This document shows, piece after piece, positions 1-64,000 of a DNA stretch of 64,000 nucleotides. The stretch spans positions 55,068 through 119,067 of the forward strand of contig NZ_JAHYSG010000025.1 in NCBI RefSeq assembly GCF_022095675.1. Direction: 5' to 3'. Below the pieces are notes generated by a model. It worked only from the letters and a program-made list of their open reading frames with translations, ran no database searches and was not told where the DNA came from. This stretch comes from Dactylosporangium sp. AC04546. GTDB lineage: Bacteria > Actinomycetota > Actinomycetes > Mycobacteriales > Micromonosporaceae. Position numbers and translations under genes: made by a program. Position 1 is the first letter of the stretch, and each line of letters opens with the position of its first letter.

Positions 1-2
1 CC

Positions 3-890
3 GCGATGGTGGCGGCGCAGCGGCGCTTCGGCGCGGCCGTGCCGGTGGCGTTGGCCGTCGCGGCGTTGGCCGTCGATGCGCTGCGCTTCGCCGGACACGA
101 GTGGGTCGTCGTACTCAACTACGCGTTCGTCTGGCTCTTCGCCCACCAGCTCGGCATCGGCTACGCGCTCGGCGCGCTGCGCCGCGCGCGGTCCCTGACG
201 TTGGCGGCGCTCGGCCTGGCCGCCGTGGCCACCTGCGTGTTCATGGTGGCCGCTGGACCGTACCCGCCCTCGATGATCGGGCTGAGCGACGTACCGGTAT
301 CGAACCTCGCGCCACCGACGGGTGCGCTGGTGGCGCTGGCGGTCGCCCAGTTCGCCGCGATCACCTGGCTCGCCCGGCGGTTCACCCCGGCACTGACCAC
401 CGACCGTTGGCGGCGCTTCCTGGACGACGCCAACGCGCCGTTGATGACCGTCTACCTCTGGCACCTGCCGGCCATGGTGCTGCTCGTCGGCGCCGGGCTC
501 CTCCTGCCCGACCTGATCCTGCCCGCCGCCGGCATCCACTGGTGGCTCATCCGGCCGCTGTGGCTGGCCAACTGCGCGCTCATCCTGGTCGTGCTGACCC
601 GTCTGTGGCATCGGTTCGAGACGGTCCGGCTGCCCGCCCTCGGCACCCGGACCGGACCGGCGACCGCCCTCGCCGGCACCGCACTGGCCGCAGCCGCGAT
701 CGGCTACGTCTGGCAGCACGGCGCGACGCTCAACGGCACCGGCGCGGCCGGCCGGATCGCGGCCGTGCTCGCGCTGGGCTGCTCGCTGGTGCTCCTCGCA
801 TACGGCCAGCCCCGCACCCGACGCGACACGCCGGTGCGGGCGACCGAGCTGAACCTGCACCATCCGATGCACCGCCACCACGGCTCTTGA
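3..890 (+). CDS. Acyltransferase family 3 membrane protein, C-terminal part (5' end outside window)
   Basis: The reading frame is open from the window edge, so the N-terminal catalytic half of this protein is probably missing; the ATG at 6 is likely internal. What remains is a chain of about seven hydrophobic segments with a characteristic MTVYLWHLPAMV stretch near residue 148, which is typical of the last transmembrane helices of acyltransferase_3/OafA-type enzymes. These transfer acyl groups to cell-surface sugars or secondary metabolites at the membrane. The tail after residue 265 is short, polar and His-rich. The downstream 182 bp up to the next gene holds no convincing gene. Family assignment is fairly good; substrate unknown. 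Confidence 0.7.
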   Translation, partial: AMVAAQRRFGAAVPVALAVAALAVDALRFAGHEWVVVLNYAFVWLFAHQLGIGYALGALRRARSLTLAALGLAAVATCVFMVAAGPYPPSMIGLSDVPVSNLAPPTGALVALAVAQFAAITWLARRFTPALTTDRWRRFLDDANAPLMTVYLWHLPAMVLLVGAGLLLPDLILPAAGIHWWLIRPLWLANCALILVVLTRLWHRFETVRLPALGTRTGPATALAGTALAAAAIGYVWQHGATLNGTGAAGRIAAVLALGCSLVLLAYGQPRTRRDTPVRATELNLHHPMHRHHGS

Positions 891-1072
891 CGGCGCGGTC
901 GTCGGCCGAATTGCCAATCACCCACTGAGATGGCCAGCGGCCAAGGGGGCGCGCGGTCGGCGGCAGCAGCGGACACCGCCTTGCCGCAGGTTGTTCGGCC
1001 GGACGAGGTGGTTCGCGCCGGCCTCCTGGACGCTCGCCATGGCGCTCGGGGTGCTGCTCCTCGTCGCCGCGC

Positions 1073-1951
1073 TCACCGCCGCTGCGCCTTGTCCCGTGTT
1101 TCGGTCGAGGTGGTGGCTGCCCAGCTGGCCAGCAGCCGGAGCGCTTCCTGGGCTGGGCTGCCGGGCTCGGCGTGGTACGCGGTCATGGTCAGGCCCGGGT
1201 CGGCGGGGAGCGGCATGGCCTCGAAGCCGAGGCTGAGCGGCCCGACGACCGGGTGGTGGAACTGTTTGACGCCGGTGTGGTGCAGCCGCACGTTGTGCGC
1301 GGCCCAGAGGGTGCGGAAGGTCTCGCTGCGGGTGGCGAGTTCGCCGACGAGGTCGGTGAGCGCCTTGTCGTACGGGTCGCGGCCGGCCTCGGTGCGCAGC
1401 AGCGCGACGGTGGTGTTGGCGGCGTCGTCCCAGTTCGGGTAGAAGTCCTCGGCGCTGGGGTCGAGGAAGCAGTACCGGGCCAGGTTGACCGGCCGGTCCG
1501 GGCCGGCGAACGCCGTGCTGTAGAGGGCCTCGCCGAGCGGGTTGACGGCCAGGATGTCGAGGCGGCCGTTGCGCACGAAGGTCGGGGCGTCGGTCATCGA
1601 ATCGAGCAGCTGTTGTACGGCGGGTCGGACCTGATGCCGTGCCGGGCGGCGGCGGACGCGTGGTGTGGTGTTGGCGGCGCGCGCGAGGTCGCGCAGGTGG
1701 GCGCATTCGGCCTCGTCGAGCTGCAGGGCGCGGGCGATGGCCTCCAGGACGCTGTCGGAGACGCCGCTGAGGTTGCCGCGCTCCAGCCGGACGTAGTAGT
1801 CGGGGCTGACCCCGGCCAGGAGCGCGACCTCGGCCCGGCGCAGGCCGGGCACCCGGCGGCTGCCGCCGTACTGCGGCAGCCCGGCCTGCTCGGGGGTCAG
1901 CCTGGCGCGGCGGGTGGCCAGGAACTCGCGCACCTCGGCCCGGTTGTCCAT
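1073..1951 (-). CDS. XRE-family transcriptional regulator with MmyB-like ligand-binding domain
   Basis: A 292-residue cytoplasmic DNA-binding protein. The N-terminal helix-turn-helix (about residues 10-75) contains RRAEVALLAGVSPDYYVRLE, the hallmark of this actinobacterial XRE group. The rest (about 90-270) is the MmyB-like PAS-type domain with conserved LAVNPLGEALY and RYCFLDP-like blocks, which is thought to bind small hydrophobic ligands. I chose the ATG at 1951 (MDNRAEV) because an upstream in-frame extension would run into the divergent promoter. The gene is divergent from the MFS exporter at 2054, the usual arrangement for a local repressor of a transporter/dehydrogenase operon; that target is inferred. 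Confidence 0.85.
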   Translation of the reverse strand: MDNRAEVREFLATRRARLTPEQAGLPQYGGSRRVPGLRRAEVALLAGVSPDYYVRLERGNLSGVSDSVLEAIARALQLDEAECAHLRDLARAANTTPRVRRRPARHQVRPAVQQLLDSMTDAPTFVRNGRLDILAVNPLGEALYSTAFAGPDRPVNLARYCFLDPSAEDFYPNWDDAANTTVALLRTEAGRDPYDKALTDLVGELATRSETFRTLWAAHNVRLHHTGVKQFHHPVVGPLSLGFEAMPLPADPGLTMTAYHAEPGSPAQEALRLLASWAATTSTETRDKAQRR

Positions 1952-2053
1952 GCTCCTGACGGTACGGCTGCCGGCGCCGGCGAGGGGGGTGCTGGCATTA
2001 CCTGCTTCAGCAAACCCTCCCACCGGCCCCGCGTCGCCGGTTGTATGGGTGTC

Positions 2054-3478
2054 ATGACCGACGCATCCCGTTCAGCACCGCGATCTGCGGGCGGCACCCT
2101 TGCGGTCGCCGCCGCTGGGACCGCGCTGGTCCTCGTGGCGTTCACGGCGCCCCTCGCCACGCTGCCGGCCACGGCCGCAGCGGTGCACGCGGGGCCTGGC
2201 GGGCAGGCGTGGATCCTCAGCGGGATGAGCGTCGGCTGCGCAGCGGGGCTGCTGGGCGCCGGTGCGCTCGGCGACGACCACGGCCGCCGCCGCACGCTGC
2301 TGGCCGGAGTGCTGCTGCTGGCCGCGGCGTCGCTGCTCGGCGCCGCCGCCCCGGACGCGCTGGTGCTGATCGTGGCGCGCATCCTGCAGGGCCTCGGCGG
2401 GGCCGCGATCCTCGCCTGCAGTCTCGGTCTGATCGGGCACGTATACCCGGACGGCCCGCAGCGGGCACGAGCTACCGGCATCTGGGGTGCGGCGCTCGGC
2501 GCCGGCGTCGCGGCCGGGCCGTTCCTGGCGCTCGGGCTGCAGGCGGTCGGTGGCTGGCGGGTGCTGTACGTGGCGACCGCGCTCGCCGCGCTGCTGCTGT
2601 GCGTGGCGGGCCGGGTGTGGCTGCCGGCGTCGCCGCCGGCCCGTCGCCGCCCGGTCGACGTGGCCGGGACGGTGCTGCTCGGGCTGGGTCTGGCGGTGGT
2701 GCTGGCCGGACTCGTGCAGGGCCGCACCGGCTGGACCGGGCCGCTGACGCTCGGACTGTTCACCGCGGGGCTGCTGCTGGTGGCCGGGTTCGTGGTGGTG
2801 GAGCACCGCCGGGCGGATGCGATGTTCGACCTGACGCTGCTGGGCCGCCGCGATTTCACCGCCGCGCTCGTCGCCGCGCTCGCGGCCGGGGCCGGCGTGC
2901 TGTCCCTCGCCTCGTTCACGCCGATCATCGTCGAACGCGGACTCGGCGGTAGCGCCCTCGCGGGCGTTGCGGCGATGCTGGCCTGGTCGGGGCTCAGCGC
3001 GCTGACACCCTTGGCGGCGGGTCGCCTCTCGCGGTGGATCACGCCGCGTGGGCAGCTGGTCGCCGGTTTGCTCGGCTGTGCGGCCGGGCAGCTGGCGCTC
3101 ATGGGGTTGCACCCGCACAGCCCGGTCGCCCGGCTGCTGCCCGGCCTGCTGCTCGCGGGGGCCGCCAACGGGGTACTCAACGCCGCGCTGGGCCGCCAGG
3201 CGGTCTCCAGCGTGCCGGCCGACCGGACCGCGATGGGCAGCGGCGCCAACAACACCGCCCGCTACCTGGGCTCGGCGATCGGCCTCGCCCTGGTGACCGT
3301 TCTGATCAGCCACGGCACCACCCCGCCGGCGGTCCTCGCCGGCTGGAACCACGCGGTCCTGGCCACGGCCGCCTGCTCCCTCGCGGGCGCGCTGATCGTC
3401 CTGTTCACCCGCGACCGTGCCACCACCGTCCCGGGCCCGGCCCGTCGGCGACTCGAGCCGGCCGCCCAGGCCAGCTGA
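2054..3478 (+). CDS. MFS transporter, DHA2 (drug:H+ antiporter-like) family
   Basis: A 474-residue polytopic membrane protein with around 14 hydrophobic segments, the length and number expected for the DHA2/EmrB-QacA group. The loop between helices 2 and 3 carries the MFS motif A-like LGDDHGRRRTLL, and helix 5 has the GAALGAGVAAGP antiporter-type motif. It probably exports a hydrophobic compound using the proton gradient. Starts at 2045 (ATG) or 2054 (ATG) are both in frame; I use 2054 (MTDASRS). It is divergent from the XRE regulator and heads a run of oxidoreductase-type genes (3530-5871), so it may be co-induced with them. Confidence 0.88.
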   Translation: MTDASRSAPRSAGGTLAVAAAGTALVLVAFTAPLATLPATAAAVHAGPGGQAWILSGMSVGCAAGLLGAGALGDDHGRRRTLLAGVLLLAAASLLGAAAPDALVLIVARILQGLGGAAILACSLGLIGHVYPDGPQRARATGIWGAALGAGVAAGPFLALGLQAVGGWRVLYVATALAALLLCVAGRVWLPASPPARRRPVDVAGTVLLGLGLAVVLAGLVQGRTGWTGPLTLGLFTAGLLLVAGFVVVEHRRADAMFDLTLLGRRDFTAALVAALAAGAGVLSLASFTPIIVERGLGGSALAGVAAMLAWSGLSALTPLAAGRLSRWITPRGQLVAGLLGCAAGQLALMGLHPHSPVARLLPGLLLAGAANGVLNAALGRQAVSSVPADRTAMGSGANNTARYLGSAIGLALVTVLISHGTTPPAVLAGWNHAVLATAACSLAGALIVLFTRDRATTVPGPARRRLEPAAQAS

Positions 3479-3529
3479 GCCGCCACGCTCAAGCTCACCC
3501 TCGCTGACCCGCGAAAGGATACGACCATC

Positions 3530-3859
3530 ATGGCAGCAGACGCCGCACCGTCCGGCGCGCAACGCACGTTCGGCGACTTCGCCCCGGCACTCGTCGACTA
3601 CACCGACAACGTGCTGTTCGGGCAGGTCTGGGAGCGGCCCGAACTGGCACCCCGCGACCGCAGCCTCATCACCGTGGCCAGCCTGCTCACCAGCGGCAGC
3701 ACCGAACAGCTCACCTTCCACCTCGCCAAAGCCCGCGACAACGGCCTGACCGAGACCGAGCTCATCGAGGCGATCACCCACCTCGCCTTCTACGCCGGCT
3801 GGCCCAAGGCGATGTCCGCGATGACCGTAGCCAAGAACCTGTTCCGAGGAGACAACTGA
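3530..3859 (+). CDS. Carboxymuconolactone decarboxylase-family protein
   Basis: A 109-residue soluble protein matching the small CMD/AhpD-like family: ERPELAPRDRSLITVASLLTS and the segment ending HLAFYAGWPKAMSA are the two conserved blocks. The AhpD-type CxxC pair is absent, so it is more like the decarboxylase/uncharacterised branch than a peroxidase. An AGGATACGACC leader gives a weak ribosome site before ATG 3530. Its stop overlaps the start of the alcohol dehydrogenase (ATGA), which indicates translational coupling. Such proteins are often co-transcribed with dehydrogenases and aldo/keto reductases in actinobacteria; the substrate cannot be read from sequence. Confidence 0.85.
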   Translation: MAADAAPSGAQRTFGDFAPALVDYTDNVLFGQVWERPELAPRDRSLITVASLLTSGSTEQLTFHLAKARDNGLTETELIEAITHLAFYAGWPKAMSAMTVAKNLFRGDN

Positions 3860-4881
3860 TGCGCGGCGCCGTCCTGCATGCCCCTGGTGACGTCCGGATC
3901 GAGGACCGCCCCGACCCGACGATCACCGCCCCCACCGACGCGATCATCCGGCTCACCGCCAGCTGCGTCTGCGGATCGGACCTGTGGCCGTACCGCGGCA
4001 TCGAACCGGTGCGCGGTCCGTCGCCGATCGGCCACGAGTACGTCGGCGTCGTCGAGGCGGTCGGCGCCGACGTCCGGCAGATCACGCCGGGCCAGTTCGT
4101 CGTCGGCTCGTTCTTCGCCTCCGACAACACCTGCGAGATCTGCCGGGCCGGCTACCAGTCCAGCTGCATACACCGCGAGGGCATCGGCGCGCTCGGCGCC
4201 CAGGCCGAACTGCTGCGGGTGCCGCTGGCCGACGGCACGCTCGTCGCCACCCCGGACCTGCCCTCCGCCGATCTCGTGCCGAGCCTGCTCGCCGCCTCCG
4301 ACGTGCTCGGCACCGGCTGGTTCGGGGCCGTGGCCGCCGACGTGCGGCCGGGCAAGACCGTCGCCGTCGTCGGTGACGGCGCCGTCGGGCTGCTCGGCGT
4401 CCTCGCGGCCAAGCACTTCGGCGCCGAGCGGATCATCGCGATGAGCCGCCATGCCGACCGGCAGAAGCTCGCCCTGGAGTTCGGCGCCACCGACATCGTC
4501 ACCGAGCGCGGCGACGAGGGTGTCGCCCGGATCAAGGACCTCACCGGTGGGCTCGGCGCCCACTCGGTCATCGAGGCGGTCGGTACCCAGGAGTCGATGT
4601 TGCAGGCCATCCGCTCCACCCGCGCCGGCGGCCACGTCGGCTACGTCGGCGTCGCCCACGGCGTCGAACTGCCCGGCGAGGAGCTGTTCTACTCCCACGT
4701 GCACCTGCACGGCGGCCCGGCACCGGTGCGCCGGTTCCTGCCCGAGCTCATCGACCTCATCACCACCCGCGCCATCGACCCCGGTAAGGTCTTCGACCTC
4801 ACCCTGCCCCTCGATCAGGTCGCCGAGGGCTACCGGGCGATGGACGAGCGCCGCGCGATCAAGACCCTGCTGCGGCCCTGA
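3859..4881 (+). CDS. Zinc-dependent alcohol dehydrogenase (MDR superfamily)
   Basis: A 340-residue medium-chain dehydrogenase. The catalytic-zinc cysteine is in CVCGSDLW (about residue 37) followed by IGHEYVGVVEAVG; the structural-zinc lobe is DNTCEICRAGYQSSC, with three cysteines visible. The Rossmann domain has VAVVGDGAVGLLG near residue 172. It should oxidise an alcohol or reduce an aldehyde with NAD(P). It overlaps the preceding gene by one base and is 21 bp before the aldo/keto reductase, so all are probably one operon under the upstream XRE regulator (inference). Confidence 0.9.
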   Translation: MRGAVLHAPGDVRIEDRPDPTITAPTDAIIRLTASCVCGSDLWPYRGIEPVRGPSPIGHEYVGVVEAVGADVRQITPGQFVVGSFFASDNTCEICRAGYQSSCIHREGIGALGAQAELLRVPLADGTLVATPDLPSADLVPSLLAASDVLGTGWFGAVAADVRPGKTVAVVGDGAVGLLGVLAAKHFGAERIIAMSRHADRQKLALEFGATDIVTERGDEGVARIKDLTGGLGAHSVIEAVGTQESMLQAIRSTRAGGHVGYVGVAHGVELPGEELFYSHVHLHGGPAPVRRFLPELIDLITTRAIDPGKVFDLTLPLDQVAEGYRAMDERRAIKTLLRP

Positions 4882-4902
4882 ACCCGACAGAAAGGCAGCG
4901 CG

Positions 4903-5871
4903 TTGCAGTACACACGGCTGGGCCGGACGGGCCTGAAGGTGAGCCGGATCGGGCTCGGCTGCATGAGCTACGGCACCGCGGCGGCCGGCATGCACCAGTG
5001 GACCCTCGACGAGGACGCCGCCGCGGCGTTCTTCCGCCAGGCGGTCGAACTGGGCGTCACGTTCTGGGACACCGCGAACGTGTACCAGGGCGGCACCTCG
5101 GAGGAGTTCGTCGGGCGCGCGATCACCCGGTTCTCCCGGCGGGAGGACATCGTGCTGGCGACCAAGGTCAGCGGGAAGATGCACGACGGGCCCGGCGGCA
5201 GCGGCCTGTCCCGCAAGGCCATCCTGGAACAGCTCGACGCGTCGCTGCGCCGGCTGGGCACCGACTACATCGACGTGTACTACATCCACCGCTTCGATCC
5301 GCAGACGCCGGTCGAGGAGACCATGGCCACGCTGCACACGCTGGTGCAGGCGGGCAAGGTGCGCTACCTCGGGGCGTCGTCGATGTGGGCCTGGCAGTTC
5401 GCGAAGCTGCAACACGTCGCGGCGCTGCACGGGTGGACGCCGTTCGCGGCGATGCAGGACCAGTACAACATCCTCAAACGCGAGGAGGAGCGGGACATGA
5501 TCCCGATGTGCCTCGACCAGGGCGTCGGCCTCACCCCGTACTCCCCCCTCGCGAAGGGCCGGGCGGCCCGGCCCTGGGGTGCGCAGACCGCACGGTCCTC
5601 GTCCGACGCCGTTGCCCAGGCGTTCGACCGCGATGTCGACCAGCCCGTGGTCGACGCGATCCAGCGGGTCGCCGAGGCCCGCGGCGTGCCGATGGCGCAG
5701 GTCGCCCTGGCCTGGGTCCTGAGCAGGCCCGCCGTCTCCTGCCCGATCGTCGGCGCGACCAGGACGCACCACCTGCAGGACGCCGTAGGAGCCCTCGGCC
5801 TCGACCTCACCGACACCGAGATCGCCGAGCTCGAGGCCCCCTACACCCCGCAGGACAACTACTGGTGGTGA
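4903..5871 (+). CDS. Aldo/keto reductase
   Basis: A 322-residue TIM-barrel NADPH-dependent oxidoreductase. The catalytic tetrad is visible: Asp and Tyr in FWDTANVYQGG, Lys in LATKVSGKM and His in YYIHRFDPQ. The C-terminal cofactor block is present (PIVGATRTHHL). The start is TTG at 4903, preceded by AAAGGCAG as ribosome site; no ATG or GTG lies nearby in frame. The AKR11/AKR12-like opening (MQYTRLGRTGLKVSRIGLG) fits the usual length. It ends the operon beginning with the MFS gene. The next gene, 49 bp downstream, has its own operator. Confidence 0.9.
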   Translation: MQYTRLGRTGLKVSRIGLGCMSYGTAAAGMHQWTLDEDAAAAFFRQAVELGVTFWDTANVYQGGTSEEFVGRAITRFSRREDIVLATKVSGKMHDGPGGSGLSRKAILEQLDASLRRLGTDYIDVYYIHRFDPQTPVEETMATLHTLVQAGKVRYLGASSMWAWQFAKLQHVAALHGWTPFAAMQDQYNILKREEERDMIPMCLDQGVGLTPYSPLAKGRAARPWGAQTARSSSDAVAQAFDRDVDQPVVDAIQRVAEARGVPMAQVALAWVLSRPAVSCPIVGATRTHHLQDAVGALGLDLTDTEIAELEAPYTPQDNYWW

Positions 5872-5895
5872 CGGAGCCGCATGGCGGTGACGCTA

Positions 5896-5911
5896 TTCTA
5901 TTCGAGTAGAC
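5896..5911 (+). promoter_or_regulatory. LacI-type operator copy 1
   Basis: TTCTATTCGAGTAGAC is an imperfect palindrome with a central CpG, as usual for LacI-family operators. Three further copies lie at 7106, 7121 and 12008. Here it covers a TAGACT -10-like hexamer (5907-5912) placed 8 nt before ATG 5921, so the nucleoside-hydrolase-like gene may be leaderless and directly repressed. Confidence 0.7.
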
Positions 5912-5920
5912 TTCGCCGCC

Positions 5921-7051
5921 ATGCCCACTCCTGTCATCACCGTGACCGACCTCTACCACCCGCCCGAGGACCCGGGCGACAACTTCGACCTCGTCCTGCC
6001 GTACGGGCTGGACCGGGTCGACCTGCGTGCCGTCATCCTCGACGTGTCCGTCGAGAAGCGGGAGTCCGTGCGCGCCGGGGTGGAGGGCTACCCCGGCCCC
6101 CGCGAGCCGGGCGTCATTCCCGTCACGCAGCTCAACGCCGTGTTCGGGCGTCAGGTGCCGTACGGCATCTCGCCGTTCGCGCGGATGCGGCACCTCGAGG
6201 ACACCATGACCGACGTGCCAGCGTTCCAGCAGACCGGCGTCGAGCTGCTGCTGGAGACGTTGCGGGCGTCCGGCGAGCCGGTCCATGTCATGTCGTTCGG
6301 GTCGGCCCGGCCGATCGCCGTCGCGTTCAACCGCGACCCCGGCCTCATGCGCGAGAAGGTGGCGCGGATCCACCTGTCGGCCGGGTCGACGACCCTGGAC
6401 TACCTCGAATGGAACGTCTACCTCGACCCGCTCGCCGCGATCCGGGTCGTCGACTCCGGCCTGCCGCTGTCGCTGTACCCCTGTGCCACCGACGTCGACT
6501 GCTACAGCTACGGCGAGCACAACACGCTGTGGTGGTTCGAGGACCTGGCCTGGATCGAGGAGCTGCATCCGGCGCTGCGCCGGTACCTGACCTACGGGCT
6601 CGGCGGGTCGGCCCGGATCGACTTCCTGCGGGCGCTCGACGAGGAGGCGCCCGACGAGGTCAAGCGGGTCGTGTACGGCCGCCGGCACGCGGTCTGGGAG
6701 ACGGCGGCCTGGATGCAGGTGTCCGGCTCGCTGCTCGTCCGGCACGCGGACGGCAGCCACGAGATCGTCGCGCGGGAGCGGCTCGCCGCCGGCGACGTGG
6801 TGATCCCGAACGAGCAGGTTCCCTGCCGGGCCCGGACGCACCGGTCCGGCCTGTACACGTTCGAGCTCACGGACGAGCCGGGGACCACGACGGTGTTCCG
6901 GCGGGGCGACCCCTACGTCTACGAGCGCGCGCTGCGTGAGGCCCTGCCCCGGCTGTACCGCTCGTTCGTGCCGCAGGCCTGGCTGGGCTCGACGACCGGG
7001 CCGGTGCGGGACGCGCAGCCCGTGCGGTACGCCGGCCCGATGGCCGGGTAG
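5921..7051 (+). CDS. Divergent nucleoside-hydrolase-fold protein
   Basis: A 376-residue cytoplasmic protein without signal peptide. The normal DTDxGxDD calcium motif of IunH-type nucleoside hydrolases is replaced by VTDLYHPPEDPGDNFDL near residue 9, but the second family signature is recognisable: EWNVYLDPLAAIRVVDSG corresponds to the usual ExNxxxDPEAA block. I therefore place it in the nucleoside hydrolase superfamily as a diverged member with a longer C-terminal region (about 70 extra residues). It has its own copy of the operator that controls the adjacent canonical hydrolase, so it likely acts on the same imported substrate or a modified nucleoside. Catalytic activity is uncertain. Confidence 0.6.
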   Translation: MPTPVITVTDLYHPPEDPGDNFDLVLPYGLDRVDLRAVILDVSVEKRESVRAGVEGYPGPREPGVIPVTQLNAVFGRQVPYGISPFARMRHLEDTMTDVPAFQQTGVELLLETLRASGEPVHVMSFGSARPIAVAFNRDPGLMREKVARIHLSAGSTTLDYLEWNVYLDPLAAIRVVDSGLPLSLYPCATDVDCYSYGEHNTLWWFEDLAWIEELHPALRRYLTYGLGGSARIDFLRALDEEAPDEVKRVVYGRRHAVWETAAWMQVSGSLLVRHADGSHEIVARERLAAGDVVIPNEQVPCRARTHRSGLYTFELTDEPGTTTVFRRGDPYVYERALREALPRLYRSFVPQAWLGSTTGPVRDAQPVRYAGPMAG

Positions 7052-7092
7052 CCGGCCCGTGCCTTGTTGATCTGACGGAGCCGTGTTCCCCC

Positions 7093-7122
7093 TTGCACGG
7101 GCGCGTTCTACCGGAGTAGATT
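7093..7122 (+). promoter_or_regulatory. Promoter of the nucleoside/sugar operon
   Basis: TTGCAC (7093-7098), an 18-bp spacer and TAGATT (7117-7122) look like a housekeeping-sigma promoter. The spacer and -10 are covered by two LacI-type operators, as expected for steric repression. Confidence 0.55.
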
Positions 7123-7136
7123 CTACTCGCGTAGAA
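7106..7136 (+). promoter_or_regulatory. Tandem LacI-type operators copies 2 and 3
   Basis: Two 16-bp palindromes abut: TTCTACCGGAGTAGAT (7106-7121) and TTCTACTCGCGTAGAA (7121-7136), sharing one base. The second is the most symmetric of the four copies (6-bp arms perfect). Their 15-bp offset and position over the -10 of the operon suggest a strong repressor site for the LacI-family protein at 12072. Confidence 0.8.
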
Positions 7137-7152
7137 CAGTGAGAGGTTACGA

Positions 7153-8022
7153 GTGAATCAATCGAACGTGACGTTCGTCCTGGACACCGACATCGGCACG
7201 GACGTCGACGACGTCCTGGCACTCGCGGTCGGCCTCGGCTCGCCCGAGCTGACCATCGCGGCGGTGACGACGGTCTACGGGGACGTGCACCTGCGGGCCC
7301 GGCTGGCCGCCCACACGCTCGCCACCGCGGGGGTGGCCGCGCCGCCGGTCGTGCCCGGCATCGAGCAACCGCGCTCGGGCCGCCCGGTCTGGTGGGCCGG
7401 CCACGAGGGCAAGCACCTGCCGGCATCCGCGCACCTGTGGCAGCCGCCGGCGCTCGACCCCATCGGCGTCCTCGCCGCGGCGCCGGTCGTCGCGGCGATC
7501 GGCCCGCTGACGAACCTGGCCGCGGCGCTCGACCGGCCGCAGCACGGGATCGGGCGCATCGCCGTGATGGGCGGCGAGTTCCGCGACGGCGTGGTCGAGC
7601 ACAACATGCGGTGCGACATCGCCGCCGCCGAGGTCGTGTTCGACTCGGGAACGCCGCTGACCGTGGTCGGTCTGGACCAGACCGAACGACTGCGCATCAC
7701 CGCGGCGACCCTCGACCGGCTGCGCAACGGCTCCGCGCTCAGTTCGTTGCTGGAGACGGAGATCCGCGAGTTCTGGGCCTTCGCCGGGCAGGACTTCAAC
7801 GTCCCGCACGACCCGATCGTGATCGTCGCCCTCGCCCGGCCGGAGCTGTTCGAGGTCAGGCGCGGCCGGATCCGCATCGACGCGGACGGCCCGAGCGCGG
7901 GCCGCACGACGTTCGAGCCGGACGATGCCGGCCCCCACGACGTCGTCGTCGACTTCGATCTCGACGGCGTCGCCGAGGAGATCACGTCTCGGCTGATCCG
8001 GGCGACGTCCCTGTCTGCATGA
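7153..8022 (+). CDS. Nucleoside hydrolase (inosine/uridine-preferring type)
   Basis: A 289-residue cytoplasmic enzyme that should split the N-glycosidic bond of nucleosides into base and ribose. DTDIGTDVDD at residues 11-20 is the calcium-binding signature; EHNMRCDIAAA holds the conserved Asn and Asp of the substrate pocket; NVPHDPIVI carries the late His-Asp. The start is GTG at 7153 after GAGAGG. It is the first gene of an operon continuing with an ABC importer and a ribokinase-like enzyme, which makes a coherent path: import, hydrolyse, phosphorylate the sugar. Controlled by the tandem operators just upstream. Confidence 0.9.
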   Translation: MNQSNVTFVLDTDIGTDVDDVLALAVGLGSPELTIAAVTTVYGDVHLRARLAAHTLATAGVAAPPVVPGIEQPRSGRPVWWAGHEGKHLPASAHLWQPPALDPIGVLAAAPVVAAIGPLTNLAAALDRPQHGIGRIAVMGGEFRDGVVEHNMRCDIAAAEVVFDSGTPLTVVGLDQTERLRITAATLDRLRNGSALSSLLETEIREFWAFAGQDFNVPHDPIVIVALARPELFEVRRGRIRIDADGPSAGRTTFEPDDAGPHDVVVDFDLDGVAEEITSRLIRATSLSA

Positions 8023-8045
8023 CCCTTCTCGAAGGAGACACCCCC

Positions 8046-9335
8046 ATGAGGCACCGCAGATTGCTTCCCGCCGTAGCCGCGGCGGTGGCCGCCCTGGTCG
8101 CGAGTCCGCTGCTCGCCGGCTGCGGGTCGTCATCGGGCGACGGCACCGTCACGCTGACGTTCGCCAACGCCGACCCGTCCGCGACTTGGCAGAAGGCCAT
8201 CGACGGGTTCCAGAAGGCCAACCCGACCGTCAAGGTCAAGCAGCTCAACATCCCGTACGCGCAGTACACGAGCACGATCAACCAGCGCATGAGCCAGGGT
8301 GGCGGCGGCATCGACCTCATGGTGGTCGACGCCGGGGGTGCCCTCGCCGACTTCGCCAACCGCGGGTTCCTCGCCGACATCAGCGATCTGAAGAACGACG
8401 CGCTGAACGTCGCACTCAGCCCCGACATGGTGACCTCGCGGGAGGTCGGCGGCAAGCTCTACGCCCTGGAGACCTGGACGACCGCCCAGTTCCTCTACTA
8501 CAACAAGGACGCGCTGGCCAAGGCCGGTGTGGAGGAGCCGCCGGGCGACCCGGCGAAACCCTGGACGTACCAGCAGCTGACCGACGCCGCCAGGAAGGTC
8601 CAGACGGCCAAGGCCGCCGACTACCCGCTGCTGTTCGACCAGTGGGACAGCTACTACCAGCTGCAGATGATGGGCGTCTCGGCCGGCGGCGGCGACGGCA
8701 TCTCGGCCGACGGGAAGGTGGACTTCTCCAACGCCGGCTGGCAGAAGATGCTGACGTGGTACGGCGGCCTGTTCAAGGACGGCCTGTCGCCACGCGGCAT
8801 CACGAACGACAAGAACGGCGCACTGTTCTCCGGCGGCAAGGCCGGGTTCATCATCTCCGGCCCGTGGGGGCTGCCCGTCTCGCTCAGCGGTGGCGTGAAG
8901 TTCGGCATCGCCCCGGCGCCCTACTGGGCGGGCGGCAAGCCCGCGACCTCCACCGACTCGTGGGCCGTCGGCATCTCGGCGAAGACCAAGCAACGCGCGG
9001 CGGCGGAGCAGTTCCTGCGGTACCTGACGATCGACCCGCAGGGCAACTCCGAGTCGGCCGAGGTCGCCGGGATCACCCCGACCAACAAGGAGTCCTACGC
9101 CAAGTACGCCGAGGCCGCCGAGAAGTCGGCCGGTGAGGTCTCCGCGAACTTCGGCGACATCATGGAGTACGAGCTGAAGAACTCCGCGGTGCACCGCCCG
9201 GCCGTCACCGGGTACAGCGTCTTCGAGCCGGGTGCCAACCAGATGTTCGCGGACATCCGCAACGGCTCCGACCCGCAGCAGCGGGCGGCCGAGGCGGACA
9301 GGGCCATCGCCGATCAGATCGCTCGACTGAAGTAG
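8046..9335 (+). CDS. ABC transporter substrate-binding lipoprotein (carbohydrate family 1)
   Basis: A 429-residue exported lipoprotein: signal peptide with lipobox LLAGC (Cys26), then a MalE/UgpB-type extracellular solute-binding fold with ANADPSATWQKAIDGFQKAN at the mature N terminus. It would capture the substrate outside the membrane and deliver it to the two permeases that follow at once. AAGGAG precedes ATG 8046. Binding proteins of this cluster normally bind sugars, but the flanking nucleoside hydrolases make a nucleoside or ribosyl compound plausible (inference). Confidence 0.92.
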   Translation: MRHRRLLPAVAAAVAALVASPLLAGCGSSSGDGTVTLTFANADPSATWQKAIDGFQKANPTVKVKQLNIPYAQYTSTINQRMSQGGGGIDLMVVDAGGALADFANRGFLADISDLKNDALNVALSPDMVTSREVGGKLYALETWTTAQFLYYNKDALAKAGVEEPPGDPAKPWTYQQLTDAARKVQTAKAADYPLLFDQWDSYYQLQMMGVSAGGGDGISADGKVDFSNAGWQKMLTWYGGLFKDGLSPRGITNDKNGALFSGGKAGFIISGPWGLPVSLSGGVKFGIAPAPYWAGGKPATSTDSWAVGISAKTKQRAAAEQFLRYLTIDPQGNSESAEVAGITPTNKESYAKYAEAAEKSAGEVSANFGDIMEYELKNSAVHRPAVTGYSVFEPGANQMFADIRNGSDPQQRAAEADRAIADQIARLK

Positions 9336-9343
9336 CCCGAGGC

Positions 9344-10270
9344 ATGTCACTGATGCTGAAGAAGAGGGCGGCGCGCGCAGCGGGAGCTGCGGGCGCCGCC
9401 CGCCCGGCGCGGCGGCGGCAGACGAGGCTGGCGCTGATGCTGCTGGCTCCCGCGCTGCTGGCGCTGTTCGTGATGCGCGTGCTGCCCATGTTCGTGGCGG
9501 TCAGCCAGAGCTTCCAGCAGACGTCGCTGTCGTCCGGCACGACGAGCTTCGTGGGTTTCGCCAACTACAGCTATCTGCTCACCAGCCCGGACTTCCACTC
9601 GGTCCTGCTGGTCACGCTGCTGTTCAACGTCGTGCTCAACCCGCTCATCGTCGTGCTGGCCACGGCGGCCGCGGTACTGCTGGCGCAGCGCATCCCGCTG
9701 TCCGGCCTGTGGCGGTCGCTGGTCTTCGTGCCGGCCGCCGTGCCCGTTCCGGTCGTCGCCCTCATCTGGAGTACCGCCCTGCAGCCCGACGGGCTGGTCA
9801 ACGCGGCGCTCAAGGCGGTGGGCCTGCCACCGCAGCCGTTCCTCACGTCCGGCCATCAGGCGGCGTTCTCGATCGGGCTCATGGTCACGTGGGGTGCGCT
9901 CGGCTACTGGATGGTGTTCATCCTCGCCGGTCTCAACGACATCCCGGCCGAGCTGTACGAGGCCGCGAGCCTCGACGGCGCCGGGTGGTGGGCCCGGCTC
10001 TGGTACGTCACCCTGCCGCTGCTCAAGCGGCCCATGACCTTCGTGCTCATGGCGTGCACCGTCGGCAGCTTCCTGCTGTTCGCGCCGATCCAGGTGCTCA
10101 CCAAGGGCGGCCCGGAAGGGTCGACGAACCTGATCATGTACGACATCTTCAACCGCTCCTACCTGCTCAACGACCTCGGGGTGGGGCAGGCGGAGGTCGT
10201 CGTCCTGCTGGTGCTGCTGTCGGCGATCGTGGCGGCGCAGTTCCGCATGCTTCGTGAGGAGAAGCCGTGA
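9344..10270 (+). CDS. ABC sugar transporter permease (MalF-like)
   Basis: A 308-residue inner-membrane protein with about six transmembrane helices after a positively charged, Arg/Ala-rich N terminus. The EAA cytoplasmic loop that docks on the ATPase is ELYEAASLDGAGWWARLWYV (about residues 204-223). Begins 8 bp after the binding protein and overlaps the next permease by 4 bp. With 10267-11103 it forms the heterodimeric channel of the importer. No ATPase gene lies in the operon, so an MsiK-type shared ATPase elsewhere in the genome is presumably used. Confidence 0.92.
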   Translation: MSLMLKKRAARAAGAAGAARPARRRQTRLALMLLAPALLALFVMRVLPMFVAVSQSFQQTSLSSGTTSFVGFANYSYLLTSPDFHSVLLVTLLFNVVLNPLIVVLATAAAVLLAQRIPLSGLWRSLVFVPAAVPVPVVALIWSTALQPDGLVNAALKAVGLPPQPFLTSGHQAAFSIGLMVTWGALGYWMVFILAGLNDIPAELYEAASLDGAGWWARLWYVTLPLLKRPMTFVLMACTVGSFLLFAPIQVLTKGGPEGSTNLIMYDIFNRSYLLNDLGVGQAEVVVLLVLLSAIVAAQFRMLREEKP

Positions 10271-11103
10271 CCAGGAAACGGTCGGCGACCGCGCTGCTGA
10301 CGGCAGCCGCCGTGCTGACGGCGGTCTCGGTGACGCTGCCGCTGTGGTGGGTGTTCGTGTCGTCCACCCGTCCGGTCAACACGTACCTCAACTACATGAC
10401 GCCGCTGTCGTGGAAGGCGTTCGTGCCGGTGGGAGGCGACCTCTCCAACTACTCGGGGGTGCTGTCCGGGGACTTCCGGATCGCGCTGCTCAACAGCTTC
10501 CTCGTCTCGTTCCTCACGGTGATCCTCGGCCTCGCCATCGCCGTGCCGGCGGCGTACGCCCTCGCCGCGCTCGACTTCCCGGGGAAGACCTTGGTGTTCA
10601 GCCTCGTCGTGCTGACCTCCATGCTCCCGTTCGACGCCATCGCGATCCCGCTGTCGAACATGTTCGTGAACTGGCACCTCGGCGACACGTACGCGGGCCT
10701 GGTGCTGCCGGCGCTGGCCAACGGCTTCGCGATCTTCATGCTGCGCCAGTTCTTCATGGGTATCCCGCGTGAGCTCGGGGAGGCGGCGGAGCTCGACGGT
10801 GTGGGCCCGGTCGGCACGCTGCTGCGCATCGTCCTGCCGCTGTCGAGGCCGGCGCTCATCGGCGCGGGCATGATGCTCTTCCTGTCGCAGTGGCAGGCGT
10901 TCCTCTGGCCGCTGCTCATCGGGACGTCGCCGGAGCGTCAGCTCGCCCCGATCGCCCTGGCCAACCTGTCCACCTTGTTCACCGTGAACACGGGCCAGAT
11001 CCTCGCCGGGTCGTTCGTGCTGAGCGTCATCCCCATGGTGCTCCTGCTGCTGTTCCAGAAGCAGTACACGAACTCGCTCTCGACCAGCGGGCTGAAGGGA
11101 TGA
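10267..11103 (+). CDS. ABC sugar transporter permease (MalG-like)
   Basis: A 278-residue six-helix permease, second half of the importer channel. The EAA loop is ELGEAAELDGVGPVGTLLRI (about residues 174-193). It starts with GTG overlapping the stop of the upstream permease by 4 bp and its own stop overlaps the kinase start by 4 bp, so the operon is translationally coupled. The C-terminal KQYTNSLSTSGLKG ending is typical of this group. Confidence 0.92.
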   Translation: MTRKRSATALLTAAAVLTAVSVTLPLWWVFVSSTRPVNTYLNYMTPLSWKAFVPVGGDLSNYSGVLSGDFRIALLNSFLVSFLTVILGLAIAVPAAYALAALDFPGKTLVFSLVVLTSMLPFDAIAIPLSNMFVNWHLGDTYAGLVLPALANGFAIFMLRQFFMGIPRELGEAAELDGVGPVGTLLRIVLPLSRPALIGAGMMLFLSQWQAFLWPLLIGTSPERQLAPIALANLSTLFTVNTGQILAGSFVLSVIPMVLLLLFQKQYTNSLSTSGLKG

Positions 11104-12032
11104 CCGCCACCGGACGCACCGTCGTGGTGCTGGGCTCGATCAACGTCGACCGAGCGGTACAGGTCGACGAGCTTCCCCGGCCGGGACAGACCGTGCACGC
11201 GGCCGCCGTCTCGCTGGCGGCCGGCGGCAAGAGCGCGAACCAGGCGGTGGCGGCGGCCCGGCTGGGCGGGGCGGTGCGGCTCGTCGGATCGGTCGGGGAC
11301 GACCGTGAGGGCGCGGTGGTGCTCGCCGCCGTCCAGGACGCGGGCGTGGACGTCCGGCGGGTGGCGGTCCGGCCCGGCACGCCGACCGGTCAGGCGTTCA
11401 TCCTGGTCGACCGGGCCGGGGAGAACTGCATCGCCGTCGTGCCCGGGGCGAACGCTTCGGTCTCGGCCGAGGCCCTGGACGCCGGGGCGCTCGCCGGTGC
11501 CGGCGTCCTCACGCTCTGCCTGGAGGTCGCGGACGAGGTGGTCCTCGACGCGGCGCGGCGCGCCCGGGCGGCGGGGGTGCCGGTGATCCTCAACGCGTCC
11601 CCGGTCAGGCCGCTGGACCGCGAGCTGCTGCGGTGCGTCGACGTGCTCGTCGTCAACGAGCACGAGCTGGCGAGCCTGACCGGCCGCACGGCGCAGGACG
11701 ACGTCGACACCACGCTGGACGCGTGTGGGGTGGAGACGCTGGTCGTCACGCTCGGCGCGCGGGGAGCGGCGCTGCTGCGCCGGGGCGAGCCGGCCGCGCT
11801 GCGTTTTCCGGGCCGGCCGGTGCCGGTCGCCGACACGACGGGTTGTGGTGACGCGTTCCTGGGCGCGCTGGCCGGCCGGCTGGTGCTCGGCGCCCCGCTG
11901 GCGGAGGCCGTGCCGGTGGCGGTTGCGGTGGGTGCCTATGCTGCGATGGGCACGGGCGCGCAGCCGTCGTACCCGACCAGCGAGCAGCTCGGGGCTTTCC
12001 TGAATCGTTCTACGCGAGTAGACTGGGCGTGA
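11100..12032 (+). CDS. PfkB-family sugar kinase, ribokinase-like
   Basis: A 310-residue cytoplasmic kinase. The N-terminal PfkB signature is AAGGKSANQAVAAARLGG; the C-terminal ATP site/catalytic Asp is DTTGCGDAFLGALAG, where Cys replaces the usual Ala of DTTGAGD. NAS-PVRPLD and VNEHE blocks also match ribokinases. It would phosphorylate ribose (or a related pentose) released by the nucleoside hydrolases, feeding the pentose-phosphate pathway. Overlaps the upstream permease by 4 bp. The last codons contain the operator for the following LacI gene, so coding and regulation overlap. Confidence 0.88.
   Translation: MTATGRTVVVLGSINVDRAVQVDELPRPGQTVHAAAVSLAAGGKSANQAVAAARLGGAVRLVGSVGDDREGAVVLAAVQDAGVDVRRVAVRPGTPTGQAFILVDRAGENCIAVVPGANASVSAEALDAGALAGAGVLTLCLEVADEVVLDAARRARAAGVPVILNASPVRPLDRELLRCVDVLVVNEHELASLTGRTAQDDVDTTLDACGVETLVVTLGARGAALLRRGEPAALRFPGRPVPVADTTGCGDAFLGALAGRLVLGAPLAEAVPVAVAVGAYAAMGTGAQPSYPTSEQLGAFLNRSTRVDWA
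12008..12023 (+). promoter_or_regulatory. LacI-type operator copy 4 (autoregulatory)
   Basis: TTCTACGCGAGTAGAC, with the same arms and central CpG as the other copies, lies in the last codons of the kinase gene, 49 bp before the LacI-family gene. The position suggests autoregulation, with the TAGACT part possibly acting as a -10 element. Confidence 0.75.
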
Positions 12033-12071
12033 TTGTCGGGTAGCCGGAGCGTAAGGTGGGGTCGGCGGTAG

Positions 12072-13076
12072 ATGGCTAGAGCCAATCGTCAGGACGTTGC
12101 GAAGCTCGCGGGGGTCAGCACGGCCGTGGTGAGCTACGTGATCAACAACGGCCCGCGGCCCGTCGCCACCGCCACGCGGGAGCGGGTGCTCGCCGCGATG
12201 GAGCAGCTCGCCTACCGGCCCAACGCGGCCGCCCGCGCCCTCAAGCTCGCCCGCACGAACGTCGTCGGCCTCGCGGTCAACGACCTCACCAACCCGTTCT
12301 TCGCCGAGTTCGCGGGCTACCTGCAGGACATCGCCTTCAAGGCCGGCTACGCCGTCATGATCGCCAACATCGGCCAGGACGGCTCCTGGGAGTCGGGGCA
12401 GCTGCAGTCCATCGTGGACCGCGAGGTCGACGGCATCATCGCCTTCGGCCTGCGCTCGTCGGGGACCCTGGAGTCGCTGCAGGCGTCGGGGCTGCCGATC
12501 GTCTCGATGGACTGGGCCATGCACGACAAGTCGGTCCGGGCCGTGACCATCGACGAGCACGCCGGCACGCGCCTGGCGCTGGACCACCTGATCGAGCACG
12601 GGCACGACGAGGTCGCGTTCATCGGCGGCCTGGGCGACCCGACGCTGCGCTACCAGTCGTGGCTGGACGCGATGCGGCCGCGCACCTCGGCGCGACGCCT
12701 GAAGGAGCTGCAGGAGCAGGACGAGTTCAACGAACGAGGCGGCTACCGAGCGGCCCGGCGACTGCTCGACGGCAAGCGGAAGCGGCCCTCGGCGCTCTTC
12801 GTCGCCTCCGACGTCCAGGCGTTCGGCGTCCTGCGGACCGCGTACGAGCTGCGCCTGTCGATCCCGGACGACCTGGCCGTCGTCTCGTTCGACGGCACGG
12901 TCGCCTCGCAGTTCACCTGTCCCGCGCTGAGCGTGGTCGAGCTGCCGCTGGAGCAGATGGCGACCCTGAGCTTCCAGAAGCTCTTCGACGACGACGAAGC
13001 GCTCGAGCAGCACACGACGCTCGAGCACCGGCTGGTCATCCGCGAGTCCTGCGGCCACCATCAGCCCGCGCGGTAG
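12072..13076 (+). CDS. LacI-family transcriptional repressor of the nucleoside/sugar operon
   Basis: A 334-residue regulator: N-terminal HTH (RQDVAKLAGVSTAVVSYVIN, residues 6-25) and hinge helix (YRPNAAARALK), then a periplasmic-binding-protein-like effector domain with VVGLAVNDLTNPFF and the late GLGDPTLRY and VASDVQAFGVLRT blocks. It is the last gene of the cluster and has its own operator. The four palindromes in the window give the expected LacI-type binding site, so I assign it as their repressor, relieved by an imported sugar or nucleoside breakdown product (inference). Confidence 0.92.
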   Translation: MARANRQDVAKLAGVSTAVVSYVINNGPRPVATATRERVLAAMEQLAYRPNAAARALKLARTNVVGLAVNDLTNPFFAEFAGYLQDIAFKAGYAVMIANIGQDGSWESGQLQSIVDREVDGIIAFGLRSSGTLESLQASGLPIVSMDWAMHDKSVRAVTIDEHAGTRLALDHLIEHGHDEVAFIGGLGDPTLRYQSWLDAMRPRTSARRLKELQEQDEFNERGGYRAARRLLDGKRKRPSALFVASDVQAFGVLRTAYELRLSIPDDLAVVSFDGTVASQFTCPALSVVELPLEQMATLSFQKLFDDDEALEQHTTLEHRLVIRESCGHHQPAR

Positions 13077-13136
13077 CCCGCGTCGATGGTCACGACCCGA
13101 CAGTAACGGTTTCGTGGCGGGAATCGCTTTAGATCC

Positions 13137-14234
13137 ATGGGAACATTTAGGAGCCTTTCCAGATCGATCGTGGCCGTGCTCGCCCTGATCGCCGCCGTCC
13201 TCGTCGCGCCGGCCCGGCCCGCCGCCGCGGCGGTGACCCCGCCGCAGATTTACGGCGCCTGGCACTGCGGCAACGACTTCTGCACGTGGGGCACCGCCCG
13301 CACCGTGGCCGAGTTCGACAGCCAGAACCATTGGCTGGTGGACCGCGGTGACGGCCGCCCGTCGGTCAACGTCGTCGTGCTGAGCTTCGTCGACCCGCTC
13401 AAGCTGCTGCACCTGACCGGCGACGCCACCACCGTCGCCGGCGTCCCGCGGGGTATGACGCCGGAGATCGTCGGCTACTTCACCGCGCGTGGCATCCGCG
13501 TGATGCTGTCGATCGGCGGCTTCACCTACACCGACGCCTGGACCGCCGCCCTCGCCGAGAACGCGGCGCAGCTCGGGCGCAACGCCGCCGCCGTCGCGCA
13601 GCGGCTGGGGGTCGGCATCGAGATCGACTACGAGGAGAACACCGCCCCGGACCTCGTGGGCCTGCAGGCGTTCATCGACGCGTACCGCGCGGCGCTGCCG
13701 TACGACGCGACCGGCGCCAACCCGGCCGCGCGGCTGACCATCGACGTGGCCGCCGGCGACCGGTACCTCATCGCCGTCAACCGCAAGGCGACCGCCGACT
13801 GGCTGCGCACCGACCGCCCGGTCCTGGACTACGCCAACGCGATGGTCCCGGCCCGCCAGCCGTCGGCGAGCGCGGCCATCGGCAACTGGCAGGAGCATCT
13901 CGACGGCAAACCGCAGTACGCGCCGCCGATCCCGCCGCTGGCCCCGGCCAAGTTCACTGCCGGGCTGTACGTCGCCTACGGCAGCCGGACACTGCCGGAG
14001 TGCACCAGCTTCGCCTCGTCGCTGCAGCGCTCCACCGGCACGTTCGTGCAGTCGGCGGCACCGAACGGCGCCGGCACCACGGCGGGCCTGCTCGGCTACA
14101 TGTTCTGGGCCGCCGAACGCCCCGCCGTCCGTGGCATCGGGACCGTCCCGCCGAACACCTGCGAGGGTGGCATCGGTGCCGGCGCCACCGCGTACCAGAT
14201 CCCCGTCCCGATGCCGGCGCTCCGCCAGAGCTGA
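13137..14234 (+). CDS. Secreted GH18-like (chitinase-fold) protein with altered catalytic motif
   Basis: A 365-residue exported protein; Sec signal peptide to about residue 33 (ends AAAA). The TIM-barrel signatures of glycoside hydrolase 18 are visible: VMLSIGGFTYTDAW (the SxGG strand) and GVGIEIDYEEN, which corresponds to DGxDxDxE. In that motif the first Asp is Val and the second is Glu, while the last Asp and the catalytic Glu are kept. It could be a weak or altered endoglycosidase or a chitin-binding lectin. No operator of the upstream LacI regulon was found before it. A strong hairpin follows the stop. Confidence 0.72.
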   Translation: MGTFRSLSRSIVAVLALIAAVLVAPARPAAAAVTPPQIYGAWHCGNDFCTWGTARTVAEFDSQNHWLVDRGDGRPSVNVVVLSFVDPLKLLHLTGDATTVAGVPRGMTPEIVGYFTARGIRVMLSIGGFTYTDAWTAALAENAAQLGRNAAAVAQRLGVGIEIDYEENTAPDLVGLQAFIDAYRAALPYDATGANPAARLTIDVAAGDRYLIAVNRKATADWLRTDRPVLDYANAMVPARQPSASAAIGNWQEHLDGKPQYAPPIPPLAPAKFTAGLYVAYGSRTLPECTSFASSLQRSTGTFVQSAAPNGAGTTAGLLGYMFWAAERPAVRGIGTVPPNTCEGGIGAGATAYQIPVPMPALRQS

Positions 14235-14242
14235 CCGGCCAC

Positions 14243-14273
14243 GGCCGGAGAGGAGGGACCCTCCTCTCCGGCC
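14243..14273. terminator. Bidirectional terminator hairpin
   Basis: A perfect 15-bp GC-rich stem (GGCCGGAGAGGAGGG and its complement) with a minimal loop lies between two convergent genes. It can end transcription of both the GH18-like and haloperoxidase genes. It lacks a U-run, as is common in actinobacteria. Confidence 0.85.
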
Positions 14274-14281
14274 GGGTGTCG

Positions 14282-15562
14282 CTATCGACGGGGCTGGAAG
14301 TAGTGCGTGACCGCGTACGCCGTGGTCTTCAGGCCGATCTTCGCGCCCTCGACGTCGGCGGTACGAGTGTGGATGCCGCCCCAGATGCGGGCCTCGATGA
14401 CCTCGGCGATCGCCCCGGAGAAGCTGGTGAACGTGCGGGTCGTGCCCGACGCCGAGCTGAACGCGCTGAACGTGATGTCGTTGCGGCCGAAGAAGAACGC
14501 CAGCGCCGACATGCTCGCCGCGGTGAAGCAGGTGTGCCCCGACGTGAAGTCCGGGTGCGGCGGGGTGACCAGCAGCGGCATCCACGCCGGGTCGGCCGCT
14601 GTGGCCGGGTTGCCGTCGGTGTCGGCGAGCTGGACCGCGCTGACCGGCCGCCAGAACAGCCACGCGCCCTTCTCGTTGTAGCAGGCCGACGTCGCGTCCG
14701 CCTCGGCCAGGTCGACCAGGGCGAACATGCGGGCCGTCTGCATGGTGCTGAGGCGCTGGCCGACGGCGAGCTGCCGCTTGATCTCCCACTCGCCCAGGTG
14801 CCGGTCGTGCCACCAGATGGCCGCCTGCGTCTGGTCGAGGGTGCGCGTGGTGCTGTTCACCGCGCCGATGGTCTTGACCTCGTTGAAGTCGCGGGCGTAC
14901 TGCGCGCTGGTGAGTGCCGGCGGGCCCGACGAGCGGAACATCGACACGCTGGGCAGCAGGAACGGCTTGAGCTTGCCCACCCACGCCGTCGCGTTGGCGT
15001 TGGTCGGCGGCGTCGGGCGCCACTGCCCGGGCTGGGTGCCGACCGGCCAGGCCTCGTCGCCGAAGGCGCCGTCGCGCTGCCGGGCGTTGATCATCGCGGC
15101 CGCCGTCTGGCTGCCGACGTTGGTGCCGCGGACCTTCGCCTGGCCGGCCGGGATGCCGGCCATGTAGGCGTCGTACTGCAGCTGGAGCCGGTCGCGCTGG
15201 TCCGGGAAGAGCGAGACGAGCACCTTGAACGCGGCGGTACCGACGGCGGCGTCGGTGGACTCCCGCCCGTTCGCGGCGGGCGCCGTGAGGTACGGCTGAT
15301 AGGGCTTGCCCGCGATGGCGTTCACGGCGTCGTAGACGGCACCGTGCACCATCGCGAAGCTGCGGGCCTGCACTTGCGGTTGCTGCTGGGCGTAGTCCCA
15401 GATCGCGGTCTGCGCGTTCTGGTCCCACACGATGACGGCGTTGACGGGCCTGGCCGGATCGGCCGCGTAGGCGTTCGTCGCGCCGCTGAGCACGGGTGCG
15501 CCGGCGGCGATGACGCCGGCGACGACGAAACTGACGATCCTGCGGGTGGAGATGTGTGTCAC
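14282..15562 (-). CDS. Secreted vanadium-dependent haloperoxidase / PAP2-superfamily phosphatase
   Basis: A 426-residue exported protein with a Sec signal (residues 1-33, ends TNAYA). The C-terminal half has the vanadate/phosphate-binding triad of the superfamily: LFWRPVSAVQ, PHPDFTSGHTCFTAA and ARIWGGIHTR. It would halogenate substrates or dephosphorylate, depending on the pocket; sequence alone does not decide. I chose GTG at 15562 rather than an upstream ATG because a GGGG ribosome site sits 8-12 nt before it and the signal peptide then starts correctly. Convergent with the GH18-like gene; divergent from the next. Confidence 0.82.
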   Translation of the reverse strand: MTHISTRRIVSFVVAGVIAAGAPVLSGATNAYAADPARPVNAVIVWDQNAQTAIWDYAQQQPQVQARSFAMVHGAVYDAVNAIAGKPYQPYLTAPAANGRESTDAAVGTAAFKVLVSLFPDQRDRLQLQYDAYMAGIPAGQAKVRGTNVGSQTAAAMINARQRDGAFGDEAWPVGTQPGQWRPTPPTNANATAWVGKLKPFLLPSVSMFRSSGPPALTSAQYARDFNEVKTIGAVNSTTRTLDQTQAAIWWHDRHLGEWEIKRQLAVGQRLSTMQTARMFALVDLAEADATSACYNEKGAWLFWRPVSAVQLADTDGNPATAADPAWMPLLVTPPHPDFTSGHTCFTAASMSALAFFFGRNDITFSAFSSASGTTRTFTSFSGAIAEVIEARIWGGIHTRTADVEGAKIGLKTTAYAVTHYFQPRR

Positions 15563-15754
15563 TGACTGACCCCCATGCCGGCGTTCGCGGGCCGGCTCGT
15601 TGTCGCATCGACAAGGTTCTCCTGCAAAGACGCAAGCTACCGAACCTCGCCGGGCGATCAAACCGGCCGAACAGCCGGGCCATCGACATCTGAACGACCG
15701 GTCATCATCTGCTGTTCATGCGCTCTTCGATCGCGGCCAATATGGTCGCCGATC

Positions 15755-18700
15755 ATGAGCGACCCTGAACTTCCGGCGTCGCGGGTCACGCGTCGCGGGC
15801 TCATCGTGGGTGCCGTCGCGGCGGCCGGGCTCACCGCCACCGGCCGCCCGTCCTTCGCCGACCCCGTCGAGCAGACCGAAGCAACCGCACAACCCGGCCC
15901 GTTCGGGTGGAGCGCGCCGAGGTACCAGACCTCCGTCCCCGGCGAGTCGGTCGAGGTCGACCGGACCGACACCCCGGTGGCGCCCGGGATCGTGCTGACC
16001 ACGTTCGCCACGTTCGGGCGCTCCGGCTGGCTGCGCGTGCACGTCCTCAACGCCGACCTCACGGCTTCGCCGGTGACCGTCGACCTCGTCGCCGACAAGG
16101 TGAGCGACCCGCGCGCGCTGACCCGCGCCGCCGACGCGCAGCAGGCCGTCGCCGCGGTCAACGGTGACTACTTCGACATCACCGAGACGTACGCCGCCGA
16201 GGGTCCGGAGATCCAGGAAGGCCGCGTGCGCAAGGGCACCAGCCGGCGCTCGACCGTCGCCGCCGTCGGTGCCGACCGGGTGGCCCGGCTCGCCGACCTG
16301 CTGATCAGCGGTACCGTGACCGTCGCCGGAACCGCCCGGCCCCTCGCCGCGCTGAACTCGTCGAGCGTGCCCGCCGACGGCATCGCCGTGTTCACGCCGC
16401 TGTGGGGCGCCGGCAACCGCACCCTCATCCAGGACCCCGGCCCCTATAGGGAGCTCGTCGTCGTCGACGGGAAGGTGACCGCGGTCAACGGCGCGATCAC
16501 CACGACGCCCGTCCCCGATGGCGGCCTCGTCGTCCTCGGCCGCGGCGTCGCCGCCGCCCAGCTGTCCGGCGCCGCACCCGGCGACCAGGTCGCCGTCGCC
16601 TTCGCGCCGCAGGCCGACACGCCGCTGCGGATGGCCCTGGGCAGCGGCGCGGTGCTCGTGCGCGACGGCGTCGCCGTCGACTTCCCGCCGAGCACCGGCA
16701 ACGACGAGCCCAAGCCCCGCACCGCCATCGGCTGGCCGGCCGGCGGTCGCCGGCTGCTGCTCGTCGCGGTGGACGGGTCGGCCAACTTCTCCGCCGGTCT
16801 GAGCTTCGACGACACGGCGCGGCTCATGGTCCGCCTCGGTGCGGCCGAGGCGTTCATGCTCGACGGCGGCGGCTCCACGGAGATGGTGGCGCGCCGGCCC
16901 GGCGATTCCGCGGTACACGTCGTCAACACCCCCTCGGACGGCAACGAGCGGGCGGTGCCCAACGGGGTCGGCCTGTTTGCCCGGAAGGGGTCCGGCGTCC
17001 TGCGCGGGCTGGACGTGCGGCCGGGTGCCGACCGGGTGCTCCCCGGCCTCTCGATGGACCTCGCGGTCGCCGGCTTCGACGAGACCTGGGCGGCGGTACC
17101 GCTGGCGCCGCGCGGCGTGCGGTGGACGACCAGCCCCGGATCGCTCGGCGACGTGCGCGACGACATCCTGCGGGCGAAGCGCCCGGGCGCCGGGATCGTG
17201 CGCGCCCACGCCGGGTTCGCCGCCGGCGAGCACCCGCTGCGGGTCGTCGGCCCGCTGCACCGCCTCGCGTTCACCGAACGCGCGATCACCATCGACCCCG
17301 GGGCGACCGCGCGAGTGCGGCTGACCGGTTTCGACGCCGACGGCTTCGACGCCCCCGTCGCGCCGCGTGACGTCAAGCTCGAGTACGACCAGACGGTCAT
17401 CACGGTCACCGCCGCGGACGGGAGCCTCACCGTCACCGGCGTCGCCGGCGGCCGGAACACCGTCATCACCGCGACCGTCCAGTCGGTCACCGCGAAGCTG
17501 CCGGTCAACGTCGGCCTGGTCGACGTACCGCTCGCCGAGTTCGAGCCGGGCGAGACGTGGACCGCCCTGGCGGCCCGCGGCACGGCGTCGGTCGCCTTCG
17601 TCGAGGCCGCGGACCGGCCCGGCCACGCGCTGCGGCTGACGTACGACTTCACCGGGCAGACGAGCACGTCGGCCGCGTACGCCGTCGCCGGCCCCGGCCC
17701 GATCACCCTGCCCGCCGGCGCGAAGAAGCTCGCGCTGTGGGTGCGGGGCGACGGGCAGCGGCACTGGCTGCGCGCGATGCTCCGGTCGCAGGGCACCACG
17801 AACGTGCCGTTCACGTTCGCCGACACGGTCGACTGGACGGGCTGGCGCCGCGTCGTCGGCGACATCCCGGCCGGGTTCTCGGAGCCGCTGACGCTGCTGC
17901 GGGTGTACATCGCGGAGACGTCGCAGACCAACAAGAACGCCGGTCAGCTGGACTTCGACGGCCTCGCCGCGCAGGTCGGCCAGCCGCCCGCCGCTCCTGA
18001 GCCGCCGCAGCCCGACCCCTACGTGGTGACGCAGGTGCCGCACGGGCGCTGGTCGTTCGCGGTACTGTCGGATCTGCACGTCAGCGCGGCGGCCGGACCC
18101 GACTCGTTCTCGGCGCGGCAGGCCGCGACCGCGCTGGCCCAGGCCGTCGCGACCCGCCCCGACTTCATCCTCGTCAACGGCGACTTCGTCGACGACAACC
18201 GCCCGGAGGACTTCGCCCTCGCCAACGCGCTGCTGACCGCGCGCGTGCCGGCTGACATCCCGGTGTACTGGACGCCGGGCAACCACGAGGCCGGCCTGTC
18301 CGCGACCGGCGGCCTCGACGCGTTCATCGCCGCGACCGGCCGCCCGACCCGGCAGGTCTTCGACCACAAGGGCACCCGGTTCATCCTGCTCGACTCGCAC
18401 ACCGGCGACATGCGCACGTCGGACTGGGACCAGGTGCCGCTGCTGCAGGCCACGCTGGCGGACGCCGCCCGCGACCGCGCGGTGACCGGCGTCGTGGTGT
18501 CGTTCCACCACCCGCTGCACGACCCGTCCGGCGCGGGCGCGTCGCAGTTGTCCGACCGTCTCGCCGCCGACCTTCTCAAGCGGTGGCTGGCCGACTTCCG
18601 GGAGCGCTCGGGCAAGCCGATCGCGCTGTTCACCGGCCACGCCCACACCGCCGCGGTCACCCGCGCCGACGGTGTGCTAGAGGTGTCGACGCCGGCCGTG

Positions 18701-19156
18701 GGGAAGACCCCGTACAGCTCGCCCGACCAGGGCGGGTTCTTCGGCTGGATGTCGGTGGGCGTCGACCCGAGCCCGGCGCGGGTGCGGGCGGGGGAGCCCA
18801 GCCCGGAGACGCGGGACTGGCTGCAGGCCGAGAGCCGCCCGCTGATCGACCAGATCGCGCTGGCCGCCCCGTCGGAGCTCGCGGTCGGCAGCTCGACCCT
18901 GGTCACCGCCACCGGCGTCACGAGCGAGTTCGGGCTGCGGTTTCCGCTGCGGTACCCGGCGAGCGTCAGCTGGAGCGGCGGCCCGGGTGTCGTGGTCGCG
19001 GCGTCGCCCCCGGAGTCGGCCCGGAAGCACGCCAGGACCCTGGCGGTCCTGGACACCACCGACGGCCGCCTGCTCGCCGTGCGCCCGGGCACGGTGACGA
19101 TCACGGTGACGGCGGGCGGCCTGACGGGATCGGCGAGCGTCACGCTCACCGGCTGA
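15755..19156 (+). CDS. Tat-exported phosphodiester glycosidase (NAGPA) / metallophosphoesterase multidomain enzyme
   Basis: A 1133-residue secreted protein. A twin-arginine signal (RRGLIVG, about residues 12-36) leads to a NAGPA-type phosphodiester glycosidase domain (VNGDYFDI near 130; AEAFMLDGGGS near 367). Then come Ig-like and carbohydrate-binding-like regions (about 410-750), a calcineurin-like metallophosphoesterase with SDLHVS (about 771), NGDFVDD, PGNHEAG, FHHPLHD and GHAHTAA, and a C-terminal Ig-like domain. Together these could uncap and dephosphorylate phosphodiester-linked glycans such as teichoic acids; the substrate is inference. The stop overlaps the convergent XRE gene by 11 bp. 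Confidence 0.85.
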   Translation: MSDPELPASRVTRRGLIVGAVAAAGLTATGRPSFADPVEQTEATAQPGPFGWSAPRYQTSVPGESVEVDRTDTPVAPGIVLTTFATFGRSGWLRVHVLNADLTASPVTVDLVADKVSDPRALTRAADAQQAVAAVNGDYFDITETYAAEGPEIQEGRVRKGTSRRSTVAAVGADRVARLADLLISGTVTVAGTARPLAALNSSSVPADGIAVFTPLWGAGNRTLIQDPGPYRELVVVDGKVTAVNGAITTTPVPDGGLVVLGRGVAAAQLSGAAPGDQVAVAFAPQADTPLRMALGSGAVLVRDGVAVDFPPSTGNDEPKPRTAIGWPAGGRRLLLVAVDGSANFSAGLSFDDTARLMVRLGAAEAFMLDGGGSTEMVARRPGDSAVHVVNTPSDGNERAVPNGVGLFARKGSGVLRGLDVRPGADRVLPGLSMDLAVAGFDETWAAVPLAPRGVRWTTSPGSLGDVRDDILRAKRPGAGIVRAHAGFAAGEHPLRVVGPLHRLAFTERAITIDPGATARVRLTGFDADGFDAPVAPRDVKLEYDQTVITVTAADGSLTVTGVAGGRNTVITATVQSVTAKLPVNVGLVDVPLAEFEPGETWTALAARGTASVAFVEAADRPGHALRLTYDFTGQTSTSAAYAVAGPGPITLPAGAKKLALWVRGDGQRHWLRAMLRSQGTTNVPFTFADTVDWTGWRRVVGDIPAGFSEPLTLLRVYIAETSQTNKNAGQLDFDGLAAQVGQPPAAPEPPQPDPYVVTQVPHGRWSFAVLSDLHVSAAAGPDSFSARQAATALAQAVATRPDFILVNGDFVDDNRPEDFALANALLTARVPADIPVYWTPGNHEAGLSATGGLDAFIAATGRPTRQVFDHKGTRFILLDSHTGDMRTSDWDQVPLLQATLADAARDRAVTGVVVSFHHPLHDPSGAGASQLSDRLAADLLKRWLADFRERSGKPIALFTGHAHTAAVTRADGVLEVSTPAVGKTPYSSPDQGGFFGWMSVGVDPSPARVRAGEPSPETRDWLQAESRPLIDQIALAAPSELAVGSSTLVTATGVTSEFGLRFPLRYPASVSWSGGPGVVVAASPPESARKHARTLAVLDTTDGRLLAVRPGTVTITVTAGGLTGSASVTLTG

Positions 19157-19991
19157 CGTGGTGCCGGTCGCCGATTACGGAGAGCAGCTGCAGCTTCTCG
19201 TAGCTCTCGCTGCCCGGGACCGCGGTGTAGACGAGGAGGGAATGCGACTGCTCCGGGTCGAGCAGCGCCTGGCAGGCCAGTTCGAGCACGCCGAGCTCCG
19301 GGTGCACGAAGCGTTTGACGTGGCTGTAGCGGACGCCGACCTCGTGCTCGTTCCACACGGCCCGGAACTCCTCGCTGCGGGCGAGCAGGAGCCGCTGGAG
19401 GTGGGCGGCCCATGAGTCGGGCCCGCGCAGCGTGACCGTCGCGCGCAGGCCGGAGGCGAAGACGCGGGAGTGCAGCGCGTGCTCGTCGGGGTGGTACAGC
19501 TTCCGGCAGGCCGGGTCGGTGAACCACCGGTAGCCGATGCTGCGGGCCGGGCCGGTGTACCCGGTGAGGTCGCCGGTCAGCGCGACGCCGAGCGGGGTCT
19601 GCCGCAGGGTCTCGCCGAGCTCGGTGACGACCTCGGCCGGGGTGTCGGTGAGCCGGTCGAGGATGCGCAGCAGGCCGGGGCTGATGTGCTCGCTGGTCGT
19701 TCCTCGCGTCGGCGGGTGGTGGCCGGCGAGGCGGAACAGGTGGTCGCGCTCGTCGAGGGACAGGTGCAGGCCCTGCGCGATCGAGGCGATCATCTGCTCG
19801 GAGGGGTGTGGCCCGCGCTCCCGCTCCAGCCGGCTGTAGTAGTCGGCGGAGATGTGGCAGATCGTGGCGACCTCCTCGCGGCGCAGGCCGCTGGTCCGCC
19901 GCCGCTGGCCGCGCGGGAGGCCGACGTCCTCGGGCTGCAGTGACTCCCGGCGGCGGCGCAGGAACTCGGCGAGGCCGGTCCGATCGATCAT
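19146..19991 (-). CDS. XRE-family regulator with MmyB-like domain (second copy type)
   Basis: A 281-residue regulator. HTH (about residues 8-68) with [21 protein letters not shown], then a MmyB-like ligand domain (about 100-260; RYWFTDP-like block [13 protein letters not shown]). ATG at 19991 gives [16 protein letters not shown], the usual N terminus. It is divergent from the SDR gene at 20107, mirroring the XRE/MFS arrangement at 1-3 kb, so it probably represses that SDR. The two XRE proteins are clearly related but not near-identical. Confidence 0.88.
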
Positions 19992-20106
19992 GTCTTCGTT
20001 GTACCACCGGCGCCTGACCGTAGCCTGGGATCGAGAGGCCGTGGATAAGCTCCCGGATCGGGCGCAGCCTGGGGTGGCATCGATCACGAGGAGCGAGGAA
20101 GCACCC

Positions 20107-21054
20107 ATGGCACGCACACGGCCGGACATCACCGTTCCCGACCTCGCCGGCAGGCTCGCCGTCGTCACCGGCGCCAGCGACGGCGTCGGACTGGGCCTGG
20201 CGGCCCGCCTGGCCGCCGCCGGCGCCGAGGTCATCATGCCCGTGCGGAACCGGCGCAAGGGCGAGGCGGCGGTCGCACAGATCCAGCAGCGGTACCCGGG
20301 CGCCGCCCTGTCCCTGCGGGACCTCGACCTGGCGTCGCTGGACTCGGTCGCCGCGCTGGGCGCCGCACTGCGCGGCGAGGGCCGGCCGATCCACATCCTC
20401 GTCAACAACGCCGGCGTGATGACGCCACCGCAGCGCCAGACCACCGCCGACGGGTTCGAGCTGCAGTTCGGCACCAATCACCTGGCACACTTCGCGCTCG
20501 TCGGCCACCTGCTGCCCCTGCTGCGGGCGGGTCGTGCGCGGGTGACCTCGCAGCTCAGCATCGCCGCGAACCGCAACGCCGTCAACTGGGACGACCTGCA
20601 GTGGGAACGGTCCTATGACGGGTTCCGCGCCTACAGCCAGTCGAAGATCGCGCTGGGCCTGTTCGGGCTCGAACTGCACCGGCGCAGCACGGCCGGGGGC
20701 TGGGGCATCACCAGCAACATCGCGCACCCCGGCGTCGCGGCCACCAGCCTCCTGGCCGCGCGACCCGAGGTCGGCCGGGCCCGTGCCACCGCGGGCGGCC
20801 GGGTCGTCCGCGCGCTCGGCAGCCGCGGCATCCTCTTCGGGACGGTCGAGACCGCGCTGCTGCCGGCCCTGTACGCCGCGACCTCCCCGGACGCGCGCGG
20901 GGGCCGCCTCTACGGCCCCGGGGGTTTCCAGCACATCGCCGGCGCACCAGCCGAACAGGCCGTCTACTCCCGGCTGCGCGGCGAGGACGACGCGAGGCGC
21001 ATGTGGCAGGTCTCCGAGCACCTCACCGAGGTGCCCATGACCGCCAGTTCCTGA
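20107..21054 (+). CDS. Short-chain dehydrogenase/reductase
   Basis: A 315-residue SDR of the retinol-dehydrogenase/WWOX-like type. [10 protein letters not shown] binds the nucleotide, NNAGVM is the structural motif, and the active-site pair is in YSQSKIAL. The usual catalytic Ser appears as Ser in SQLSIAA. Substrate unknown. A TTGTAC-16-TAGCCT element (19999-20026) in the divergent region could be its promoter. The ribosome site is GAGGAGCGAGG around 20089-20099. Confidence 0.9.
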
Positions 21055-21079
21055 CGCGGGACGCGGCGGGCACTCGCGG

Positions 21080-22495
21080 CTACCTCCTGGGGAGTTCGGC
21101 GTCCGACGGAAGGCGGATCCGCAGCACGGCGCCGCCACCCGGGGCGTCGTCGACCGTGAGTGTGCCGCCGTGCGCCACCACGATGTCCCGGGCGATCGAC
21201 AGGCCGAGGCCGGTGCCGCCGCCGTCGCGGGAGCGGGCGTCGTCGAGCCGGACGAACCGGTCGAAGACCCGGTCGCGGTCCGCCGCCGGGATGCCCGGCC
21301 CGTCGTCGGTGACCGTGAGATCGGCGTGGTCGTCGCCGGCCCGCAGGTCGATCGCCACCCGGCCGGTGGCGTGCCGGGCGGCGTTGTCCAGCAGGTTGCG
21401 CAGCGCGCGTTGCAGGTGGGCCGGGTCGCCTCCGACGCGGACCGGTACGACGTGGGTGTCGACCCGCAGCCGCGGGTGCTGGGCCGTCAGCCGGTCGCGT
21501 TCGGCGTAGACGAGGTCGTCGAGGTCGACGTCCTCGCGGCGCAGCCGCAGGCCGGACTCGTCGACCCGGGCCAGCAGCAGCAGGTCGTTGATCAGTGCCG
21601 CCATGCGGGCGCTCTCGCGGTGCATGCGCTGCACGTGGGGTACCGCTCCCGCCGGCAGGTTCGCCTGCTCCAGGATGTCCAGGCCGGCGTGGATGGTCGC
21701 CAGCGGGCTGCGCAGCTCGTGGCTGGCGTCGGCGACGAAGCGGCGCTGCGCCGCGGTCGTGGCCTCGATCCGGTCGAGCATCGTGTTCATCGTCGTGGCG
21801 AGCGCGGCGATCTCGTCGGTCGTGGCCGGCACCGGGAGCCGGGTGTGCAGGTTCTGGGCGGAGATCGTGTCGGCCTGGCGGCGCATCGCCTCGACCGGCC
21901 GCAGGCTGCGCCCGACGAACAGGAACGTGGCCACGCCGACGACGGCGGTCAGCAGTGGCAGGCCGAGGGCGAGCGCGCCGAGGGTGGCCTCGGTGCCGTC
22001 GTTGACCTCGTCGAGGGACTGTCCGACGAGGACGGTGCGCTGCCCGTCGGCGGTCGAGACGCCGGTGGCGACGATCTGGAACGACTCGTTGTGGGCCACG
22101 GCCAGCCGGCGCTGTTCCCGCTGGGTCTGCCCGGCCCTCGGGCGCAGCGGCGAGATCGGGTCGGCGCCGACGACGGACGCGGACGCGGCCACCACCCGCC
22201 CGTCGGCGTCGACGACCTGGACCACGGTGCGGTCCCGCGGCGACGGGCGAAGCGCCGCGGCGAGGCCGGCGCCGCCGTCGCCGAGGGCCGCGGCGACCTG
22301 CGTGGCGCGCTGGGTGGTGGACTGGTCGACGTTCTGGGTGAGGATGATCCGGGATGCCAGGACGAGCGTGACCCCGCTGAGCACCGAGGCGATCGCGACG
22401 ACCGCGGCGGCGGCGAGCGCGGAGCGCATCCGCACCCCGAACCGGTGCGCGATCCGCTGGCGGAGGTACCCGATGCGCTGCCGTGTGCTGCTCAT
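21080..22495 (-). CDS. Sensor histidine kinase (HAMP-HisKA-HATPase), orphan in operon
   Basis: A 471-residue membrane sensor kinase. TM1 about 26-48, an extracytoplasmic sensor segment (about 50-170), TM2 about 175-195, HAMP to about 250, the phospho-acceptor His259 in DASHELRSPLATIHAGL, and an ATPase domain with LLDNAARHA, VTDDGPGIP and GTGLGLSIA. No response regulator lies next to it. Instead it is the last gene of an operon with a glycosyltransferase, deacetylase and galE, overlapping galE by ATGA. I propose the lone OmpR-type regulator at 31403-32089 as partner because both operons carry the same promoter architecture (see findings). Confidence 0.92.
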   Translation of the reverse strand: MSSTRQRIGYLRQRIAHRFGVRMRSALAAAAVVAIASVLSGVTLVLASRIILTQNVDQSTTQRATQVAAALGDGGAGLAAALRPSPRDRTVVQVVDADGRVVAASASVVGADPISPLRPRAGQTQREQRRLAVAHNESFQIVATGVSTADGQRTVLVGQSLDEVNDGTEATLGALALGLPLLTAVVGVATFLFVGRSLRPVEAMRRQADTISAQNLHTRLPVPATTDEIAALATTMNTMLDRIEATTAAQRRFVADASHELRSPLATIHAGLDILEQANLPAGAVPHVQRMHRESARMAALINDLLLLARVDESGLRLRREDVDLDDLVYAERDRLTAQHPRLRVDTHVVPVRVGGDPAHLQRALRNLLDNAARHATGRVAIDLRAGDDHADLTVTDDGPGIPAADRDRVFDRFVRLDDARSRDGGGTGLGLSIARDIVVAHGGTLTVDDAPGGGAVLRIRLPSDAELPRR

Positions 22496-23514
22496 AGCGC
22501 GAACCTAACCGGGCCGGGGTTCGCACGGACCGGATCGGGCCGTTCCCGGCGCGGCGAGATGGTGGCGGTGCGGGCCAGCCAGGCCGAGGCGACGCTGTCG
22601 CGGAGGGTGTGGCGGGGACGCCAGCCCAGGTCGCGGGCGATGCGGTCGACGGCGGCGACGACCTGCGGCGCGTCGCCGGGCCGCGGCGGGCCGGCCCGGG
22701 TCGGCACCGGCGCCCCGGCGACCTCGGCCACGGTGCGGATGACCTCCAGGACCGAGTGCCCCCGGCCGGCGCCGACGTTGTAGACGGCGGCGTGCCGGCC
22801 GGCGGCGAGGCGCTGTGCTGCCCGGCGGTGGGCGTCGGCGAGGTCGGCGACGTGGACGTAGTCGCGAACGCCGCTGCCGTCGGGGGTCGGCAGCGCGGTG
22901 CCGGCCACGGTGAGCGGCACGCCGGTGCGCAGCGCGTCGAACGCGAGCGGCAGCAGGTTGGTGGTGCCGCGGTCGCCGAGGTGCGCGGCGGCCGCTCCGA
23001 CGGCGTTGAAGTACCGTAGCGCGATCCACGAGACGCCGTGCGCCCGTCCGGCGGCGGTGATGAGCTGCTCGGCGACCAGCTTGGTCTGGCCGTACGGGGA
23101 CAGCGGGCGGGTCGGCGCGTCCTCGGTCACGGTCGGCGCCTCCGGCAGCCCGTAGACGGCGGCCGAGGAGGAGAACACGAGCCGGGTGACGCCCGTGGCG
23201 ACCATCGCGTCGAGGACCGCGGCGACGACGCCCACGTTCTGCCGGTAGTAGCGGATCGGCTGGGCGAGCGAGTCGGGCGCGGACTTGCTGCCGGCCAGGT
23301 GCATGACGCCGTCGACGCGGTGGCGGGTCAGGGCCGCCCGCACGAGTGCCGGGTCGCCGGCGTCACCGACGTCCAGCGGCACGTCCAGCGGCAGGCGGTT
23401 CCGGTCGCCGGTGGACAGGTCGTCGAGGACGACGACCCGCTCCCCGGCGGCCCCCAGCGCCGCGACGACGTGGGCGCCGATGTACCCGGCCCCGCCGGTG
23501 ACGAGCCAGGTCAC
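22492..23514 (-). CDS. galE: UDP-glucose 4-epimerase / NAD-dependent epimerase
   Basis: A 340-residue extended SDR. VTGGAGYIGAHV (residues 4-15) binds NAD; SSSAAVYG and PYGQTKLVAE hold the Ser-Tyr-Lys active site; RYFNAVGAA and YVHVADLADAH match GalE closely. It should interconvert UDP-glucose and UDP-galactose, supplying galactosyl donors for cell-surface glycans. Starts with GTG at 23514, overlapping the deacetylase stop by 4 bp. The C-terminal tail past residue 318 is basic and proline-rich and probably not needed for activity. Confidence 0.92.
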   Translation of the reverse strand: MTWLVTGGAGYIGAHVVAALGAAGERVVVLDDLSTGDRNRLPLDVPLDVGDAGDPALVRAALTRHRVDGVMHLAGSKSAPDSLAQPIRYYRQNVGVVAAVLDAMVATGVTRLVFSSSAAVYGLPEAPTVTEDAPTRPLSPYGQTKLVAEQLITAAGRAHGVSWIALRYFNAVGAAAAHLGDRGTTNLLPLAFDALRTGVPLTVAGTALPTPDGSGVRDYVHVADLADAHRRAAQRLAAGRHAAVYNVGAGRGHSVLEVIRTVAEVAGAPVPTRAGPPRPGDAPQVVAAVDRIARDLGWRPRHTLRDSVASAWLARTATISPRRERPDPVRANPGPVRFAL

Positions 23515-24236
23515 CGCGACACCCGTTCGTGCTCGGCCAGCGGCCCGAGGCGCAGGCCGCGGTCGCGGGACCAGTGGATCAGCCGGGGGAGCGCGTCCAG
23601 GGTCCGCTGCCACGAACCGGCCGCGGAGGTGCAGTCGGAGTCGTGCAGCAGGACGGTGCCGCCGCCGATGAGCGTGTTCGTCACGGTCTGCACGATGCTG
23701 CCCGGCGTGGCGGACGACTCCCAGTCGCGGCCCCACGCGGTCCACAGTTTCGGCTCCAGGCGCAGCCGGCGGCAGGCGACCAGCGCGCCGGTGGTCAGCA
23801 CGCCGTAGGGCGGCCGGTACCAGCGGGGCACGCCGCCACCGAGCCCGCCGACGAGGTCCCGGGCGCGGGCCATGTCGTCGTACGTCGCGCGCGGGGTGCG
23901 CCACAGCAGGCAGCGGTGGTACCAGCCGTGGACGGCGACCTCATGCCCGGCCGCCACGACCTCGCGCCCCAGCCCCAGGTCCCGTTCGAGCATGGTGCCG
24001 AGCAGGAAGAACGTCGCCCGGACACCGTGGTCGGCGAGCAGTCGCAGGAACGCGGGCGTCGACGCCGGGTCCGGCCCGTCGTCGAAGGTGAGCGCCACAT
24101 GGTCGGCCGGTCCGGTGCCCGCCAGCGCCGGCAGCAGCGCACGGCGTGCGGGTGCGTAGGCGGTGGCGGCGGGCAGCGCGTGCACGGCGAGGCCGGCCGC
24201 GGCGGCCAGGCCCGCGGTACGGGCGACGCGGTTCAT
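23511..24236 (-). CDS. Polysaccharide deacetylase (NodB homology, CE4)
   Basis: A 241-residue enzyme with an N-terminal hydrophobic segment that may be a signal or membrane anchor. Five NodB motifs are visible: ALTFDDGPDP (catalytic base and metal Asp), HGWYH (metal His pair), RPPYG, WGRDWE-like motif 4 and LLHDSD. It removes acetyl groups from N-acetylated glycans or an intermediate at the membrane. It overlaps both its upstream glycosyltransferase (ATGA) and downstream galE (GTGA), so the three are made together. Confidence 0.92.
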   Translation of the reverse strand: MNRVARTAGLAAAAGLAVHALPAATAYAPARRALLPALAGTGPADHVALTFDDGPDPASTPAFLRLLADHGVRATFFLLGTMLERDLGLGREVVAAGHEVAVHGWYHRCLLWRTPRATYDDMARARDLVGGLGGGVPRWYRPPYGVLTTGALVACRRLRLEPKLWTAWGRDWESSATPGSIVQTVTNTLIGGGTVLLHDSDCTSAAGSWQRTLDALPRLIHWSRDRGLRLGPLAEHERVSR

Positions 24237-25288
24237 GCCGCCACCGCCAGGTCGGCCAGCACCGACTCCGGCCGCAGCGGCGCCGGCGTCCAAGCGCTGC
24301 CGCCGGCGAGCGCGGCCCGTAGCCCCTCGGCGAGGTCGGCGCGGCCGCGCAGCCAGGGCACCCAGCGGATCCGGTCGAGGACCTCGGCGTTCGCGGCGCC
24401 GTGACCGGGCAGGCAGCGGTAGGTCACCACCGGCACGCCGGCGGCGAGGGCCTCCAGCGACGACAGCCCGCCCGCGTTCTGCACGACGACCTGGCAGGCG
24501 CGCACCAGGCCGGGCATGTCGTCGACCCAGCCGAGCGCGAGGACCCGGCCGGACCGGTTCAGCCGGCGCCGCAGGATGTCGTTGCGGCCGCACGCGACGA
24601 CCGGCACGGCCGCTGCGGTGGCGGCGATGTCGAGGGCGGCACGTTCGACCTGGCCGACGCCCCAGGCGCCGGCGACGACGAGCGCCAGCGGGCCGTGCGC
24701 CGGCAGGCCGAACGCGGCCCGGCCGGCTGGTGCTGCCGGGTGCCGGAACGCCGGCCGTACGGCCGGCGCGACGACCCGCACGTCCGGCGCGCCCAGCTCC
24801 TTGGCCTGCCGGGCGGTGTCGTCGTGCAGGGCCAGGTGCACGTCCACCCCGTCGGCGATCCACATGGGGTGCACGGACAGGTCGGTGAGGTACGTGACGA
24901 CGGGCACGGCCAGCCGCCCCTGCCGGCGAAGCCGGCCCAGCACCTGGCTCGCCAGCGGATACGTCGAGACGACCAGTCGCGTGTCCGGGCCGATCGCGGC
25001 GAGGGTCGCCTCGTCGGCGGCCGCGGTGAGCGTCGCCGCCCGCCCGCTGAGCGGGTCGGCGCCGGCGAGGGCGAGCAGCCAGCCCCAGCTGCGCGGTGCG
25101 ACGGTGAGCTGCCGGCGGTACAGGCCCCGCAGCAGCACGCCGGTGCGGCGGGGCAGCAGGTCGACGAAGTCGTGCCGGCGAACGGTGTGCCCCTGCGCCC
25201 GCAGCCGCCCGGCCAGTTCCGCGGCCGCGCCGTCGTGCCCGGCACCGAAGCTGGCCGAGACGACAGCCACCGATGATCGTCGCTGCAT
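24233..25288 (-). CDS. Glycosyltransferase, GT28/MGDG-synthase-like
   Basis: A 351-residue GT-B-fold transferase. SASFGAGHDGAAAELAGRL near the N terminus is the nucleotide/acceptor block of MGDG-synthase/MurG-like enzymes, and VVQNAGGLSSLEALAAGVPVV is the donor-binding motif. It likely transfers a sugar from a UDP donor to a lipid acceptor at the inner face of the membrane. It is the first gene of the operon continuing with the deacetylase, galE and sensor kinase. GGGAGG (25294-25299) is a good ribosome site; its promoter is the TTCAG-type element at 25331-25363. Confidence 0.88.
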   Translation of the reverse strand: MQRRSSVAVVSASFGAGHDGAAAELAGRLRAQGHTVRRHDFVDLLPRRTGVLLRGLYRRQLTVAPRSWGWLLALAGADPLSGRAATLTAAADEATLAAIGPDTRLVVSTYPLASQVLGRLRRQGRLAVPVVTYLTDLSVHPMWIADGVDVHLALHDDTARQAKELGAPDVRVVAPAVRPAFRHPAAPAGRAAFGLPAHGPLALVVAGAWGVGQVERAALDIAATAAAVPVVACGRNDILRRRLNRSGRVLALGWVDDMPGLVRACQVVVQNAGGLSSLEALAAGVPVVTYRCLPGHGAANAEVLDRIRWVPWLRGRADLAEGLRAALAGGSAWTPAPLRPESVLADLAVAA

Positions 25289-25330
25289 GCGGACCTCCCT
25301 CTCCCGCCGGCAAGCGCCGGACTGGGGAGG

Positions 25331-25363
25331 ATCGTGGCCGTGCCGAGCTGAAGGGACGCTGAA
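25331..25363 (-). promoter_or_regulatory. TTCAG-repeat promoter of the glycosyltransferase-kinase operon
   Basis: On the minus strand TTCAG (25363-25359), six bases, TTCAG (25352-25348), 11 bases, then CACGAT (25336-25331) as -10. The 11-bp direct repeat takes the place of the -35, as for activator-dependent promoters of OmpR/PhoB regulators. Expected start about 25323, leaving a leader of roughly 35 nt. Confidence 0.7.
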
Positions 25364-25373
25364 CGTGGCGGCG

Positions 25374-25406
25374 TTCAGCGGGCTTTCAGCCGGCCGTGCC
25401 TACGGT
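25374..25406 (+). promoter_or_regulatory. TTCAG-repeat promoter of the lipoprotein-ABC operon (leaderless)
   Basis: TTCAG (25374-25378), six bases, TTCAG (25385-25389), 11 bases, TACGGT (25401-25406). ATG 25414 follows after 7 nt, where transcription should begin, so this mRNA is probably leaderless. It is divergent from the same element at 25331-25363, only 10 bp away. Confidence 0.75.
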
Positions 25407-25413
25407 GCCGGCC

Positions 25414-25971
25414 ATGAGAACGATCGGCATGCTCGCCGCCCTCGCAACGGCGGCCACGGTGGCGCTCGCCGGATGCGGTCAGCACGCGGCGCCGGACGTG
25501 GGCGGCGCCGGCGACATCCCCGACAACCAGGCCTTCGTCACGTACCAGCCGGCCAGCGCCAAATACTCGATCAAGGTGCCGGAAGGCTGGGCCCGCAGCG
25601 AGTCCGGCGCCACCGCCACCTTCACCGACAAGCTCAACACCATCACCGTCACGCTCGGGGCCACGGCCACCGCGCCGGATGTCGCCGCCGGGCAGGCGGA
25701 ACTCGCCTCGTTGCGCAACACCACGGCCGGCTTCACCCCCGGGCAGGTGTCCACGGAGCAACGCCCGGCCGGCCCGGTGCTGCTGATCCGGTACCGCGCC
25801 GACGCCGACCCCGATCCGGTCACCGGCAAGGTCGTCAACGACGACGTCGAACGCTACGAGTACTGGCACTCGCCGGCGGACCTGCTCACGGTGACCCTGG
25901 CCGGCCCGCACGGCGCCGACAACGTCGACCCGTGGCGCACCGTCACCGACTCGGTCCGGTGGCGGTCGTGA
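25414..25971 (+). CDS. Secreted lipoprotein, first gene of an ABC export operon
   Basis: A 185-residue lipoprotein; signal peptide with lipobox LAGC (Cys21). The mature part contains YSIKVPEGWARSE, a block seen in LpqN/photosystem-type lipoproteins of actinobacteria, followed by a beta-rich domain. No catalytic motif is visible. The stop overlaps the GTG of the first ATPase by 4 bp, so it is part of the exporter module, perhaps as an outside-facing partner. ATG 25414 rather than the in-frame ATG upstream is chosen because the promoter ends only 7 nt before it. Confidence 0.8.
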   Translation: MRTIGMLAALATAATVALAGCGQHAAPDVGGAGDIPDNQAFVTYQPASAKYSIKVPEGWARSESGATATFTDKLNTITVTLGATATAPDVAAGQAELASLRNTTAGFTPGQVSTEQRPAGPVLLIRYRADADPDPVTGKVVNDDVERYEYWHSPADLLTVTLAGPHGADNVDPWRTVTDSVRWRS

Positions 25972-26648
25972 CCGCCCCGGCGATCCGGGCCGAGCGGCTC
26001 TTCCGGTTCTTCCACAGCGGCGACGACGAGGTCCTCGCGCTGCGCGGCGTGTCGCTGCACCTGGCGGCGGGGGAGTGGCTCGCCCTCACCGGTCCGTCCG
26101 GCTCGGGCAAGTCGACGCTGCTGGCCTGCCTCGCCGGTCTCGACGAGCCCGACGGCGGCAACGTGTGGATCGCCGGCCGGCGCATCACCCGCCGCCCGGA
26201 GCCGGCGCGGGCCCGGATGCGGGCCCGGCACATCGGCGTGCTGTACCAGGCCGGCAACCTCCTGGAGCACCTGACCGTGGCGCAGAACATCCGCTTCGTG
26301 CGGCGGCTCGCCCGGCTCCACGGCGACGGCGACGACGTGGCCGCGCGGCTCGACGCGGTGGGACTGGGCGGGCGCGGTGGTGCCCTGCCCGGCGAGCTGT
26401 CCGGCGGGCAGGCCGCCCGGGCCGCTCTCGCCGTGGCGCTGGCGAACGACCCGGCGGTCCTCGTCGCCGACGAACCGACCGGCGAACTGGACGAGCTGAC
26501 CGAACGGGCGGTCCTCGGCCTGCTCGCGGCGCGCGCCGCCGCCGGTACCGCCGTGCTCGTCGCCAGCCACAGCCGGGCCGTCACCCGCGCCGCGGACCGG
26601 GTGCTGCACCTGCGCGACGGGCACCTGCTGGACACCGGGGAGCGCTGA
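25968..26648 (+). CDS. ABC transporter ATP-binding protein 1 (MacB/LolD-like)
   Basis: A 226-residue ATPase with Walker A GPSGSGKST (about residue 42), Q-loop, signature LSGGQAARAA, Walker B VLVADEPTGELD and the switch His in VASHSRAV. Starts GTG overlapping the lipoprotein gene. Such ATPases power FtsX-like permeases that act mechanically on envelope substrates rather than importing solutes. A second, different ATPase follows directly. Confidence 0.92.
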   Translation: MTAPAIRAERLFRFFHSGDDEVLALRGVSLHLAAGEWLALTGPSGSGKSTLLACLAGLDEPDGGNVWIAGRRITRRPEPARARMRARHIGVLYQAGNLLEHLTVAQNIRFVRRLARLHGDGDDVAARLDAVGLGGRGGALPGELSGGQAARAALAVALANDPAVLVADEPTGELDELTERAVLGLLAARAAAGTAVLVASHSRAVTRAADRVLHLRDGHLLDTGER

Positions 26649-27305
26649 GTGGACGTCTTCACCGGCGAGCACCTCGTGCGCGCCTTCGGTCCGGCGACCG
26701 CCGTGCGCGACGTCACCTGCGTCGTGCCCGCGGACGCCCGCATCGCCGTCACCGGAGTGTCGGGGTCGGGCAAGTCGACCCTGCTGCACCTCATCGCCGG
26801 CATCGACGAACCGACGAGCGGTAGCACCGCCTGGCCACGCCTCGACGGGCACCCGGGGCTGCATCCGGGCCGTATCGGCATCGTCCTGCAACGGCCGGCG
26901 CTCGTGCCCGCCCTGGACGTCGGCGAGAACGTGGCCCTGCCGCTGTTGCTGGCCAACCACCCGGCCGGCACCGCACGGCACGTCGCGGCCGAGGCCCTGG
27001 ACCTGCTCGGCCTGGCGGATCTGACCGCGCGCCTGCCGCACGAGTTGTCCGGCGGGCAGGCCCAGCGGGTCGCGGTCGCCCGTGCCATCGCCTCCGGGCC
27101 GGACCTGATCGTCGCCGACGAGCCGACCGCGGCCGTGGACTCGGCCGGCGCCGCGCACCTCGTCGACGTCCTGCTCGCCGCCGTGGACCGGATCGGTGCC
27201 GCACTCGTGCTGGCGACCCACGACACCGCCGTGGCCGAGCGGCTCGCCAGCCGCTGGCACATGACCGACGGCGCCCTCCGGACCGTACCGGAGCCGGCAT
27301 GCTGA
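26649..27305 (+). CDS. ABC transporter ATP-binding protein 2
   Basis: A 218-residue ATPase with GVSGSGKST, LSGGQAQRVA and LIVADEPTAAVD; the switch His is in ATHDTAVAE. It begins with GTG immediately after the stop of ATPase 1 and overlaps the permease start by 7 bp. Protein 1 and 2 are only moderately similar, which suggests a fixed heterodimer serving the single large permease. Confidence 0.92.
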   Translation: MDVFTGEHLVRAFGPATAVRDVTCVVPADARIAVTGVSGSGKSTLLHLIAGIDEPTSGSTAWPRLDGHPGLHPGRIGIVLQRPALVPALDVGENVALPLLLANHPAGTARHVAAEALDLLGLADLTARLPHELSGGQAQRVAVARAIASGPDLIVADEPTAAVDSAGAAHLVDVLLAAVDRIGAALVLATHDTAVAERLASRWHMTDGALRTVPEPAC

Positions 27306-29923
27306 CCTGGCTCGCCGGGGTGCTGCGCCGCCGCGCCACCCGGATCGCCGCCACCGCCGCCGGCATCGCCACCGCCGTCGCGCTGCTCGCCACGGTCGGG
27401 GCGTTTCTCGGCCAGGCGCAGGCGACGATGACCCGCCGCGCCACCGCACCCGTCGACGTGGATTGGCAGGTGTACCTCGACGCCGGCGCCGACCCGGCCG
27501 CCGCGCTGGCCGTCACCCGTGCCGAACCCGGCGTCGCCGCCGCCGTGCCGGTCCGCTACGCCGACGTGCCCGCGCTGGCCAGCCGCTCCGCCGGCACGGT
27601 CAGCACCACGGGCGCCGCCGTCGTGCTCGGCCTGCCGCCCGGCTACCGCACGATGTTCCCCCGGCAGATCCGCGACCTGGCCGGCACGGGTGACGGTGTG
27701 TTGCTGGCCCAGCAGACCGCCGCCAACCTCCGCGCGGTCCCCGGGACCGTCCTCACCGTCGAACGTCCCGGCCTCCCCGCGGCCCAGGTCACCGTCGCCG
27801 GGATCGTCGACCTGCCGCACGCCGACACACTGCTCGCGACCGGCCGGCCCGGCGCCACCGCACCGCCCGACAACGTCCTGCTCCTTCCCGACCGGACGTT
27901 CGCCGAGGTGCTGGACCCGCTGCAGGCCACCCGGCCGGACCTCGTCACCACCCAGCTGCATGTGCGCACGCAACGGCAGCTCCCGGCGGCCCCCGACCGT
28001 GCGTACACGGTGAGCACCGGCGCCGCCCGTCACCTCGACGCGCAACTGGCCGGGGCGGGCCACACCACCGACAACCTCGGCGCGGCGCTGGACGCCGCCC
28101 GGTCCGACGCGGCCTACGCCACCGCGCTGTTCCTGTTCCTCGCCACGCCCGGCGTCGCACTCGCCGGGCTGCTGACCGCCACCGTCGTCGCCGTCGCCGC
28201 CCCACGCCGTCGCCGTGAACAGGCGCTCCTGCGCACCCGCGGCGCCACCGCCCGGCAGGTGCTGGCGCTGACCGCTGCCGAGGCCACCGTCAGCGGCATC
28301 GCCGGTGCCGTGGCCGGCGCGGGCGTCGCTGCCGTGCTCGGCGCCACCGTGCTCGGCGGGGTCAGCGGGCCGGTATGGCTGGCGGCGGCCGGCGCCGCGG
28401 GCCTCGCCGTCGCCGCCGGGGCGGTGCTGCTGCCGGCCTGGCGATCGCTGCGCACCGGCAGCGTCGCGCAGGTCCGCGCCGGCAGCGACCTGCCCGGCAC
28501 CCGGACGCCGCTCGCCCTGCGGCTCGGCCTGGACGTCCTCGCGCTCGCCGCCGCCGGGCTGCTGCTGCGGGCCACCACCGAGCACGGCTACCAGCTGGTC
28601 GTCGCCCCCGAGGGCGCACCCCGCATCGCCGTGGACTACTGGGCGTTCGCCGGCCCGGCCCTGCTGTGGCTCGGTGCGGCCCTGCTCGTCTGGCGGATCG
28701 TCGCCGCCGGGCTGCGCCTCGGCCGGCCGGTCCTGACCGTCCTGCTGCGACCGCTGGCCGGGCCGCTGGCCGGCACGGTCGCCGCCACCCTCCAGCGCCG
28801 CCGCCAGCCGATCGCGACCGCGGCCACCCTCATCGCCTGCGCGACGGCCTTCGCCGTCTCCACGGCGGTGTTCACCGCCACCTACCGCCAGCAGGCGGAG
28901 GTCGACGCGAGACTCACCAACGGCGCCGACGTCACCGTCGCGATGCCGCCGGGCGCAACCGGCGGCGACGTCGCCGCGACCATCGCCGCGACACCCGGCG
29001 TCCGGCACGTGGAGACCATCGGGCACCGGTTCGCCTACGTCGGCGCCGACCTGCAGGACCTCTACGCCGTGCGGCCGGGCACGGTCACCGCCGGGGCGCA
29101 CCTCGCCGACGCGTGGTTCACCGGAGGTACCGCGGCCGGACTGATGCGCCAACTGCAACAGCAACCCGACGGTGTGCTGGTCTCGGCCGAGACGGTCGTC
29201 GACTTCCAGCTGCGGCCCGGCGACCGGCTCACCCTGCGCATCACCGACACCCGCACCGGCACACCCGTCACGGTCGCGTTCCGCTTCCTCGGCGTGGTCA
29301 ACGAGTTCCCGACGGCGCCGACCGACAGCTTCCTCGTCGCCAACGAGGACTACGTCGCCGGCCAGGCGGGCGCCGGGCCGGGCACGCACCTGGTCGACAC
29401 CGCCGGCGCCGACCCGGCCGCGGTCGCGGCGGCGCTGCGGCAACGCATCGGTGCCGGGCCGGCGATCACCGACATCACCGCGGCCCGGGCCACCGTCGGC
29501 TCCAGCCTCGCCGGCGTCGACCTGGCCGGCCTGACCCGCATCGAGCTCGGGTTCGCCATGGCGCTCGCGGTCGCCGCCGCCGGACTGGTCCTCGCCGTGG
29601 ACCTCGCCGAGCGGCGCCGTACCTTCACGATCCTCGGCGTGCTGCGAGCCAGGCCACGCCACCTCGCCGGGTTCGTCGCGGCCGAGGCGTGCGTGGTCAC
29701 CGCACCGGCGCTGCTGCTCGGTGCCGCGCTCGGCGCCGGCCTGGCGCAGCTGCTCGTCACGATCCTCAGCGGCGCGTTCGACCCGCCGCCCGACCGGCTG
29801 GCGCTGCCCTGGGGCTACCTGGTCGCGGTGGGGCTGGCGGTCGTCGCGGCCGCGGCGGGGACCGTGACGGCCCTGGTGTTCGCGACCCGCAGACCGGCGC
29901 TGTCCCTGCTTCGCGGCGAGTGA
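27299..29923 (+). CDS. FtsX-like ABC permease
   Basis: An 874-residue membrane protein with the duplicated layout of large FtsX/LolE permeases: an N-terminal TM (about 12-34), a big outside domain, a first three-helix FtsX block (about 270-385), TM segments around 410-480, a second outside domain, and a last FtsX block (about 755-870) with RRRTFTILGVLRARPRHLAGF. It likely moves or releases a lipid-linked or lipoprotein substrate from the membrane outer face. It is the last gene of the lipoprotein-ATPase-ATPase-permease operon; a strong hairpin follows. Confidence 0.9.
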   Translation: MLTWLAGVLRRRATRIAATAAGIATAVALLATVGAFLGQAQATMTRRATAPVDVDWQVYLDAGADPAAALAVTRAEPGVAAAVPVRYADVPALASRSAGTVSTTGAAVVLGLPPGYRTMFPRQIRDLAGTGDGVLLAQQTAANLRAVPGTVLTVERPGLPAAQVTVAGIVDLPHADTLLATGRPGATAPPDNVLLLPDRTFAEVLDPLQATRPDLVTTQLHVRTQRQLPAAPDRAYTVSTGAARHLDAQLAGAGHTTDNLGAALDAARSDAAYATALFLFLATPGVALAGLLTATVVAVAAPRRRREQALLRTRGATARQVLALTAAEATVSGIAGAVAGAGVAAVLGATVLGGVSGPVWLAAAGAAGLAVAAGAVLLPAWRSLRTGSVAQVRAGSDLPGTRTPLALRLGLDVLALAAAGLLLRATTEHGYQLVVAPEGAPRIAVDYWAFAGPALLWLGAALLVWRIVAAGLRLGRPVLTVLLRPLAGPLAGTVAATLQRRRQPIATAATLIACATAFAVSTAVFTATYRQQAEVDARLTNGADVTVAMPPGATGGDVAATIAATPGVRHVETIGHRFAYVGADLQDLYAVRPGTVTAGAHLADAWFTGGTAAGLMRQLQQQPDGVLVSAETVVDFQLRPGDRLTLRITDTRTGTPVTVAFRFLGVVNEFPTAPTDSFLVANEDYVAGQAGAGPGTHLVDTAGADPAAVAAALRQRIGAGPAITDITAARATVGSSLAGVDLAGLTRIELGFAMALAVAAAGLVLAVDLAERRRTFTILGVLRARPRHLAGFVAAEACVVTAPALLLGAALGAGLAQLLVTILSGAFDPPPDRLALPWGYLVAVGLAVVAAAAGTVTALVFATRRPALSLLRGE

Positions 29924-30034
29924 CGTACCGGCGGAGAACAGCACTACCGCCGGTGCGGCGAGGTGCATCACCACCATCTCACCTGCCGGCACTGCGCGCG
30001 GACGGTCGAGGTCCGCGGGCCGGGCGGCGGTGGC

Positions 30035-30069
30035 GCCGGGCCGGGCCTCCTCGTGAGGCCCGGCCCGGC
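30035..30069. terminator. Bidirectional terminator hairpin
   Basis: A 14-bp perfect stem (GCCGGGCCGGGCCT and complement, 7-nt loop) lies between the convergent FtsX permease and the surface protein. It can end both transcripts. The rest of the 29924-30077 gap shows no gene. Confidence 0.85.
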
Positions 30070-30077
30070 GTGACGGT

Positions 30078-30707
30078 CTACGGCTGGACGACGAAGGTGT
30101 AGGTCTTCTCGCCGGTGGTGACGGTGGTGCTGTCGGCGCGTTTCGCGGTGACCTCGAACGTGACGGCGTAGGTGCCGGCCTTGTCGAAGCCCCAGTTGTA
30201 GTGGGCGTGCGTGTTGCGGGGCACGTCGAGATAGTCGGGCGTGCCGTCGCCGCTGTCGAAGAGCTTGACCGGGCTGCCGAAGGCGTCGACGCCGTACACG
30301 CTGAACCCGCCGGGACCGGTCACGCCGGCGAGCTTGAACCTGACCTTGTTGCCGGACAGGGCGTTGGCGGCGATCCCGGTGGTGTTCCAGCCGGCCCAGA
30401 TCTGGCCGGCGACCGGGCTCTGGTCCAGCACCCAGGCGTAGCCGCCGGAGCCGAGGAACGACCAGGCGGTGCCGGCCGGCACCGGCACCCTGACCGACGA
30501 CGGCACCTGGATGGTGACGTCGGACGGCGGGCGTTCGACCGGGGTGGTGCCCGTGGAGTCGAGCACGGAGAGCGTGAGGTTGGTGCCGTCGTAGTCGACG
30601 TCGAGGATGTCGACGTGGCCGGTGGTGAGGGTGACGGCGGCGTACGCGGTGCCCGTCGTGCCGGCGACGAGGGCGGTGGCGAGCGTGGCGGCCAGGGCCG
30701 CCTGCAA
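30078..30707 (-). CDS. Secreted surface protein with choice-of-anchor M / TIGR03769-like repeat
   Basis: A 209-residue exported protein with signal peptide to about residue 23 (GTAYA). GHVDILDVDYDG near the mature N terminus and HAHYNWGFDKAGTYAVTFEV near the C terminus are the signature of the actinobacterial wall-repeat family linked to metal/ABC systems. No sortase motif or C-terminal anchor is visible, so it is likely a soluble or loosely bound wall protein. The only usable start is TTG at 30707; the codons upstream hold no ATG or GTG before a stop, which makes the start atypical. It lies 43 bp after the PAP2 gene and may be co-transcribed. Confidence 0.72.
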   Translation of the reverse strand: MQAALAATLATALVAGTTGTAYAAVTLTTGHVDILDVDYDGTNLTLSVLDSTGTTPVERPPSDVTIQVPSSVRVPVPAGTAWSFLGSGGYAWVLDQSPVAGQIWAGWNTTGIAANALSGNKVRFKLAGVTGPGGFSVYGVDAFGSPVKLFDSGDGTPDYLDVPRNTHAHYNWGFDKAGTYAVTFEVTAKRADSTTVTTGEKTYTFVVQP

Positions 30708-30750
30708 CGCGCGGCGACTGTCGGCCGGGTCCGGACCGGCCGGCGCCTGG

Positions 30751-31410
30751 TTACGGCCGCGGTGATGGCCGCCGGCTGGGCGTCACCCGGTCGGCGCGCC
30801 CCGACGCCCGCACCGTCGCCGCGGCGGCGGCGGTGACCGCGCAGGCCAGCAGCCAGCCGCCGAGGACGTCGGTGGGCCAGTGCGCGAGCAGCGCCACCCG
30901 GCTGATGCCGACGAGCACCGCCCACGTGACGGCGACGGTCGTGAGTGCGATGCGGGACCGGCGGCTCGACAGCATCGTCCAGCCGAGGACGATGACGATG
31001 CCGGCGGCGATGGCCGAGGACGCCGTGTGGCCGGACGGGTAGGCGAAGCCGCTCGTGGCGGTGAGCGGGCCGACCGGTCTGGGCCGGTGCAGCAGCAGCA
31101 TCACGGCGATCCGCACGGCGCTCGTGGTGGCGACGGTCAGCAGCAGGAAGACGACGCCGGTGCGGTGCTGGCGCAGGAGCAGCACGATCAGTGCCAGAGC
31201 GGCCAGCGACAGCAGGACGCTCGTGTCGCCGGTGTGGGTGATGGCCGACATGGTCGCCTGCCAGGACGGGTGGGCCGGCGTGAACCGGCCGGCGAACCCG
31301 CTGACGGCCGCGTCGAAGCGCACGATCGGTCCGAACCGGGCCGCGACGAGCGCGGTGAGCACGACGAAGAGCACGGCGGGCACCGCGGCCGCGGTCCGGC
31401 GGTCAGCCAC
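30751..31410 (-). CDS. PAP2-family lipid phosphatase
   Basis: A 219-residue membrane protein with six hydrophobic segments. The three PAP2 phosphatase motifs are present: LLLHRPRP, YPSGHTASS and SRVALLAHWPTDVLGG. It would dephosphorylate a lipid phosphate such as undecaprenyl diphosphate or phosphatidate on the outer face. Starts with GTG, overlapping the response-regulator stop by 8 bp, so it is made together with it. Part of the operon headed by 32887. Confidence 0.92.
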   Translation of the reverse strand: MADRRTAAAVPAVLFVVLTALVAARFGPIVRFDAAVSGFAGRFTPAHPSWQATMSAITHTGDTSVLLSLAALALIVLLLRQHRTGVVFLLLTVATTSAVRIAVMLLLHRPRPVGPLTATSGFAYPSGHTASSAIAAGIVIVLGWTMLSSRRSRIALTTVAVTWAVLVGISRVALLAHWPTDVLGGWLLACAVTAAAAATVRASGRADRVTPSRRPSPRP

Positions 31411-32089
31411 CGTCGGGTTCCAGCCGGTAGCCGACGCCGCGGACGGTCCTGATGGCCGAGCGGTCGTACGGGTGGTCGATCTTCTTGCGCAGGTAGCCGA
31501 CGTACACCTCGACGATGTTGGGGTCGCCGTCGAAGTTGGCGTCCCACACGTTCTCGATGACGGCGGTCTTGGTCATGACCGTGCCGGCGTTTCGCATGAG
31601 GAACTCCAGCAGCGCGAACTCGCGCGGGGTGACCGCGACCTCGTCGTCGCCGCGGGTCACCCGCCGCCGGGCCGGGTCGAGGCGCAGGTCGCCGGCGGCG
31701 AGCACGGCGGGGCGCTGCGGGGCGCCGCGGCGGATCAGCGCCCGCAGCCGGGCGACGAGCACCACGAACGAGAAAGGCTTCGTGAGGTAGTCGTCGGCGC
31801 CGAGGTCGAGCGCGTCGGCCTGGTCGTAGTCGCCGTCCTTCGCGGTGAGCATGAGGACGGGGGTCCACACCTCCTGCTGGCGCAGCCGCCGGCACACCTC
31901 GTAGCCGCTGAGGCCGGGCAGCATGATGTCGAGCACGACCGCGTCGTAGGCGCCGTGCGGGGTCTCGGTGGCGGCCCACAACCCGTCGACGCCGTTGAAC
32001 ATGAGGTCGGTCGTGAAGCCCTCGGCGGCGAGCCCGTCGCGGATCGTCTCGGCGAGACCGACCTCGTCCTCGACCAGCAGCAGTCGCAT
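31403..32089 (-). CDS. OmpR-family response regulator without adjacent kinase
   Basis: A 228-residue regulator. Receiver domain with acidic pocket VEDE, phospho-acceptor Asp54 in VVLDIMLPG and Lys in YLTKPFSF; C-terminal winged helix with VTPREFALLEFLMRN and VYVGYLRKKID. It is the second gene of the operon starting at 32887 and is followed by a PAP2 phosphatase. No kinase gene flanks it. Its operon promoter has the TTCAG-N6-TTCAG repeat (11-bp period), the binding format of OmpR-type dimers. I propose it binds this motif and pairs with the kinase at 21080-22495 (inference). Confidence 0.93.
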   Translation of the reverse strand: MRLLLVEDEVGLAETIRDGLAAEGFTTDLMFNGVDGLWAATETPHGAYDAVVLDIMLPGLSGYEVCRRLRQQEVWTPVLMLTAKDGDYDQADALDLGADDYLTKPFSFVVLVARLRALIRRGAPQRPAVLAAGDLRLDPARRRVTRGDDEVAVTPREFALLEFLMRNAGTVMTKTAVIENVWDANFDGDPNIVEVYVGYLRKKIDHPYDRSAIRTVRGVGYRLEPDGG

Positions 32090-32098
32090 TTCGTACTC

Positions 32099-32887
32099 CT
32101 ATCGGAACGCCCGCGCCGCCGCGGCGCGCGGTTCGGGGGTGGCGTCGACGCGGCTGCGGGTCAGGTATGCCACGAGCGCCACCGACGCGACGAGGAAGAC
32201 GACGCTCGGGCCGACGGTGCCGAGCCCGAGGCCGCCGTTTTCGTGCGGCTGCGACAGCCAGTCGCCGACCGACGCGCCGAGCGGGCGGGTCAGCACGTAG
32301 GCGGCCCAGAAGGCGAGCACGCCGCCGAGCAGCCGCAGCCAGTAGCCGAGGCCGATGTGCGCGATGGCGGCGGCGAAGATGGCGGCGGAGGCCAGGTAGC
32401 CGAGGCTGATGCGCTCGGCGAGCAGGTCACCGGCGGCGGTGCCGAGTGCGAAGGTGAACAGGATGGCGGCCCAGTAGTACAGCTCCCGCCTCGTGGTGAC
32501 GATCGTGTGGATCGACAGCGTGCGTTCGCTGCGGTACCACAGGATGAACGTGGCGGCGAGCGCGACGGCGAAGACCGCGGTGGTCGCCTCCAGCGGCACG
32601 CCGAAGTTGTCGACGAGGTTGTCGGTGACGAGGGTGCCGACGACGCTGACGAGGATCACGACGAGCCAGTAGCGCCACGGCACGTAGCGGCCGGCGCGCA
32701 GCTGCAGCGTGACGGCGGCGGCGGTCAGCGCGGCCATCACGACGGTCGTCCAGGTCAGGCCGAGCCCGAGGTTCATGTTGAGCAGGTCGGCGGCGGTCTC
32801 GCCGACAGTGGTGGCGAGGATCTTGATGATCCAGAAGTAGATGGTGACCTCGGGTACCTTGTTCGCCATCCGGCGCGCGAGCTTCAT
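32099..32887 (-). CDS. COG4705-type integral membrane protein
   Basis: A 262-residue membrane protein with about eight transmembrane segments. NKVPEVTIYFWIIKILATT at the N terminus and TVGETAADLL are the conserved blocks of this uncharacterised membrane-anchored family. ATG 32887 is supported because the -10 of the TTCAG promoter ends 7 nt before it, making the mRNA probably leaderless. It is the first gene of the operon with the response regulator and PAP2 phosphatase. Function unknown; association with two-component genes is recurrent in actinobacteria as far as I recall. Confidence 0.85.
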   Translation of the reverse strand: MKLARRMANKVPEVTIYFWIIKILATTVGETAADLLNMNLGLGLTWTTVVMAALTAAAVTLQLRAGRYVPWRYWLVVILVSVVGTLVTDNLVDNFGVPLEATTAVFAVALAATFILWYRSERTLSIHTIVTTRRELYYWAAILFTFALGTAAGDLLAERISLGYLASAAIFAAAIAHIGLGYWLRLLGGVLAFWAAYVLTRPLGASVGDWLSQPHENGGLGLGTVGPSVVFLVASVALVAYLTRSRVDATPEPRAAAARAFR

Positions 32888-32894
32888 GCCGGGC

Positions 32895-32927
32895 AGCGTC
32901 ACAGAGCGGACCTGAAAGGGGGCTGAA
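32895..32927 (-). promoter_or_regulatory. TTCAG-repeat promoter of the response-regulator operon (leaderless)
   Basis: Minus strand: TTCAG (32927-32923), six bases, TTCAG (32916-32912), 11 bases, GACGCT (32900-32895), 7 nt, ATG 32887. It overlaps the last codons of the upstream gene. This gives direct autoregulation if the regulator binds this motif. Confidence 0.72.
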
Positions 32928-34035
32928 TCCGTGGTCCCCCGGACGGGTGCCGGGCGGGCGCGACGAGGATGCCGGCGCAGGCCAGGACGTAGGCGAGGGT
33001 CAGCCATCCGTGGGCGGCGTCGGGCATCGGCACGAAGCGGGCGGTGAACAGCGCGATCCAGGCGGTCGCGGTCCACCACGGCATGGTCGCTCGCGAACCC
33101 AGCACGTCCCACAGGGCGGCCCCGACGACCACACCGGCCACGTAGTACTTGTTGGTGCCGGGGTCGAGCACGATCCGGGCCGCGACGGCGAGCAGCACGA
33201 CGGCCGGCCAGCGCCCGCGGCGCCAGGCGAGCAGGGCCAGGGCGACGCCGAGCGCCGCCTGCGCCGGCCGATCCCAGGGCGGTGTCCGGGCGTCGTGGAC
33301 GCCGAGGACGCGCAGCGCCGACAGCCGCGTGTTGGGGATGGTGAAGTGCAGCGCGTTGCTGGTCGCCGGGTCGGCGAGGAAGAACGGCAGCCAGCCCAGG
33401 GCGATGACGGCGGCGGTCACCGCGGCACCGAGCACGACCCCGCGGCCCCGGCCGAGCAGGAGCAGCAGGCACGCGAACGGCAGCGCCCACGGCTTCGCGT
33501 CGACGGCCAGGCCGAACAGTGCCCCGGCGAGGATCGCCCGGCCGCTCAGGGCGGCGCGCAGGCCGAGGACGGTGAACAGCAGCGCCAGCACGTCGTCGAG
33601 GTGGGCGACGCCGACGGCCAGGAACATCCAGGCGGGCATCATGCACAGCCCGGCGGCGGTGACGCGCCGGTCGATCGAGCGCCGGTCGAGGTCCGGCCGG
33701 ACGCGTGTCGCGATCTGCCGGATCTGCCACAGGATCGTGAGGCCGGCGGCCGCGCCCAGCACCTGCCAGATCGCCAGCGCGCCGGCGACGCCCCAGGGCA
33801 TCGCCAGCGCCGCGGCCAGGAGCGCGACCGGGCCGATCTGCAGGACCGGCGCGGCGGCGTACAGGTGCAGGCCGCCGCGCACCGGGTCGTCGAGGTCGGC
33901 GAGCGCCTGGGCGCCCTGGACGAAGAAGTGCCAAGAGGTTCCGCCGTTCCATGCCGCGCCGATGAACCACACGAGGGTCCAGCCGGCCAGCGCGACCGCC
34001 GCGGGGCGGGCGCGTACCACTGTCATGTCCACCAT
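32899..34035 (-). CDS. Polytopic membrane protein, GT87-like (polyprenol-phosphate-dependent transferase type)
   Basis: A 378-residue protein with about ten transmembrane helices. The first outer loop has GGLHLYAAAPVLQIGPVA, and DAKPWALPFACL matches a lipid-linked-sugar transferase-like region; conserved acidic and aromatic residues resemble the DUF2029/GT87 group. It may add a sugar from a polyprenyl-phosphate donor on the outside of the membrane, but this is weakly supported. ATG 34035 or 34026 are possible; the TTCAG promoter -10 ends 8 nt before 34035. Its 3' end overlaps the promoter of the next operon. Confidence 0.65.
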   Translation of the reverse strand: MVDMTVVRARPAAVALAGWTLVWFIGAAWNGGTSWHFFVQGAQALADLDDPVRGGLHLYAAAPVLQIGPVALLAAALAMPWGVAGALAIWQVLGAAAGLTILWQIRQIATRVRPDLDRRSIDRRVTAAGLCMMPAWMFLAVGVAHLDDVLALLFTVLGLRAALSGRAILAGALFGLAVDAKPWALPFACLLLLLGRGRGVVLGAAVTAAVIALGWLPFFLADPATSNALHFTIPNTRLSALRVLGVHDARTPPWDRPAQAALGVALALLAWRRGRWPAVVLLAVAARIVLDPGTNKYYVAGVVVGAALWDVLGSRATMPWWTATAWIALFTARFVPMPDAAHGWLTLAYVLACAGILVAPARHPSGGPRIQPPFRSAL

Positions 34036-34043
34036 GGCGGGGC

Positions 34044-34076
34044 ACGGTATGGCCGCGTGGCTGAACGCTGCCTGAA
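34044..34076 (-). promoter_or_regulatory. TTCAG-repeat promoter of the GT87-like gene
   Basis: Minus strand: TTCAG (34076-34072), six bases, TTCAG (34065-34061), 11 bases, TACCGT (34049-34044), then 8 nt to ATG 34035. It has the same geometry as the other six copies and again a near-leaderless start. Confidence 0.72.
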
Positions 34077-34117
34077 GGTCCCCCGGTGCCCCGATCTGAT
34101 GATCCTGCCGTGTCTAC

Positions 34118-34134
34118 TCCTACATCCTGTAGGA
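34118..34134. promoter_or_regulatory. BlaI-type operator, distal copy
   Basis: TCCTACATCCTGTAGGA: perfect 7-bp arms around a 3-bp spacer, with the same arms as the site before blaI (35484). It sits between the 3' end of the M56 peptidase gene and the GT87-like gene, about 40 bp upstream of the latter's TTCAG repeats. BlaI may therefore also influence that gene. Confidence 0.7.
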
Positions 34135-34190
34135 AAGAGACGCAACCGCTGACCGTGACCGGATCCCGCCTGGTCGAGCTCGGCGATCCG

Positions 34191-35078
34191 TCACAGCCAG
34201 GCGCGGGCGACCGCGACGAAGTCGGCGACGGCGGCACCGCCGGCGGCCGCGGAGGTGATCACGACCGCCGCGACACCGGCGGTGGCCCGGTGGGAGCGGC
34301 CGCCGGTCGGCCGGGTGAGGGCGGCGACCCGGCGTGTGACGTCCGAGCCGCCGGCCGCGAGCCCGCCGGCGGGCCGGCCGCCGCCCGACAGGGCGACCTT
34401 CGCGATCGCCCGGGCGACCACGCCACGGTCGCCGACCGCGGTGGCGGCGGCCTCGTCGGCGCTGCGCTCCACGAGCAGGGTGACGACCCGGGCGACCGGG
34501 CGCAGCAGCGGGTTGACCGCCGCCGCGGCCGCGGCGGCGGCGACCGTGCGGTGGTGGCGGTGGCGGAGGTGGGCCTCCTCGTGGGCGAGGACGGCGGCGC
34601 GTTCGGTCCGGTCGAGCAGTCGCAGCAGGCCGGCGGTGACCAGGACGTGCCCGGGCCGTCCGGTCCCGGCCGGTACCGCCACGGCGTGCGCCTCCGGCAG
34701 GTCGGCGACGAGCAGCCCGTCGTGGGCGGTGCCGGCGGCGACCAGGTCCCGGGTGGCGGCGCGGCTGCGGCGCAGGTTCGCCACACACCGCCAGCCGGCC
34801 CAGGCGAGGGCGGCCGCGGCGGCCAGGGCGACCGGGCCCGGGACCGGCTCGGGCAGTGGATAGGGGGCGATGTGCTCGCGGGCCTCCAGCATGGGCAGGT
34901 CGTCGAGCAGGGTCAGAGCCAGCAGGACCAGGCTGACGGTGCTCACCGTGGCGGCCAGCAGTGCCGCGGCCGCCAGCGCGCGGGCCGCCCGCTCGGGTGC
35001 CGCGGTGGTGGCCAGCGGCCGCGCGGCGGCCGCCAGCAGGACCGGCAGCAGCAGCGGCAGGTAGACGGCGAGGTTCAT
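34191..35078 (-). CDS. M56-family (BlaR1/MecR1-like) membrane metallopeptidase
   Basis: A 295-residue membrane protein with four or so transmembrane helices. The zinc motif HEEAHLRHRHH (HExxH) lies near residue 172, and a third zinc ligand, the Glu in ERSADEAA, follows. Unlike BlaR1 it lacks an outside penicillin-binding domain, so it is a short sensor-protease or house-cleaning form. It overlaps blaI by 4 bp. In the known model an activated M56 protease causes cleavage of BlaI; what activates this one is unknown. Confidence 0.88.
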   Translation of the reverse strand: MNLAVYLPLLLPVLLAAAARPLATTAAPERAARALAAAALLAATVSTVSLVLLALTLLDDLPMLEAREHIAPYPLPEPVPGPVALAAAAALAWAGWRCVANLRRSRAATRDLVAAGTAHDGLLVADLPEAHAVAVPAGTGRPGHVLVTAGLLRLLDRTERAAVLAHEEAHLRHRHHRTVAAAAAAAAVNPLLRPVARVVTLLVERSADEAAATAVGDRGVVARAIAKVALSGGGRPAGGLAAGGSDVTRRVAALTRPTGGRSHRATAGVAAVVITSAAAGGAAVADFVAVARAWL

Positions 35079-35452
35079 GCCGGCCGCTCGCCCTGCAGCA
35101 GCGCGCGCAGGATGGCCAGGTCGTCCTCGGCGAGTCCGTTGGTGAACCGGCGCAGCACCGCCTGGCGGTCCGCGGGCCCGTCGAGCACCGCACGCATCTG
35201 CTGGGCCGCCGCGGTCGCGGCGTCCCGGGCCGGCCAGTACACGTGGCCGCGGCCGGCGGCGCGCCGCTCGACGAGGCCCTTGTCGTGCATCCGCACCAGA
35301 ATCGTCTGCACGGTGTTGTACGCGAGGTCGGCGTCGAGGGCGGCCTGCAGCTGGGTCGCGGACAGTGGCTCGCCGGCGGCCCACAGTGCCGCCATCGCCT
35401 GTGCCTCGAGCGAGCCCGGCGCTCGCCGTGCGGAGGGTTCTGCCACCTTCAC
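35075..35452 (-). CDS. blaI: BlaI/MecI/CopY-family repressor
   Basis: A 125-residue winged-helix repressor: GSLEAQAMAALWAAGEPLSATQLQ and AYNTVQTILVRMHDKGLVER are the DNA-binding blocks, with a dimerising C-terminal region. It is coupled to the M56 peptidase by a 4-bp overlap. The perfect palindrome 32 bp upstream (35484-35500) is its likely operator, giving autoregulation and possibly control of the divergent iron-uptake fusion gene. Confidence 0.92.
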   Translation of the reverse strand: MKVAEPSARRAPGSLEAQAMAALWAAGEPLSATQLQAALDADLAYNTVQTILVRMHDKGLVERRAAGRGHVYWPARDAATAAAQQMRAVLDGPADRQAVLRRFTNGLAEDDLAILRALLQGERPA

Positions 35453-35483
35453 ACCATAACGGTGACCTGCCGGGTTGACTCGC

Positions 35484-35500
35484 TCCTACATCTTGTAGGA
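35484..35500. promoter_or_regulatory. BlaI operator between blaI and the efeUO fusion
   Basis: TCCTACATCTTGTAGGA: 7-bp perfect arms with a 3-bp spacer; the core CTACA-N3-TGTAG fits the BlaI/MecI type. It lies only 11 bp from the iron-regulator box, in the shared divergent promoter region. Confidence 0.82.
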
Positions 35501-35511
35501 GATTATCGGGG

Positions 35512-35530
35512 TTAGGTAAGCCTACGCTTG
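35512..35530 (+). promoter_or_regulatory. IdeR/DmdR (DtxR-family) iron box
   Basis: TTAGGTAAGCCTACGCTTG matches the DtxR-family consensus TWAGGTWAGSCTWACCTWA at 16 of 19 positions. It directly precedes and overlaps the ribosome site of the iron-uptake fusion gene. Expected effect: repression by iron-loaded regulator. Confidence 0.8.
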
Positions 35531-35539
35531 GAGCGCCCT

Positions 35540-37555
35540 GTGGGAACGGTCTTCTTCGCCAGCTACCTCATCGGGCTGCGCGACGGGCTCGAAGCGTCCC
35601 TCGTCGTCAGCATCCTGGTCGCGTTCCTGCGGACCCAGACCGACACAGCCCAGACCGGCAGCACCCAACCCGGCGACCCCGCGCGTGGGAGGCTGCGCCA
35701 GGTCTGGGGCGGCGTCGGCGCCGCCGTCCTCGTCTCCGCCGCCGTCGGCGTCCTGCTGACCACCGTCGCCGGCTGGCTGGGCAGCGGCACCCGGATGGAG
35801 CTGTTCGAGGCCGTCACCTCCCTCACGGCCGTCGCGCTGGTCACCTGGATGATCTTCTGGATGCGCCGCTCCGCCCGCACCCTGCGCGGCGAGCTCACCG
35901 GCCGCCTCTCCGACGCCATCGCCATGGGCGGCTGGGCGGTCGCCACGATGGCGTTCTTCGCGGTCCTGCGCGAAGGGGTCGAGATGGTCCTGCTCGTCTT
36001 CGCCGCCGCCGAGGGCGCCGCCGACTCGGCCGCGCCGCTGGCCGGCATGGTGCTGGGCATCGCCACCGCCGTCGCGCTGGGCTGGGTCATCGCCCGCGCC
36101 ACCGTGCGGATCAACCTCGGACGGTTCTTCACCTGGACCGGCGTGCTGCTCATCCTCGTCGCGGCCGGCATCCTCAAGTACGGCGTCCACGGCCTGCAGA
36201 GCGCCGGGGTGCTGCCCGGCGGCAACCGCGACGCCTTCGACCTGACCACCGTCATCGACCCCACCTCGTGGTACGCGACGCTGCTCGCCGGCACCGTCAA
36301 CCTCACGCCCCGGGCCACCGCCCTGGAGATCACCGCCTGGCTCGCCTTCGCGTTCGTGATGCTCGCCCTGTTCTTCCGTCCGGCCCCGCGGCCGGCGACG
36401 GCGACGGGCGGCAAAGCGCACGGGCTCGCCGCGATCGCCGCCGTGGCGGTCCTCGCCGGCCTCACCCCGGGCGGCTGCGGCGCACCGGCGGCCCAGCCCG
36501 GCGGTGCCCCGGAAGCCGGGCGGATCTCCGTGGCCGCCACCGACACCACCTGCACCCTCAGCACCGACCACACGGGCGGCGGCACGACCACCTTCACCGT
36601 CGACAACAAGGGCACCAAGGTCACCGAGCTGTACGTCTACGGCGCGGCCGAACGCGTTCTCGGCGAGGTCGAGAACGTCGCACCCGGTGTCAGCCGTGAG
36701 CTGCGGGTCGACCTCACGCCAGGCACCTACACCGTCGCCTGCAAGCCGGGCATGATCGGCGCCGGCATCCGCAGCACCCTCACCGTCACCGGCTCGGCGC
36801 CCCCGCCGGCGACCGCCGCCGCCGCCGCCCTCGCCGCGGCCGCCGAGGGCTACCACCGCTACGTGCGCTCCCAGGCCGACGCGTTCGTGGAACAGACCCG
36901 CCAGTTCGTCGACGCCGTCAAGGCCGGCCGGCGCGACCAGGCACAGACGCTGTTCCCGACGGCCCGCACCCCCTACGAGCGGATCGAGACCGTCGCGGAG
37001 ACCTTCGGCGACCTCGACCCGCGCATCGACGCCCGCGACGGCGACCTGGACCCGGGCGTGGAGTGGACCGGCTACCACCGCATCGAACAGCAGCTGTGGA
37101 ACGGCGGTGACCTCGCCGCCGTCGCGCCCCTCGCCGACCGGCTGCTGGCCGACGTCGAGGCGCTGCGCCAGCGGCTCGACACGGTCACCCTGACCCCGCT
37201 CGAGCTCGCCAACGGCGCCAAGGGCCTGCTCGACGAGGTCGCCACGAAGAAGGTCACCGGCGAGGAGGACCGCTACTCGCACACCGACCTGTGGGACTTC
37301 GCCGCCAACGTCGACGGCTGCCGGGCCGCGCTCGCGGCGCTGCGCCCCGTCCTCGACGCCCGCCGCCCCGAGCTCGGCCCGCAGCTCGACGCGCGGTTCG
37401 CCGCCGTCGACGCCGAACTGGCCAGGTACCGCACCGGCGATCGCTACCAGCCGTACACCGTCCTCCAACCGCCACAGGTCCAGCTGCTGGCCGGCACGGT
37501 CAACGCGCTCGCCGAACAGGTCGCCGCCGTGCCGCCGGTCATCGCCGGGCGCTGA
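35540..37555 (+). CDS. EfeU-EfeO fusion: ferrous/ferric iron permease joined to cupredoxin-M75 iron-binding protein
   Basis: A 671-residue single polypeptide. The N-terminal half (about 1-285) is an FTR1/EfeU permease with seven helices and two RExxE-type iron motifs, RDGLE (14-18) and REGVE (144-148). A hydrophobic segment near 295-312 (ends PGGC) is where a free EfeO would have its signal. It is followed by a cupredoxin domain (about 325-415; Cys in DTTCTLS and VACKPGM) and an imelysin/M75 domain with HRIE (513-516). I chose GTG at 35540 (GGAG 6 nt upstream) over TTG 35528. EfeB peroxidase is not nearby. Controlled by an iron box and perhaps BlaI. Confidence 0.9.
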   Translation: MGTVFFASYLIGLRDGLEASLVVSILVAFLRTQTDTAQTGSTQPGDPARGRLRQVWGGVGAAVLVSAAVGVLLTTVAGWLGSGTRMELFEAVTSLTAVALVTWMIFWMRRSARTLRGELTGRLSDAIAMGGWAVATMAFFAVLREGVEMVLLVFAAAEGAADSAAPLAGMVLGIATAVALGWVIARATVRINLGRFFTWTGVLLILVAAGILKYGVHGLQSAGVLPGGNRDAFDLTTVIDPTSWYATLLAGTVNLTPRATALEITAWLAFAFVMLALFFRPAPRPATATGGKAHGLAAIAAVAVLAGLTPGGCGAPAAQPGGAPEAGRISVAATDTTCTLSTDHTGGGTTTFTVDNKGTKVTELYVYGAAERVLGEVENVAPGVSRELRVDLTPGTYTVACKPGMIGAGIRSTLTVTGSAPPPATAAAAALAAAAEGYHRYVRSQADAFVEQTRQFVDAVKAGRRDQAQTLFPTARTPYERIETVAETFGDLDPRIDARDGDLDPGVEWTGYHRIEQQLWNGGDLAAVAPLADRLLADVEALRQRLDTVTLTPLELANGAKGLLDEVATKKVTGEEDRYSHTDLWDFAANVDGCRAALAALRPVLDARRPELGPQLDARFAAVDAELARYRTGDRYQPYTVLQPPQVQLLAGTVNALAEQVAAVPPVIAGR

Positions 37556-37581
37556 GGCCGGCAGCGGCTGCCCACCCCGTC

Positions 37582-37614
37582 TTCAACGGATTCTCAGCTT
37601 CGCCGGCCTACCGT
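37582..37614 (+). promoter_or_regulatory. TTCAG-repeat promoter of the DedA gene
   Basis: TTCAA (37582-37586), six bases, CTCAG (37593-37597), 11 bases, TACCGT (37609-37614). Half-sites are each one base off the consensus, but spacing is identical. A leader of about 30 nt follows with GAGGAG before the GTG start. Confidence 0.65.
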
Positions 37615-37653
37615 TGCCGCCGAACGACAGACCGACCAGCGAGGAGCGATACC

Positions 37654-38262
37654 GTGCGGTACCTGGACCCCGAATGGCTCATCTCCACCTTCGGGGTGCT
37701 GGGCATTCTTGCGATCGTGTTCGCCGAGTCGGGCCTGCTGATCGGCTTCTTCCTGCCCGGCGACTCGCTGCTGTTCACCACCGGCCTGCTGGTCGCCGGC
37801 GGGCAGTACCTGCACCTGCCGCTGTGGCTGGTGATCGTGCTCGTCGTCGCCGCCGCGATCGCCGGCGACCAGGTCGGCTACGTCTTCGGCCGCCGGGTCG
37901 GCCCGGCCCTGTTCCGGCGGCCGAACTCGAGGCTGTTCCGGCAGGAGAACCTCACGAAGGCGCAGGAGTTCTTCGACCGCTACGGGGCGCGCTCCATCGT
38001 CCTGGCCCGGTTCGTGCCGATCGTGCGCACGTTCACCCCGATCGTCGCCGGTGCCTCACGGATGCACTACCGCACCTTCGTGCTCTACAACGTCATCGGC
38101 GGCGCGGCGTGGGGCACCGGTGTCACGCTGCTCGGCTACTACCTCGGCCAGATCGAGTTCGTGAAGTCCAACATCGAGCTCATCCTCATCGGGATCGTCG
38201 TGCTGTCGGTCGTGCCGATCGTCGTCGAGCTGCTGCGCGGCCGGGCCCGCGCCCGTTCATGA
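37654..38262 (+). CDS. DedA-family membrane protein
   Basis: A 202-residue membrane protein with the DedA/VTT features: ESGLLIGFFLPGDSLLFTTG, GDQVGYVFGRRVG and ARFVPIVRTFTPIVAGASRM, the last being the re-entrant loop with essential Arg. DedA proteins are lipid scramblases or carriers, recently linked to recycling of undecaprenyl phosphate. It starts with GTG at 37654 after GAGGAG. UppP, which makes the same carrier lipid, follows at once, so the two act on the same pool (inference). Confidence 0.92.
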   Translation: MRYLDPEWLISTFGVLGILAIVFAESGLLIGFFLPGDSLLFTTGLLVAGGQYLHLPLWLVIVLVVAAAIAGDQVGYVFGRRVGPALFRRPNSRLFRQENLTKAQEFFDRYGARSIVLARFVPIVRTFTPIVAGASRMHYRTFVLYNVIGGAAWGTGVTLLGYYLGQIEFVKSNIELILIGIVVLSVVPIVVELLRGRARARS

Positions 38263-38288
38263 ATTTCTCAGCAACGCCCGGCCAGGAT
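38256..38288 (+). promoter_or_regulatory. TTCAG-repeat promoter of uppP, inside the end of the DedA gene
   Basis: TTCAT (38256-38260), six bases, CTCAG (38267-38271), 11 bases, CAGGAT (38283-38288), 7 nt, GTG 38296. The first half-site overlaps the DedA stop codon. The -10 covers the upstream ATG (38287), so translation should start at the GTG. Confidence 0.65.
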
Positions 38289-38295
38289 GCGCGGC

Positions 38296-39237
38296 GTGAC
38301 CATCGACGCACACCACCTGACCTATCCCGAGGCGCTCGTCATCGGCCTCCTGCAGGGCGTGACCGAGTTGTTCCCGGTGTCCAGCCTGGGCCACAGCGTG
38401 CTGCTGCCCGCGCTGCTCGGCGGGCGCTGGGCCCGCGACCTCGACGTGTCCGCGCCCGAGTCGCCGTACCTCGCGTTCGTCGTCGGGCTGCACGTCGCGA
38501 CGGCGTTCGCGCTGCTGCTGTTCTTCTGGCGTGACTGGCTGCGCATCATCACCGGCCTCGTCACGTCGGTGCGGTACCGGCGCATCGAACACCCGGACGA
38601 GCGCCTCGCCTGGATGATCGTGCTGGCGACGATCCCGGTCGGGGTCAGCGGACTGGTGCTGGAGCACACGTTCCGCACCGTCCTCGGCCGGCCCGTCCCG
38701 GCGGCCATCTTCCTCACCGTCAACGGTGTGCTGCTGTACGGCTTCGAACGGCTCCGGCGCAGTGCCGCCGCCGTGGACGCAACAGCCACCGACACCGACA
38801 CCGGCACCGGCACCGGCACCGGCACCGACGCCGGCGTCGCGGCGGACCGGCGGATCGCGGCCGGCTCGCTCGGCCGGGCGACGCTCATCGGCAGCGCGCA
38901 GGTGCTCGCCCTGCTGCCCGGGATCAGCCGGTCCGGCGCGACGCTCGGCGCCGGGCTGGTCAAGGGCCTGTCGCACGAGGACGCCGCCCGGTTCTCGTTC
39001 CTGCTCGCCACGCCGGTCATCCTCGCCGCCGGCGTGCTGAAGATCCCGGACCTGTTCGGTCCGCTCGGCGCCGGCATCCACGGCCAGGTCCTCGCCGGCA
39101 GCCTCGCGGCGTTCGCCGCGGCGTACGGCTCCGTGCGGTTCCTGACCAAGTACTTCGAAACCCGGACACTCACGCCGTTCGCCGGATACTGTGTGGTGGC
39201 CGGTCTCGGCAGCGTCGTCTGGCTGCTGGCCGCGTAG
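38296..39237 (+). CDS. uppP: Undecaprenyl-diphosphatase (BacA/UppP)
   Basis: A 313-residue membrane enzyme that turns undecaprenyl diphosphate into the monophosphate carrier for peptidoglycan and wall glycans. LLQGVTELFPVSSLGHS carries the catalytic Glu-rich motif, and PGISRSGATLGAGL the second. A Thr/Asp/Gly repeat is inserted in a loop (about residues 163-176). The start is either ATG 38287 or GTG 38296. I choose the GTG because the -10 of its own promoter overlaps the ATG, which predicts a leaderless mRNA beginning at 38296. Confidence 0.9.
   Translation: MTIDAHHLTYPEALVIGLLQGVTELFPVSSLGHSVLLPALLGGRWARDLDVSAPESPYLAFVVGLHVATAFALLLFFWRDWLRIITGLVTSVRYRRIEHPDERLAWMIVLATIPVGVSGLVLEHTFRTVLGRPVPAAIFLTVNGVLLYGFERLRRSAAAVDATATDTDTGTGTGTGTDAGVAADRRIAAGSLGRATLIGSAQVLALLPGISRSGATLGAGLVKGLSHEDAARFSFLLATPVILAAGVLKIPDLFGPLGAGIHGQVLAGSLAAFAAAYGSVRFLTKYFETRTLTPFAGYCVVAGLGSVVWLLAA
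38791..38832 (+). repeat. Hexanucleotide microsatellite inside uppP
   Basis: Seven tandem 6-bp units, two GACACC, four GGCACC and one GACGCC, encode a T-D/T-G run in a cytoplasmic or outside loop. All changes are multiples of 6 bp, so copy variation would keep the frame. Confidence 0.8.
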
Positions 39238-39244
39238 TCCTCGC

Positions 39245-39277
39245 TTCAGCGTCCTTTCAGCCTCCGACTGGGAGCGT
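39245..39277 (+). promoter_or_regulatory. TTCAG-repeat promoter of the flippase/GT4/PIG-L operon
   Basis: TTCAG (39245-39249), six bases, TTCAG (39256-39260), 11 bases, GAGCGT (39272-39277). Leader of about 26 nt, with GGAGG (39300-39304) six bases before ATG 39311. Lies between uppP and the flippase gene. Confidence 0.7.
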
Positions 39278-39310
39278 GGGTCCCTCGAAGCGGGACCCCG
39301 GAGGACTCTC

Positions 39311-40336
39311 ATGCAGCGCAACCCGATGCCGCCCACGGCGGGCGGCCGCCGGTCCTGGGGGCGGGTGGCGCTGTTCGTGGTGGCCGCCGCCGCGGTGGTC
39401 TGGGCCGCGAGCCACGCCTCGGCGGTCGGCGCCTCCTGGTCCCGGGCCGGGCACCTCATCGCCGGCCTGGGCTGGCGGTGGCTGCTGGTGCTCGGGTTTG
39501 TGTGGTTCCTCGGCCTGTGGGTGCACACCGTGGTCCTGACCGCGTCGCTGCCGGGCCTCACGCACCGGCGGGCGCTGACCCTGAACCTGTCCGGCAGCGC
39601 CGTGTCCAACGTCCTGCCGCTCGGCGGTCTCGCCGGCACGACCCTGAACCTCGGCATGATCCGCGGCTGGGGGCACAGCAACCTCGAGTTCGCCCGGTTC
39701 GTGGTCGTGTCGAAGGCCGCGGACCTGGTGGCGAAGCTGACGATGCCACTCGTCGCGGTCGTCGTGCTCCTGCTGTCGGGCACCGCACCCGACGGCCGCG
39801 GCGTGTGGTGGCTCGCGGCCGCCGGCGCCGCGGCCGTCGCCGGGCTGCTCGTCGTCGCGGCGCTGCTCGGTCGTACCGCACCGCTGCTGCGCCTCGTCGC
39901 CGCCGCCGAACGGGCCGTTCGCCGCAGGCGCACCGCGTGGACCGCCGCGGTGAGCGACCTGCTCGACGGCACCGACCGGCTCGTCCGGCGCCGCTGGACC
40001 CGGCTGAGCTGGGGGATGGGCGCGTACTGGCTGCTGCAGGGGGCGCTGCTGTGGTACTGCTGCGTCGCGGTGGGCCTGGACGTCTCGGTGCCCGTGGTGC
40101 TCGCCGCCCTCGTGGCCGAGCGTGCCCTGACCCTGCTGGCGATCACGCCGGGCGGCGCCGGCCTGGTCGAGGCCGGCACCGTCGGCGTGCTCATCGCCCT
40201 CCGCGTCGACCCGACGACCGCCCTCGCCGCGGTGCTGCTGTTCCGCGCCTTCGTCTTCGCCGCCGAAATACCCGTCGGCGGCCTGGCCACCGCGCTCTGG
40301 CTGGCGTCACGGCGCGCCGCCCGAGCCGAACACTGA
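39311..40336 (+). CDS. Lysylphosphatidylglycerol-synthase-like flippase (UPF0104/COG0392)
   Basis: A 341-residue membrane protein with about eight helices, matching the transmembrane domain of MprF without a synthase domain. GSAVSNVLPLGGLAGTTLNL and LLAITPGGAGLVEAGTVG are the conserved family blocks. It probably flips a lipid or polyprenyl-linked sugar. It is first gene of an operon with a glycosyltransferase (13 bp downstream) and a PIG-L deacetylase, consistent with making or moving a glycolipid. Confidence 0.87.
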   Translation: MQRNPMPPTAGGRRSWGRVALFVVAAAAVVWAASHASAVGASWSRAGHLIAGLGWRWLLVLGFVWFLGLWVHTVVLTASLPGLTHRRALTLNLSGSAVSNVLPLGGLAGTTLNLGMIRGWGHSNLEFARFVVVSKAADLVAKLTMPLVAVVVLLLSGTAPDGRGVWWLAAAGAAAVAGLLVVAALLGRTAPLLRLVAAAERAVRRRRTAWTAAVSDLLDGTDRLVRRRWTRLSWGMGAYWLLQGALLWYCCVAVGLDVSVPVVLAALVAERALTLLAITPGGAGLVEAGTVGVLIALRVDPTTALAAVLLFRAFVFAAEIPVGGLATALWLASRRAARAEH

Positions 40337-40349
40337 CCGGGAGCCCCCA

Positions 40350-41453
40350 TTGCGCATCGCTCATGTCACCGACGTCTACCTGCCCCGGCTCGGCGGCGTC
40401 GAACTGCAGGTCCACGACCTGGTCACCCGCCAGCGCGCCGCCGGCCACGACACGCTCGTGGTCACCACGACGCCGGGCCCGAGCGGCCCGCGAGTCGTGC
40501 GGCTCGGCGGCGAACTGTTCGGGGCCGGGCCATACCGGGTGCTGCCCGGCCGGTCGCTCGCCGACGTCCTTCGGGTCTACGGCGTCGACGTGGTGCACGC
40601 CCACGTCTCCGCGGTGTCGCCGATGGCGTGGACCGCCGCCGGGTTGGCCGCGTCGGGTGGCCGGCCGACCGTGGTCTCGGTGCACTCGATGTGGCACGGC
40701 ATCGTGCCGCTGGTGCGCGGCTACGCCCGCCTCCGCTCGGCCGCCACGTGGCCGGTGGTGTGGGCGGCGGTCAGCAACGCCGCCGCGGCCGCCGTCAGCG
40801 AGGCGCTCGACGGCACTCCGGTGACGGTGCTGCCGAACGGTATCGACCCGGCCGAGTGGCGGTTGTCCACGCCGCCGCGCGACCGGGGCGTGCCGACCAT
40901 CGTCAGCGTCATGCGGATGGTCCGGCGCAAGCGGCCCCGGGCGCTGCTCGGCGCGCTCCGCGCGCTGCGGGCCACCCACGGGCGGCGGTTCCGGGCCGTG
41001 CTCGTCGGGGACGGCCCGCTGCTGCCCGGCCTGCGTCGCGAGGTCACCGCCGCCGGGCTCGACGGTCAGGTCCGGTTCACCGGCGCCCTGGACCGCGACG
41101 CCATCCGGCGGCTGCTGGCCACCGCCGACCTGTACGTGGCGCCCGCGTCACGCGAGTCGTTCGGCATCGCCGCCCTGGAGGCCCGCAGTGCCGGCGTGCC
41201 GGTGCTCGCGCGGGCGGGCAGCGGTGTCGCCGACTTCGTCCGGCACGGCACCGAGGGCTGGCTGGTCGACTCGGACAAGGAGCTCTACGCGACGATCGCC
41301 GAGCTGCTCGACGACCCCGGCCGGCTCGCCGCGGTCGCCGCCCACAACCGGGCCGTCGCGCCCCGCGTGGACTGGCAGGCCGTCCTGGACGCCGCCGACG
41401 CGCTCTATGCGGCAGCGGACCGCACACCGCGCCTGCTCGGCAGCCCGGCATGA
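40350..41453 (+). CDS. Glycosyltransferase family 4
   Basis: A 367-residue GT-B transferase. RIAHVTDVYLPRLGGVELQV is the N-terminal acceptor block and VAPASRESFGIAALEARSAG the EX7E donor motif of GT4. Similar to PimB/MshA-type enzymes; with the PIG-L gene directly after, a GlcNAc-inositol or GlcNAc-lipid product is plausible (inference). Starts with TTG at 40350 (GGGAGC 5-10 nt upstream) and overlaps the PIG-L start by 4 bp. Confidence 0.9.
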   Translation: MRIAHVTDVYLPRLGGVELQVHDLVTRQRAAGHDTLVVTTTPGPSGPRVVRLGGELFGAGPYRVLPGRSLADVLRVYGVDVVHAHVSAVSPMAWTAAGLAASGGRPTVVSVHSMWHGIVPLVRGYARLRSAATWPVVWAAVSNAAAAAVSEALDGTPVTVLPNGIDPAEWRLSTPPRDRGVPTIVSVMRMVRRKRPRALLGALRALRATHGRRFRAVLVGDGPLLPGLRREVTAAGLDGQVRFTGALDRDAIRRLLATADLYVAPASRESFGIAALEARSAGVPVLARAGSGVADFVRHGTEGWLVDSDKELYATIAELLDDPGRLAAVAAHNRAVAPRVDWQAVLDAADALYAAADRTPRLLGSPA

Positions 41454-42268
41454 GCCGCCGGTACACCATCGTCGCCTTCCACGCCCACCCGGACGACGAG
41501 ACCCTGCTCACGGGCGGCACCCTGGCCCGGGCCGCCGCCGAAGGGCACCGGGTGGTGCTCGTGACGGCCACGCTCGGCGGAGCCGGTCTGGCTGCCGGCG
41601 GGCAGCTCGCCGAGCGACGGCACCACGAACTGCTCGCCGCCGCGGCGGCGCTCGGCTGCTCGCGGGTGGAGTCGCTCGGGTACCGCGACTCGGGCCTGCA
41701 CGGCGACGCACCGGGTTCCTCGCGCTTCGCCGACGCGCCGGTCGACGAGGCCGCCGCACTGCTCGCAGCGATCCTGCGCGAGGAGCACGCCGACGTGTTG
41801 ACCAGCTACGACGCCCGGGGCGGGTACGGGCACCCCGACCACGTCCAGGTGCATCGCGTGGCGGCCCGGGCGGCCCGGCTCGCCCGCACCCCGGTGGTCC
41901 TGGAGGCGACCGTGGACCGCGGCGCACTGCGGCCCCTGCTGGCGCTGTCGCGGTTGGCCGGCCGGCTGCTGCCGGCCCTGCCCCTCGGTCCGGCTGCGAC
42001 CGCCTTCACCGGTCGCGCCGAGCTGACCCACGCGGTGGACGTGCGGCGGTACCTGGGCCAGAAGCGTGCCGCGTTGCGCGCACACGCCAGCCAGACCGAG
42101 GGGGGCCGGGGGCCGCGCACCATCGCGGTGCTCAGCCGCCTGCCCGGCCCGCTGTTCGCCGCCGTCGCCGGCCGGGAGTGGTTCGTCGAGGCGGGCCGCC
42201 GGCCCGGCGGCGCGCTCGACGACGACGTGTTCGCCAGCCTCCGCCGAGCCGAGTCCTACACTGTGTAG
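41450..42268 (+). CDS. PIG-L/LmbE-family N-acetylglucosaminyl deacetylase
   Basis: A 272-residue zinc hydrolase. AHPDDE (residues 11-16) gives the zinc ligands, and GYGHPDHVQVH the second metal/His block. This family deacetylates GlcNAc-inositol (MshB), GlcNAc-PI or GlcNAc-lipids. It overlaps the GT4 gene by ATGA, so the two act in order: transfer of GlcNAc then deacetylation. The 3' end contains a BlaI-operator-like palindrome (42254-42270). Confidence 0.9.
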   Translation: MSRRYTIVAFHAHPDDETLLTGGTLARAAAEGHRVVLVTATLGGAGLAAGGQLAERRHHELLAAAAALGCSRVESLGYRDSGLHGDAPGSSRFADAPVDEAAALLAAILREEHADVLTSYDARGGYGHPDHVQVHRVAARAARLARTPVVLEATVDRGALRPLLALSRLAGRLLPALPLGPAATAFTGRAELTHAVDVRRYLGQKRAALRAHASQTEGGRGPRTIAVLSRLPGPLFAAVAGREWFVEAGRRPGGALDDDVFASLRRAESYTV

Positions 42269-42270
42269 GT
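42254..42270. promoter_or_regulatory. BlaI-operator-like palindrome at a convergent gene end
   Basis: TCCTACACTGTGTAGGT has the same arms (one end base differs) as the BlaI sites at 34118 and 35484. It lies across the PIG-L stop codon and faces a convergent gene, so it does not precede any gene. It may be a true but remote site, or serve as a short 6-bp stem hairpin. Confidence 0.45.
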
Positions 42271-42283
42271 GAAAGCGTGGCGC

Positions 42284-43240
42284 TCAGGTGTCCAGGCCCA
42301 GCTCCGCGAGGATCTGCGTCACCCGGGCGTCCTGCTCGCGCAGGAACTCGCCGAAGGCCGCCCCGGCGAGGTAGCTGTCGGTCCACCGGTGCCCGGCGAT
42401 CGCCTGCTGCCACGGGGCCGAGTCACGCAGCCTGGACACGGCCGTGCCGAGGGCGGCGGTCGCCGACGCGTCGAGGCCGGGCGGTGCCACCAGGCCGCGC
42501 CAGTTCGCGAACAGCACGTCGAGGCCCGTCTCGCGCAGGGTCGGCGCGTCGACGCCCGTGACGCGGCGCTGCCCGGTGGTGGCCAGCACCCGCAGCTGGC
42601 CGGAGTCGATCTGCCCGGCGACCTCACCGAGGCTCGACACCCCGACCGTGACCTGCCCGGACAGCACCGCGGCGAGCAGCACCCCGCCGCCGTCGTGCTG
42701 GGCGTAGCGCACCGTCGGCGGCGCGACCCCCGCGGCCTTCGCCATGAGCATCGCCGCGAGATGGTCGGGCCCGCCGGGCGAGGAGCCACCGCCGACGGCC
42801 AGCCCGCCCGGGTCGGCCCGCCAGGCCCGGACGAGGTCGTCCAGCGCCCGCAGCGGCGAGTCGCGGGTGACGACCACGACCTCCGGCTCCTCGATCAGCC
42901 GGGCGACCGGCGTGACGTCACCGAGCGTGACGGAGATCGGCGCGGTGTGCTGGGCGCCGACGATGCCGAGGCCCATGAGCATGAGCAGGGAGCCGTTCCC
43001 GTGCTCGTACACCAGGCGGCGCAGGCCGACCATGCCGCCCGCACCCGGCAGGTTGAACACCTCGACACCCCGGATGACCGCGGCGACGTCCATGGCGGTC
43101 GCCACGGTGCGGGCCGTGATGTCGTAGCCGCTGCCGGGGGCGTTGGGCACCATCAGCCGCAGCTCGGCGTCGTCGCGCGCGGCGCATCCGCCGGCCAGCA
43201 GCACGGCCAGCGGCGCGGTGAGCAGCGTCCGACGATCCAC
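42284..43240 (-). CDS. TctC-like tripartite tricarboxylate binding protein (stand-alone)
   Basis: A 318-residue exported protein; N-terminal signal with lipobox-like LAGGC (Cys19). The family block VPNAPGSGYDITART and GGSSPGGPDHLAAMLM match TctC/BctC proteins that bind citrate and similar acids. No TctA/TctB lies beside it. It is divergent from a CitA-type sensor kinase (96-bp gap), so it may be the extracytoplasmic sensing partner of that kinase, as known for BctC with BctE. Start GTG at 43240. Confidence 0.85.
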   Translation of the reverse strand: MDRRTLLTAPLAVLLAGGCAARDDAELRLMVPNAPGSGYDITARTVATAMDVAAVIRGVEVFNLPGAGGMVGLRRLVYEHGNGSLLMLMGLGIVGAQHTAPISVTLGDVTPVARLIEEPEVVVVTRDSPLRALDDLVRAWRADPGGLAVGGGSSPGGPDHLAAMLMAKAAGVAPPTVRYAQHDGGGVLLAAVLSGQVTVGVSSLGEVAGQIDSGQLRVLATTGQRRVTGVDAPTLRETGLDVLFANWRGLVAPPGLDASATAALGTAVSRLRDSAPWQQAIAGHRWTDSYLAGAAFGEFLREQDARVTQILAELGLDT

Positions 43241-43336
43241 CCGCCCACAATAGGCGCCTTGCCCTCCGGCGCCCGGCGAGTACCGTACGGCCAGACACGC
43301 ACCCACCCCGGCGGCGTCGAGGCAAGGAGGAGGCAC

Positions 43337-44896
43337 GTGCGCTGGCAGTTCTCCCTCGCCCGGCAGTTCCTCGTGCTCCAGCTCGGCATCGTGCTGCTGG
43401 TCGTCGGCGCGGTCGCCGCGGTGTCGATGGCCGAGGCCGGCACGGCGTTCCGCCGCGACCAGGGCGCCAAGCTCCGCTCGACGGCCGAGAACCTCGCCGC
43501 CACCGACCTCGTCCGGGCCGGCATGCGCTCGACGATCTGGTACGACTCGCTGGCGGCCAGCGCCGAGACCGCCCGCAGCGTGTCCGGCTCGACCTACGTC
43601 GAGTTCGTCGGCGCCGACGGGCTGCTGCTCACCGGGCCGCACCGCGGCCGGCCGGCCGCGCTCGGCACCAGCGACGCGGCGACCGGCCGGGCCTGGCTCG
43701 GTCTCGTGGAGCACGACAGCCCGGTGCTGGAGGCCCACGCACCCGTGCTCGACCCGGGCGACGGGCGGGTGCTCGGCCTCGTCGTGGTCGGCAAGACGTA
43801 CCCGTCGCTGCCCGAGCTGCTGGCGACCGCGACGCCGGACCTGCTGACGTACCTGCTGCTCGGCTCGCTGCTGGGGATCGCCGGGTCCACGCTGCTGTCG
43901 CGGCGGATCAAGCGCCAGACCCTGGGACTCGAACCGGCCGAGATCTCCGGGCTGGTCGAGCACCGCGAAGCCATGCTGCACGGCATCAAGGAGGGCCTCA
44001 TCGGCGTCGACGCCGCCGGGCGGGTCACGCTCGCCAACGACGAGGCGCGGCGGCTGCTCGGCCTGTCCGGCGACGTCACCGGGGTCCCGCTGCGGTCGCT
44101 GGGGATGCCCGAGGAGCTGCTGACGCTGCTGACGGACGGCTCCGACGAACCCGACCATGTCGTGGTGCACGAGTCCCGGGTGCTGGTGCTCAACCGGATG
44201 CCGGTGCTCGTGCGGGGCCGGCCGGTCGGCTCGGTGACCACGCTGCGCGACCGCACCGAGCTCACGTCGCTGGAGCGCGAGCTGGACCTGAGCCGTCACA
44301 CGACCGACACGCTGCGTGCGCAGGCGCACGAGTTCACCAACCGGCTGCACACCATCTCCGGGCTGGTACAGCTCGGGCAGTACGACGATGCGGTCACCTT
44401 CATCCTGCAGGCCGGCCAGCACCAGGACGCCCTCAACCACGAGGTGCAGTCACGCATCGCCGACCCGGCCCTCGCCGCGCTGCTCATCGCGAAGGCGAGC
44501 GTCGCGTCCGAGCAGCACGTGCAGCTGCGCATCGCCGACGACACCGCGCTCGGGCGGACCATGGACGCCCAGCTGTCCGCCGACCTGGTCACGGTGACCG
44601 GCAACCTCGTCGACAACGCCGTCGACGCCGCGCGGTCCGGCGGCTGGGTCAGCGTGTCGGTGCGCGACCTCGGCGACGCGGTCGAGGTTCGGGTCGCCGA
44701 CTCCGGCGCCGGGGTGGCCAGCGAGGACGCCGAACAGGTCTTCGGCCGCGGATTCACCACCAAGGCCGGGGACGGGCACCGCGGCCTCGGGCTCGCGCTG
44801 ATCAGTCGGGTGTGCACCGCCCGCGGCGGGCAGATCACCGTCGACGGGTCGGCCTTCACCGCGCGGCTGCCGGTCGGCGCCGGATCGGCGTCGTGA
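43337..44896 (+). CDS. Sensor histidine kinase, CitA/DcuS/DpiB type
   Basis: A 519-residue kinase: TM1 about 13-35, an outside PAS-like (PDC) domain about 40-175, TM2 about 180-200, a cytoplasmic PAS about 215-305, phospho-acceptor His331 in QAHEFTNRLHTISGL (typical of the citrate/fumarate group) and an ATPase domain with NLVDNAVDAA and GLGLALISR. Excellent ribosome site AAGGAGGAGG before GTG 43337. It likely senses a di- or tricarboxylate. The regulator follows with a 1-base overlap. Confidence 0.92.
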   Translation: MRWQFSLARQFLVLQLGIVLLVVGAVAAVSMAEAGTAFRRDQGAKLRSTAENLAATDLVRAGMRSTIWYDSLAASAETARSVSGSTYVEFVGADGLLLTGPHRGRPAALGTSDAATGRAWLGLVEHDSPVLEAHAPVLDPGDGRVLGLVVVGKTYPSLPELLATATPDLLTYLLLGSLLGIAGSTLLSRRIKRQTLGLEPAEISGLVEHREAMLHGIKEGLIGVDAAGRVTLANDEARRLLGLSGDVTGVPLRSLGMPEELLTLLTDGSDEPDHVVVHESRVLVLNRMPVLVRGRPVGSVTTLRDRTELTSLERELDLSRHTTDTLRAQAHEFTNRLHTISGLVQLGQYDDAVTFILQAGQHQDALNHEVQSRIADPALAALLIAKASVASEQHVQLRIADDTALGRTMDAQLSADLVTVTGNLVDNAVDAARSGGWVSVSVRDLGDAVEVRVADSGAGVASEDAEQVFGRGFTTKAGDGHRGLGLALISRVCTARGGQITVDGSAFTARLPVGAGSAS

Positions 44897-45564
44897 TGCC
44901 GCGGGTCCTCATCGTCGACGACGACTTCATGGTGGCGCGGATCCACCAGGGGTTCGTCCAGCGGGTGCCGGGCTTCACCGTCGTGGGGGCGGTGCACACC
45001 GGCGCCGCGGCGCTGGACGCCGTGGCCCAGCTGCACCCGGACCTGGTGCTGCTGGACATCTACCTGCCCGACATCTCCGGGCTCGACGTGCTGCGCCGGC
45101 TGCGCCAGGACGGCAACCCGGTCGATGTCCTGGCGATCACCGCGGCGCAGGACGTCGAGACCATCCGCGGCGCGCTGCGCAGCGGTGTCGTGCACTACAT
45201 CATCAAGCCGTTCAGCTTCGAGACGCTGCGGGAGCGGCTGGAGCGCTACGCCGACGCGGTACACCGGCTGACCGAGGTCCGCCGGCCCGGGCAGGCGGAC
45301 GTCGACCGGCTCTTCGCCACCCTGCACCAGAGCGACCCGGCCATGCCGAAGGGCCTCGCCCCGGCCACCGCCGACCTGGTCGTCGCGGTGCTGCGCGACA
45401 GCGGGACCGACCTGTCGGCCGCCGAGTGCGCCGAGCGGGCCGGCCTGTCCCGCGTGAGCACCCGGCGCTACCTCGAACACCTCGTCCAGCTGGGCAAGGC
45501 CGAGGTGCGGCTGCGCTACGGCGGGGCAGGCCGGCCGGAACACCGCTACGCGTGGCGAGGCTGA
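44896..45564 (+). CDS. Response regulator, CitB/DcuR type
   Basis: A 222-residue regulator: receiver domain with acidic pocket VDDD, Asp54 in VLLDIYLPD and Lys in IIKPFSFETL; C-terminal helix-turn-helix (about 160-215) with SAAECAERAGLSRVSTRRYLE, as in CitB/DpiA. It should turn on carboxylate-uptake genes; the TctCBA operon 11 kb away is the natural candidate. Ends 7 bp before the convergent asparagine synthetase gene. Confidence 0.92.
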   Translation: MPRVLIVDDDFMVARIHQGFVQRVPGFTVVGAVHTGAAALDAVAQLHPDLVLLDIYLPDISGLDVLRRLRQDGNPVDVLAITAAQDVETIRGALRSGVVHYIIKPFSFETLRERLERYADAVHRLTEVRRPGQADVDRLFATLHQSDPAMPKGLAPATADLVVAVLRDSGTDLSAAECAERAGLSRVSTRRYLEHLVQLGKAEVRLRYGGAGRPEHRYAWRG

Positions 45565-45571
45565 GCGCGGG

Positions 45572-47533
45572 TCAGGCCCTGGCCGGCCCGGCGGCCGCCG
45601 CCGGGCGGTCCGGGCGCCCCGAGCGGTTCGCGCGGTCCGGCGCCTCGGGCAGCGGCGGTGCGATCGAGCCGTCGACGAAGATGCCGTGCCACAGGCAGAA
45701 CGACAGCAGGATCCACAGTTTCCGGGCGTGGTCGGCGGCGCCGCGCTCGTGCTCGGTCAGCAGCGCGTGGGCGTAGTCCAGGTCGATGAGCTGCCGGGCG
45801 CCCGACGTGGACAGCAGGTGGTGGGCCCACTCGCCGAGGTCGGCGCGCAGCCAGCGACTCGCGGGGGTCGGGAAGCCGAGCTTCGGCCGGTCGACGACGA
45901 AGTCCGGCACGATGCCCCGCAGCGCCTTGCGCAACGCGTACTTGGTCGTCCGGCTGTACGGCGGCACCTTCAGCCACGCCGGCAGCCGGGACAGGACGTC
46001 GAAGACGACCCGGTCCAGGTACGGCACGCGCAGCTCCAGTGAGTGCGCCATCGAGATCCGGTCCGCCTTGGTCAGGATGTCGCCGGGCAGCCAGGTGTTG
46101 ACGTCGATGTGCTGCATCGTCGTGGCGTCGTCGAGGTGGATCGCCTCGGCGTACAGCGGCCACGTGACGTGCGCGTGCCCGACCGCCGGCACGTCCCCGA
46201 GGATCCGGGCCCGCTCCTCGTTGCTGAGCACCCGGGCGTTGCCGAAGTACCGGCTCCGCAACGGCGTGGTGGCGCGCTCCAGGTAGCTCTTGCCCTTGAC
46301 GCCGTCGGGGAGCATCCGGGCCACCGCGCGCAGGCCGCGCTGCAGCGGCTCGGCGAGCCGGCTCACCGGTGCCAGGGATCGCGGTTCGCGGTAGATGGTG
46401 TAGCCGCCGGCGAGCTCGTCGGCCCCCTCGCCGGACAGCACGACGGTGACGTACCTCGCCGCGGTCCGCGCCAGGCAGTAGAGCGGGACGATCGACGGGT
46501 CGGCGACCGGATCGCCCAGGTGCCACACGATGCGGGGCAGCACGTCGAGCACGTCCTCCGCCGTGACGACGGTGGGCACCAGGTCGACGTCGAGGTGCTT
46601 CGCCGTCTGCGTGGCCACCTCGATCTCGGACGTGGCGCCGGGTGTGTCGAACCCGACGGTGAACGCCCGGATCTGCGGATCGACCTCGGCCGCCAGGGCG
46701 ACGACGCCGGTCGAGTCGATGCCGCTGGACAGGAAGGCGCCGACCGGGACGTCCGCGCGCAGGTGGGCGCGGACGCTGTCGCGCAGTGCCGAGCGCAGCT
46801 CCTCCACGATCGCGTCCTCGTCGACGGTCGGGTCCGGCCGGAACGTGACCCTGGTGTACCGGTGCACCAGCGGCGCGCGGCCGAGCGCCCGGGTCAGCAT
46901 CCCGCCGCCGGGCAGCCGGGCGATGTCCCGGTGCATCGTGTAGGGCTCGGGAACGTACTGCATCGTCAGGTACAGCGAGAGCGCGGTCGCGTCGACCTCG
47001 GTGCCGGCGACCTCCAGCAGCGGCGGCTTCTCGCTCGACAGCCACAGCTCGCCCGGCGCCGCCAGGTAGTACAGCGGCTTGATCCCGAACGGGTCCCGCG
47101 CCGCGTACACGGTCTCGTTCGCGTCGTCCCACAGCACGAACGCGAACATGCCCCGCAGCCGGCCGAGTGCCTTCTGCCCCCAGTAGTGGAACGCGGCCGC
47201 GACGACCTCGCTGTCACCGGCGGTGGCGAAGGTGGCCCCGTGGTCGCGGATCAGCTCCTCACGCAGCGCCTCGAAGTTGTAGATCTCGCCGTTGAAGACC
47301 AGGCCCCAGCGGCCGGCCTCCGGACCCTCCGGCGGGTACCGCAACGGCTGCCGGCTGCCCGATTGATCGATGATGGACAACCGCTTGAAACCGGCCACCA
47401 CGCCGTCACCGAAGCGCTCGACGCCGGTGTCGTCGGGGCCGCGGTGATGCAGCAGGCCCAGCTGCTGCTCCATCCGCTCGAGCGCTTCGGGAGAGATCAG
47501 GCTGTCGCTCACGTGGACGAGGAAGCCACACAT
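45572..47533 (-). CDS. asnB: Asparagine synthetase, glutamine-hydrolysing
   Basis: A 653-residue two-domain enzyme. MCGFLVHVSD at the start places the catalytic Cys2 for the glutaminase domain (about 2-200); the synthase domain has the PP-loop FLSSGIDSTGVV near 255. It makes asparagine from aspartate, ATP and glutamine. ATG 47533 is forced by the Cys2 rule; AAAGGGA lies upstream. The 288 bp to the divergent PBP gene holds promoters but no further gene or clear structured leader that I can see. Some AsnB-type enzymes instead amidate cell-wall or secondary-metabolite acids, so wall amidation is an alternative. Confidence 0.92.
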   Translation of the reverse strand: MCGFLVHVSDSLISPEALERMEQQLGLLHHRGPDDTGVERFGDGVVAGFKRLSIIDQSGSRQPLRYPPEGPEAGRWGLVFNGEIYNFEALREELIRDHGATFATAGDSEVVAAAFHYWGQKALGRLRGMFAFVLWDDANETVYAARDPFGIKPLYYLAAPGELWLSSEKPPLLEVAGTEVDATALSLYLTMQYVPEPYTMHRDIARLPGGGMLTRALGRAPLVHRYTRVTFRPDPTVDEDAIVEELRSALRDSVRAHLRADVPVGAFLSSGIDSTGVVALAAEVDPQIRAFTVGFDTPGATSEIEVATQTAKHLDVDLVPTVVTAEDVLDVLPRIVWHLGDPVADPSIVPLYCLARTAARYVTVVLSGEGADELAGGYTIYREPRSLAPVSRLAEPLQRGLRAVARMLPDGVKGKSYLERATTPLRSRYFGNARVLSNEERARILGDVPAVGHAHVTWPLYAEAIHLDDATTMQHIDVNTWLPGDILTKADRISMAHSLELRVPYLDRVVFDVLSRLPAWLKVPPYSRTTKYALRKALRGIVPDFVVDRPKLGFPTPASRWLRADLGEWAHHLLSTSGARQLIDLDYAHALLTEHERGAADHARKLWILLSFCLWHGIFVDGSIAPPLPEAPDRANRSGRPDRPAAAAGPARA

Positions 47534-47821
47534 GGCATCGTTCCCTTTCGTCATCGTGGTGGCCGCGGACGGCCGTGATGCGCCACGCCATCCAGCGAAA
47601 CAGCACCGGGCGCCGGTGACGGCCGATTGCCCGGCCGTCGCCCGATCGCTCCCCATGGGCGGGCTACCTCCTCGAATCGGGATGAGACGGCCATCGGGTG
47701 ATCCGTGCCGTGGCGGCAATACCACCGTTTGCGCCTCATACCTCGGGGGTAGCCGCGCGTCCGCCGCCAGGCCATCCGGATGCCGGCGGCAGCCAACTCA
47801 CAGCACCGGTGGGAGAGCACG

Positions 47822-49999
47822 ATGCGCTTCGTCCGCGCCCGAAACGGCACCGCCCGTCACGCCGGGCGCGGCGCTCCCGCCAGGGCCCTGCGGCCGAAAC
47901 GGCGGCCGAAACGGCCTTCGCTGATCCGCCGCCTGGTGAGGTTCGTGCTGTGCAGCCTCCTCGCGGGCCTCGCGGTGGCCGCCGCCGTGCTCCCGCTCGG
48001 CCTGCTCGGCGGCTCCGCGGTGCGCACCGGCGCCGCGGTCTGGGACGCGTTGCCGGCGGACCTGGCCACGCCCCGGGCACCGCAGATCACCTACGTCTAC
48101 GCCAACGACGGCAAGACGCTCATCACCACGTTCTACGACGAGAACCGCCGGGACGTGCCGCTGACGCAGATCGCACCGGTGATGCAGCAGGCCGTCGTCG
48201 CGGCCGAGGACATCCGGTTCTACGAGCACCGCGGTGTCGACAGCCGCAGCGTCCTGCGCGCACTGGTGTCCAACAGCCGGGGCCACAGCCAGCAGGGCGC
48301 CTCGACGCTGACGATGCAGTACGTCCGCAACGCGCTCAAGAACGATCCGAGCCTGACCCCGCAGGAGCGCGTCGACGCCGGCGTCGACACCCCGGCGCGC
48401 AAGCTGCGCGAGATGCGGTACGCGGTCGAGCTGGAGAAGCGCCTGAGCAAACAGGAGATCCTCAACCGGTACCTGAACATCGCCTACTTCGGCGCCGGAG
48501 CCTACGGCATCTACGCCGCCAGCCAGACGTACTTCAGCAAGACTCCCGCCGAGCTCACCCTCCCCGAGGCGGCGCTCATCGCCGGGCTGCTGCAGTCACC
48601 CGACGCCGACAACCCGGCCACCGGCGACCGGGCCGCCGCGCTGCAGCGGCGCAGCTACACGCTCGACTCGATGGTCAAGACGGGGAAGATCACCGCCGGC
48701 GAGGCGGCCGTGGCGACCACCCAGCCGCTGGTGATCAAGCAGACCCGGCCGCCCAACAACTGCGTGGACGTCCCGCCGCAGCACACCGACTGGGGCTTCT
48801 TCTGCGACTACTTCCGGCAGTGGTGGGGCCGCCAGGCCGAGTTCGGCGCCAACCCGAACGAACGTGACGACGCATTGCGGACCGGGGGGTACAAGATCGT
48901 CACGTCGCTCGACCCCGGCGTGCAGGCGACCGCGCTCGCCCAGTCGCTGGGGGTCTACGGCTACGGCAGCGCCCGCTCGATGCCGCTGGCGGTCGTCACC
49001 CCCGGCAGCGGCCGGATCCTCGCGATGGCGGTCAACCGGCACTACAGCCTCGACCCCAACCCGCCGCAGCACCCGAGCTATCCGAACACGGTGAACCAGC
49101 TCGTGGGCGGCGGCGCCGGCGTCGGCGGCTACCAGGCGGGGTCGACGTTCAAGATGTTCACCATGCTCACCGCGCTCGAGGCGGGGATGCCGCTGAGCAC
49201 GTCGTTCAACGCGCCGGGACGGCTGGTGACCAAGTGGCCCGGCAGCGGCCCCGGCACCTGCGGCGGCCGGTGGTGCCCGGCGAACGCCAGCCCGAGCTGG
49301 ATGAACGGCAACCGCACGATGTGGAACGCGTTCGGCCGCTCGGTCAACACGTACTTCGTCTGGCTCGAGGAGCAGGTCGGCGTCCGCCGGGTCGTGGACA
49401 TGGCGAAGCGGCTGGGCATCCAGTTCCGCGCCGCCGGTGACCAGGCGATGGTGGCGAGGGTCGACGACTGGGGTTCGTTCACCCTCGGCAACGCCTCGAC
49501 CACCCCGCTCGACCTCGCCAACGCCTACGCCACGGTCGCCGCGGGCGGCCTGTACTGCCAGCCGCTGCCCGTGGTCTCGATCACCGACGCGGACGGCAAG
49601 CCGGTGAGCGCCGCGGCCCCGAAGTGCCGGCAGGAGCTCAGCCCGGACGTGGCGGCGGCCGCGACCGACGCGGCGCGCTGCCCGGTCGGCAAGGGATCGG
49701 CGTACGGCAAGTGCGACGGGGGCACCGCCGAGGCCGTGTCCGGGATCCTGGGCGGGCGGCCGATCGCCGGCAAGACCGGCAGCTCGGAGTACAACTCGAC
49801 GGAGACGTTCGTCGGCTTCACGCCGCAGGTCGCGGCGGCCGGCATCGCGGTGAACGCCGACAACCCGAACGACAACGTCGGCGACGCGGTCTCCAGCGCC
49901 GTCAACAGCGCCGTGGCCCAGACCATCGCGGCCACCCTGCGCGGGTCGCCGGTCCAGGGGTTCCCGGCGCCCAGCCGGGCGCGGGCGCTGGGGCGCTGA
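47822..49999 (+). CDS. Class A penicillin-binding protein (transglycosylase/transpeptidase)
   Basis: A 725-residue bifunctional wall synthase. A basic cytoplasmic tail and one TM (about 38-66) lead to the GT51 domain with AAEDIRFYEHRGVD and QGASTLTMQYVRN, then the transpeptidase domain with the catalytic Ser441 in STFK (441-444), SVN motif (SVNTYF) and KTGSS in place of KTGT. A Cys-rich stretch sits between the SxxK and SxN motifs. It polymerises and cross-links peptidoglycan. It stands alone; a weak hairpin (about 50000-50035) follows. Confidence 0.92.
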   Translation: MRFVRARNGTARHAGRGAPARALRPKRRPKRPSLIRRLVRFVLCSLLAGLAVAAAVLPLGLLGGSAVRTGAAVWDALPADLATPRAPQITYVYANDGKTLITTFYDENRRDVPLTQIAPVMQQAVVAAEDIRFYEHRGVDSRSVLRALVSNSRGHSQQGASTLTMQYVRNALKNDPSLTPQERVDAGVDTPARKLREMRYAVELEKRLSKQEILNRYLNIAYFGAGAYGIYAASQTYFSKTPAELTLPEAALIAGLLQSPDADNPATGDRAAALQRRSYTLDSMVKTGKITAGEAAVATTQPLVIKQTRPPNNCVDVPPQHTDWGFFCDYFRQWWGRQAEFGANPNERDDALRTGGYKIVTSLDPGVQATALAQSLGVYGYGSARSMPLAVVTPGSGRILAMAVNRHYSLDPNPPQHPSYPNTVNQLVGGGAGVGGYQAGSTFKMFTMLTALEAGMPLSTSFNAPGRLVTKWPGSGPGTCGGRWCPANASPSWMNGNRTMWNAFGRSVNTYFVWLEEQVGVRRVVDMAKRLGIQFRAAGDQAMVARVDDWGSFTLGNASTTPLDLANAYATVAAGGLYCQPLPVVSITDADGKPVSAAAPKCRQELSPDVAAAATDAARCPVGKGSAYGKCDGGTAEAVSGILGGRPIAGKTGSSEYNSTETFVGFTPQVAAAGIAVNADNPNDNVGDAVSSAVNSAVAQTIAATLRGSPVQGFPAPSRARALGR

Positions 50000-50098
50000 C
50001 GGGTGTCCGCCCCGAATCCCCCTCGGAGGCCCGTTTACCGCCGTGGATCCGGGTAGGGCGCCCTCCACAAGCAGCATCGACATCTGGAGGTTGTGAAC

Positions 50099-50869
50099 GT
50101 GTCGGTCGTCCCAGCTCACCATCACCGGCTGCAGTCCCTCGCCGAGACCGGGTACGTCACGCTGAAGCGGTATGCGGGTCAGCTGGATCCGCAGGAGTGG
50201 GAGAACCTCAAGTACCTGGACTGGAAATCGGGCGGTGACACGAACTTCGCCGTCCTGGCCTCCGCCAAAGGCGACGACGACCCGCGCGGGTTCTGGGAGC
50301 ACGGCCTGCCGGACAAGGGCGCCGTCTGGACCGCCAACGCCCAGCTCGCACCGACGCTCGTCAACTGGGTGACGTCGGTCGGGGCGAACTTCGGCCGGGT
50401 GCGCATCATCAAGCTGCAGCCGTCGGTCGACAAGGGCACGGTGGTCGAGCGGCACCTGCATCAGGACGACAACAACCGGCTCAACCCGGAGGGTGAGGGG
50501 TGGGTGGTGCGGGTCTGGCTCAACCTCACCGACGACCCCGGCAGTTACATGATCCTGCGGGAGCACCGCGACGACCCGACGGTCGAACACCGCGTCCCGC
50601 TGTTCGGCGGCGCCCAGTTCGTCGTGGACACCGAGCGGCTGTGGCACGCGGCCTTCCACCTGGGCCCGCATCCGCGCTACGCGCTCATCGCCAGCTTCGA
50701 GTCGGGCCCCGCCCTGCAGGCCTGGATGGACGAGCAGCGGCTGCCGGCGGTGGTGCGGCAGGCCGGTCCCGGCGAGCGGCCGGTCGAGGCCACCGACGCC
50801 GGCATGGTCGAGGCCACGGACCCCGCCACGGCCGACGCCACGGTCGCCGCGGTCACGGAGACCCGCTGA
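50099..50869 (+). CDS. Putative Fe(II)/2-oxoglutarate-dependent dioxygenase-like protein
   Basis: A 256-residue cytoplasmic protein that I do not recognise as a named family. It has the outline of a double-stranded beta-helix oxygenase: HQD (His121-x-Asp123), the distal His183 in ERLWHAAFH, and an Arg in HPRYALIASF about 14 residues later. This spacing fits the HxD...H metal triad of aspartyl-hydroxylase-like enzymes. Two GTG starts are in frame (50093, 50099); TGGAGG at 50085-50090 is 8 nt from 50099, so I use that. The tail is a low-complexity Ala/Thr/Asp stretch. Confidence 0.55.
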   Translation: MSVVPAHHHRLQSLAETGYVTLKRYAGQLDPQEWENLKYLDWKSGGDTNFAVLASAKGDDDPRGFWEHGLPDKGAVWTANAQLAPTLVNWVTSVGANFGRVRIIKLQPSVDKGTVVERHLHQDDNNRLNPEGEGWVVRVWLNLTDDPGSYMILREHRDDPTVEHRVPLFGGAQFVVDTERLWHAAFHLGPHPRYALIASFESGPALQAWMDEQRLPAVVRQAGPGERPVEATDAGMVEATDPATADATVAAVTETR

Positions 50870-50873
50870 CGCC

Positions 50874-50922
50874 CCGGCCGGTCGGGACACCGTCCGTCGC
50901 GGACGGCGCCCCGACCGGCCGG
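50874..50922. terminator. Bidirectional terminator with nested hairpin
   Basis: An outer 13-bp perfect stem (CCGGCCGGTCGGG and complement) encloses an inner 6-bp stem CGTCCG-TCG-CGGACG. It lies between the convergent oxygenase-like and C39-like peptidase genes. Confidence 0.85.
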
Positions 50923-50932
50923 TTCAGCCGGT

Positions 50933-51856
50933 TCAGGCGGAGTACCCGCGCAGCGCGATCCAGTGCGCGAGCCGGACCGTCGACATCGTGTACCGGCCGA
51001 CGCCGCGGGCGTCGGCGGGGTCGGCGATCGTCACGTTCTGACCGTCGTCGCTGTAGCCCACGACGGTGAGGAAGTGACCGCCCGGGTACGAGTGGGCGTT
51101 GCCGTCGTTGTCCGTCGCGGTGCCCGCGATGTTCGCCACGACGGCGTATCCGCTCGAGACCGCGTGGACGACGTCGGCACGCAGCTGGTCCGCGTCCGCC
51201 TGGGTGACAGCCTCGCTGCGGATGAAGTGGGACTTGTAGAACGAGCCGCCGGTGAGCTCGTTGAGCGCCCGGGTGGTGTCGTCGGCCGAGTCGGTGCCGT
51301 TGACGGTGGTGTGCAGGCTCTCGGCGACCCGGTTCTGCGTCTGCTGCACGCCCCGTGAGGACAGCGCGATACGGGTGGCCGCCGGGCCGCAGAAGTAGAA
51401 GTTCTCCTGCCACTGGAACTGGTAGCTGAGCGTCTTCGCCGCCGGGGCGCTCGGGGAGGCCGCCGCGCTCGGGGTGCCCTTCGGACTCGGGCTGCCCGCG
51501 GCCGACGGGGTGGACCCCGCACCCGAGCCGCTCTTCGCCCCGGTCGCCGCGTCGGGCGCGCCCTGCTGTCGCTGCTGGTTGCGTTCCGCCGGTTGGCCGC
51601 CGTCCCGGGACGGATCCGACGCCGCCGACCACGCCTGCGAGTCCGACGTCCGGACCGCGGTGGCCGAGTGGTAGAGGGTGACGCCACCCACCGACGCCGC
51701 CGCAACGAGGACCGCTGCGGCCGCCGCGACGGGCAGCCGGCGCAGGCGTGCGGGCACCGGGAACGGAGACGGGGAAGGGGACGTGGACGGGGCCGGCGAC
51801 GGGGACTGTGCGGGCGGCGGGGAGGCCGAGTGCCGGGCTCTGTACCGGTAACTCAT
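50933..51856 (-). CDS. Membrane-anchored C39-like cysteine peptidase
   Basis: A 307-residue protein. A Pro/Ser-rich cytoplasmic N terminus (1-36) and one TM (about 42-62) are followed by a Ser/Gly/Pro linker and a papain-like C39_2 domain: catalytic Cys in NFYFCGPAATRIALSS, His in GGHFLTVVGYSDDG and Asp in TIADPAD. It probably cleaves a peptide outside the cell, perhaps peptidoglycan stem peptides or a processing target. The long 5' leader contains a c-di-AMP riboswitch, a type of switch that often controls wall hydrolases in actinobacteria. Confidence 0.85.
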   Translation of the reverse strand: MSYRYRARHSASPPPAQSPSPAPSTSPSPSPFPVPARLRRLPVAAAAAVLVAAASVGGVTLYHSATAVRTSDSQAWSAASDPSRDGGQPAERNQQRQQGAPDAATGAKSGSGAGSTPSAAGSPSPKGTPSAAASPSAPAAKTLSYQFQWQENFYFCGPAATRIALSSRGVQQTQNRVAESLHTTVNGTDSADDTTRALNELTGGSFYKSHFIRSEAVTQADADQLRADVVHAVSSGYAVVANIAGTATDNDGNAHSYPGGHFLTVVGYSDDGQNVTIADPADARGVGRYTMSTVRLAHWIALRGYSA

Positions 51857-51898
51857 GAGAACCACGCGGGGGCAGGCACGCGACGTGCTCCTTCCGTT

Positions 51899-52030
51899 GC
51901 CGCCTACCGGGTTAGCTGACGGGTTCGGGCGGAAGACGGCCCTACCACGTGGCTCCATGGCCTCGCGGACTCACCCCGGTGATGCTTGGTTCCCCGGCTC
52001 GTGCGCGCACGACTCAGCGGATCCACCCCG
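51899..52030 (-). ncRNA. c-di-AMP riboswitch (ydaO/yuaA leader)
   Basis: Read on the minus strand, this leader has the known ydaO blocks in order: CCGCTGAGTC, GGGGAACC, CACCGGGGTGAGTCCGCG, GGGCCGTCTTCCGCCCGAA, CCCGTCAGCTAACCCGGTAGGC. It lies in the 5' leader of the C39-like peptidase gene, about 45 bp before its start. In characterised cases high c-di-AMP shuts the downstream wall-hydrolase gene off. The remaining intergenic bases toward 52226 contain the promoter for this leader and for the divergent gene. Confidence 0.88.
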
Positions 52031-52226
52031 GAGTCACCCCAGGTGGTGACGATCAGCCCGGGCGGACAGGACGACACTAGCTGCTAGTCACAGGGGAACT
52101 GAACCCCTGCGAGGGAAGTGCTGGCTCGCCGAGCGCGGCGTGGCCGGCCGCGCTGTGCCCATCATCTCCCCGCCCCCTGCGCGGACCCGGTCCGGCGAGC
52201 GGACGGCGGCGTCCTAGGCTCGCCGG

Positions 52227-53195
52227 ATGTCTCCGGGCGCCGAAGAAGAACAGCAGCTCAACGGTGCCGCGCAAAGGCGTGGACCAGACCGTTTCCAGGG
52301 ATACCTGCGCAACCTCCAGGGTTACCTGCGCTACCTCCAGGGCTACCTGCGTAACCTCCAGGGCTACCTGCGTAACCTCCAGGGCTACCTGCGCTACCTG
52401 CGCCGGTACCGCCGCGGCCGGCACTCCGGCTTGCCGGCCCGGCTCGCCGAGTTCGCCACGGCCACCACGCGGACCCGCGTGACGGCGGCGGCCGCCGTCG
52501 CGATCGCGGCGTCCGTCCTCGCCGTCACGCTGAGCTCGTCCGCGGCACCGGTCGGCCCGGGCGCGGCGGTCGCGCTGACGGCCGACGCCGAGCGCGCGGC
52601 GGACGGTGGCGGCGTCTCCCGCGACTACCAGCGCGGGGCGCTGCCGTGGTCCGGTCATCCGCGGGGCGTCGCACCGAACAAGGCGGCGCCGTCCCCGGCA
52701 CGGTCGTCGGCGCAGCCGGCATCACCGCCCTCGGCGGCCGCCTCGTCGGCGCCGTCACCGACCGCCCACGCTCCCGTCGGCGACCTCACCCAGGCGGAGA
52801 TGGACAACGCCGTCGCGATCATCGAGGCCGGCCAGCAGATGGGCCTGCCGCCGCGCGCGTACGTGGTGGCGATCTCCACCGCTCTCCAGGAGAGCCACCT
52901 GCGGGTCCTGGCGAACCCGAACGTGCCGGGGTCGACGAGCCACCCGAACGAGGGGGTCGGCTACGACCACGACTCCATCGGCCTGTTCCAGCAGCGGCCG
53001 AGCTGGGGCAGCGTCGAGCAGCTGATGGACCCGCACGAGTCCGCACGCCGGTTCTACGCCAGGCTGGTCACGATCCCCGGATGGGTGCAGATGGCCGTCA
53101 CCGTGGCGGCGCAGACGGTGCAGGTGTCGGCGTTCCCCGACGCCTACGCCCGCTGGCAGCCGCTCGCGGAACAGATCGTGTCCACCGTCGTCTGA
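52227..53195 (+). CDS. Membrane-anchored transglycosylase-like protein with heptapeptide repeats
   Basis: A 322-residue protein. Residues 23-57 are five tandem heptads of the form QGYLRNL/QGYLRYL, on the cytoplasmic side. A TM follows (about 90-108) and then a Pro/Ala/Ser linker. The C-terminal domain (about 190-322) is the actinobacterial lysozyme/transglycosylase-like type: ALQESHLRVLANPNVP, YDHDSIGLFQQRPSWG. The Glu in QESHL is the likely catalytic acid. It is divergent from the riboswitch-controlled C39-like gene, so the two are wall-remodelling neighbours. The N-terminal repeat is highly unusual for the family. Confidence 0.78.
   Translation: MSPGAEEEQQLNGAAQRRGPDRFQGYLRNLQGYLRYLQGYLRNLQGYLRNLQGYLRYLRRYRRGRHSGLPARLAEFATATTRTRVTAAAAVAIAASVLAVTLSSSAAPVGPGAAVALTADAERAADGGGVSRDYQRGALPWSGHPRGVAPNKAAPSPARSSAQPASPPSAAASSAPSPTAHAPVGDLTQAEMDNAVAIIEAGQQMGLPPRAYVVAISTALQESHLRVLANPNVPGSTSHPNEGVGYDHDSIGLFQQRPSWGSVEQLMDPHESARRFYARLVTIPGWVQMAVTVAAQTVQVSAFPDAYARWQPLAEQIVSTVV
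52294..52398 (+). repeat. Five 21-bp tandem repeats encoding heptads
   Basis: Five head-to-tail 21-bp units starting TCCAGGGNTACCTGCG, differing only at one or two bases each, in frame within the transglycosylase-like gene. They encode Q-G-Y-L-R-N/Y-L, an amphipathic heptad likely to form a short helix or coiled coil. The near identity of units suggests recent expansion. Confidence 0.92.
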
Positions 53196-53205
53196 GCCGA
53201 ACCTG

Positions 53206-53237
53206 ATTCGACACTGACCGCATTCGATACTGACCGC
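53206..53237 (+). repeat. 16-bp tandem direct repeat
   Basis: ATTCGACACTGACCGC and ATTCGATACTGACCGC abut, 15 of 16 bases identical. It lies just after the transglycosylase-like stop and partly overlaps the terminator. It may be a slippage duplication or a protein-binding pair. Confidence 0.7.
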
Positions 53238-53265
53238 CCGGGCCGTGGCATCGCCCGGGCGGTCA
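53231..53265. terminator. Terminator hairpin
   Basis: A 13-bp perfect stem (TGACCGCCCGGGC and complement) with a 9-nt loop follows the transglycosylase-like gene, before the L,D-transpeptidase gene. Confidence 0.8.
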
Positions 53266-53335
53266 CTCACATTCCGCCCCGGGATCGCCCGGTTCCTCGT
53301 GAGGATCGGGCCATGTCCGCACTCAGGCAGAGAAC

Positions 53336-54469
53336 ATGACACGGCTGCGCCGCGGCGCGGCGATGCTGATGGTGCTCGCGGTAGCAGCACAGGTCGGGCT
53401 GTCCGCGTGTGACAGCTCGAAGAAGCCGACGGCGACGAAAGTGGTCGTTCCACCGGTCGGGTTCGCCGTCACCCCCGGCACCGGGAACGCGGGTGTGCCG
53501 GTCAGTACCGAGATCGGCACGCAGGTCACCAACGGCAGGATCACTGACGTCGCCCTCGTCGACGCGGCCGGCCGGCAGATCGCCGGGGAGCTGCGCGCCG
53601 ACGGAACGGCATGGGTGCCCGGCTCGACGCTGCAGTACGGCACCTCCTACACGGCGAAGGTCACGGCCGTCGGCAAGGACGACAAGCCCGTGACCCACGA
53701 GAGCAAGTTCACCACGATGGCCAAGCCCAGCGGCGCGGCCGTCACGTCCGAGCTGATCCTGACCAACGGCGCGACGTACGGCGTCGGCATGCCGATCGTC
53801 GTCGAGTTCGGCTCCGACGTGCCGCCGGAGTCGCGCGCCGCCGTGCAGCAGCGTCTGTACGTCAAGAGCGACCCGCCGCAGCCCGGTGCCTGGCACTGGT
53901 TCTCCGGCAAGCAGGTCATGTACCGCCCGGAGAAGTACTGGCAGCCGGGCACGAAGATCACCGCGCGGAAGGCGCTCGACGGCGTGAAGATCGGCGACCG
54001 CTACGCCGACGAGGACGCCTCCGCGACCGTGACCATCGGCCGGAAGCTCACCATCGACATCGACAACGCGACGAAGCAGCTCAGCGTCTACGTGAACGAC
54101 GCGCTCGTGAAGACGGCGCCGGTCAGCCTCGGCAAGTCCTCGACACCGACGTCGAGCGGCACCACCGTGATCATGTCGCGTGAGGCGTACACGGTCTTCC
54201 GCACGCCCGAGTACACCGCTCCGGTGCAGTTCGCGATGCGCCTGACGTGGGGCGGGCAGTACATCCACGCCGCACCGTGGTCGGTCGGGGACCAGGGCCG
54301 CCGCAACGTCTCCCACGGGTGCACCAACGTCTCCACGGACAACGGCCGGTGGCTGTACGAGAACACGCTCGTCGGCGACCCGGTGACCACGCGCAACACC
54401 GAGGTCGGCCTGGATGCCGGCGACGGCTGGACGGTGTGGGACATGCCGTGGGAGCAGTACAAGACCTGA
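53336..54469 (+). CDS. L,D-transpeptidase with Ig-like domains, lipoprotein
   Basis: A 377-residue exported lipoprotein; lipobox LSAC (Cys25). Two Ig-like domains (about 40-130 and 135-235; BIG_10 type) lead to a YkuD catalytic domain (about 240-365) with IHAAPWS and the catalytic Cys329 in SHGCTNVS. It forms 3-3 peptidoglycan cross-links, like the mycobacterial Ldt enzymes. It is set apart by terminators on both sides and so is likely monocistronic. Confidence 0.93.
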   Translation: MTRLRRGAAMLMVLAVAAQVGLSACDSSKKPTATKVVVPPVGFAVTPGTGNAGVPVSTEIGTQVTNGRITDVALVDAAGRQIAGELRADGTAWVPGSTLQYGTSYTAKVTAVGKDDKPVTHESKFTTMAKPSGAAVTSELILTNGATYGVGMPIVVEFGSDVPPESRAAVQQRLYVKSDPPQPGAWHWFSGKQVMYRPEKYWQPGTKITARKALDGVKIGDRYADEDASATVTIGRKLTIDIDNATKQLSVYVNDALVKTAPVSLGKSSTPTSSGTTVIMSREAYTVFRTPEYTAPVQFAMRLTWGGQYIHAAPWSVGDQGRRNVSHGCTNVSTDNGRWLYENTLVGDPVTTRNTEVGLDAGDGWTVWDMPWEQYKT

Positions 54470-54523
54470 GCGCCCGGCGTTCGGCAGAACCAGCCTTCCC
54501 GGAGCATGGTTGGGGGAGCGGCG

Positions 54524-54551
54524 CCGCGCCCGGCGGTGATCGGGCGCGGCT
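54524..54551 (+). terminator. Terminator hairpin
   Basis: A 10-bp perfect stem (GCCGCGCCCG and complement, 8-nt loop), extended by a flanking GGGA/TCCC pairing, lies between the L,D-transpeptidase and permease genes. Confidence 0.75.
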
Positions 54552-54593
54552 CCCACCTCCGGCCGGGACGGGAGGTGACCGACGAACGCCGTC

Positions 54594-56153
54594 GTGGACC
54601 TGACCGCCGACGCGATCCGGGAGAAGTCGCGGCTGCGGAGGATCCTGCGCCGTTTCGACCTGGTGTTCTTCCTGATCTGCACGGTCGTCGGCCTCGACAC
54701 GATCGGTGTGGTCGCCAAGGACGGGGCGCAGGGCTTCACCTGGCTGGTGTTCCTCGCCGCGTGCTTCTTCGTGCCGTACGGGCTGCTGATGGCGGAGCTG
54801 GGCTCCGCGTTCCCGTTCCAGGGCGGCCCGTACATGTGGTGCCGGATGGCGTTCGGCCGGTTTGCCGCCGCACTGGTCACCGCGCTGTACTGGTGCTCCA
54901 ACCCGATCTGGCTCGGCGGGACGCTGACCATTCTCGCCGTCTCGGCGTTCGACACCTTCGTCGCCCCGCTGCACGGCCCGGCGAAGCTGCTGTTCGCGCT
55001 GGCGTTCATCTGGTCCGCGGTGGCCTCGGCGATCGTGTCGTTCCGGCTCGGCCGGTGGATCCCGAGCATCGGCGCGTTCGTGCGGGTGGCCGTGCTGTGC
55101 TTCTTCACCGCCTCGGTCGTGCTGTACGCGATCCGCAACGGCGTGCACGGCATCAGCGTCCCCGCATTCACGCCCGGCTATGTGGGCTTCATCGCCGTGG
55201 TGCCCGTGCTGATCTTCAACTATGTCGGGTTCGAACTGCCCAGCGCCGCCAGCGAGGAGATGCTCGACGCCCGCCGGGACGTCCCCCGCGCCGTGGCCTG
55301 GTCCGGTGCCGGCGCGATGCTGCTGTACGGCGTGCCGATCCTGGCGATCCTGCTCGTGCTGCCGGCGTCACGGGTGAGCGGCGTCGGCGGGTTCCTCGAC
55401 GCGGCGAAGGAGGTGCTGACCGTCTACGGCGGCACCGTGGACCCCGGCGGCGCGGTCACCCTCACCGGCGCCGGCAAGGTGCTCGGCGGGCTCACCGCGG
55501 CGGCGTTCATCTGGGCGCTGCTGTCCAGCGGCGCCACCTGGCTCATGGGCGCCGACCGCGTCCTGGCGGTCGCCGGCGTCGACGGCGCCGCCCCGCGAGC
55601 GCTCGGGCGGATCTCACCCCGCTTCGGTACCCCGGTCACCGTGAACCTGCTCAGCGGCGCCATCTCGACGGCCGTGATGCTGCTGGCCTTCTGGCTGTCC
55701 GGAGGCAGCGCGGAGCGGTACTTCGAGGCCGCGCTCGGCGTCGCCATCTCGACCACGATGATCGCGTACCTGGGCATCTTCCCCGCCCTGGTGCGCCTGC
55801 GCCGCACGCAGCCGGCAGCGCACCGCCCGTACCGCGTTCCCGGCGGCACGGGCGGTGCATGGGTGGCCAGCGCCCTGACCACGTTCTGGGCCGCGGCCGC
55901 CACCACGTGGCTGCTCTGGCCGGGACTCGGCGTCGACTGGTTCGGCGCGACGGGGAACCCCGACCAGGCGCTGCCCGCCGGCGTCGGCCGCACTCCGTTC
56001 GAGCTCACCCAGATCGTCCCGGTACTCCTGCTGCTCGCCACCGGCGTGCTGTTCTACGCCGCCGGCGCGCCGACCAGAGCCCGCGCGGCGGCTACCAGGT
56101 CGGCTCGCGGTCGGGAGTGCGGTCCACCGTCTGATGGGGCAGGTAGATGCTGA
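54594..56153 (+). CDS. APC-family amino-acid permease
   Basis: A 519-residue membrane protein with 12 or so helices. DTIGVVAKDGAQGF in TM1 and GFELPSAASEEMLDARRDVPRA between helices 6 and 7 are APC superfamily blocks; it resembles the GadC/YjeM-type branch. It imports or exchanges amino acids or amines. The GTG at 54594 lacks a close ribosome site (GGAGG is 17 nt away), so the exact start is uncertain. The 3' end overlaps the convergent cupin gene by 62 bp. Confidence 0.88.
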   Translation: MDLTADAIREKSRLRRILRRFDLVFFLICTVVGLDTIGVVAKDGAQGFTWLVFLAACFFVPYGLLMAELGSAFPFQGGPYMWCRMAFGRFAAALVTALYWCSNPIWLGGTLTILAVSAFDTFVAPLHGPAKLLFALAFIWSAVASAIVSFRLGRWIPSIGAFVRVAVLCFFTASVVLYAIRNGVHGISVPAFTPGYVGFIAVVPVLIFNYVGFELPSAASEEMLDARRDVPRAVAWSGAGAMLLYGVPILAILLVLPASRVSGVGGFLDAAKEVLTVYGGTVDPGGAVTLTGAGKVLGGLTAAAFIWALLSSGATWLMGADRVLAVAGVDGAAPRALGRISPRFGTPVTVNLLSGAISTAVMLLAFWLSGGSAERYFEAALGVAISTTMIAYLGIFPALVRLRRTQPAAHRPYRVPGGTGGAWVASALTTFWAAAATTWLLWPGLGVDWFGATGNPDQALPAGVGRTPFELTQIVPVLLLLATGVLFYAAGAPTRARAAATRSARGRECGPPSDGAGRC

Positions 56154-56562
56154 TCGGCGGCCGCAGGTACTCGGCGTCGGTCACCTGCGCGCCCCACTCG
56201 GTGGCCGTCTCCGGGTCGCCCGCCTGGCGGACCGTGTGCACGGACAGGGCGGCGCCCGGCGCCGCCCCGTGCCAGTGCCATTCGCCGGCGGGAACCACGA
56301 TGACGTCGTCGGTGTGGATCACGTGGAGCTGCCCGCCGCGCCGCTGCACCCGGCCGGTCCCGTGCAGCACGCGGATCACCTGCTCGTGGTCGCACCGATG
56401 CCACGCCGTCCGCGCACCCGGGCTGAAGTGGGCGCCGGATGCCAGCAGGCCGCCCGGTTCCGCCCCGCCCGGGTGCTGCTCGATCCACACCACGCCGTGG
56501 TACCAGCTCGGCGAGCCGGGCGTGCCGGCCCGCGTACGGACAACGTTCAAGGATGCCTCCAC
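56092..56562 (-). CDS. Cupin-domain protein
   Basis: A 156-residue single-cupin protein. HFSPGARTAWHRCDHEQVIR and VIVVPAGEWHWHGA carry the two metal-binding cupin motifs, with His in W-H and H-W-H. It is similar to the cupin proteins paired with carboxymuconolactone decarboxylases. Starts at GTG 56562 or TTG 56550; GGAGG at 56556-56560 would fit the TTG, so the first four residues are uncertain. Its last 62 bp overlap the amino-acid permease gene on the other strand. Function unknown. Confidence 0.78.
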   Translation of the reverse strand: MEASLNVVRTRAGTPGSPSWYHGVVWIEQHPGGAEPGGLLASGAHFSPGARTAWHRCDHEQVIRVLHGTGRVQRRGGQLHVIHTDDVIVVPAGEWHWHGAAPGAALSVHTVRQAGDPETATEWGAQVTDAEYLRPPISIYLPHQTVDRTPDREPTW

Positions 56563-56669
56563 GGTGAGGGCCGGCTCCCCGTCGACGCCGGCGCGACTGC
56601 GCACGCCATTGCCACCGTGACGGCTCCGAAACCACCGCCGGGTATGAACGCCGGGGTGGCTGTGCGGCC

Positions 56670-58214
56670 TCAGTCCTCGTCCCCGAACGCCAGCCGCCGG
56701 GCGTCCCCGCGGCCACGCACCCGCGCGATCAGCCGCGGCAGGTGCGGCAGCCCGAGTGCGGCGACGGCGAGCAGCAGCAGGGTCAGCGTCAACGGCCGGC
56801 GCACGAAGATGGTCAGGTCGTTGTCGGACAGCAGCAGCGCCCGCCGGAACTGGATCTCCATCATCGGCCCGAGGATGACGCCGAGGATCACCGGCGCGAC
56901 CGGGAACTCCAGGTGCCGCATGAACATCGCGACCACGCCGATGGCCAGTGCGATGAGCACGTCGACGATGCTGCCCGACACCGCGTACACGCCCAGGACC
57001 GCGAACACGATGATGCCGGTGTACAGCAGCGGCTGCGGGATCTGCAGTACCTTCACCCAGACCCGGATCATCGGCAGGTTGAGCGCCAGCAGCAGGACGT
57101 TGCCGATGAACAGCGACGCGATCAGCCCCCAGACGAGGTCGGGCGACTTCTCGAACAGCTGCGGGCCGGGAGAGAGGTCGAAGTAGCCGAACGCGGCCAG
57201 CATGACGGCCGCGGTCGCCGACGTCGGGATGCCCAGGGTGAGCAGCGGCACCAGCACGCCGGAGAACGAGGCGTTGTTCGCCGCCTCCGGCCCCGCGACG
57301 CCCTCGATCGCGCCCTTGCCCCACTCCTGCTGGTGCTTGGAGCGGCGCCGCTCGATGGTGTACGACAGGAACGTCGGGATCTCGGCACCGCCGGACGGCA
57401 ACGCGCCGAACGGGAAGCCCAGTGCGGTGCCCCGCAGCCACGGGCGCCACGAGCGGGCCCAGTCCGACCGGCTCAGCCACGCGAACCCGCCACCGGGCGG
57501 CTCCAGCGGGGTCACGGTCGCGGGGAGGTCCCGCAGCCGTGAGGCGATGTAGAGCGTCTCGCCGATCGCGAAGAGCCCGACGATGATGGTGACGACATCG
57601 ACGCCGTCGAGCAGCTCCGGCACGCCGAAGGTGAACCGGGCCTGGCCGGTCAGCGAGTCGATGCCGATCAGGCCGAGGAACAGGCCGAACGCGAGCGACA
57701 TCAGGCCGCGCACGATCGACGAGCCGACCATCGCCGTGACCGTGACCATCGCGAGCACCGCGAGGGCGAAGTAGTCCGACGCCCGGAACGTCACGGCGAG
57801 ACTGGCCATCGGCGCCGCGACGAATGTCAGCAGTACCGTGGAGATCGTCCCGGCGACGAACGAGCCGATGGCGGCCGTGGCGAGGGCGGCCCGGGCCCGG
57901 CCGCGGCGGGCCATCTGGTAGCCCTCGATCGACGTCGCCACCGACGCCGACTCGCCGGGCGTGTTGAGCAGGATCGACGTCGTCGAACCGCCGTACATGG
58001 CGCCGGCGTAGATCCCGGCGAACATGATGAGCGTGCCGGTCGGGTCGTCGAGGCGCAGCGCCACCGGCAGCAGCAGCGCGATCGTCAGCGCCGGGCCGAT
58101 GCCCGGCAGGACGCCGACGAGCGTGCCGATGGTGACGCCGACGACCGCGTACAGCAGGTTCTGCGGGGTGAGCACCGTGCCGAACCCGGCGAACAGGTCC
58201 ATGACCGAGTTCAT
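56670..58214 (-). CDS. tctA: Tripartite tricarboxylate transporter permease TctA
   Basis: A 514-residue, about 12-helix permease. [20 protein letters not shown] near the N terminus and [20 protein letters not shown] in the middle are the TctA signatures, with a helix-rich C terminus. It is the channel through which citrate or a similar acid passes with sodium or protons. It overlaps the TctB start by 4 bp and is the last gene of TctC-B-A. Confidence 0.93.
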
Positions 58215-58756
58215 AGCGGCAGCACCCCCGCGGGCAGGGAGATGCCGAGCAGGCGGGTGAAGACCAGGTAGATGGTCAGGGCCAGGGCGATCGCGGTGAC
58301 CACGTCACGCACGATCACCTCGCGCAGCGGCCGGGTGCCCAGCAGCCGCGCGGCGAGCAGGACGAACGCGGCGGTGGACAGGACGTAGCCGACCACCGTG
58401 TACTTGAGCACGATCGCGTAGCCGGCGATCGCCACCAGCAGCAGGACCGGCGTGCGCCAGTTCGCGGTGACGGGCTCTACCGGCTCGGCCGGCCGGGTGC
58501 GTTTGCGGACCTGGCCGAGCAGGTAGCCCGAGGCCACCGCGACCCAGAGCCCGGTGACGATGATCGGTGCCAGGGTGGGGCCGCCGAGCGTGACCCCGTT
58601 GTCGATGCCGGTGCGCACGGCCTGCCAGAGCAGGGCGATGCCGGCGATGAGCAGCAGGCCACCGGCCACAAGCGGGCCGGGGGTGGCCGTGGCCACCACC
58701 CCCGGCGCCGCGCCGGTGTCCGCTGGCTCCTGATGCTCAGGTGTCGCGGAGGTCAT
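58211..58756 (-). CDS. tctB: Tripartite tricarboxylate transporter small subunit TctB
   Basis: A 181-residue protein with a proline-rich start and about four helices, the usual size and topology of Tct[21 protein letters not shown] and [18 protein letters not shown] are family-like blocks. It sits between the binding protein (6-bp gap) and TctA (4-bp overlap), forming the usual three-gene transporter. Confidence 0.9.
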
Positions 58757-58762
58757 GTGCGG

Positions 58763-59791
58763 CTAACCCAGCCCGATCTCGGTGAGCACCGTCTTGATCC
58801 GGACACTCTCGGACTGGAAGAACGCCGCCGCGTCGTCGCCGGACTTGTAGAAGTCCTGCCACTTCTTCGCGGTCAGCTCGGCCTTCCACTGCTGCGAGGC
58901 GTGCAGGTCGTCGATAAGCTTGATGACGGCCGCGCGCTCACCGGCGCTGAGCTCGGGCGGGGCGACGACCCCGCGCCAGTTCATCAGCTCCAGGTCGTAG
59001 CCGGCCTCCTTGATGCTCGGCGCCGGGGTGCCGGCGCCGGCGTCCTCGCCCTTGGCGCTGGACACCGCGAGGGCGCGCACGGTGCCGGCCTTGACCAGGT
59101 CGGCGAACTCGCTGGTGCTGGAGACGGCGACGCTCACGTCGCCGGAGAGCAGCGCGGCCTTCGTCTCGCCGCCGCCGGAGTAGGCCACGTACTGCTTGGC
59201 GACCACCTTCGCGTCCGCGCCGGCGGTCTTGGCGAGCAACCCGACGAGGATGTGGTCGGTGCCGCCGGCCGAGCCGCCGCCCCACTTCACGCCGGTCGGG
59301 TTGGCCTTGACGTCGTCGACGAGCTGCTTGAGGGTGGTGTACTTCGAGTCGCTGCGCACGACGATGACCTCGGACTCGGCGGTCAGCGTGGCGATGGGCG
59401 TGGTCTTGCCGAGATCGACCGGCGACTTGTTCGTCACGACGCCGCCGACCATCACCAGGCCGGTGACCATCAGCTGGTGGGCGTCCTTCTGGTGACTGGT
59501 GACGAGCTCGGCCAGGCCGATGGTGCCGCCGGCGCCGGTCACGTTGCGGACCTCAGCGGACTGGCCGTTGAGGAGCTTGGCCTCCTGCAGGGTCTTCTGC
59601 ATGGAGCGCGCGGTGGTGTCCCAGCCGCCACCGGCCCCGGCGGGGGCCATGATCTGCAAAGTCTTCGTCGGGTACGCCACCGCGGACGAGCCGGCCGGGG
59701 CGGGGGAGTCGCCGACCGACTGGTTGGCGCAGGCGGCGGTGAGCAGCAGCAGCGCGGTGGGCAACGCGACCGCGGGGGTCCGTCTCAACAT
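58763..59791 (-). CDS. tctC: Tripartite tricarboxylate transporter binding protein TctC
   Basis: A 342-residue exported lipoprotein; lipobox LTAAC (Cys21). IMAPAGAGGGWDTTARSMQ and GGGSAGGTDHILVGLL are the TctC blocks. It presents the carboxylate to TctAB. It is the promoter-proximal gene; a CRP-like palindrome lies 59-74 bp upstream. It differs clearly from the stand-alone TctC at 42284-43240. Confidence 0.93.
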   Translation of the reverse strand: MLRRTPAVALPTALLLLTAACANQSVGDSPAPAGSSAVAYPTKTLQIMAPAGAGGGWDTTARSMQKTLQEAKLLNGQSAEVRNVTGAGGTIGLAELVTSHQKDAHQLMVTGLVMVGGVVTNKSPVDLGKTTPIATLTAESEVIVVRSDSKYTTLKQLVDDVKANPTGVKWGGGSAGGTDHILVGLLAKTAGADAKVVAKQYVAYSGGGETKAALLSGDVSVAVSSTSEFADLVKAGTVRALAVSSAKGEDAGAGTPAPSIKEAGYDLELMNWRGVVAPPELSAGERAAVIKLIDDLHASQQWKAELTAKKWQDFYKSGDDAAAFFQSESVRIKTVLTEIGLG

Positions 59792-59849
59792 GAAGATGTT
59801 GCTCCTGTCACGGGGTGTGGGCGAACGTGTTACGCACCATGCACCACCA

Positions 59850-59865
59850 CGTGACCCGCGTCACG
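59850..59865. promoter_or_regulatory. CRP/FNR-type operator upstream of tctC
   Basis: CGTGACCCGCGTCACG is a perfect palindrome with the GTGA-N6-TCAC core of CRP-family sites. It lies between tctC and the MFS gene, nearer to tctC, and suggests cAMP-CRP-type catabolite control of carboxylate uptake. Confidence 0.65.
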
Positions 59866-59968
59866 ATTGTGAAGCCTGCGAGCATATTGGTCTTTTTGGT
59901 CGCCGGGCCGGCGTGCTGGTGAGCCGCTGGTACATTTCCGCGATGTGCCGGATGAGGCAGCAGCGTCG

Positions 59969-61126
59969 ATGACCAGCCCGGCCCCCGCCCGGCGGATGTG
60001 GCCGCTCTACGCGGCCGGGTTCACCACCGCGTTCGGTGCGCACGGCATCGCCGCGAACCTCGGTGGCTTCTCCGCGGACGCGGTCACCTCGCTGCTGGTG
60101 CTGGGCGGGCTGCTGGCGCTCTACGACGGGGCCGAGGTGCTGCTCAAGCCGGTGTTCGGCAGCCTGGCCGACCGGGTCGGCGCCCGCCCGTTGCTGCTCG
60201 GCGGTCTGGTCGCGTTCGCCGTCGCCTCCGTGGTGTACGTCGCCGCGGACAGCCCGGGCTGGTTGTGGGCCGCCCGCCTCGGCCAGGGCGCGGCCGCGGC
60301 CGCGTTCTCGCCTGCGGCGTCGGCACTGGTGGCGCGGCTCAACCCGGCGGGCGGGCACGGCCGGGCGTTCGGTTCCTACGGTTTCTGGAAGTCCATCGGC
60401 TACACCCTCGGCCCCCTCCTGGGCGGGGTGCTGGTGTGGGTGGGCGGGCTGCGGCTGCTGTTCGCGGTCCTGGCGGTGCTCGGCGCGGCGGTGGCGTGCT
60501 GGGCGGCGTTGGCGGTGCCGGTCGTCCCGCCGCTGCCCAAGACCCGGCAGACGGTGCTCGACCTCGTCCGGCGGCTGACCGACCGGGTGTTTCTGGCCCC
60601 GACGGGCGCGCTGGCGGCGGCGACGGCGGCGCTGTCGGTCGGGGTGGGGTTCCTGCCCGTCACCGGCCGAGCGGCCGGACTCGACACGATCGCGACCGGC
60701 GCGGCCGTGTCGCTGCTGGCCGCCTGCGCCGCGGTCGTCCAGCCGCGGGCCGGCCGCGCCCTCGACGAGGGGCGCATCACGACGCGTACCGGGCTGGCGG
60801 CGGGCCTGGCGATCACCGCCGCGGGTCTGGCCGCCGCGATGCTGCCCGGCATGGCCGGCGTCCTGGCCGCCGCGGCCCTGATCGGGGCGGGGACCGGGCT
60901 GATCACGCCGCTGGGGTTCGCGGCGCTGGCGGCGAACACCCCGCAGGAGCGGCTCGGCCAGACCATGGGCGCCGCCGAGCTCGGCCGCGAGCTCGGTGAC
61001 GCCGGCGGCCCGCTGCTGGTGGCCGTGGTCGCCTCGCTGGCCACCCTCGCCTACGGGTTCGGGGCGCTCGCGGTCCTGGTCGCGGCCGGCGCGGCGATCG
61101 CGTTCACCGCGAGGCGCAGACCCTAG
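59969..61126 (+). CDS. MFS transporter
   Basis: A 385-residue, 12-helix exporter-like transporter. FGSLADRVGARPLLLGG is the motif A, and GFWKSIGYTLGPLLGGVL the TM5 block of the drug/sugar-efflux groups. ATG 59969 is preceded by GAGG at 11 nt; GTG 59945 is an alternative. Its TAG stop shares the CTAG with the convergent MarR gene's stop, which suggests tight packing and possible control by that MarR. Confidence 0.88.
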   Translation: MTSPAPARRMWPLYAAGFTTAFGAHGIAANLGGFSADAVTSLLVLGGLLALYDGAEVLLKPVFGSLADRVGARPLLLGGLVAFAVASVVYVAADSPGWLWAARLGQGAAAAAFSPAASALVARLNPAGGHGRAFGSYGFWKSIGYTLGPLLGGVLVWVGGLRLLFAVLAVLGAAVACWAALAVPVVPPLPKTRQTVLDLVRRLTDRVFLAPTGALAAATAALSVGVGFLPVTGRAAGLDTIATGAAVSLLAACAAVVQPRAGRALDEGRITTRTGLAAGLAITAAGLAAAMLPGMAGVLAAAALIGAGTGLITPLGFAALAANTPQERLGQTMGAAELGRELGDAGGPLLVAVVASLATLAYGFGALAVLVAAGAAIAFTARRRP

Positions 61127-61707
61127 GGCTGAGCGCCGTCGCGGTGCTGGATCCAGCGGATGTACTGCTGGACCTCGCGCTGCTGGGCCGCGGTGAGCCG
61201 GCCGGCGTCGAGAGCGGGTTCGCCGGGCTCGCCGGGAAGCGGCTGGTCCGGCCGGTCGGCTGCGCCGACGAGCGTGCGCAGCGCCCGGTCGAGCCGGCGC
61301 AGGCCGAGGTGGGTCGCGGCGGCGTGTGGCCCGAGCGCGCCGAGGACGCCCGGCATGACCTCGGCCAGCCGGGCGTTGCCGTCGCGGGTGACCCGCCGCC
61401 CCTCCTCGGTGAGCTCGAGCAGGCGGGAGCGGGCGTCCTCGGGGTTGGGCACCTGGGCGAGGTGCCCGCGGGCGGTGAACCGCCGGACCATCCCCGACAC
61501 CGTCGTGGGTGCCATCCCGGTCCATCGCGCGACCTGGGTCGGCGTGGTCGGTCCGAGCTCGTGCAGCAGCGAGTACAGCCCGAACTCGTCGGCGGTGACG
61601 GCGAGGTCCCGCAGCATGCCGTCGAGCAGGTTCGTGGTCAGGTGCGTCAGGAGCCACACGTCGAACAACACGCTGGACGGTTTCGAGGTGCTGCTGTTAC
61701 GTTGCAT
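61123..61707 (-). CDS. MarR-family regulator
   Basis: A 194-residue winged-helix regulator: TPTQVARWTGMAPTTVSGMVRRFTARG is split here as helix blocks TPTQVARWTG and APTTVSGMVRR; DARSRLLELTEEGRR is the wing. Usual MarR core length with a longer acidic C terminus. It is divergent from a small membrane protein and convergent with the MFS gene, so either may be its target. Confidence 0.9.
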   Translation of the reverse strand: MQRNSSTSKPSSVLFDVWLLTHLTTNLLDGMLRDLAVTADEFGLYSLLHELGPTTPTQVARWTGMAPTTVSGMVRRFTARGHLAQVPNPEDARSRLLELTEEGRRVTRDGNARLAEVMPGVLGALGPHAAATHLGLRRLDRALRTLVGAADRPDQPLPGEPGEPALDAGRLTAAQQREVQQYIRWIQHRDGAQP

Positions 61708-61747
61708 AAGTACTACGATACAGCACTACATAGAATGGTGATCCAGA
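61708..61747. promoter_or_regulatory. Divergent promoter/operator region of MarR gene and membrane protein
   Basis: An AT-richer 40-bp gap with repeated ACTAC (61712 and 61725, 13 bp apart) and TAGAAT (61731-61736) as a possible -10 for the plus-strand gene. A MarR site is likely here, but no clear palindrome was found. Confidence 0.35.
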
Positions 61748-62347
61748 ATGTTCCGTTCCTTGATTGCCCGTGCCCGGCCGCGGCACCTCGCCGTCGCCGC
61801 GGCCGTCTACCTGCCCACGGCGGCGCTCATGTTCGGCGGCTGGACCGGGTCGCTCGCGGCGGTGCGGCGAGCGTGCGGCGGCCTCGCCCCGTTCGACGTG
61901 CGCGGCTGGTGGTCCGCCGCTGACGCCCGGGCGATGATGACCGCCTGCGGGCCGGCGGGGCGGGCCGCGTACGTCCACCAGCAGCTGCTCGACCTGCTGT
62001 ACCCGGCGGCGCTGGCCGCCGTCCTGCTGCTGGCGACCGGGCTGCTGGTCCGGCGGTACGGCGAGCGCTGGTGGCCGCTGCTGCTCCCGGTCATCGTCAT
62101 GACGGTCCTCGACTACGTCGAGAACGCCGGGGTGTGGACCCTGCTGCTGGACTGGCCGGATCTCCACCCGGCGGTGACCGCGGCCGCCGGAGCGGCCACG
62201 GCCGTCAAGCGCGTGGCCGGCTTCGTCGCCTTCACCGTCCCGCTGCTGCTGGCCGCGGCGGCGCTGACCGGTGCGATCCGCCGCCGCATCGTGCGTCAGG
62301 CAGGCGCGTCCCGGCCTGCGGATCGGGCCGCACACGGCCGGGCGTAG
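61748..62347 (+). CDS. Small integral membrane protein, unknown family
   Basis: A 199-residue protein with four or five helices and a Cys in each of two outer or inner loops (RRACGG, MTACGP). It does not match a family I recognise. TVLDYVENAGVWTLLLDWP is a distinctive central block seen in uncharacterised actinobacterial membrane proteins. It is divergent from the MarR gene (40 bp), so it is the likely MarR target. Confidence 0.6.
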   Translation: MFRSLIARARPRHLAVAAAVYLPTAALMFGGWTGSLAAVRRACGGLAPFDVRGWWSAADARAMMTACGPAGRAAYVHQQLLDLLYPAALAAVLLLATGLLVRRYGERWWPLLLPVIVMTVLDYVENAGVWTLLLDWPDLHPAVTAAAGAATAVKRVAGFVAFTVPLLLAAAALTGAIRRRIVRQAGASRPADRAAHGRA

Positions 62348-62394
62348 CCGCTGCCGGCCGTGACGTGTCCGGGACGGGCGTGGAACTCCTCCAC

Positions 62395-62422
62395 GGCGGT
62401 GCGGGGTTTCCTCGGCACCGCC
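62395..62422. terminator. Possible terminator hairpin
   Basis: GGCGGTGC and GCACCGCC form an 8-bp stem with a 12-nt loop between the convergent membrane-protein and BMP-like genes. Confidence 0.5.
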
Positions 62423-62435
62423 GGTGGTGGTGTGC

Positions 62436-62942
62436 TCATGCGGCGGCTGCGACCACCGACTTCACTCCCGCCGCGATGGTGTCGGGTCTGGTCGGGTCGA
62501 TGACCGTGACCGGTTTGCCCTGCGGGTCGCCGCCGATCGTCACCTGCTTGATCTGCGGGAACGACGAGAGTCCCTGGACCATGGCGGCGACCGGCAGATC
62601 GCCGGCGGCGACGATGACCGTGCATCGTTGCCCGCCGAGGGTGTTGTAGAACGTCAGGCCGTTGGCCGGGGTCTGCGGTCCGGTGATGGCGAGGTACTGG
62701 ACCTTGATGAGGGTGGCCTCGGAGGCTTCCCGCATGCCGGCCCACGCCGCCTTGGCGAGGTCGCCCCTGAGGTCGTGTTCGTCGGTGAGCAGGCACGCCG
62801 TCGTGGCCTTGTACTGACGCTCCCGGGGTGGCGCCGCCGCCGGCTCGGGCCAGGCGAGCCAGGAGAGCAGCCCGGCAGCGATCACGCCGGCGGTCACAAC
62901 GGTCAGGATGCGCTGTCGTCGGGTCAAGTCGTGGAGTTTCAC
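62436..62942 (-). CDS. Membrane-anchored BMP/type-1 periplasmic-binding-like protein
   Basis: A 168-residue protein with a TM at about 12-33, then one lobe resembling basic-membrane-protein binding folds: ACLLTDEHDLRGDLAKAAW, ATLIKVQYLAITGPQTPANG and CTVIVAAGDLPVAAM. Length is only half of a normal BMP protein, so it may be a single-lobe variant seen in actinobacteria. Starts GTG at 62942 with GAGGG 7 nt upstream. Ligand unknown. Confidence 0.6.
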   Translation of the reverse strand: MKLHDLTRRQRILTVVTAGVIAAGLLSWLAWPEPAAAPPRERQYKATTACLLTDEHDLRGDLAKAAWAGMREASEATLIKVQYLAITGPQTPANGLTFYNTLGGQRCTVIVAAGDLPVAAMVQGLSSFPQIKQVTIGGDPQGKPVTVIDPTRPDTIAAGVKSVVAAAA

Positions 62943-63017
62943 CGCGCCACCCTCGGGTCCACTGTTCTGGTGCGGGTCACGGTAGTGCCTCGCGGCCGGA
63001 GCGGTCACCGCGATCAA

Positions 63018-63106
63018 CCTCAAGACATACTCAAGACCTTGAACATGTGGCTGTATCGATGTGACCAGGGCCGTCGCAGCGGCATCCTCAAGACATACTC
63101 AAGACC
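63018..63106 (+). repeat. Two copies of a phased CTCAAGAC direct-repeat pair
   Basis: CTCAAGAC occurs at 63019, 63030, 63087 and 63098: two pairs, each with an 11-bp period, the pairs 68 bp apart, in the promoter region between the BMP-like and Rhs-like genes. An 11-bp period puts each half on the same DNA face, as for OmpR/PhoP-type regulators. Confidence 0.8.
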
Positions 63107-63156
63107 CTGCCCATGGAACTATCTCAATTTTGAACGACGACCACAGAATTCGTGGC

Positions 63157-64000
63157 GTGGATCTCCCGGACCGCACCGCCAGGACCAGGCGGACAAAGCG
63201 CGTGGTCGCGCTCGCCACCATCGCGGCGCTCGTCATGAGCGTCGGTGCCATGCCCACGGCAGCTCCGGGCAGGGACGGCTTCCCCCTCGATGTGCTGCAC
63301 TGGTTCCTCGACGACTGGCGCTCGACCGCGCTGCCGATGGTCGGCGGGCTGCCGGAGCAGGCGCGGGGCGGCCAGCCCGGCCCCCATCACGTACCGGTGG
63401 ACGACACGAGCGCGCACCGGGGCTCGGGACGCGCGCCGGGCACCGGCATCGGCGCGCTGCCGGCGTACGTGGACCCGTCGTCGACCGGTGGCCGGTTGGC
63501 GGGCCCGTCGACGACGCCGACCCAGGCGAGCGACGCGAGCTTCGACCCGGAGCGCAGCAAACGCATCGTGTCGGCAGCGACGGAGACGTCCGACATCTAT
63601 GTGAACCCGGACGGCTCGTACACCCGGAAGGTGTACCAGCAGCCGGTGAACTTCAGGGCGAAGGGCGGCGAGTGGACGCCGATCGACTCGACGCTCGTCC
63701 GCGGCGGCGACGGGCGGTACCGCCAGAAGGCCAACGCGGTGTCGACCGACCTCGCGGCGCGCGCGGACGATCCGCGCCTCGCTGAACTGCTGGTCGACGA
63801 CGCGCACGGGCTGTCGTACGCGCTCGCCGGCGCCAGGGGCGCCGATGCCCAGGTGGACGGGGACACGGTGGTGTACCCCGGCGTGCTGCCCGGCGTCGAC
63901 CTGATGTTCGAGACCCGGGCGAGCGGCACCAAAGAGTCGATCGTCCTGCACTCGGCCGACGCGCCGACGTCGTACCTGTTTCCGTTGCGGCTGCGGGGTC
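63157..64000 (+). CDS. Secreted Rhs/DNRLRE-like protein, N-terminal part (3' end outside window)
   Basis: The frame is open to the right edge. A basic N terminus and signal peptide (about residues 10-35) precede VNPDGSYTRKVYQQPVNFR, GGEWTPIDSTLVRGGDGRYR and YPGVLPGVDLMFETR blocks, which are the N-terminal region of large wall-associated Rhs-repeat proteins. The full gene is probably several kilobases long and may end in a toxin. Start GTG 63157 or TTG 63130. Upstream are the CTCAAGAC repeats. Confidence 0.65.
   Translation, partial: MDLPDRTARTRRTKRVVALATIAALVMSVGAMPTAAPGRDGFPLDVLHWFLDDWRSTALPMVGGLPEQARGGQPGPHHVPVDDTSAHRGSGRAPGTGIGALPAYVDPSSTGGRLAGPSTTPTQASDASFDPERSKRIVSAATETSDIYVNPDGSYTRKVYQQPVNFRAKGGEWTPIDSTLVRGGDGRYRQKANAVSTDLAARADDPRLAELLVDDAHGLSYALAGARGADAQVDGDTVVYPGVLPGVDLMFETRASGTKESIVLHSADAPTSYLFPLRLRG

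Follow-up and report, generated by a model that had tools for sequence, protein, structure and literature searches.

The operator geometry considered here has precedents among OmpR-type regulators and SARPs. The DNA-binding domain of SARPs is of the OmpR type; these proteins recognize 11-bp direct repeats over the -35 region, and activation occurs at a defined spacing from the -10 element. OmpR-family activators of the PhoB/PhoP and PmrA/BasR types occupy tandem half-sites of 11-bp period close to -35. One of the latter, PmrA, controls the modification of envelope lipids and responds to cations. At the afsS promoter of Streptomyces coelicolor, as given in the portion of the report used here, the -35 sequence is TTCAGC, the -10 sequence is CACTGT, and two 11-bp repeats extend over -40 to -19 (PMC10936776). 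The available part of the work on CopRS from Corynebacterium glutamicum describes an OmpR-type regulator with a direct repeat of 11-bp period, TGAAGATTTnnTGAAGATTT, that activates its own and the neighbouring operon (PMC3353115). For CutR of Streptomyces the accessible text reports the motif TAWATAAA (PMC12802291), and UppP/DUF347 operons of Frankia are described, in the extract consulted, as up-regulated with lead (PMC4531530).

The window, that is, the whole 64-kb stretch of Dactylosporangium sp. AC04546 DNA that was analyzed, contains seven sites of this kind, all of them at the coordinates and on the strands given in the initial annotation:

25331..25363, minus: operator-promoter 1, TTCAG-N6-TTCAG-N11-CACGAT, preceding the operon of an MGDG-synthase-like glycosyltransferase, a polysaccharide deacetylase, an epimerase and a kinase
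25374..25406, plus: operator-promoter 2, TTCAG-N6-TTCAG-N11-TACGGT, preceding the lipoprotein/ABC exporter operon; ATG at 25414, 7 nt past the hexamer (leaderless-like)
32895..32927, minus: operator-promoter 3, TTCAG-N6-TTCAG-N11-GACGCT, preceding DUF347, response regulator and PAP2 genes; ATG at 32887, 7 nt past the hexamer
34044..34076, minus: operator-promoter 4, TTCAG-N6-TTCAG-N11-TACCGT, preceding the GT87-like gene; ATG at 34035, 8 nt past the hexamer
37582..37614, plus: operator-promoter 5, degenerate, TTCAA-N6-CTCAG-N11-TACCGT, preceding the DedA gene; 23.3 bits with the relatives-only matrix
38256..38288, plus: operator-promoter 6, degenerate, TTCAT-N6-CTCAG-N11-CAGGAT, preceding the UppP gene; 21.9 bits with the relatives-only matrix; GTG at 38296, 7 nt past the hexamer
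39245..39277, plus: operator-promoter 7, TTCAG-N6-TTCAG-N11-GAGCGT, preceding the operon of an LPG_synthase_TM flippase-like protein, a GT4 enzyme and a PIG-L-like protein

The hexamer 11 nt downstream has A in position 2 and T in position 6 in all seven cases, while the proposed TTCAG pair is exact in five (operators 1-4 and 7) and degenerate, with two mismatches, in operators 5 and 6. Not every site is intergenic, since the GT87-like gene overlaps operator 3 with its 3' end, and the first half-site of operator 6 covers the DedA stop codon. The absence of a -35 box stands as far as the sole scan made (TTGAC-N18-TANNNT, at most one mismatch) goes, with four matches, all outside 25-40 kb.

The candidate owner of the sites, a sensor kinase and the putative targets are the following:

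21080..22495, minus: sensor histidine kinase with HAMP, HisKA and HATPase domains (Pfam), final gene in the probable operon following operator 1
22492..23514, minus: GalE-like epimerase (TIGR01179 above cut-off)
23511..24188, minus: polysaccharide deacetylase
24233..25288, minus: MGDG-synthase-like glycosyltransferase
25414..25971, plus: lipoprotein, called by eye, without a Pfam family
25959..29923, plus: two ABC ATPases and an FtsX-type permease (MacB-like exporter)
30751..31410, minus: PAP2-family phosphatase
31403..32089, minus: OmpR-family response regulator, proposed site owner (Response_reg and Trans_reg_C)
32099..32887, minus: DUF347 (COG4705-type) membrane protein, the target recurring most in relatives
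32899..34035, minus: GT87-like protein (19 bits, under the Pfam cut-off of 25)
37654..38262, plus: DedA/VTT-domain protein
38287..39237, plus: UppP (BacA) undecaprenyl-diphosphatase; the leaderless start would be the GTG at 38296
39311..42268, plus: LPG_synthase_TM flippase-like protein, GT4 glycosyltransferase and PIG-L/MshB-like deacetylase

The regulator scores above both Pfam cut-offs (PF00072, 82.2 bits; PF00486, 91.1 bits). The kinase, in which two hydrophobic helices flank a short extracellular part according to hydropathy, lies 8.9 kb away, and kinases adjoining the orthologous regulator in loci L021 and L023-L030 are 53-64% identical to it; the two-component system is split here, as the kinase closes the 25.3-21.1 kb operon. 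The description of all targets as envelope or lipid-carrier genes is nearly right, the exception being DUF347, for which we know of no established function. On a Mycolicibacterium plasmid the counterpart of the lipoprotein gene, matched by gene order only and located beside the ABC genes, is annotated 'PsbP-related'.

The constant spacing had been considered hard to obtain by chance, and our counts agree. Five exact TTCAG pairs with gap 6 are present in the window, compared with 0-2 for the other gaps within 0-19; the full pattern has five exact matches vs 0.00 in 100 dinucleotide shuffles and, at up to two mismatches, eight vs a shuffle mean of 0.27. In the 13.0-Mb genome, a search with the pattern finds six exact matches (none for the reversed-pattern control), five of them within these 14 kb, and 11 (vs 2) at up to one mismatch. 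A matrix built from 91 sites of relatives only and run over the window recovers all seven sites at 21.9-31.9 bits, the next best score being 10.2, that of the eighth match with up to two mismatches (53175-53207); among six Markov resamplings of this sequence, one contained an 18.8-bit chance match. A similar copy lies some 3.2 kb from the sixth exact genome site (C38:10778), which on inspection looks like a repeat, and the regulon in this strain is essentially limited to the cluster.

Sites of the same geometry accompany homologues of the regulator. Around 78 of them, 104 YTCAG pairs have gap 6, and every other gap is much rarer: 21 vs 0-2 in 11 loci of the Micromonosporaceae type and 83 vs 1-14 in the 67 other loci, the significance being overstated because the loci include near-copies (several from Nocardia). 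Of these gap-6 pairs, 6 and 27, respectively, have TANNNT 11 nt further on, and any other spacing is seen at most once. Ten plasmid loci, inspected only once the motif had been fixed, have 20 gap-6 pairs (other gaps 0-8), 18 of them with NANNNT exactly 11 nt on. In a size-matched comparison, 33 full sites were found in 28 of the 78 regulator loci (255 kb) vs none around 30 other OmpR-family loci (95 kb). The sites thin out with distance from the regulator gene, from 14 within 0.5 kb to one at 7.5-10 kb; they directly precede this gene in six of the 78 loci and the kinase gene in loci L023, L027, L087, L133 and L147, and no full site was found in 30 of the 78.

Among 200 genomes of the family, the site is present in 28 of 35 with a regulator homologue of at least 70% identity (the exact TTCAG site being absent from the other seven) vs 52 of 165 without one. 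Fifteen of these 52 belong to genus g12; in the other 37, not all of which were inspected, the owners may be paralogous regulators. Conservation before orthologous genes, proposed as a check, was observed in relative G095, where 70 of 70 half-site positions are identical, compared with 154 of 210 in the 30 nt upstream (the unchanged half-sites including those of operators 1, 2, 5 and 6), and in G044, where the site also precedes the orthologous glycosyltransferase (L131 7323) and lipoprotein (L153) genes; the G044 genes are spread over four contigs, and the sites travel with them. Similarly, G115 has the regulator near 3.24 Mb, the kinase near 5.70 Mb and a DUF347 gene near 11.40 Mb, with a site at each. 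The recognition helix is largely conserved.

Recurrent targets are the DUF347 protein, the regulator, the kinase, PAP2/UppP phosphatases, DedA, glycolipid enzymes and the ABC exporter. Out of 100 sites, 28 could not be tied to any called gene, part of which may be explained by gene calling with a simple codon-position GC score. DUF347 is not a universal target, as a site was found at one of 30 DUF347 genes taken irrespective of the regulator and at two of 12 DUF347 places in a phylum sample. The distance to the start codon is also restricted: ATG or GTG falls 6-8 nt past the hexamer 63 times in 100 sites, compared with a mean of 3.3 per other offset up to 39. In the window this distance is 7-8 nt at operators 2, 3, 4 and 6, so that the mRNA would be leaderless at these four promoters, which look leaderless from their sequence.

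The best-supported owner of the sites, in line with the OmpR/PhoB-type activator expected initially, appears to be the regulator at 31403-32089, judging from the linkage to its homologues, the co-occurrence and the sites before regulator and kinase genes. Ownership by an AfsR-like SARP is suggested by the afsS promoter, whose sequence and geometry, in the part of the source used, are nearly the same (PMC10936776), and by 44 BTAD-domain matches in the genome, counted among the 150 of 190 first-look candidates that were scored. However, none of these 44 lies on the contig of the window (C25), and the clustering of sites at a single response-regulator gene, across many genera and plasmids, together with their tracking of its presence, is unexpected for a global SARP, which makes such ownership very improbable. 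Slightly less improbable, but still quite unlikely, is control by a paralogous response regulator, e.g. the 65% identical C195:6313-6963, or by several paralogues of overlapping specificity: the recognition helix is common to the regulator and its paralogues, and 64% identical paralogues elsewhere stand directly behind TTCAG pairs (G160:C41, G185:C100, G187:C84). Yet the only pair in the vicinity of the C195 gene, CTCAG/CACAG, has one mismatch and lies on the opposite strand, and among the 37 genomes of genus g4, most of which have a 64-68% homologue, only three have the exact TTCAG site, two of them (G116, G140) also holding a regulator at least 70% identical.

An origin of the repeats as a dispersed repetitive element or by compositional accident, and not as operators, seems extremely improbable, although C38:10778 has its nearby copy and 14 of 15 site-bearing g12 genomes contain 7-30 matches; the two g12 loci that were read show tandem intergenic repeats, and the g12 sites look like repeats. 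In contrast, the spacers of the window sites differ between copies, the sites precede genes on both strands, the half-sites are frozen between species while the flanks drift, and start codons are phased behind the hexamer. We consider it highly likely that the regulator at 31403-32089 acts through the seven sites as its tandem operators, which lie in promoters without a usable -35 box. At the sequence level, this reading draws on the fixed 11-bp period of the half-sites, the fixed 11-nt spacer, the linkage to the regulator across genera and the transfer of the matrix to the window. The control circuit, of a familiar type, is very probably real, since the same site accompanies the regulator gene and membrane-related neighbours in many actinobacteria.

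A dimer of the phosphorylated regulator would bind the two half-sites head to tail, at approximately -39 to -24, substituting for the -35 contact and bringing RNA polymerase to the hexamer. The kinase at 21080-22495 is the presumed cognate partner, and as it belongs to the operon of operator 1, the kinase, the regulator and the exporters would be co-induced in a positive loop. The regulon may restore lipid carriers and glycolipids and export something. Our tentative guess is that the signal is an envelope insult, namely a cationic compound or a polyvalent metal; if a metal or an antibiotic acting on the cell wall proves to be the signal, the circuit bears on the intrinsic tolerance of soil actinobacteria. 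Metal sensing by conserved His or Cys of the kinase was not supported, as no column of the sensor part holds either residue at a level of at least 85% in the best-scoring 40 aligned kinases. A wider reading is possible, if rather doubtful: a splittable two-component system and its scattered targets, to which some lineages would add FetB- and FTR1-type metal transporters as well as MspA porins, would be joined only by one rigid, often leaderless operator-promoter into an envelope-stress circuit that extends through the actinobacteria and is carried in part on plasmids. Such a circuit would be a Gram-positive PmrAB counterpart linking undecaprenyl-phosphate recycling to metal or cationic stress, and DUF347 would act in it as a metal transporter.

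In the literature searched we found no description of the regulon or its two-component system, and the literal motif strings occurred in no paper. The searchable operator of this widespread system, YTCAG-N6-YTCAG-N11-TANNNT, often with a start codon 6-8 nt on, makes the regulon readable from genomes and connects DUF347, an uncharacterised family, with DedA proteins and the phosphatases of the undecaprenyl carrier. Kinase and regulator genes that lie megabases apart yet share the operator provide a case for how regulons hold together.

Among the described systems, CutR can be set aside as a counterpart, since its motif in the text available, TAWATAAA, is different (PMC12802291). MprA of mycobacteria is another candidate counterpart. 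The Frankia lead operons share the target-family pair of UppP and DUF347 with the window sites, and the extract consulted names no regulator for them (PMC4531530); a link was not supported, as no site was found in 13 upstream regions of family f66, which may be Frankia. Compared with the PhoB/PhoP and PmrA/BasR types, the half-site letters differ and this bacterium has no LPS, and the regulator remains below the cut-offs of the PmrA/BasR equivalog NF007928 (161.9 bits, cut-off 330) and of the PhoB NCBIfam model. It also does not reach that of the CzcR/SilR/CopR model TIGR01387 (227.3 bits, cut-off 279.2), nor does the kinase that of TIGR01386 (213.2 bits, cut-off 292.55). The CopRS targets, in the part of the report available, are copper-detoxification genes, whereas those in the window are lipid-carrier and glycolipid genes, but the reverse complement of the CopRS repeat contains TTCA at an 11-bp period, as in the window sites (PMC3353115). 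Finally, AfsR, unlike the response regulator of the window, is a SARP that contains NOD and TPR parts, but its afs box, as presented in the portion of the source used, resembles the window sites in the 11-bp direct repeats over -35, TTCAGC as the -35 sequence, a weak -10 and recognition by an OmpR-type DNA-binding domain (PMC10936776).

The initial annotation had placed seven promoters of the form TTCAG-N6-TTCAG-N11-NANNNT between 25331 and 39277, and all of them are present on the proposed strands. They are referred to here as operators 1–7, together with three genes:

25331, minus strand: operator 1
25374, plus strand: operator 2
32895, minus strand: operator 3
34044, minus strand: operator 4
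37582, plus strand: operator 5, before DedA
38256, plus strand: operator 6, before UppP
39245, plus strand: operator 7
21080-22495, minus strand: histidine kinase
31403-32089, minus strand: OmpR-family response regulator
32099-32887, minus strand: DUF347 protein

The pattern is exact in five of the seven sites, the exceptions being the DedA site (half-sites TTCAA/CTCAG) and the UppP site (TTCAT/CTCAG). Exact TTCAG pairs at any other gap from 0 to 19 occur in the window at most twice per gap. The claim that such spacing is hard to get by chance is borne out by five exact matches of the full pattern in the window against 0.00 in dinucleotide shuffles; with up to two mismatches there are eight, against 0.27. 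Five of the six exact matches in the 13.0-Mb genome lie in the cluster, and permitting C or T as the first half-site letter adds one more, therefore the regulon of Dactylosporangium sp. AC04546 is essentially the cluster itself. The reversed pattern, used as a control, has no match in this genome. Two similar copies of the TTCAG pair lie about 3.2 kb apart on contig C38 of the same genome (L129, positions 7608 and 10778); the one at 7608 precedes an 879-aa gene, and the gene finder used called no gene between them.

A matrix trained on 91 sites of relatives, with the window and its near copies left out, recovers all seven operators at 21.9-31.9 bits, the next best match in the 64 kb scoring 10.2. 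When the window was resampled six times with a Markov model, an 18.8-bit match arose in one sequence and a 9.0-bit match in another, the other four having none above 8. Judging by these scores, the degenerate DedA and UppP sites are very probably real members. Compared with the related genome G095, the half-sites (70/70 letters) and the two fixed hexamer letters, A and T (14/14), are unchanged, while conservation is 38/42 letters in N6, 64/77 in N11 and, in an ungapped comparison, 154/210 in the upstream 30 nt.

At operators 2, 3, 4 and 6 a start codon follows the hexamer after 7-8 nt. Among 100 sites of relatives, ATG/GTG counts at 6, 7 and 8 nt are 18, 21 and 24, the mean over other offsets being 3.3. 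With the hexamer taken as the -10 element, the half-sites would begin at about -39 and -28, positions at which activators of the PhoB and SARP types replace the -35. Operator 1 probably drives a four-gene operon ending in the histidine kinase. Since kinase homologues adjoin the regulator in nine relatives, the predicted two-component system is split in the window, by 8.9 kb. The cluster also includes a BlaI-type repressor and M48/M56-type peptidase gene pair without its own site (34191-35395). In the 671-aa protein encoded at 35540-37555, FTR1, cupredoxin and imelysin (M75) domains follow one another; these functions are usually divided between EfeU and EfeO.

The regulator homologue search (best 80 of 98 kept) yielded 79 loci, which span many actinobacterial families; among the matches listed, D. 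sucinum has the closest named homologue (96% identical). With the near copy L020 left out, gap-6 YTCAG pairs (Y is C or T) occur 21 times in 11 Micromonosporaceae-type loci, against 0-2 at other gaps, and 83 times in the remaining 67 loci, against 1-14. TANNNT follows 11 nt behind such a pair in 6 and 27 cases, respectively, any other spacing occurring at most once. At least one full site (gap-6 pair with hexamer) is present in 48 of 78 loci. Full sites total 83 and become sparser farther from the regulator, with 14 at 0-0.5 kb, 7 at 0.5-1 kb, 22 at 1-2.5 kb, 28 at 2.5-5 kb, 11 at 5-7.5 kb and 1 at 7.5-10 kb. Ten plasmid loci, inspected only once the motif had been fixed, contain 20 gap-6 pairs (other gaps 0-8), 18 of them with the hexamer 11 nt behind. 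Neither full sites nor gap-6 pairs were found in 30 loci of other OmpR-family genes (95 kb), compared with 33 sites in 28 of the 78 regulator loci trimmed to about equal size.

Among 200 family genomes, an exact TTCAG site occurs in 28/35 having the regulator at ≥70% identity (among matches listed, ordered by E-value) and in 52/165 lacking it (P = 2e-7); without genus g12 these become 28/35 and 37/143 (P = 5e-9). The reversed pattern has a single match in each of 10 genomes of the 200. In genus g12, 14 of the 15 genomes with sites each carry 7-30 copies of the pair with hexamer; in the two loci read (L139, L140) the copies stand in tandem between genes at intervals of about 98 nt, which is not a promoter pattern. 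The recognition helix is largely common to the regulator homologues. On a tree of 76 regulators, locus labels (TTCAG pairs, CTCAG-containing pairs, no site) change 16 times, against 28.5 when shuffled, a clustering partly helped by near-copies.

The sites thus appear to be a real, conserved operator-promoter family, and their concentration around regulator homologues agrees with the OmpR-type activator initially expected. The serious rival is ownership by SARPs, as the AfsR-activated afsS promoter combines TTCAGC with an 11-bp repeat and a -10 of CACTGT (excerpt of PMC10936776). However, SARPs are not expected to follow the regulator gene, and none of the 44 SARP matches listed (150 of 190 candidates scored) is on C25, the contig of the window. 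The putative operators very probably belong to this two-component system.

Moreover, sites stand before orthologues, which had been named as support. In the related genome G044 the gene set is distributed over four contigs, and every part has retained a site: C111 (regulator operon, GT87, MGDG-type and, with one mismatch, PAP2-DedA genes, ABC exporter), C28 (flippase and GT4), C112 (kinase alone) and C172 (second DUF347 gene). On the single 12-Mb contig of G115, sites precede the regulator (~3.24 Mb), kinase (~5.70 Mb) and DUF347 gene (~11.40 Mb). Local duplication would hardly explain sites following scattered genes. G106, of the same genus as G115, has the regulator (83%) and no exact TTCAG site.

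Targets were counted in 86 loci (1474 called genes), counting a full site if it fell within 200 nt before the start or up to 60 nt into the gene; 72 genes have one, and 28 of 100 sites have no assigned gene. DUF347 is the clear top target (30 of 42 genes, P = 4e-33; target P values are too small, several Nocardia loci being near copies), followed by the regulator (10/86) and MGDG-type transferase (3/6). Kinases in these loci are flagged in 6/87 cases (not significant). The other flagged genes, as identified by Pfam, encode PAP2 phosphatases, MspA porins, a PMT_2 mannosyltransferase-like protein and a UPF0014 protein, of the FetB family; plasmid targets are PAP2, DedA and the regulator. DUF347 genes sampled irrespective of the regulator have a site in 1 of 30 cases, and DUF347 places other than the window's own in 2 of 12.

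DUF347 proteins behind sites in L055, L134 and L141 have an extra C-terminal ~150 aa without a Pfam family. In the DUF347 alignment A1, acidic residues of each repeat are invariant or nearly so (E30, D34, D89, E135, D154 and D209 in the window's copy), a pattern that would suit a cation path. Relatives of this protein, mostly annotated as hypothetical among the matches listed, occur on 255 plasmid records, extending well outside actinobacteria (Pantoea, Cronobacter, Rhizobium, others). In four genomes of one genus (L143, L144, L146, L148), CTCAG-N6-CTCAG-N11-TANNNT lies at the 3' end of a gene, amidohydrolase-like by eye; the downstream gene is ABC-type by similarity (L144, L146) and starts about 7 nt later (L143, L148). 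The M. avium plasmid pP2-4a (L159) has full sites before FTR1 and HlyIII and, at a distance of 296 nt, before a FetA-like ATPase gene, placing the same regulator family in a metal-transport context.

The best NCBIfam matches of the regulator and kinase are metal-regulator and metal-kinase models, both below cut-off, and no His or Cys is conserved in the sensor part of the kinase. UppP/DUF347 operons of Frankia rise under lead (excerpt of PMC4531530), which hints at a metal signal. No description of the motif or regulon was found by title or abstract, subscription journals being mostly outside this scope. CopR of C. glutamicum uses TGAAGATTTnnTGAAGATTT (excerpt of PMC3353115); by analogy with it and with afsS, the site geometry is already known, and the regulon is a new one of a known kind.
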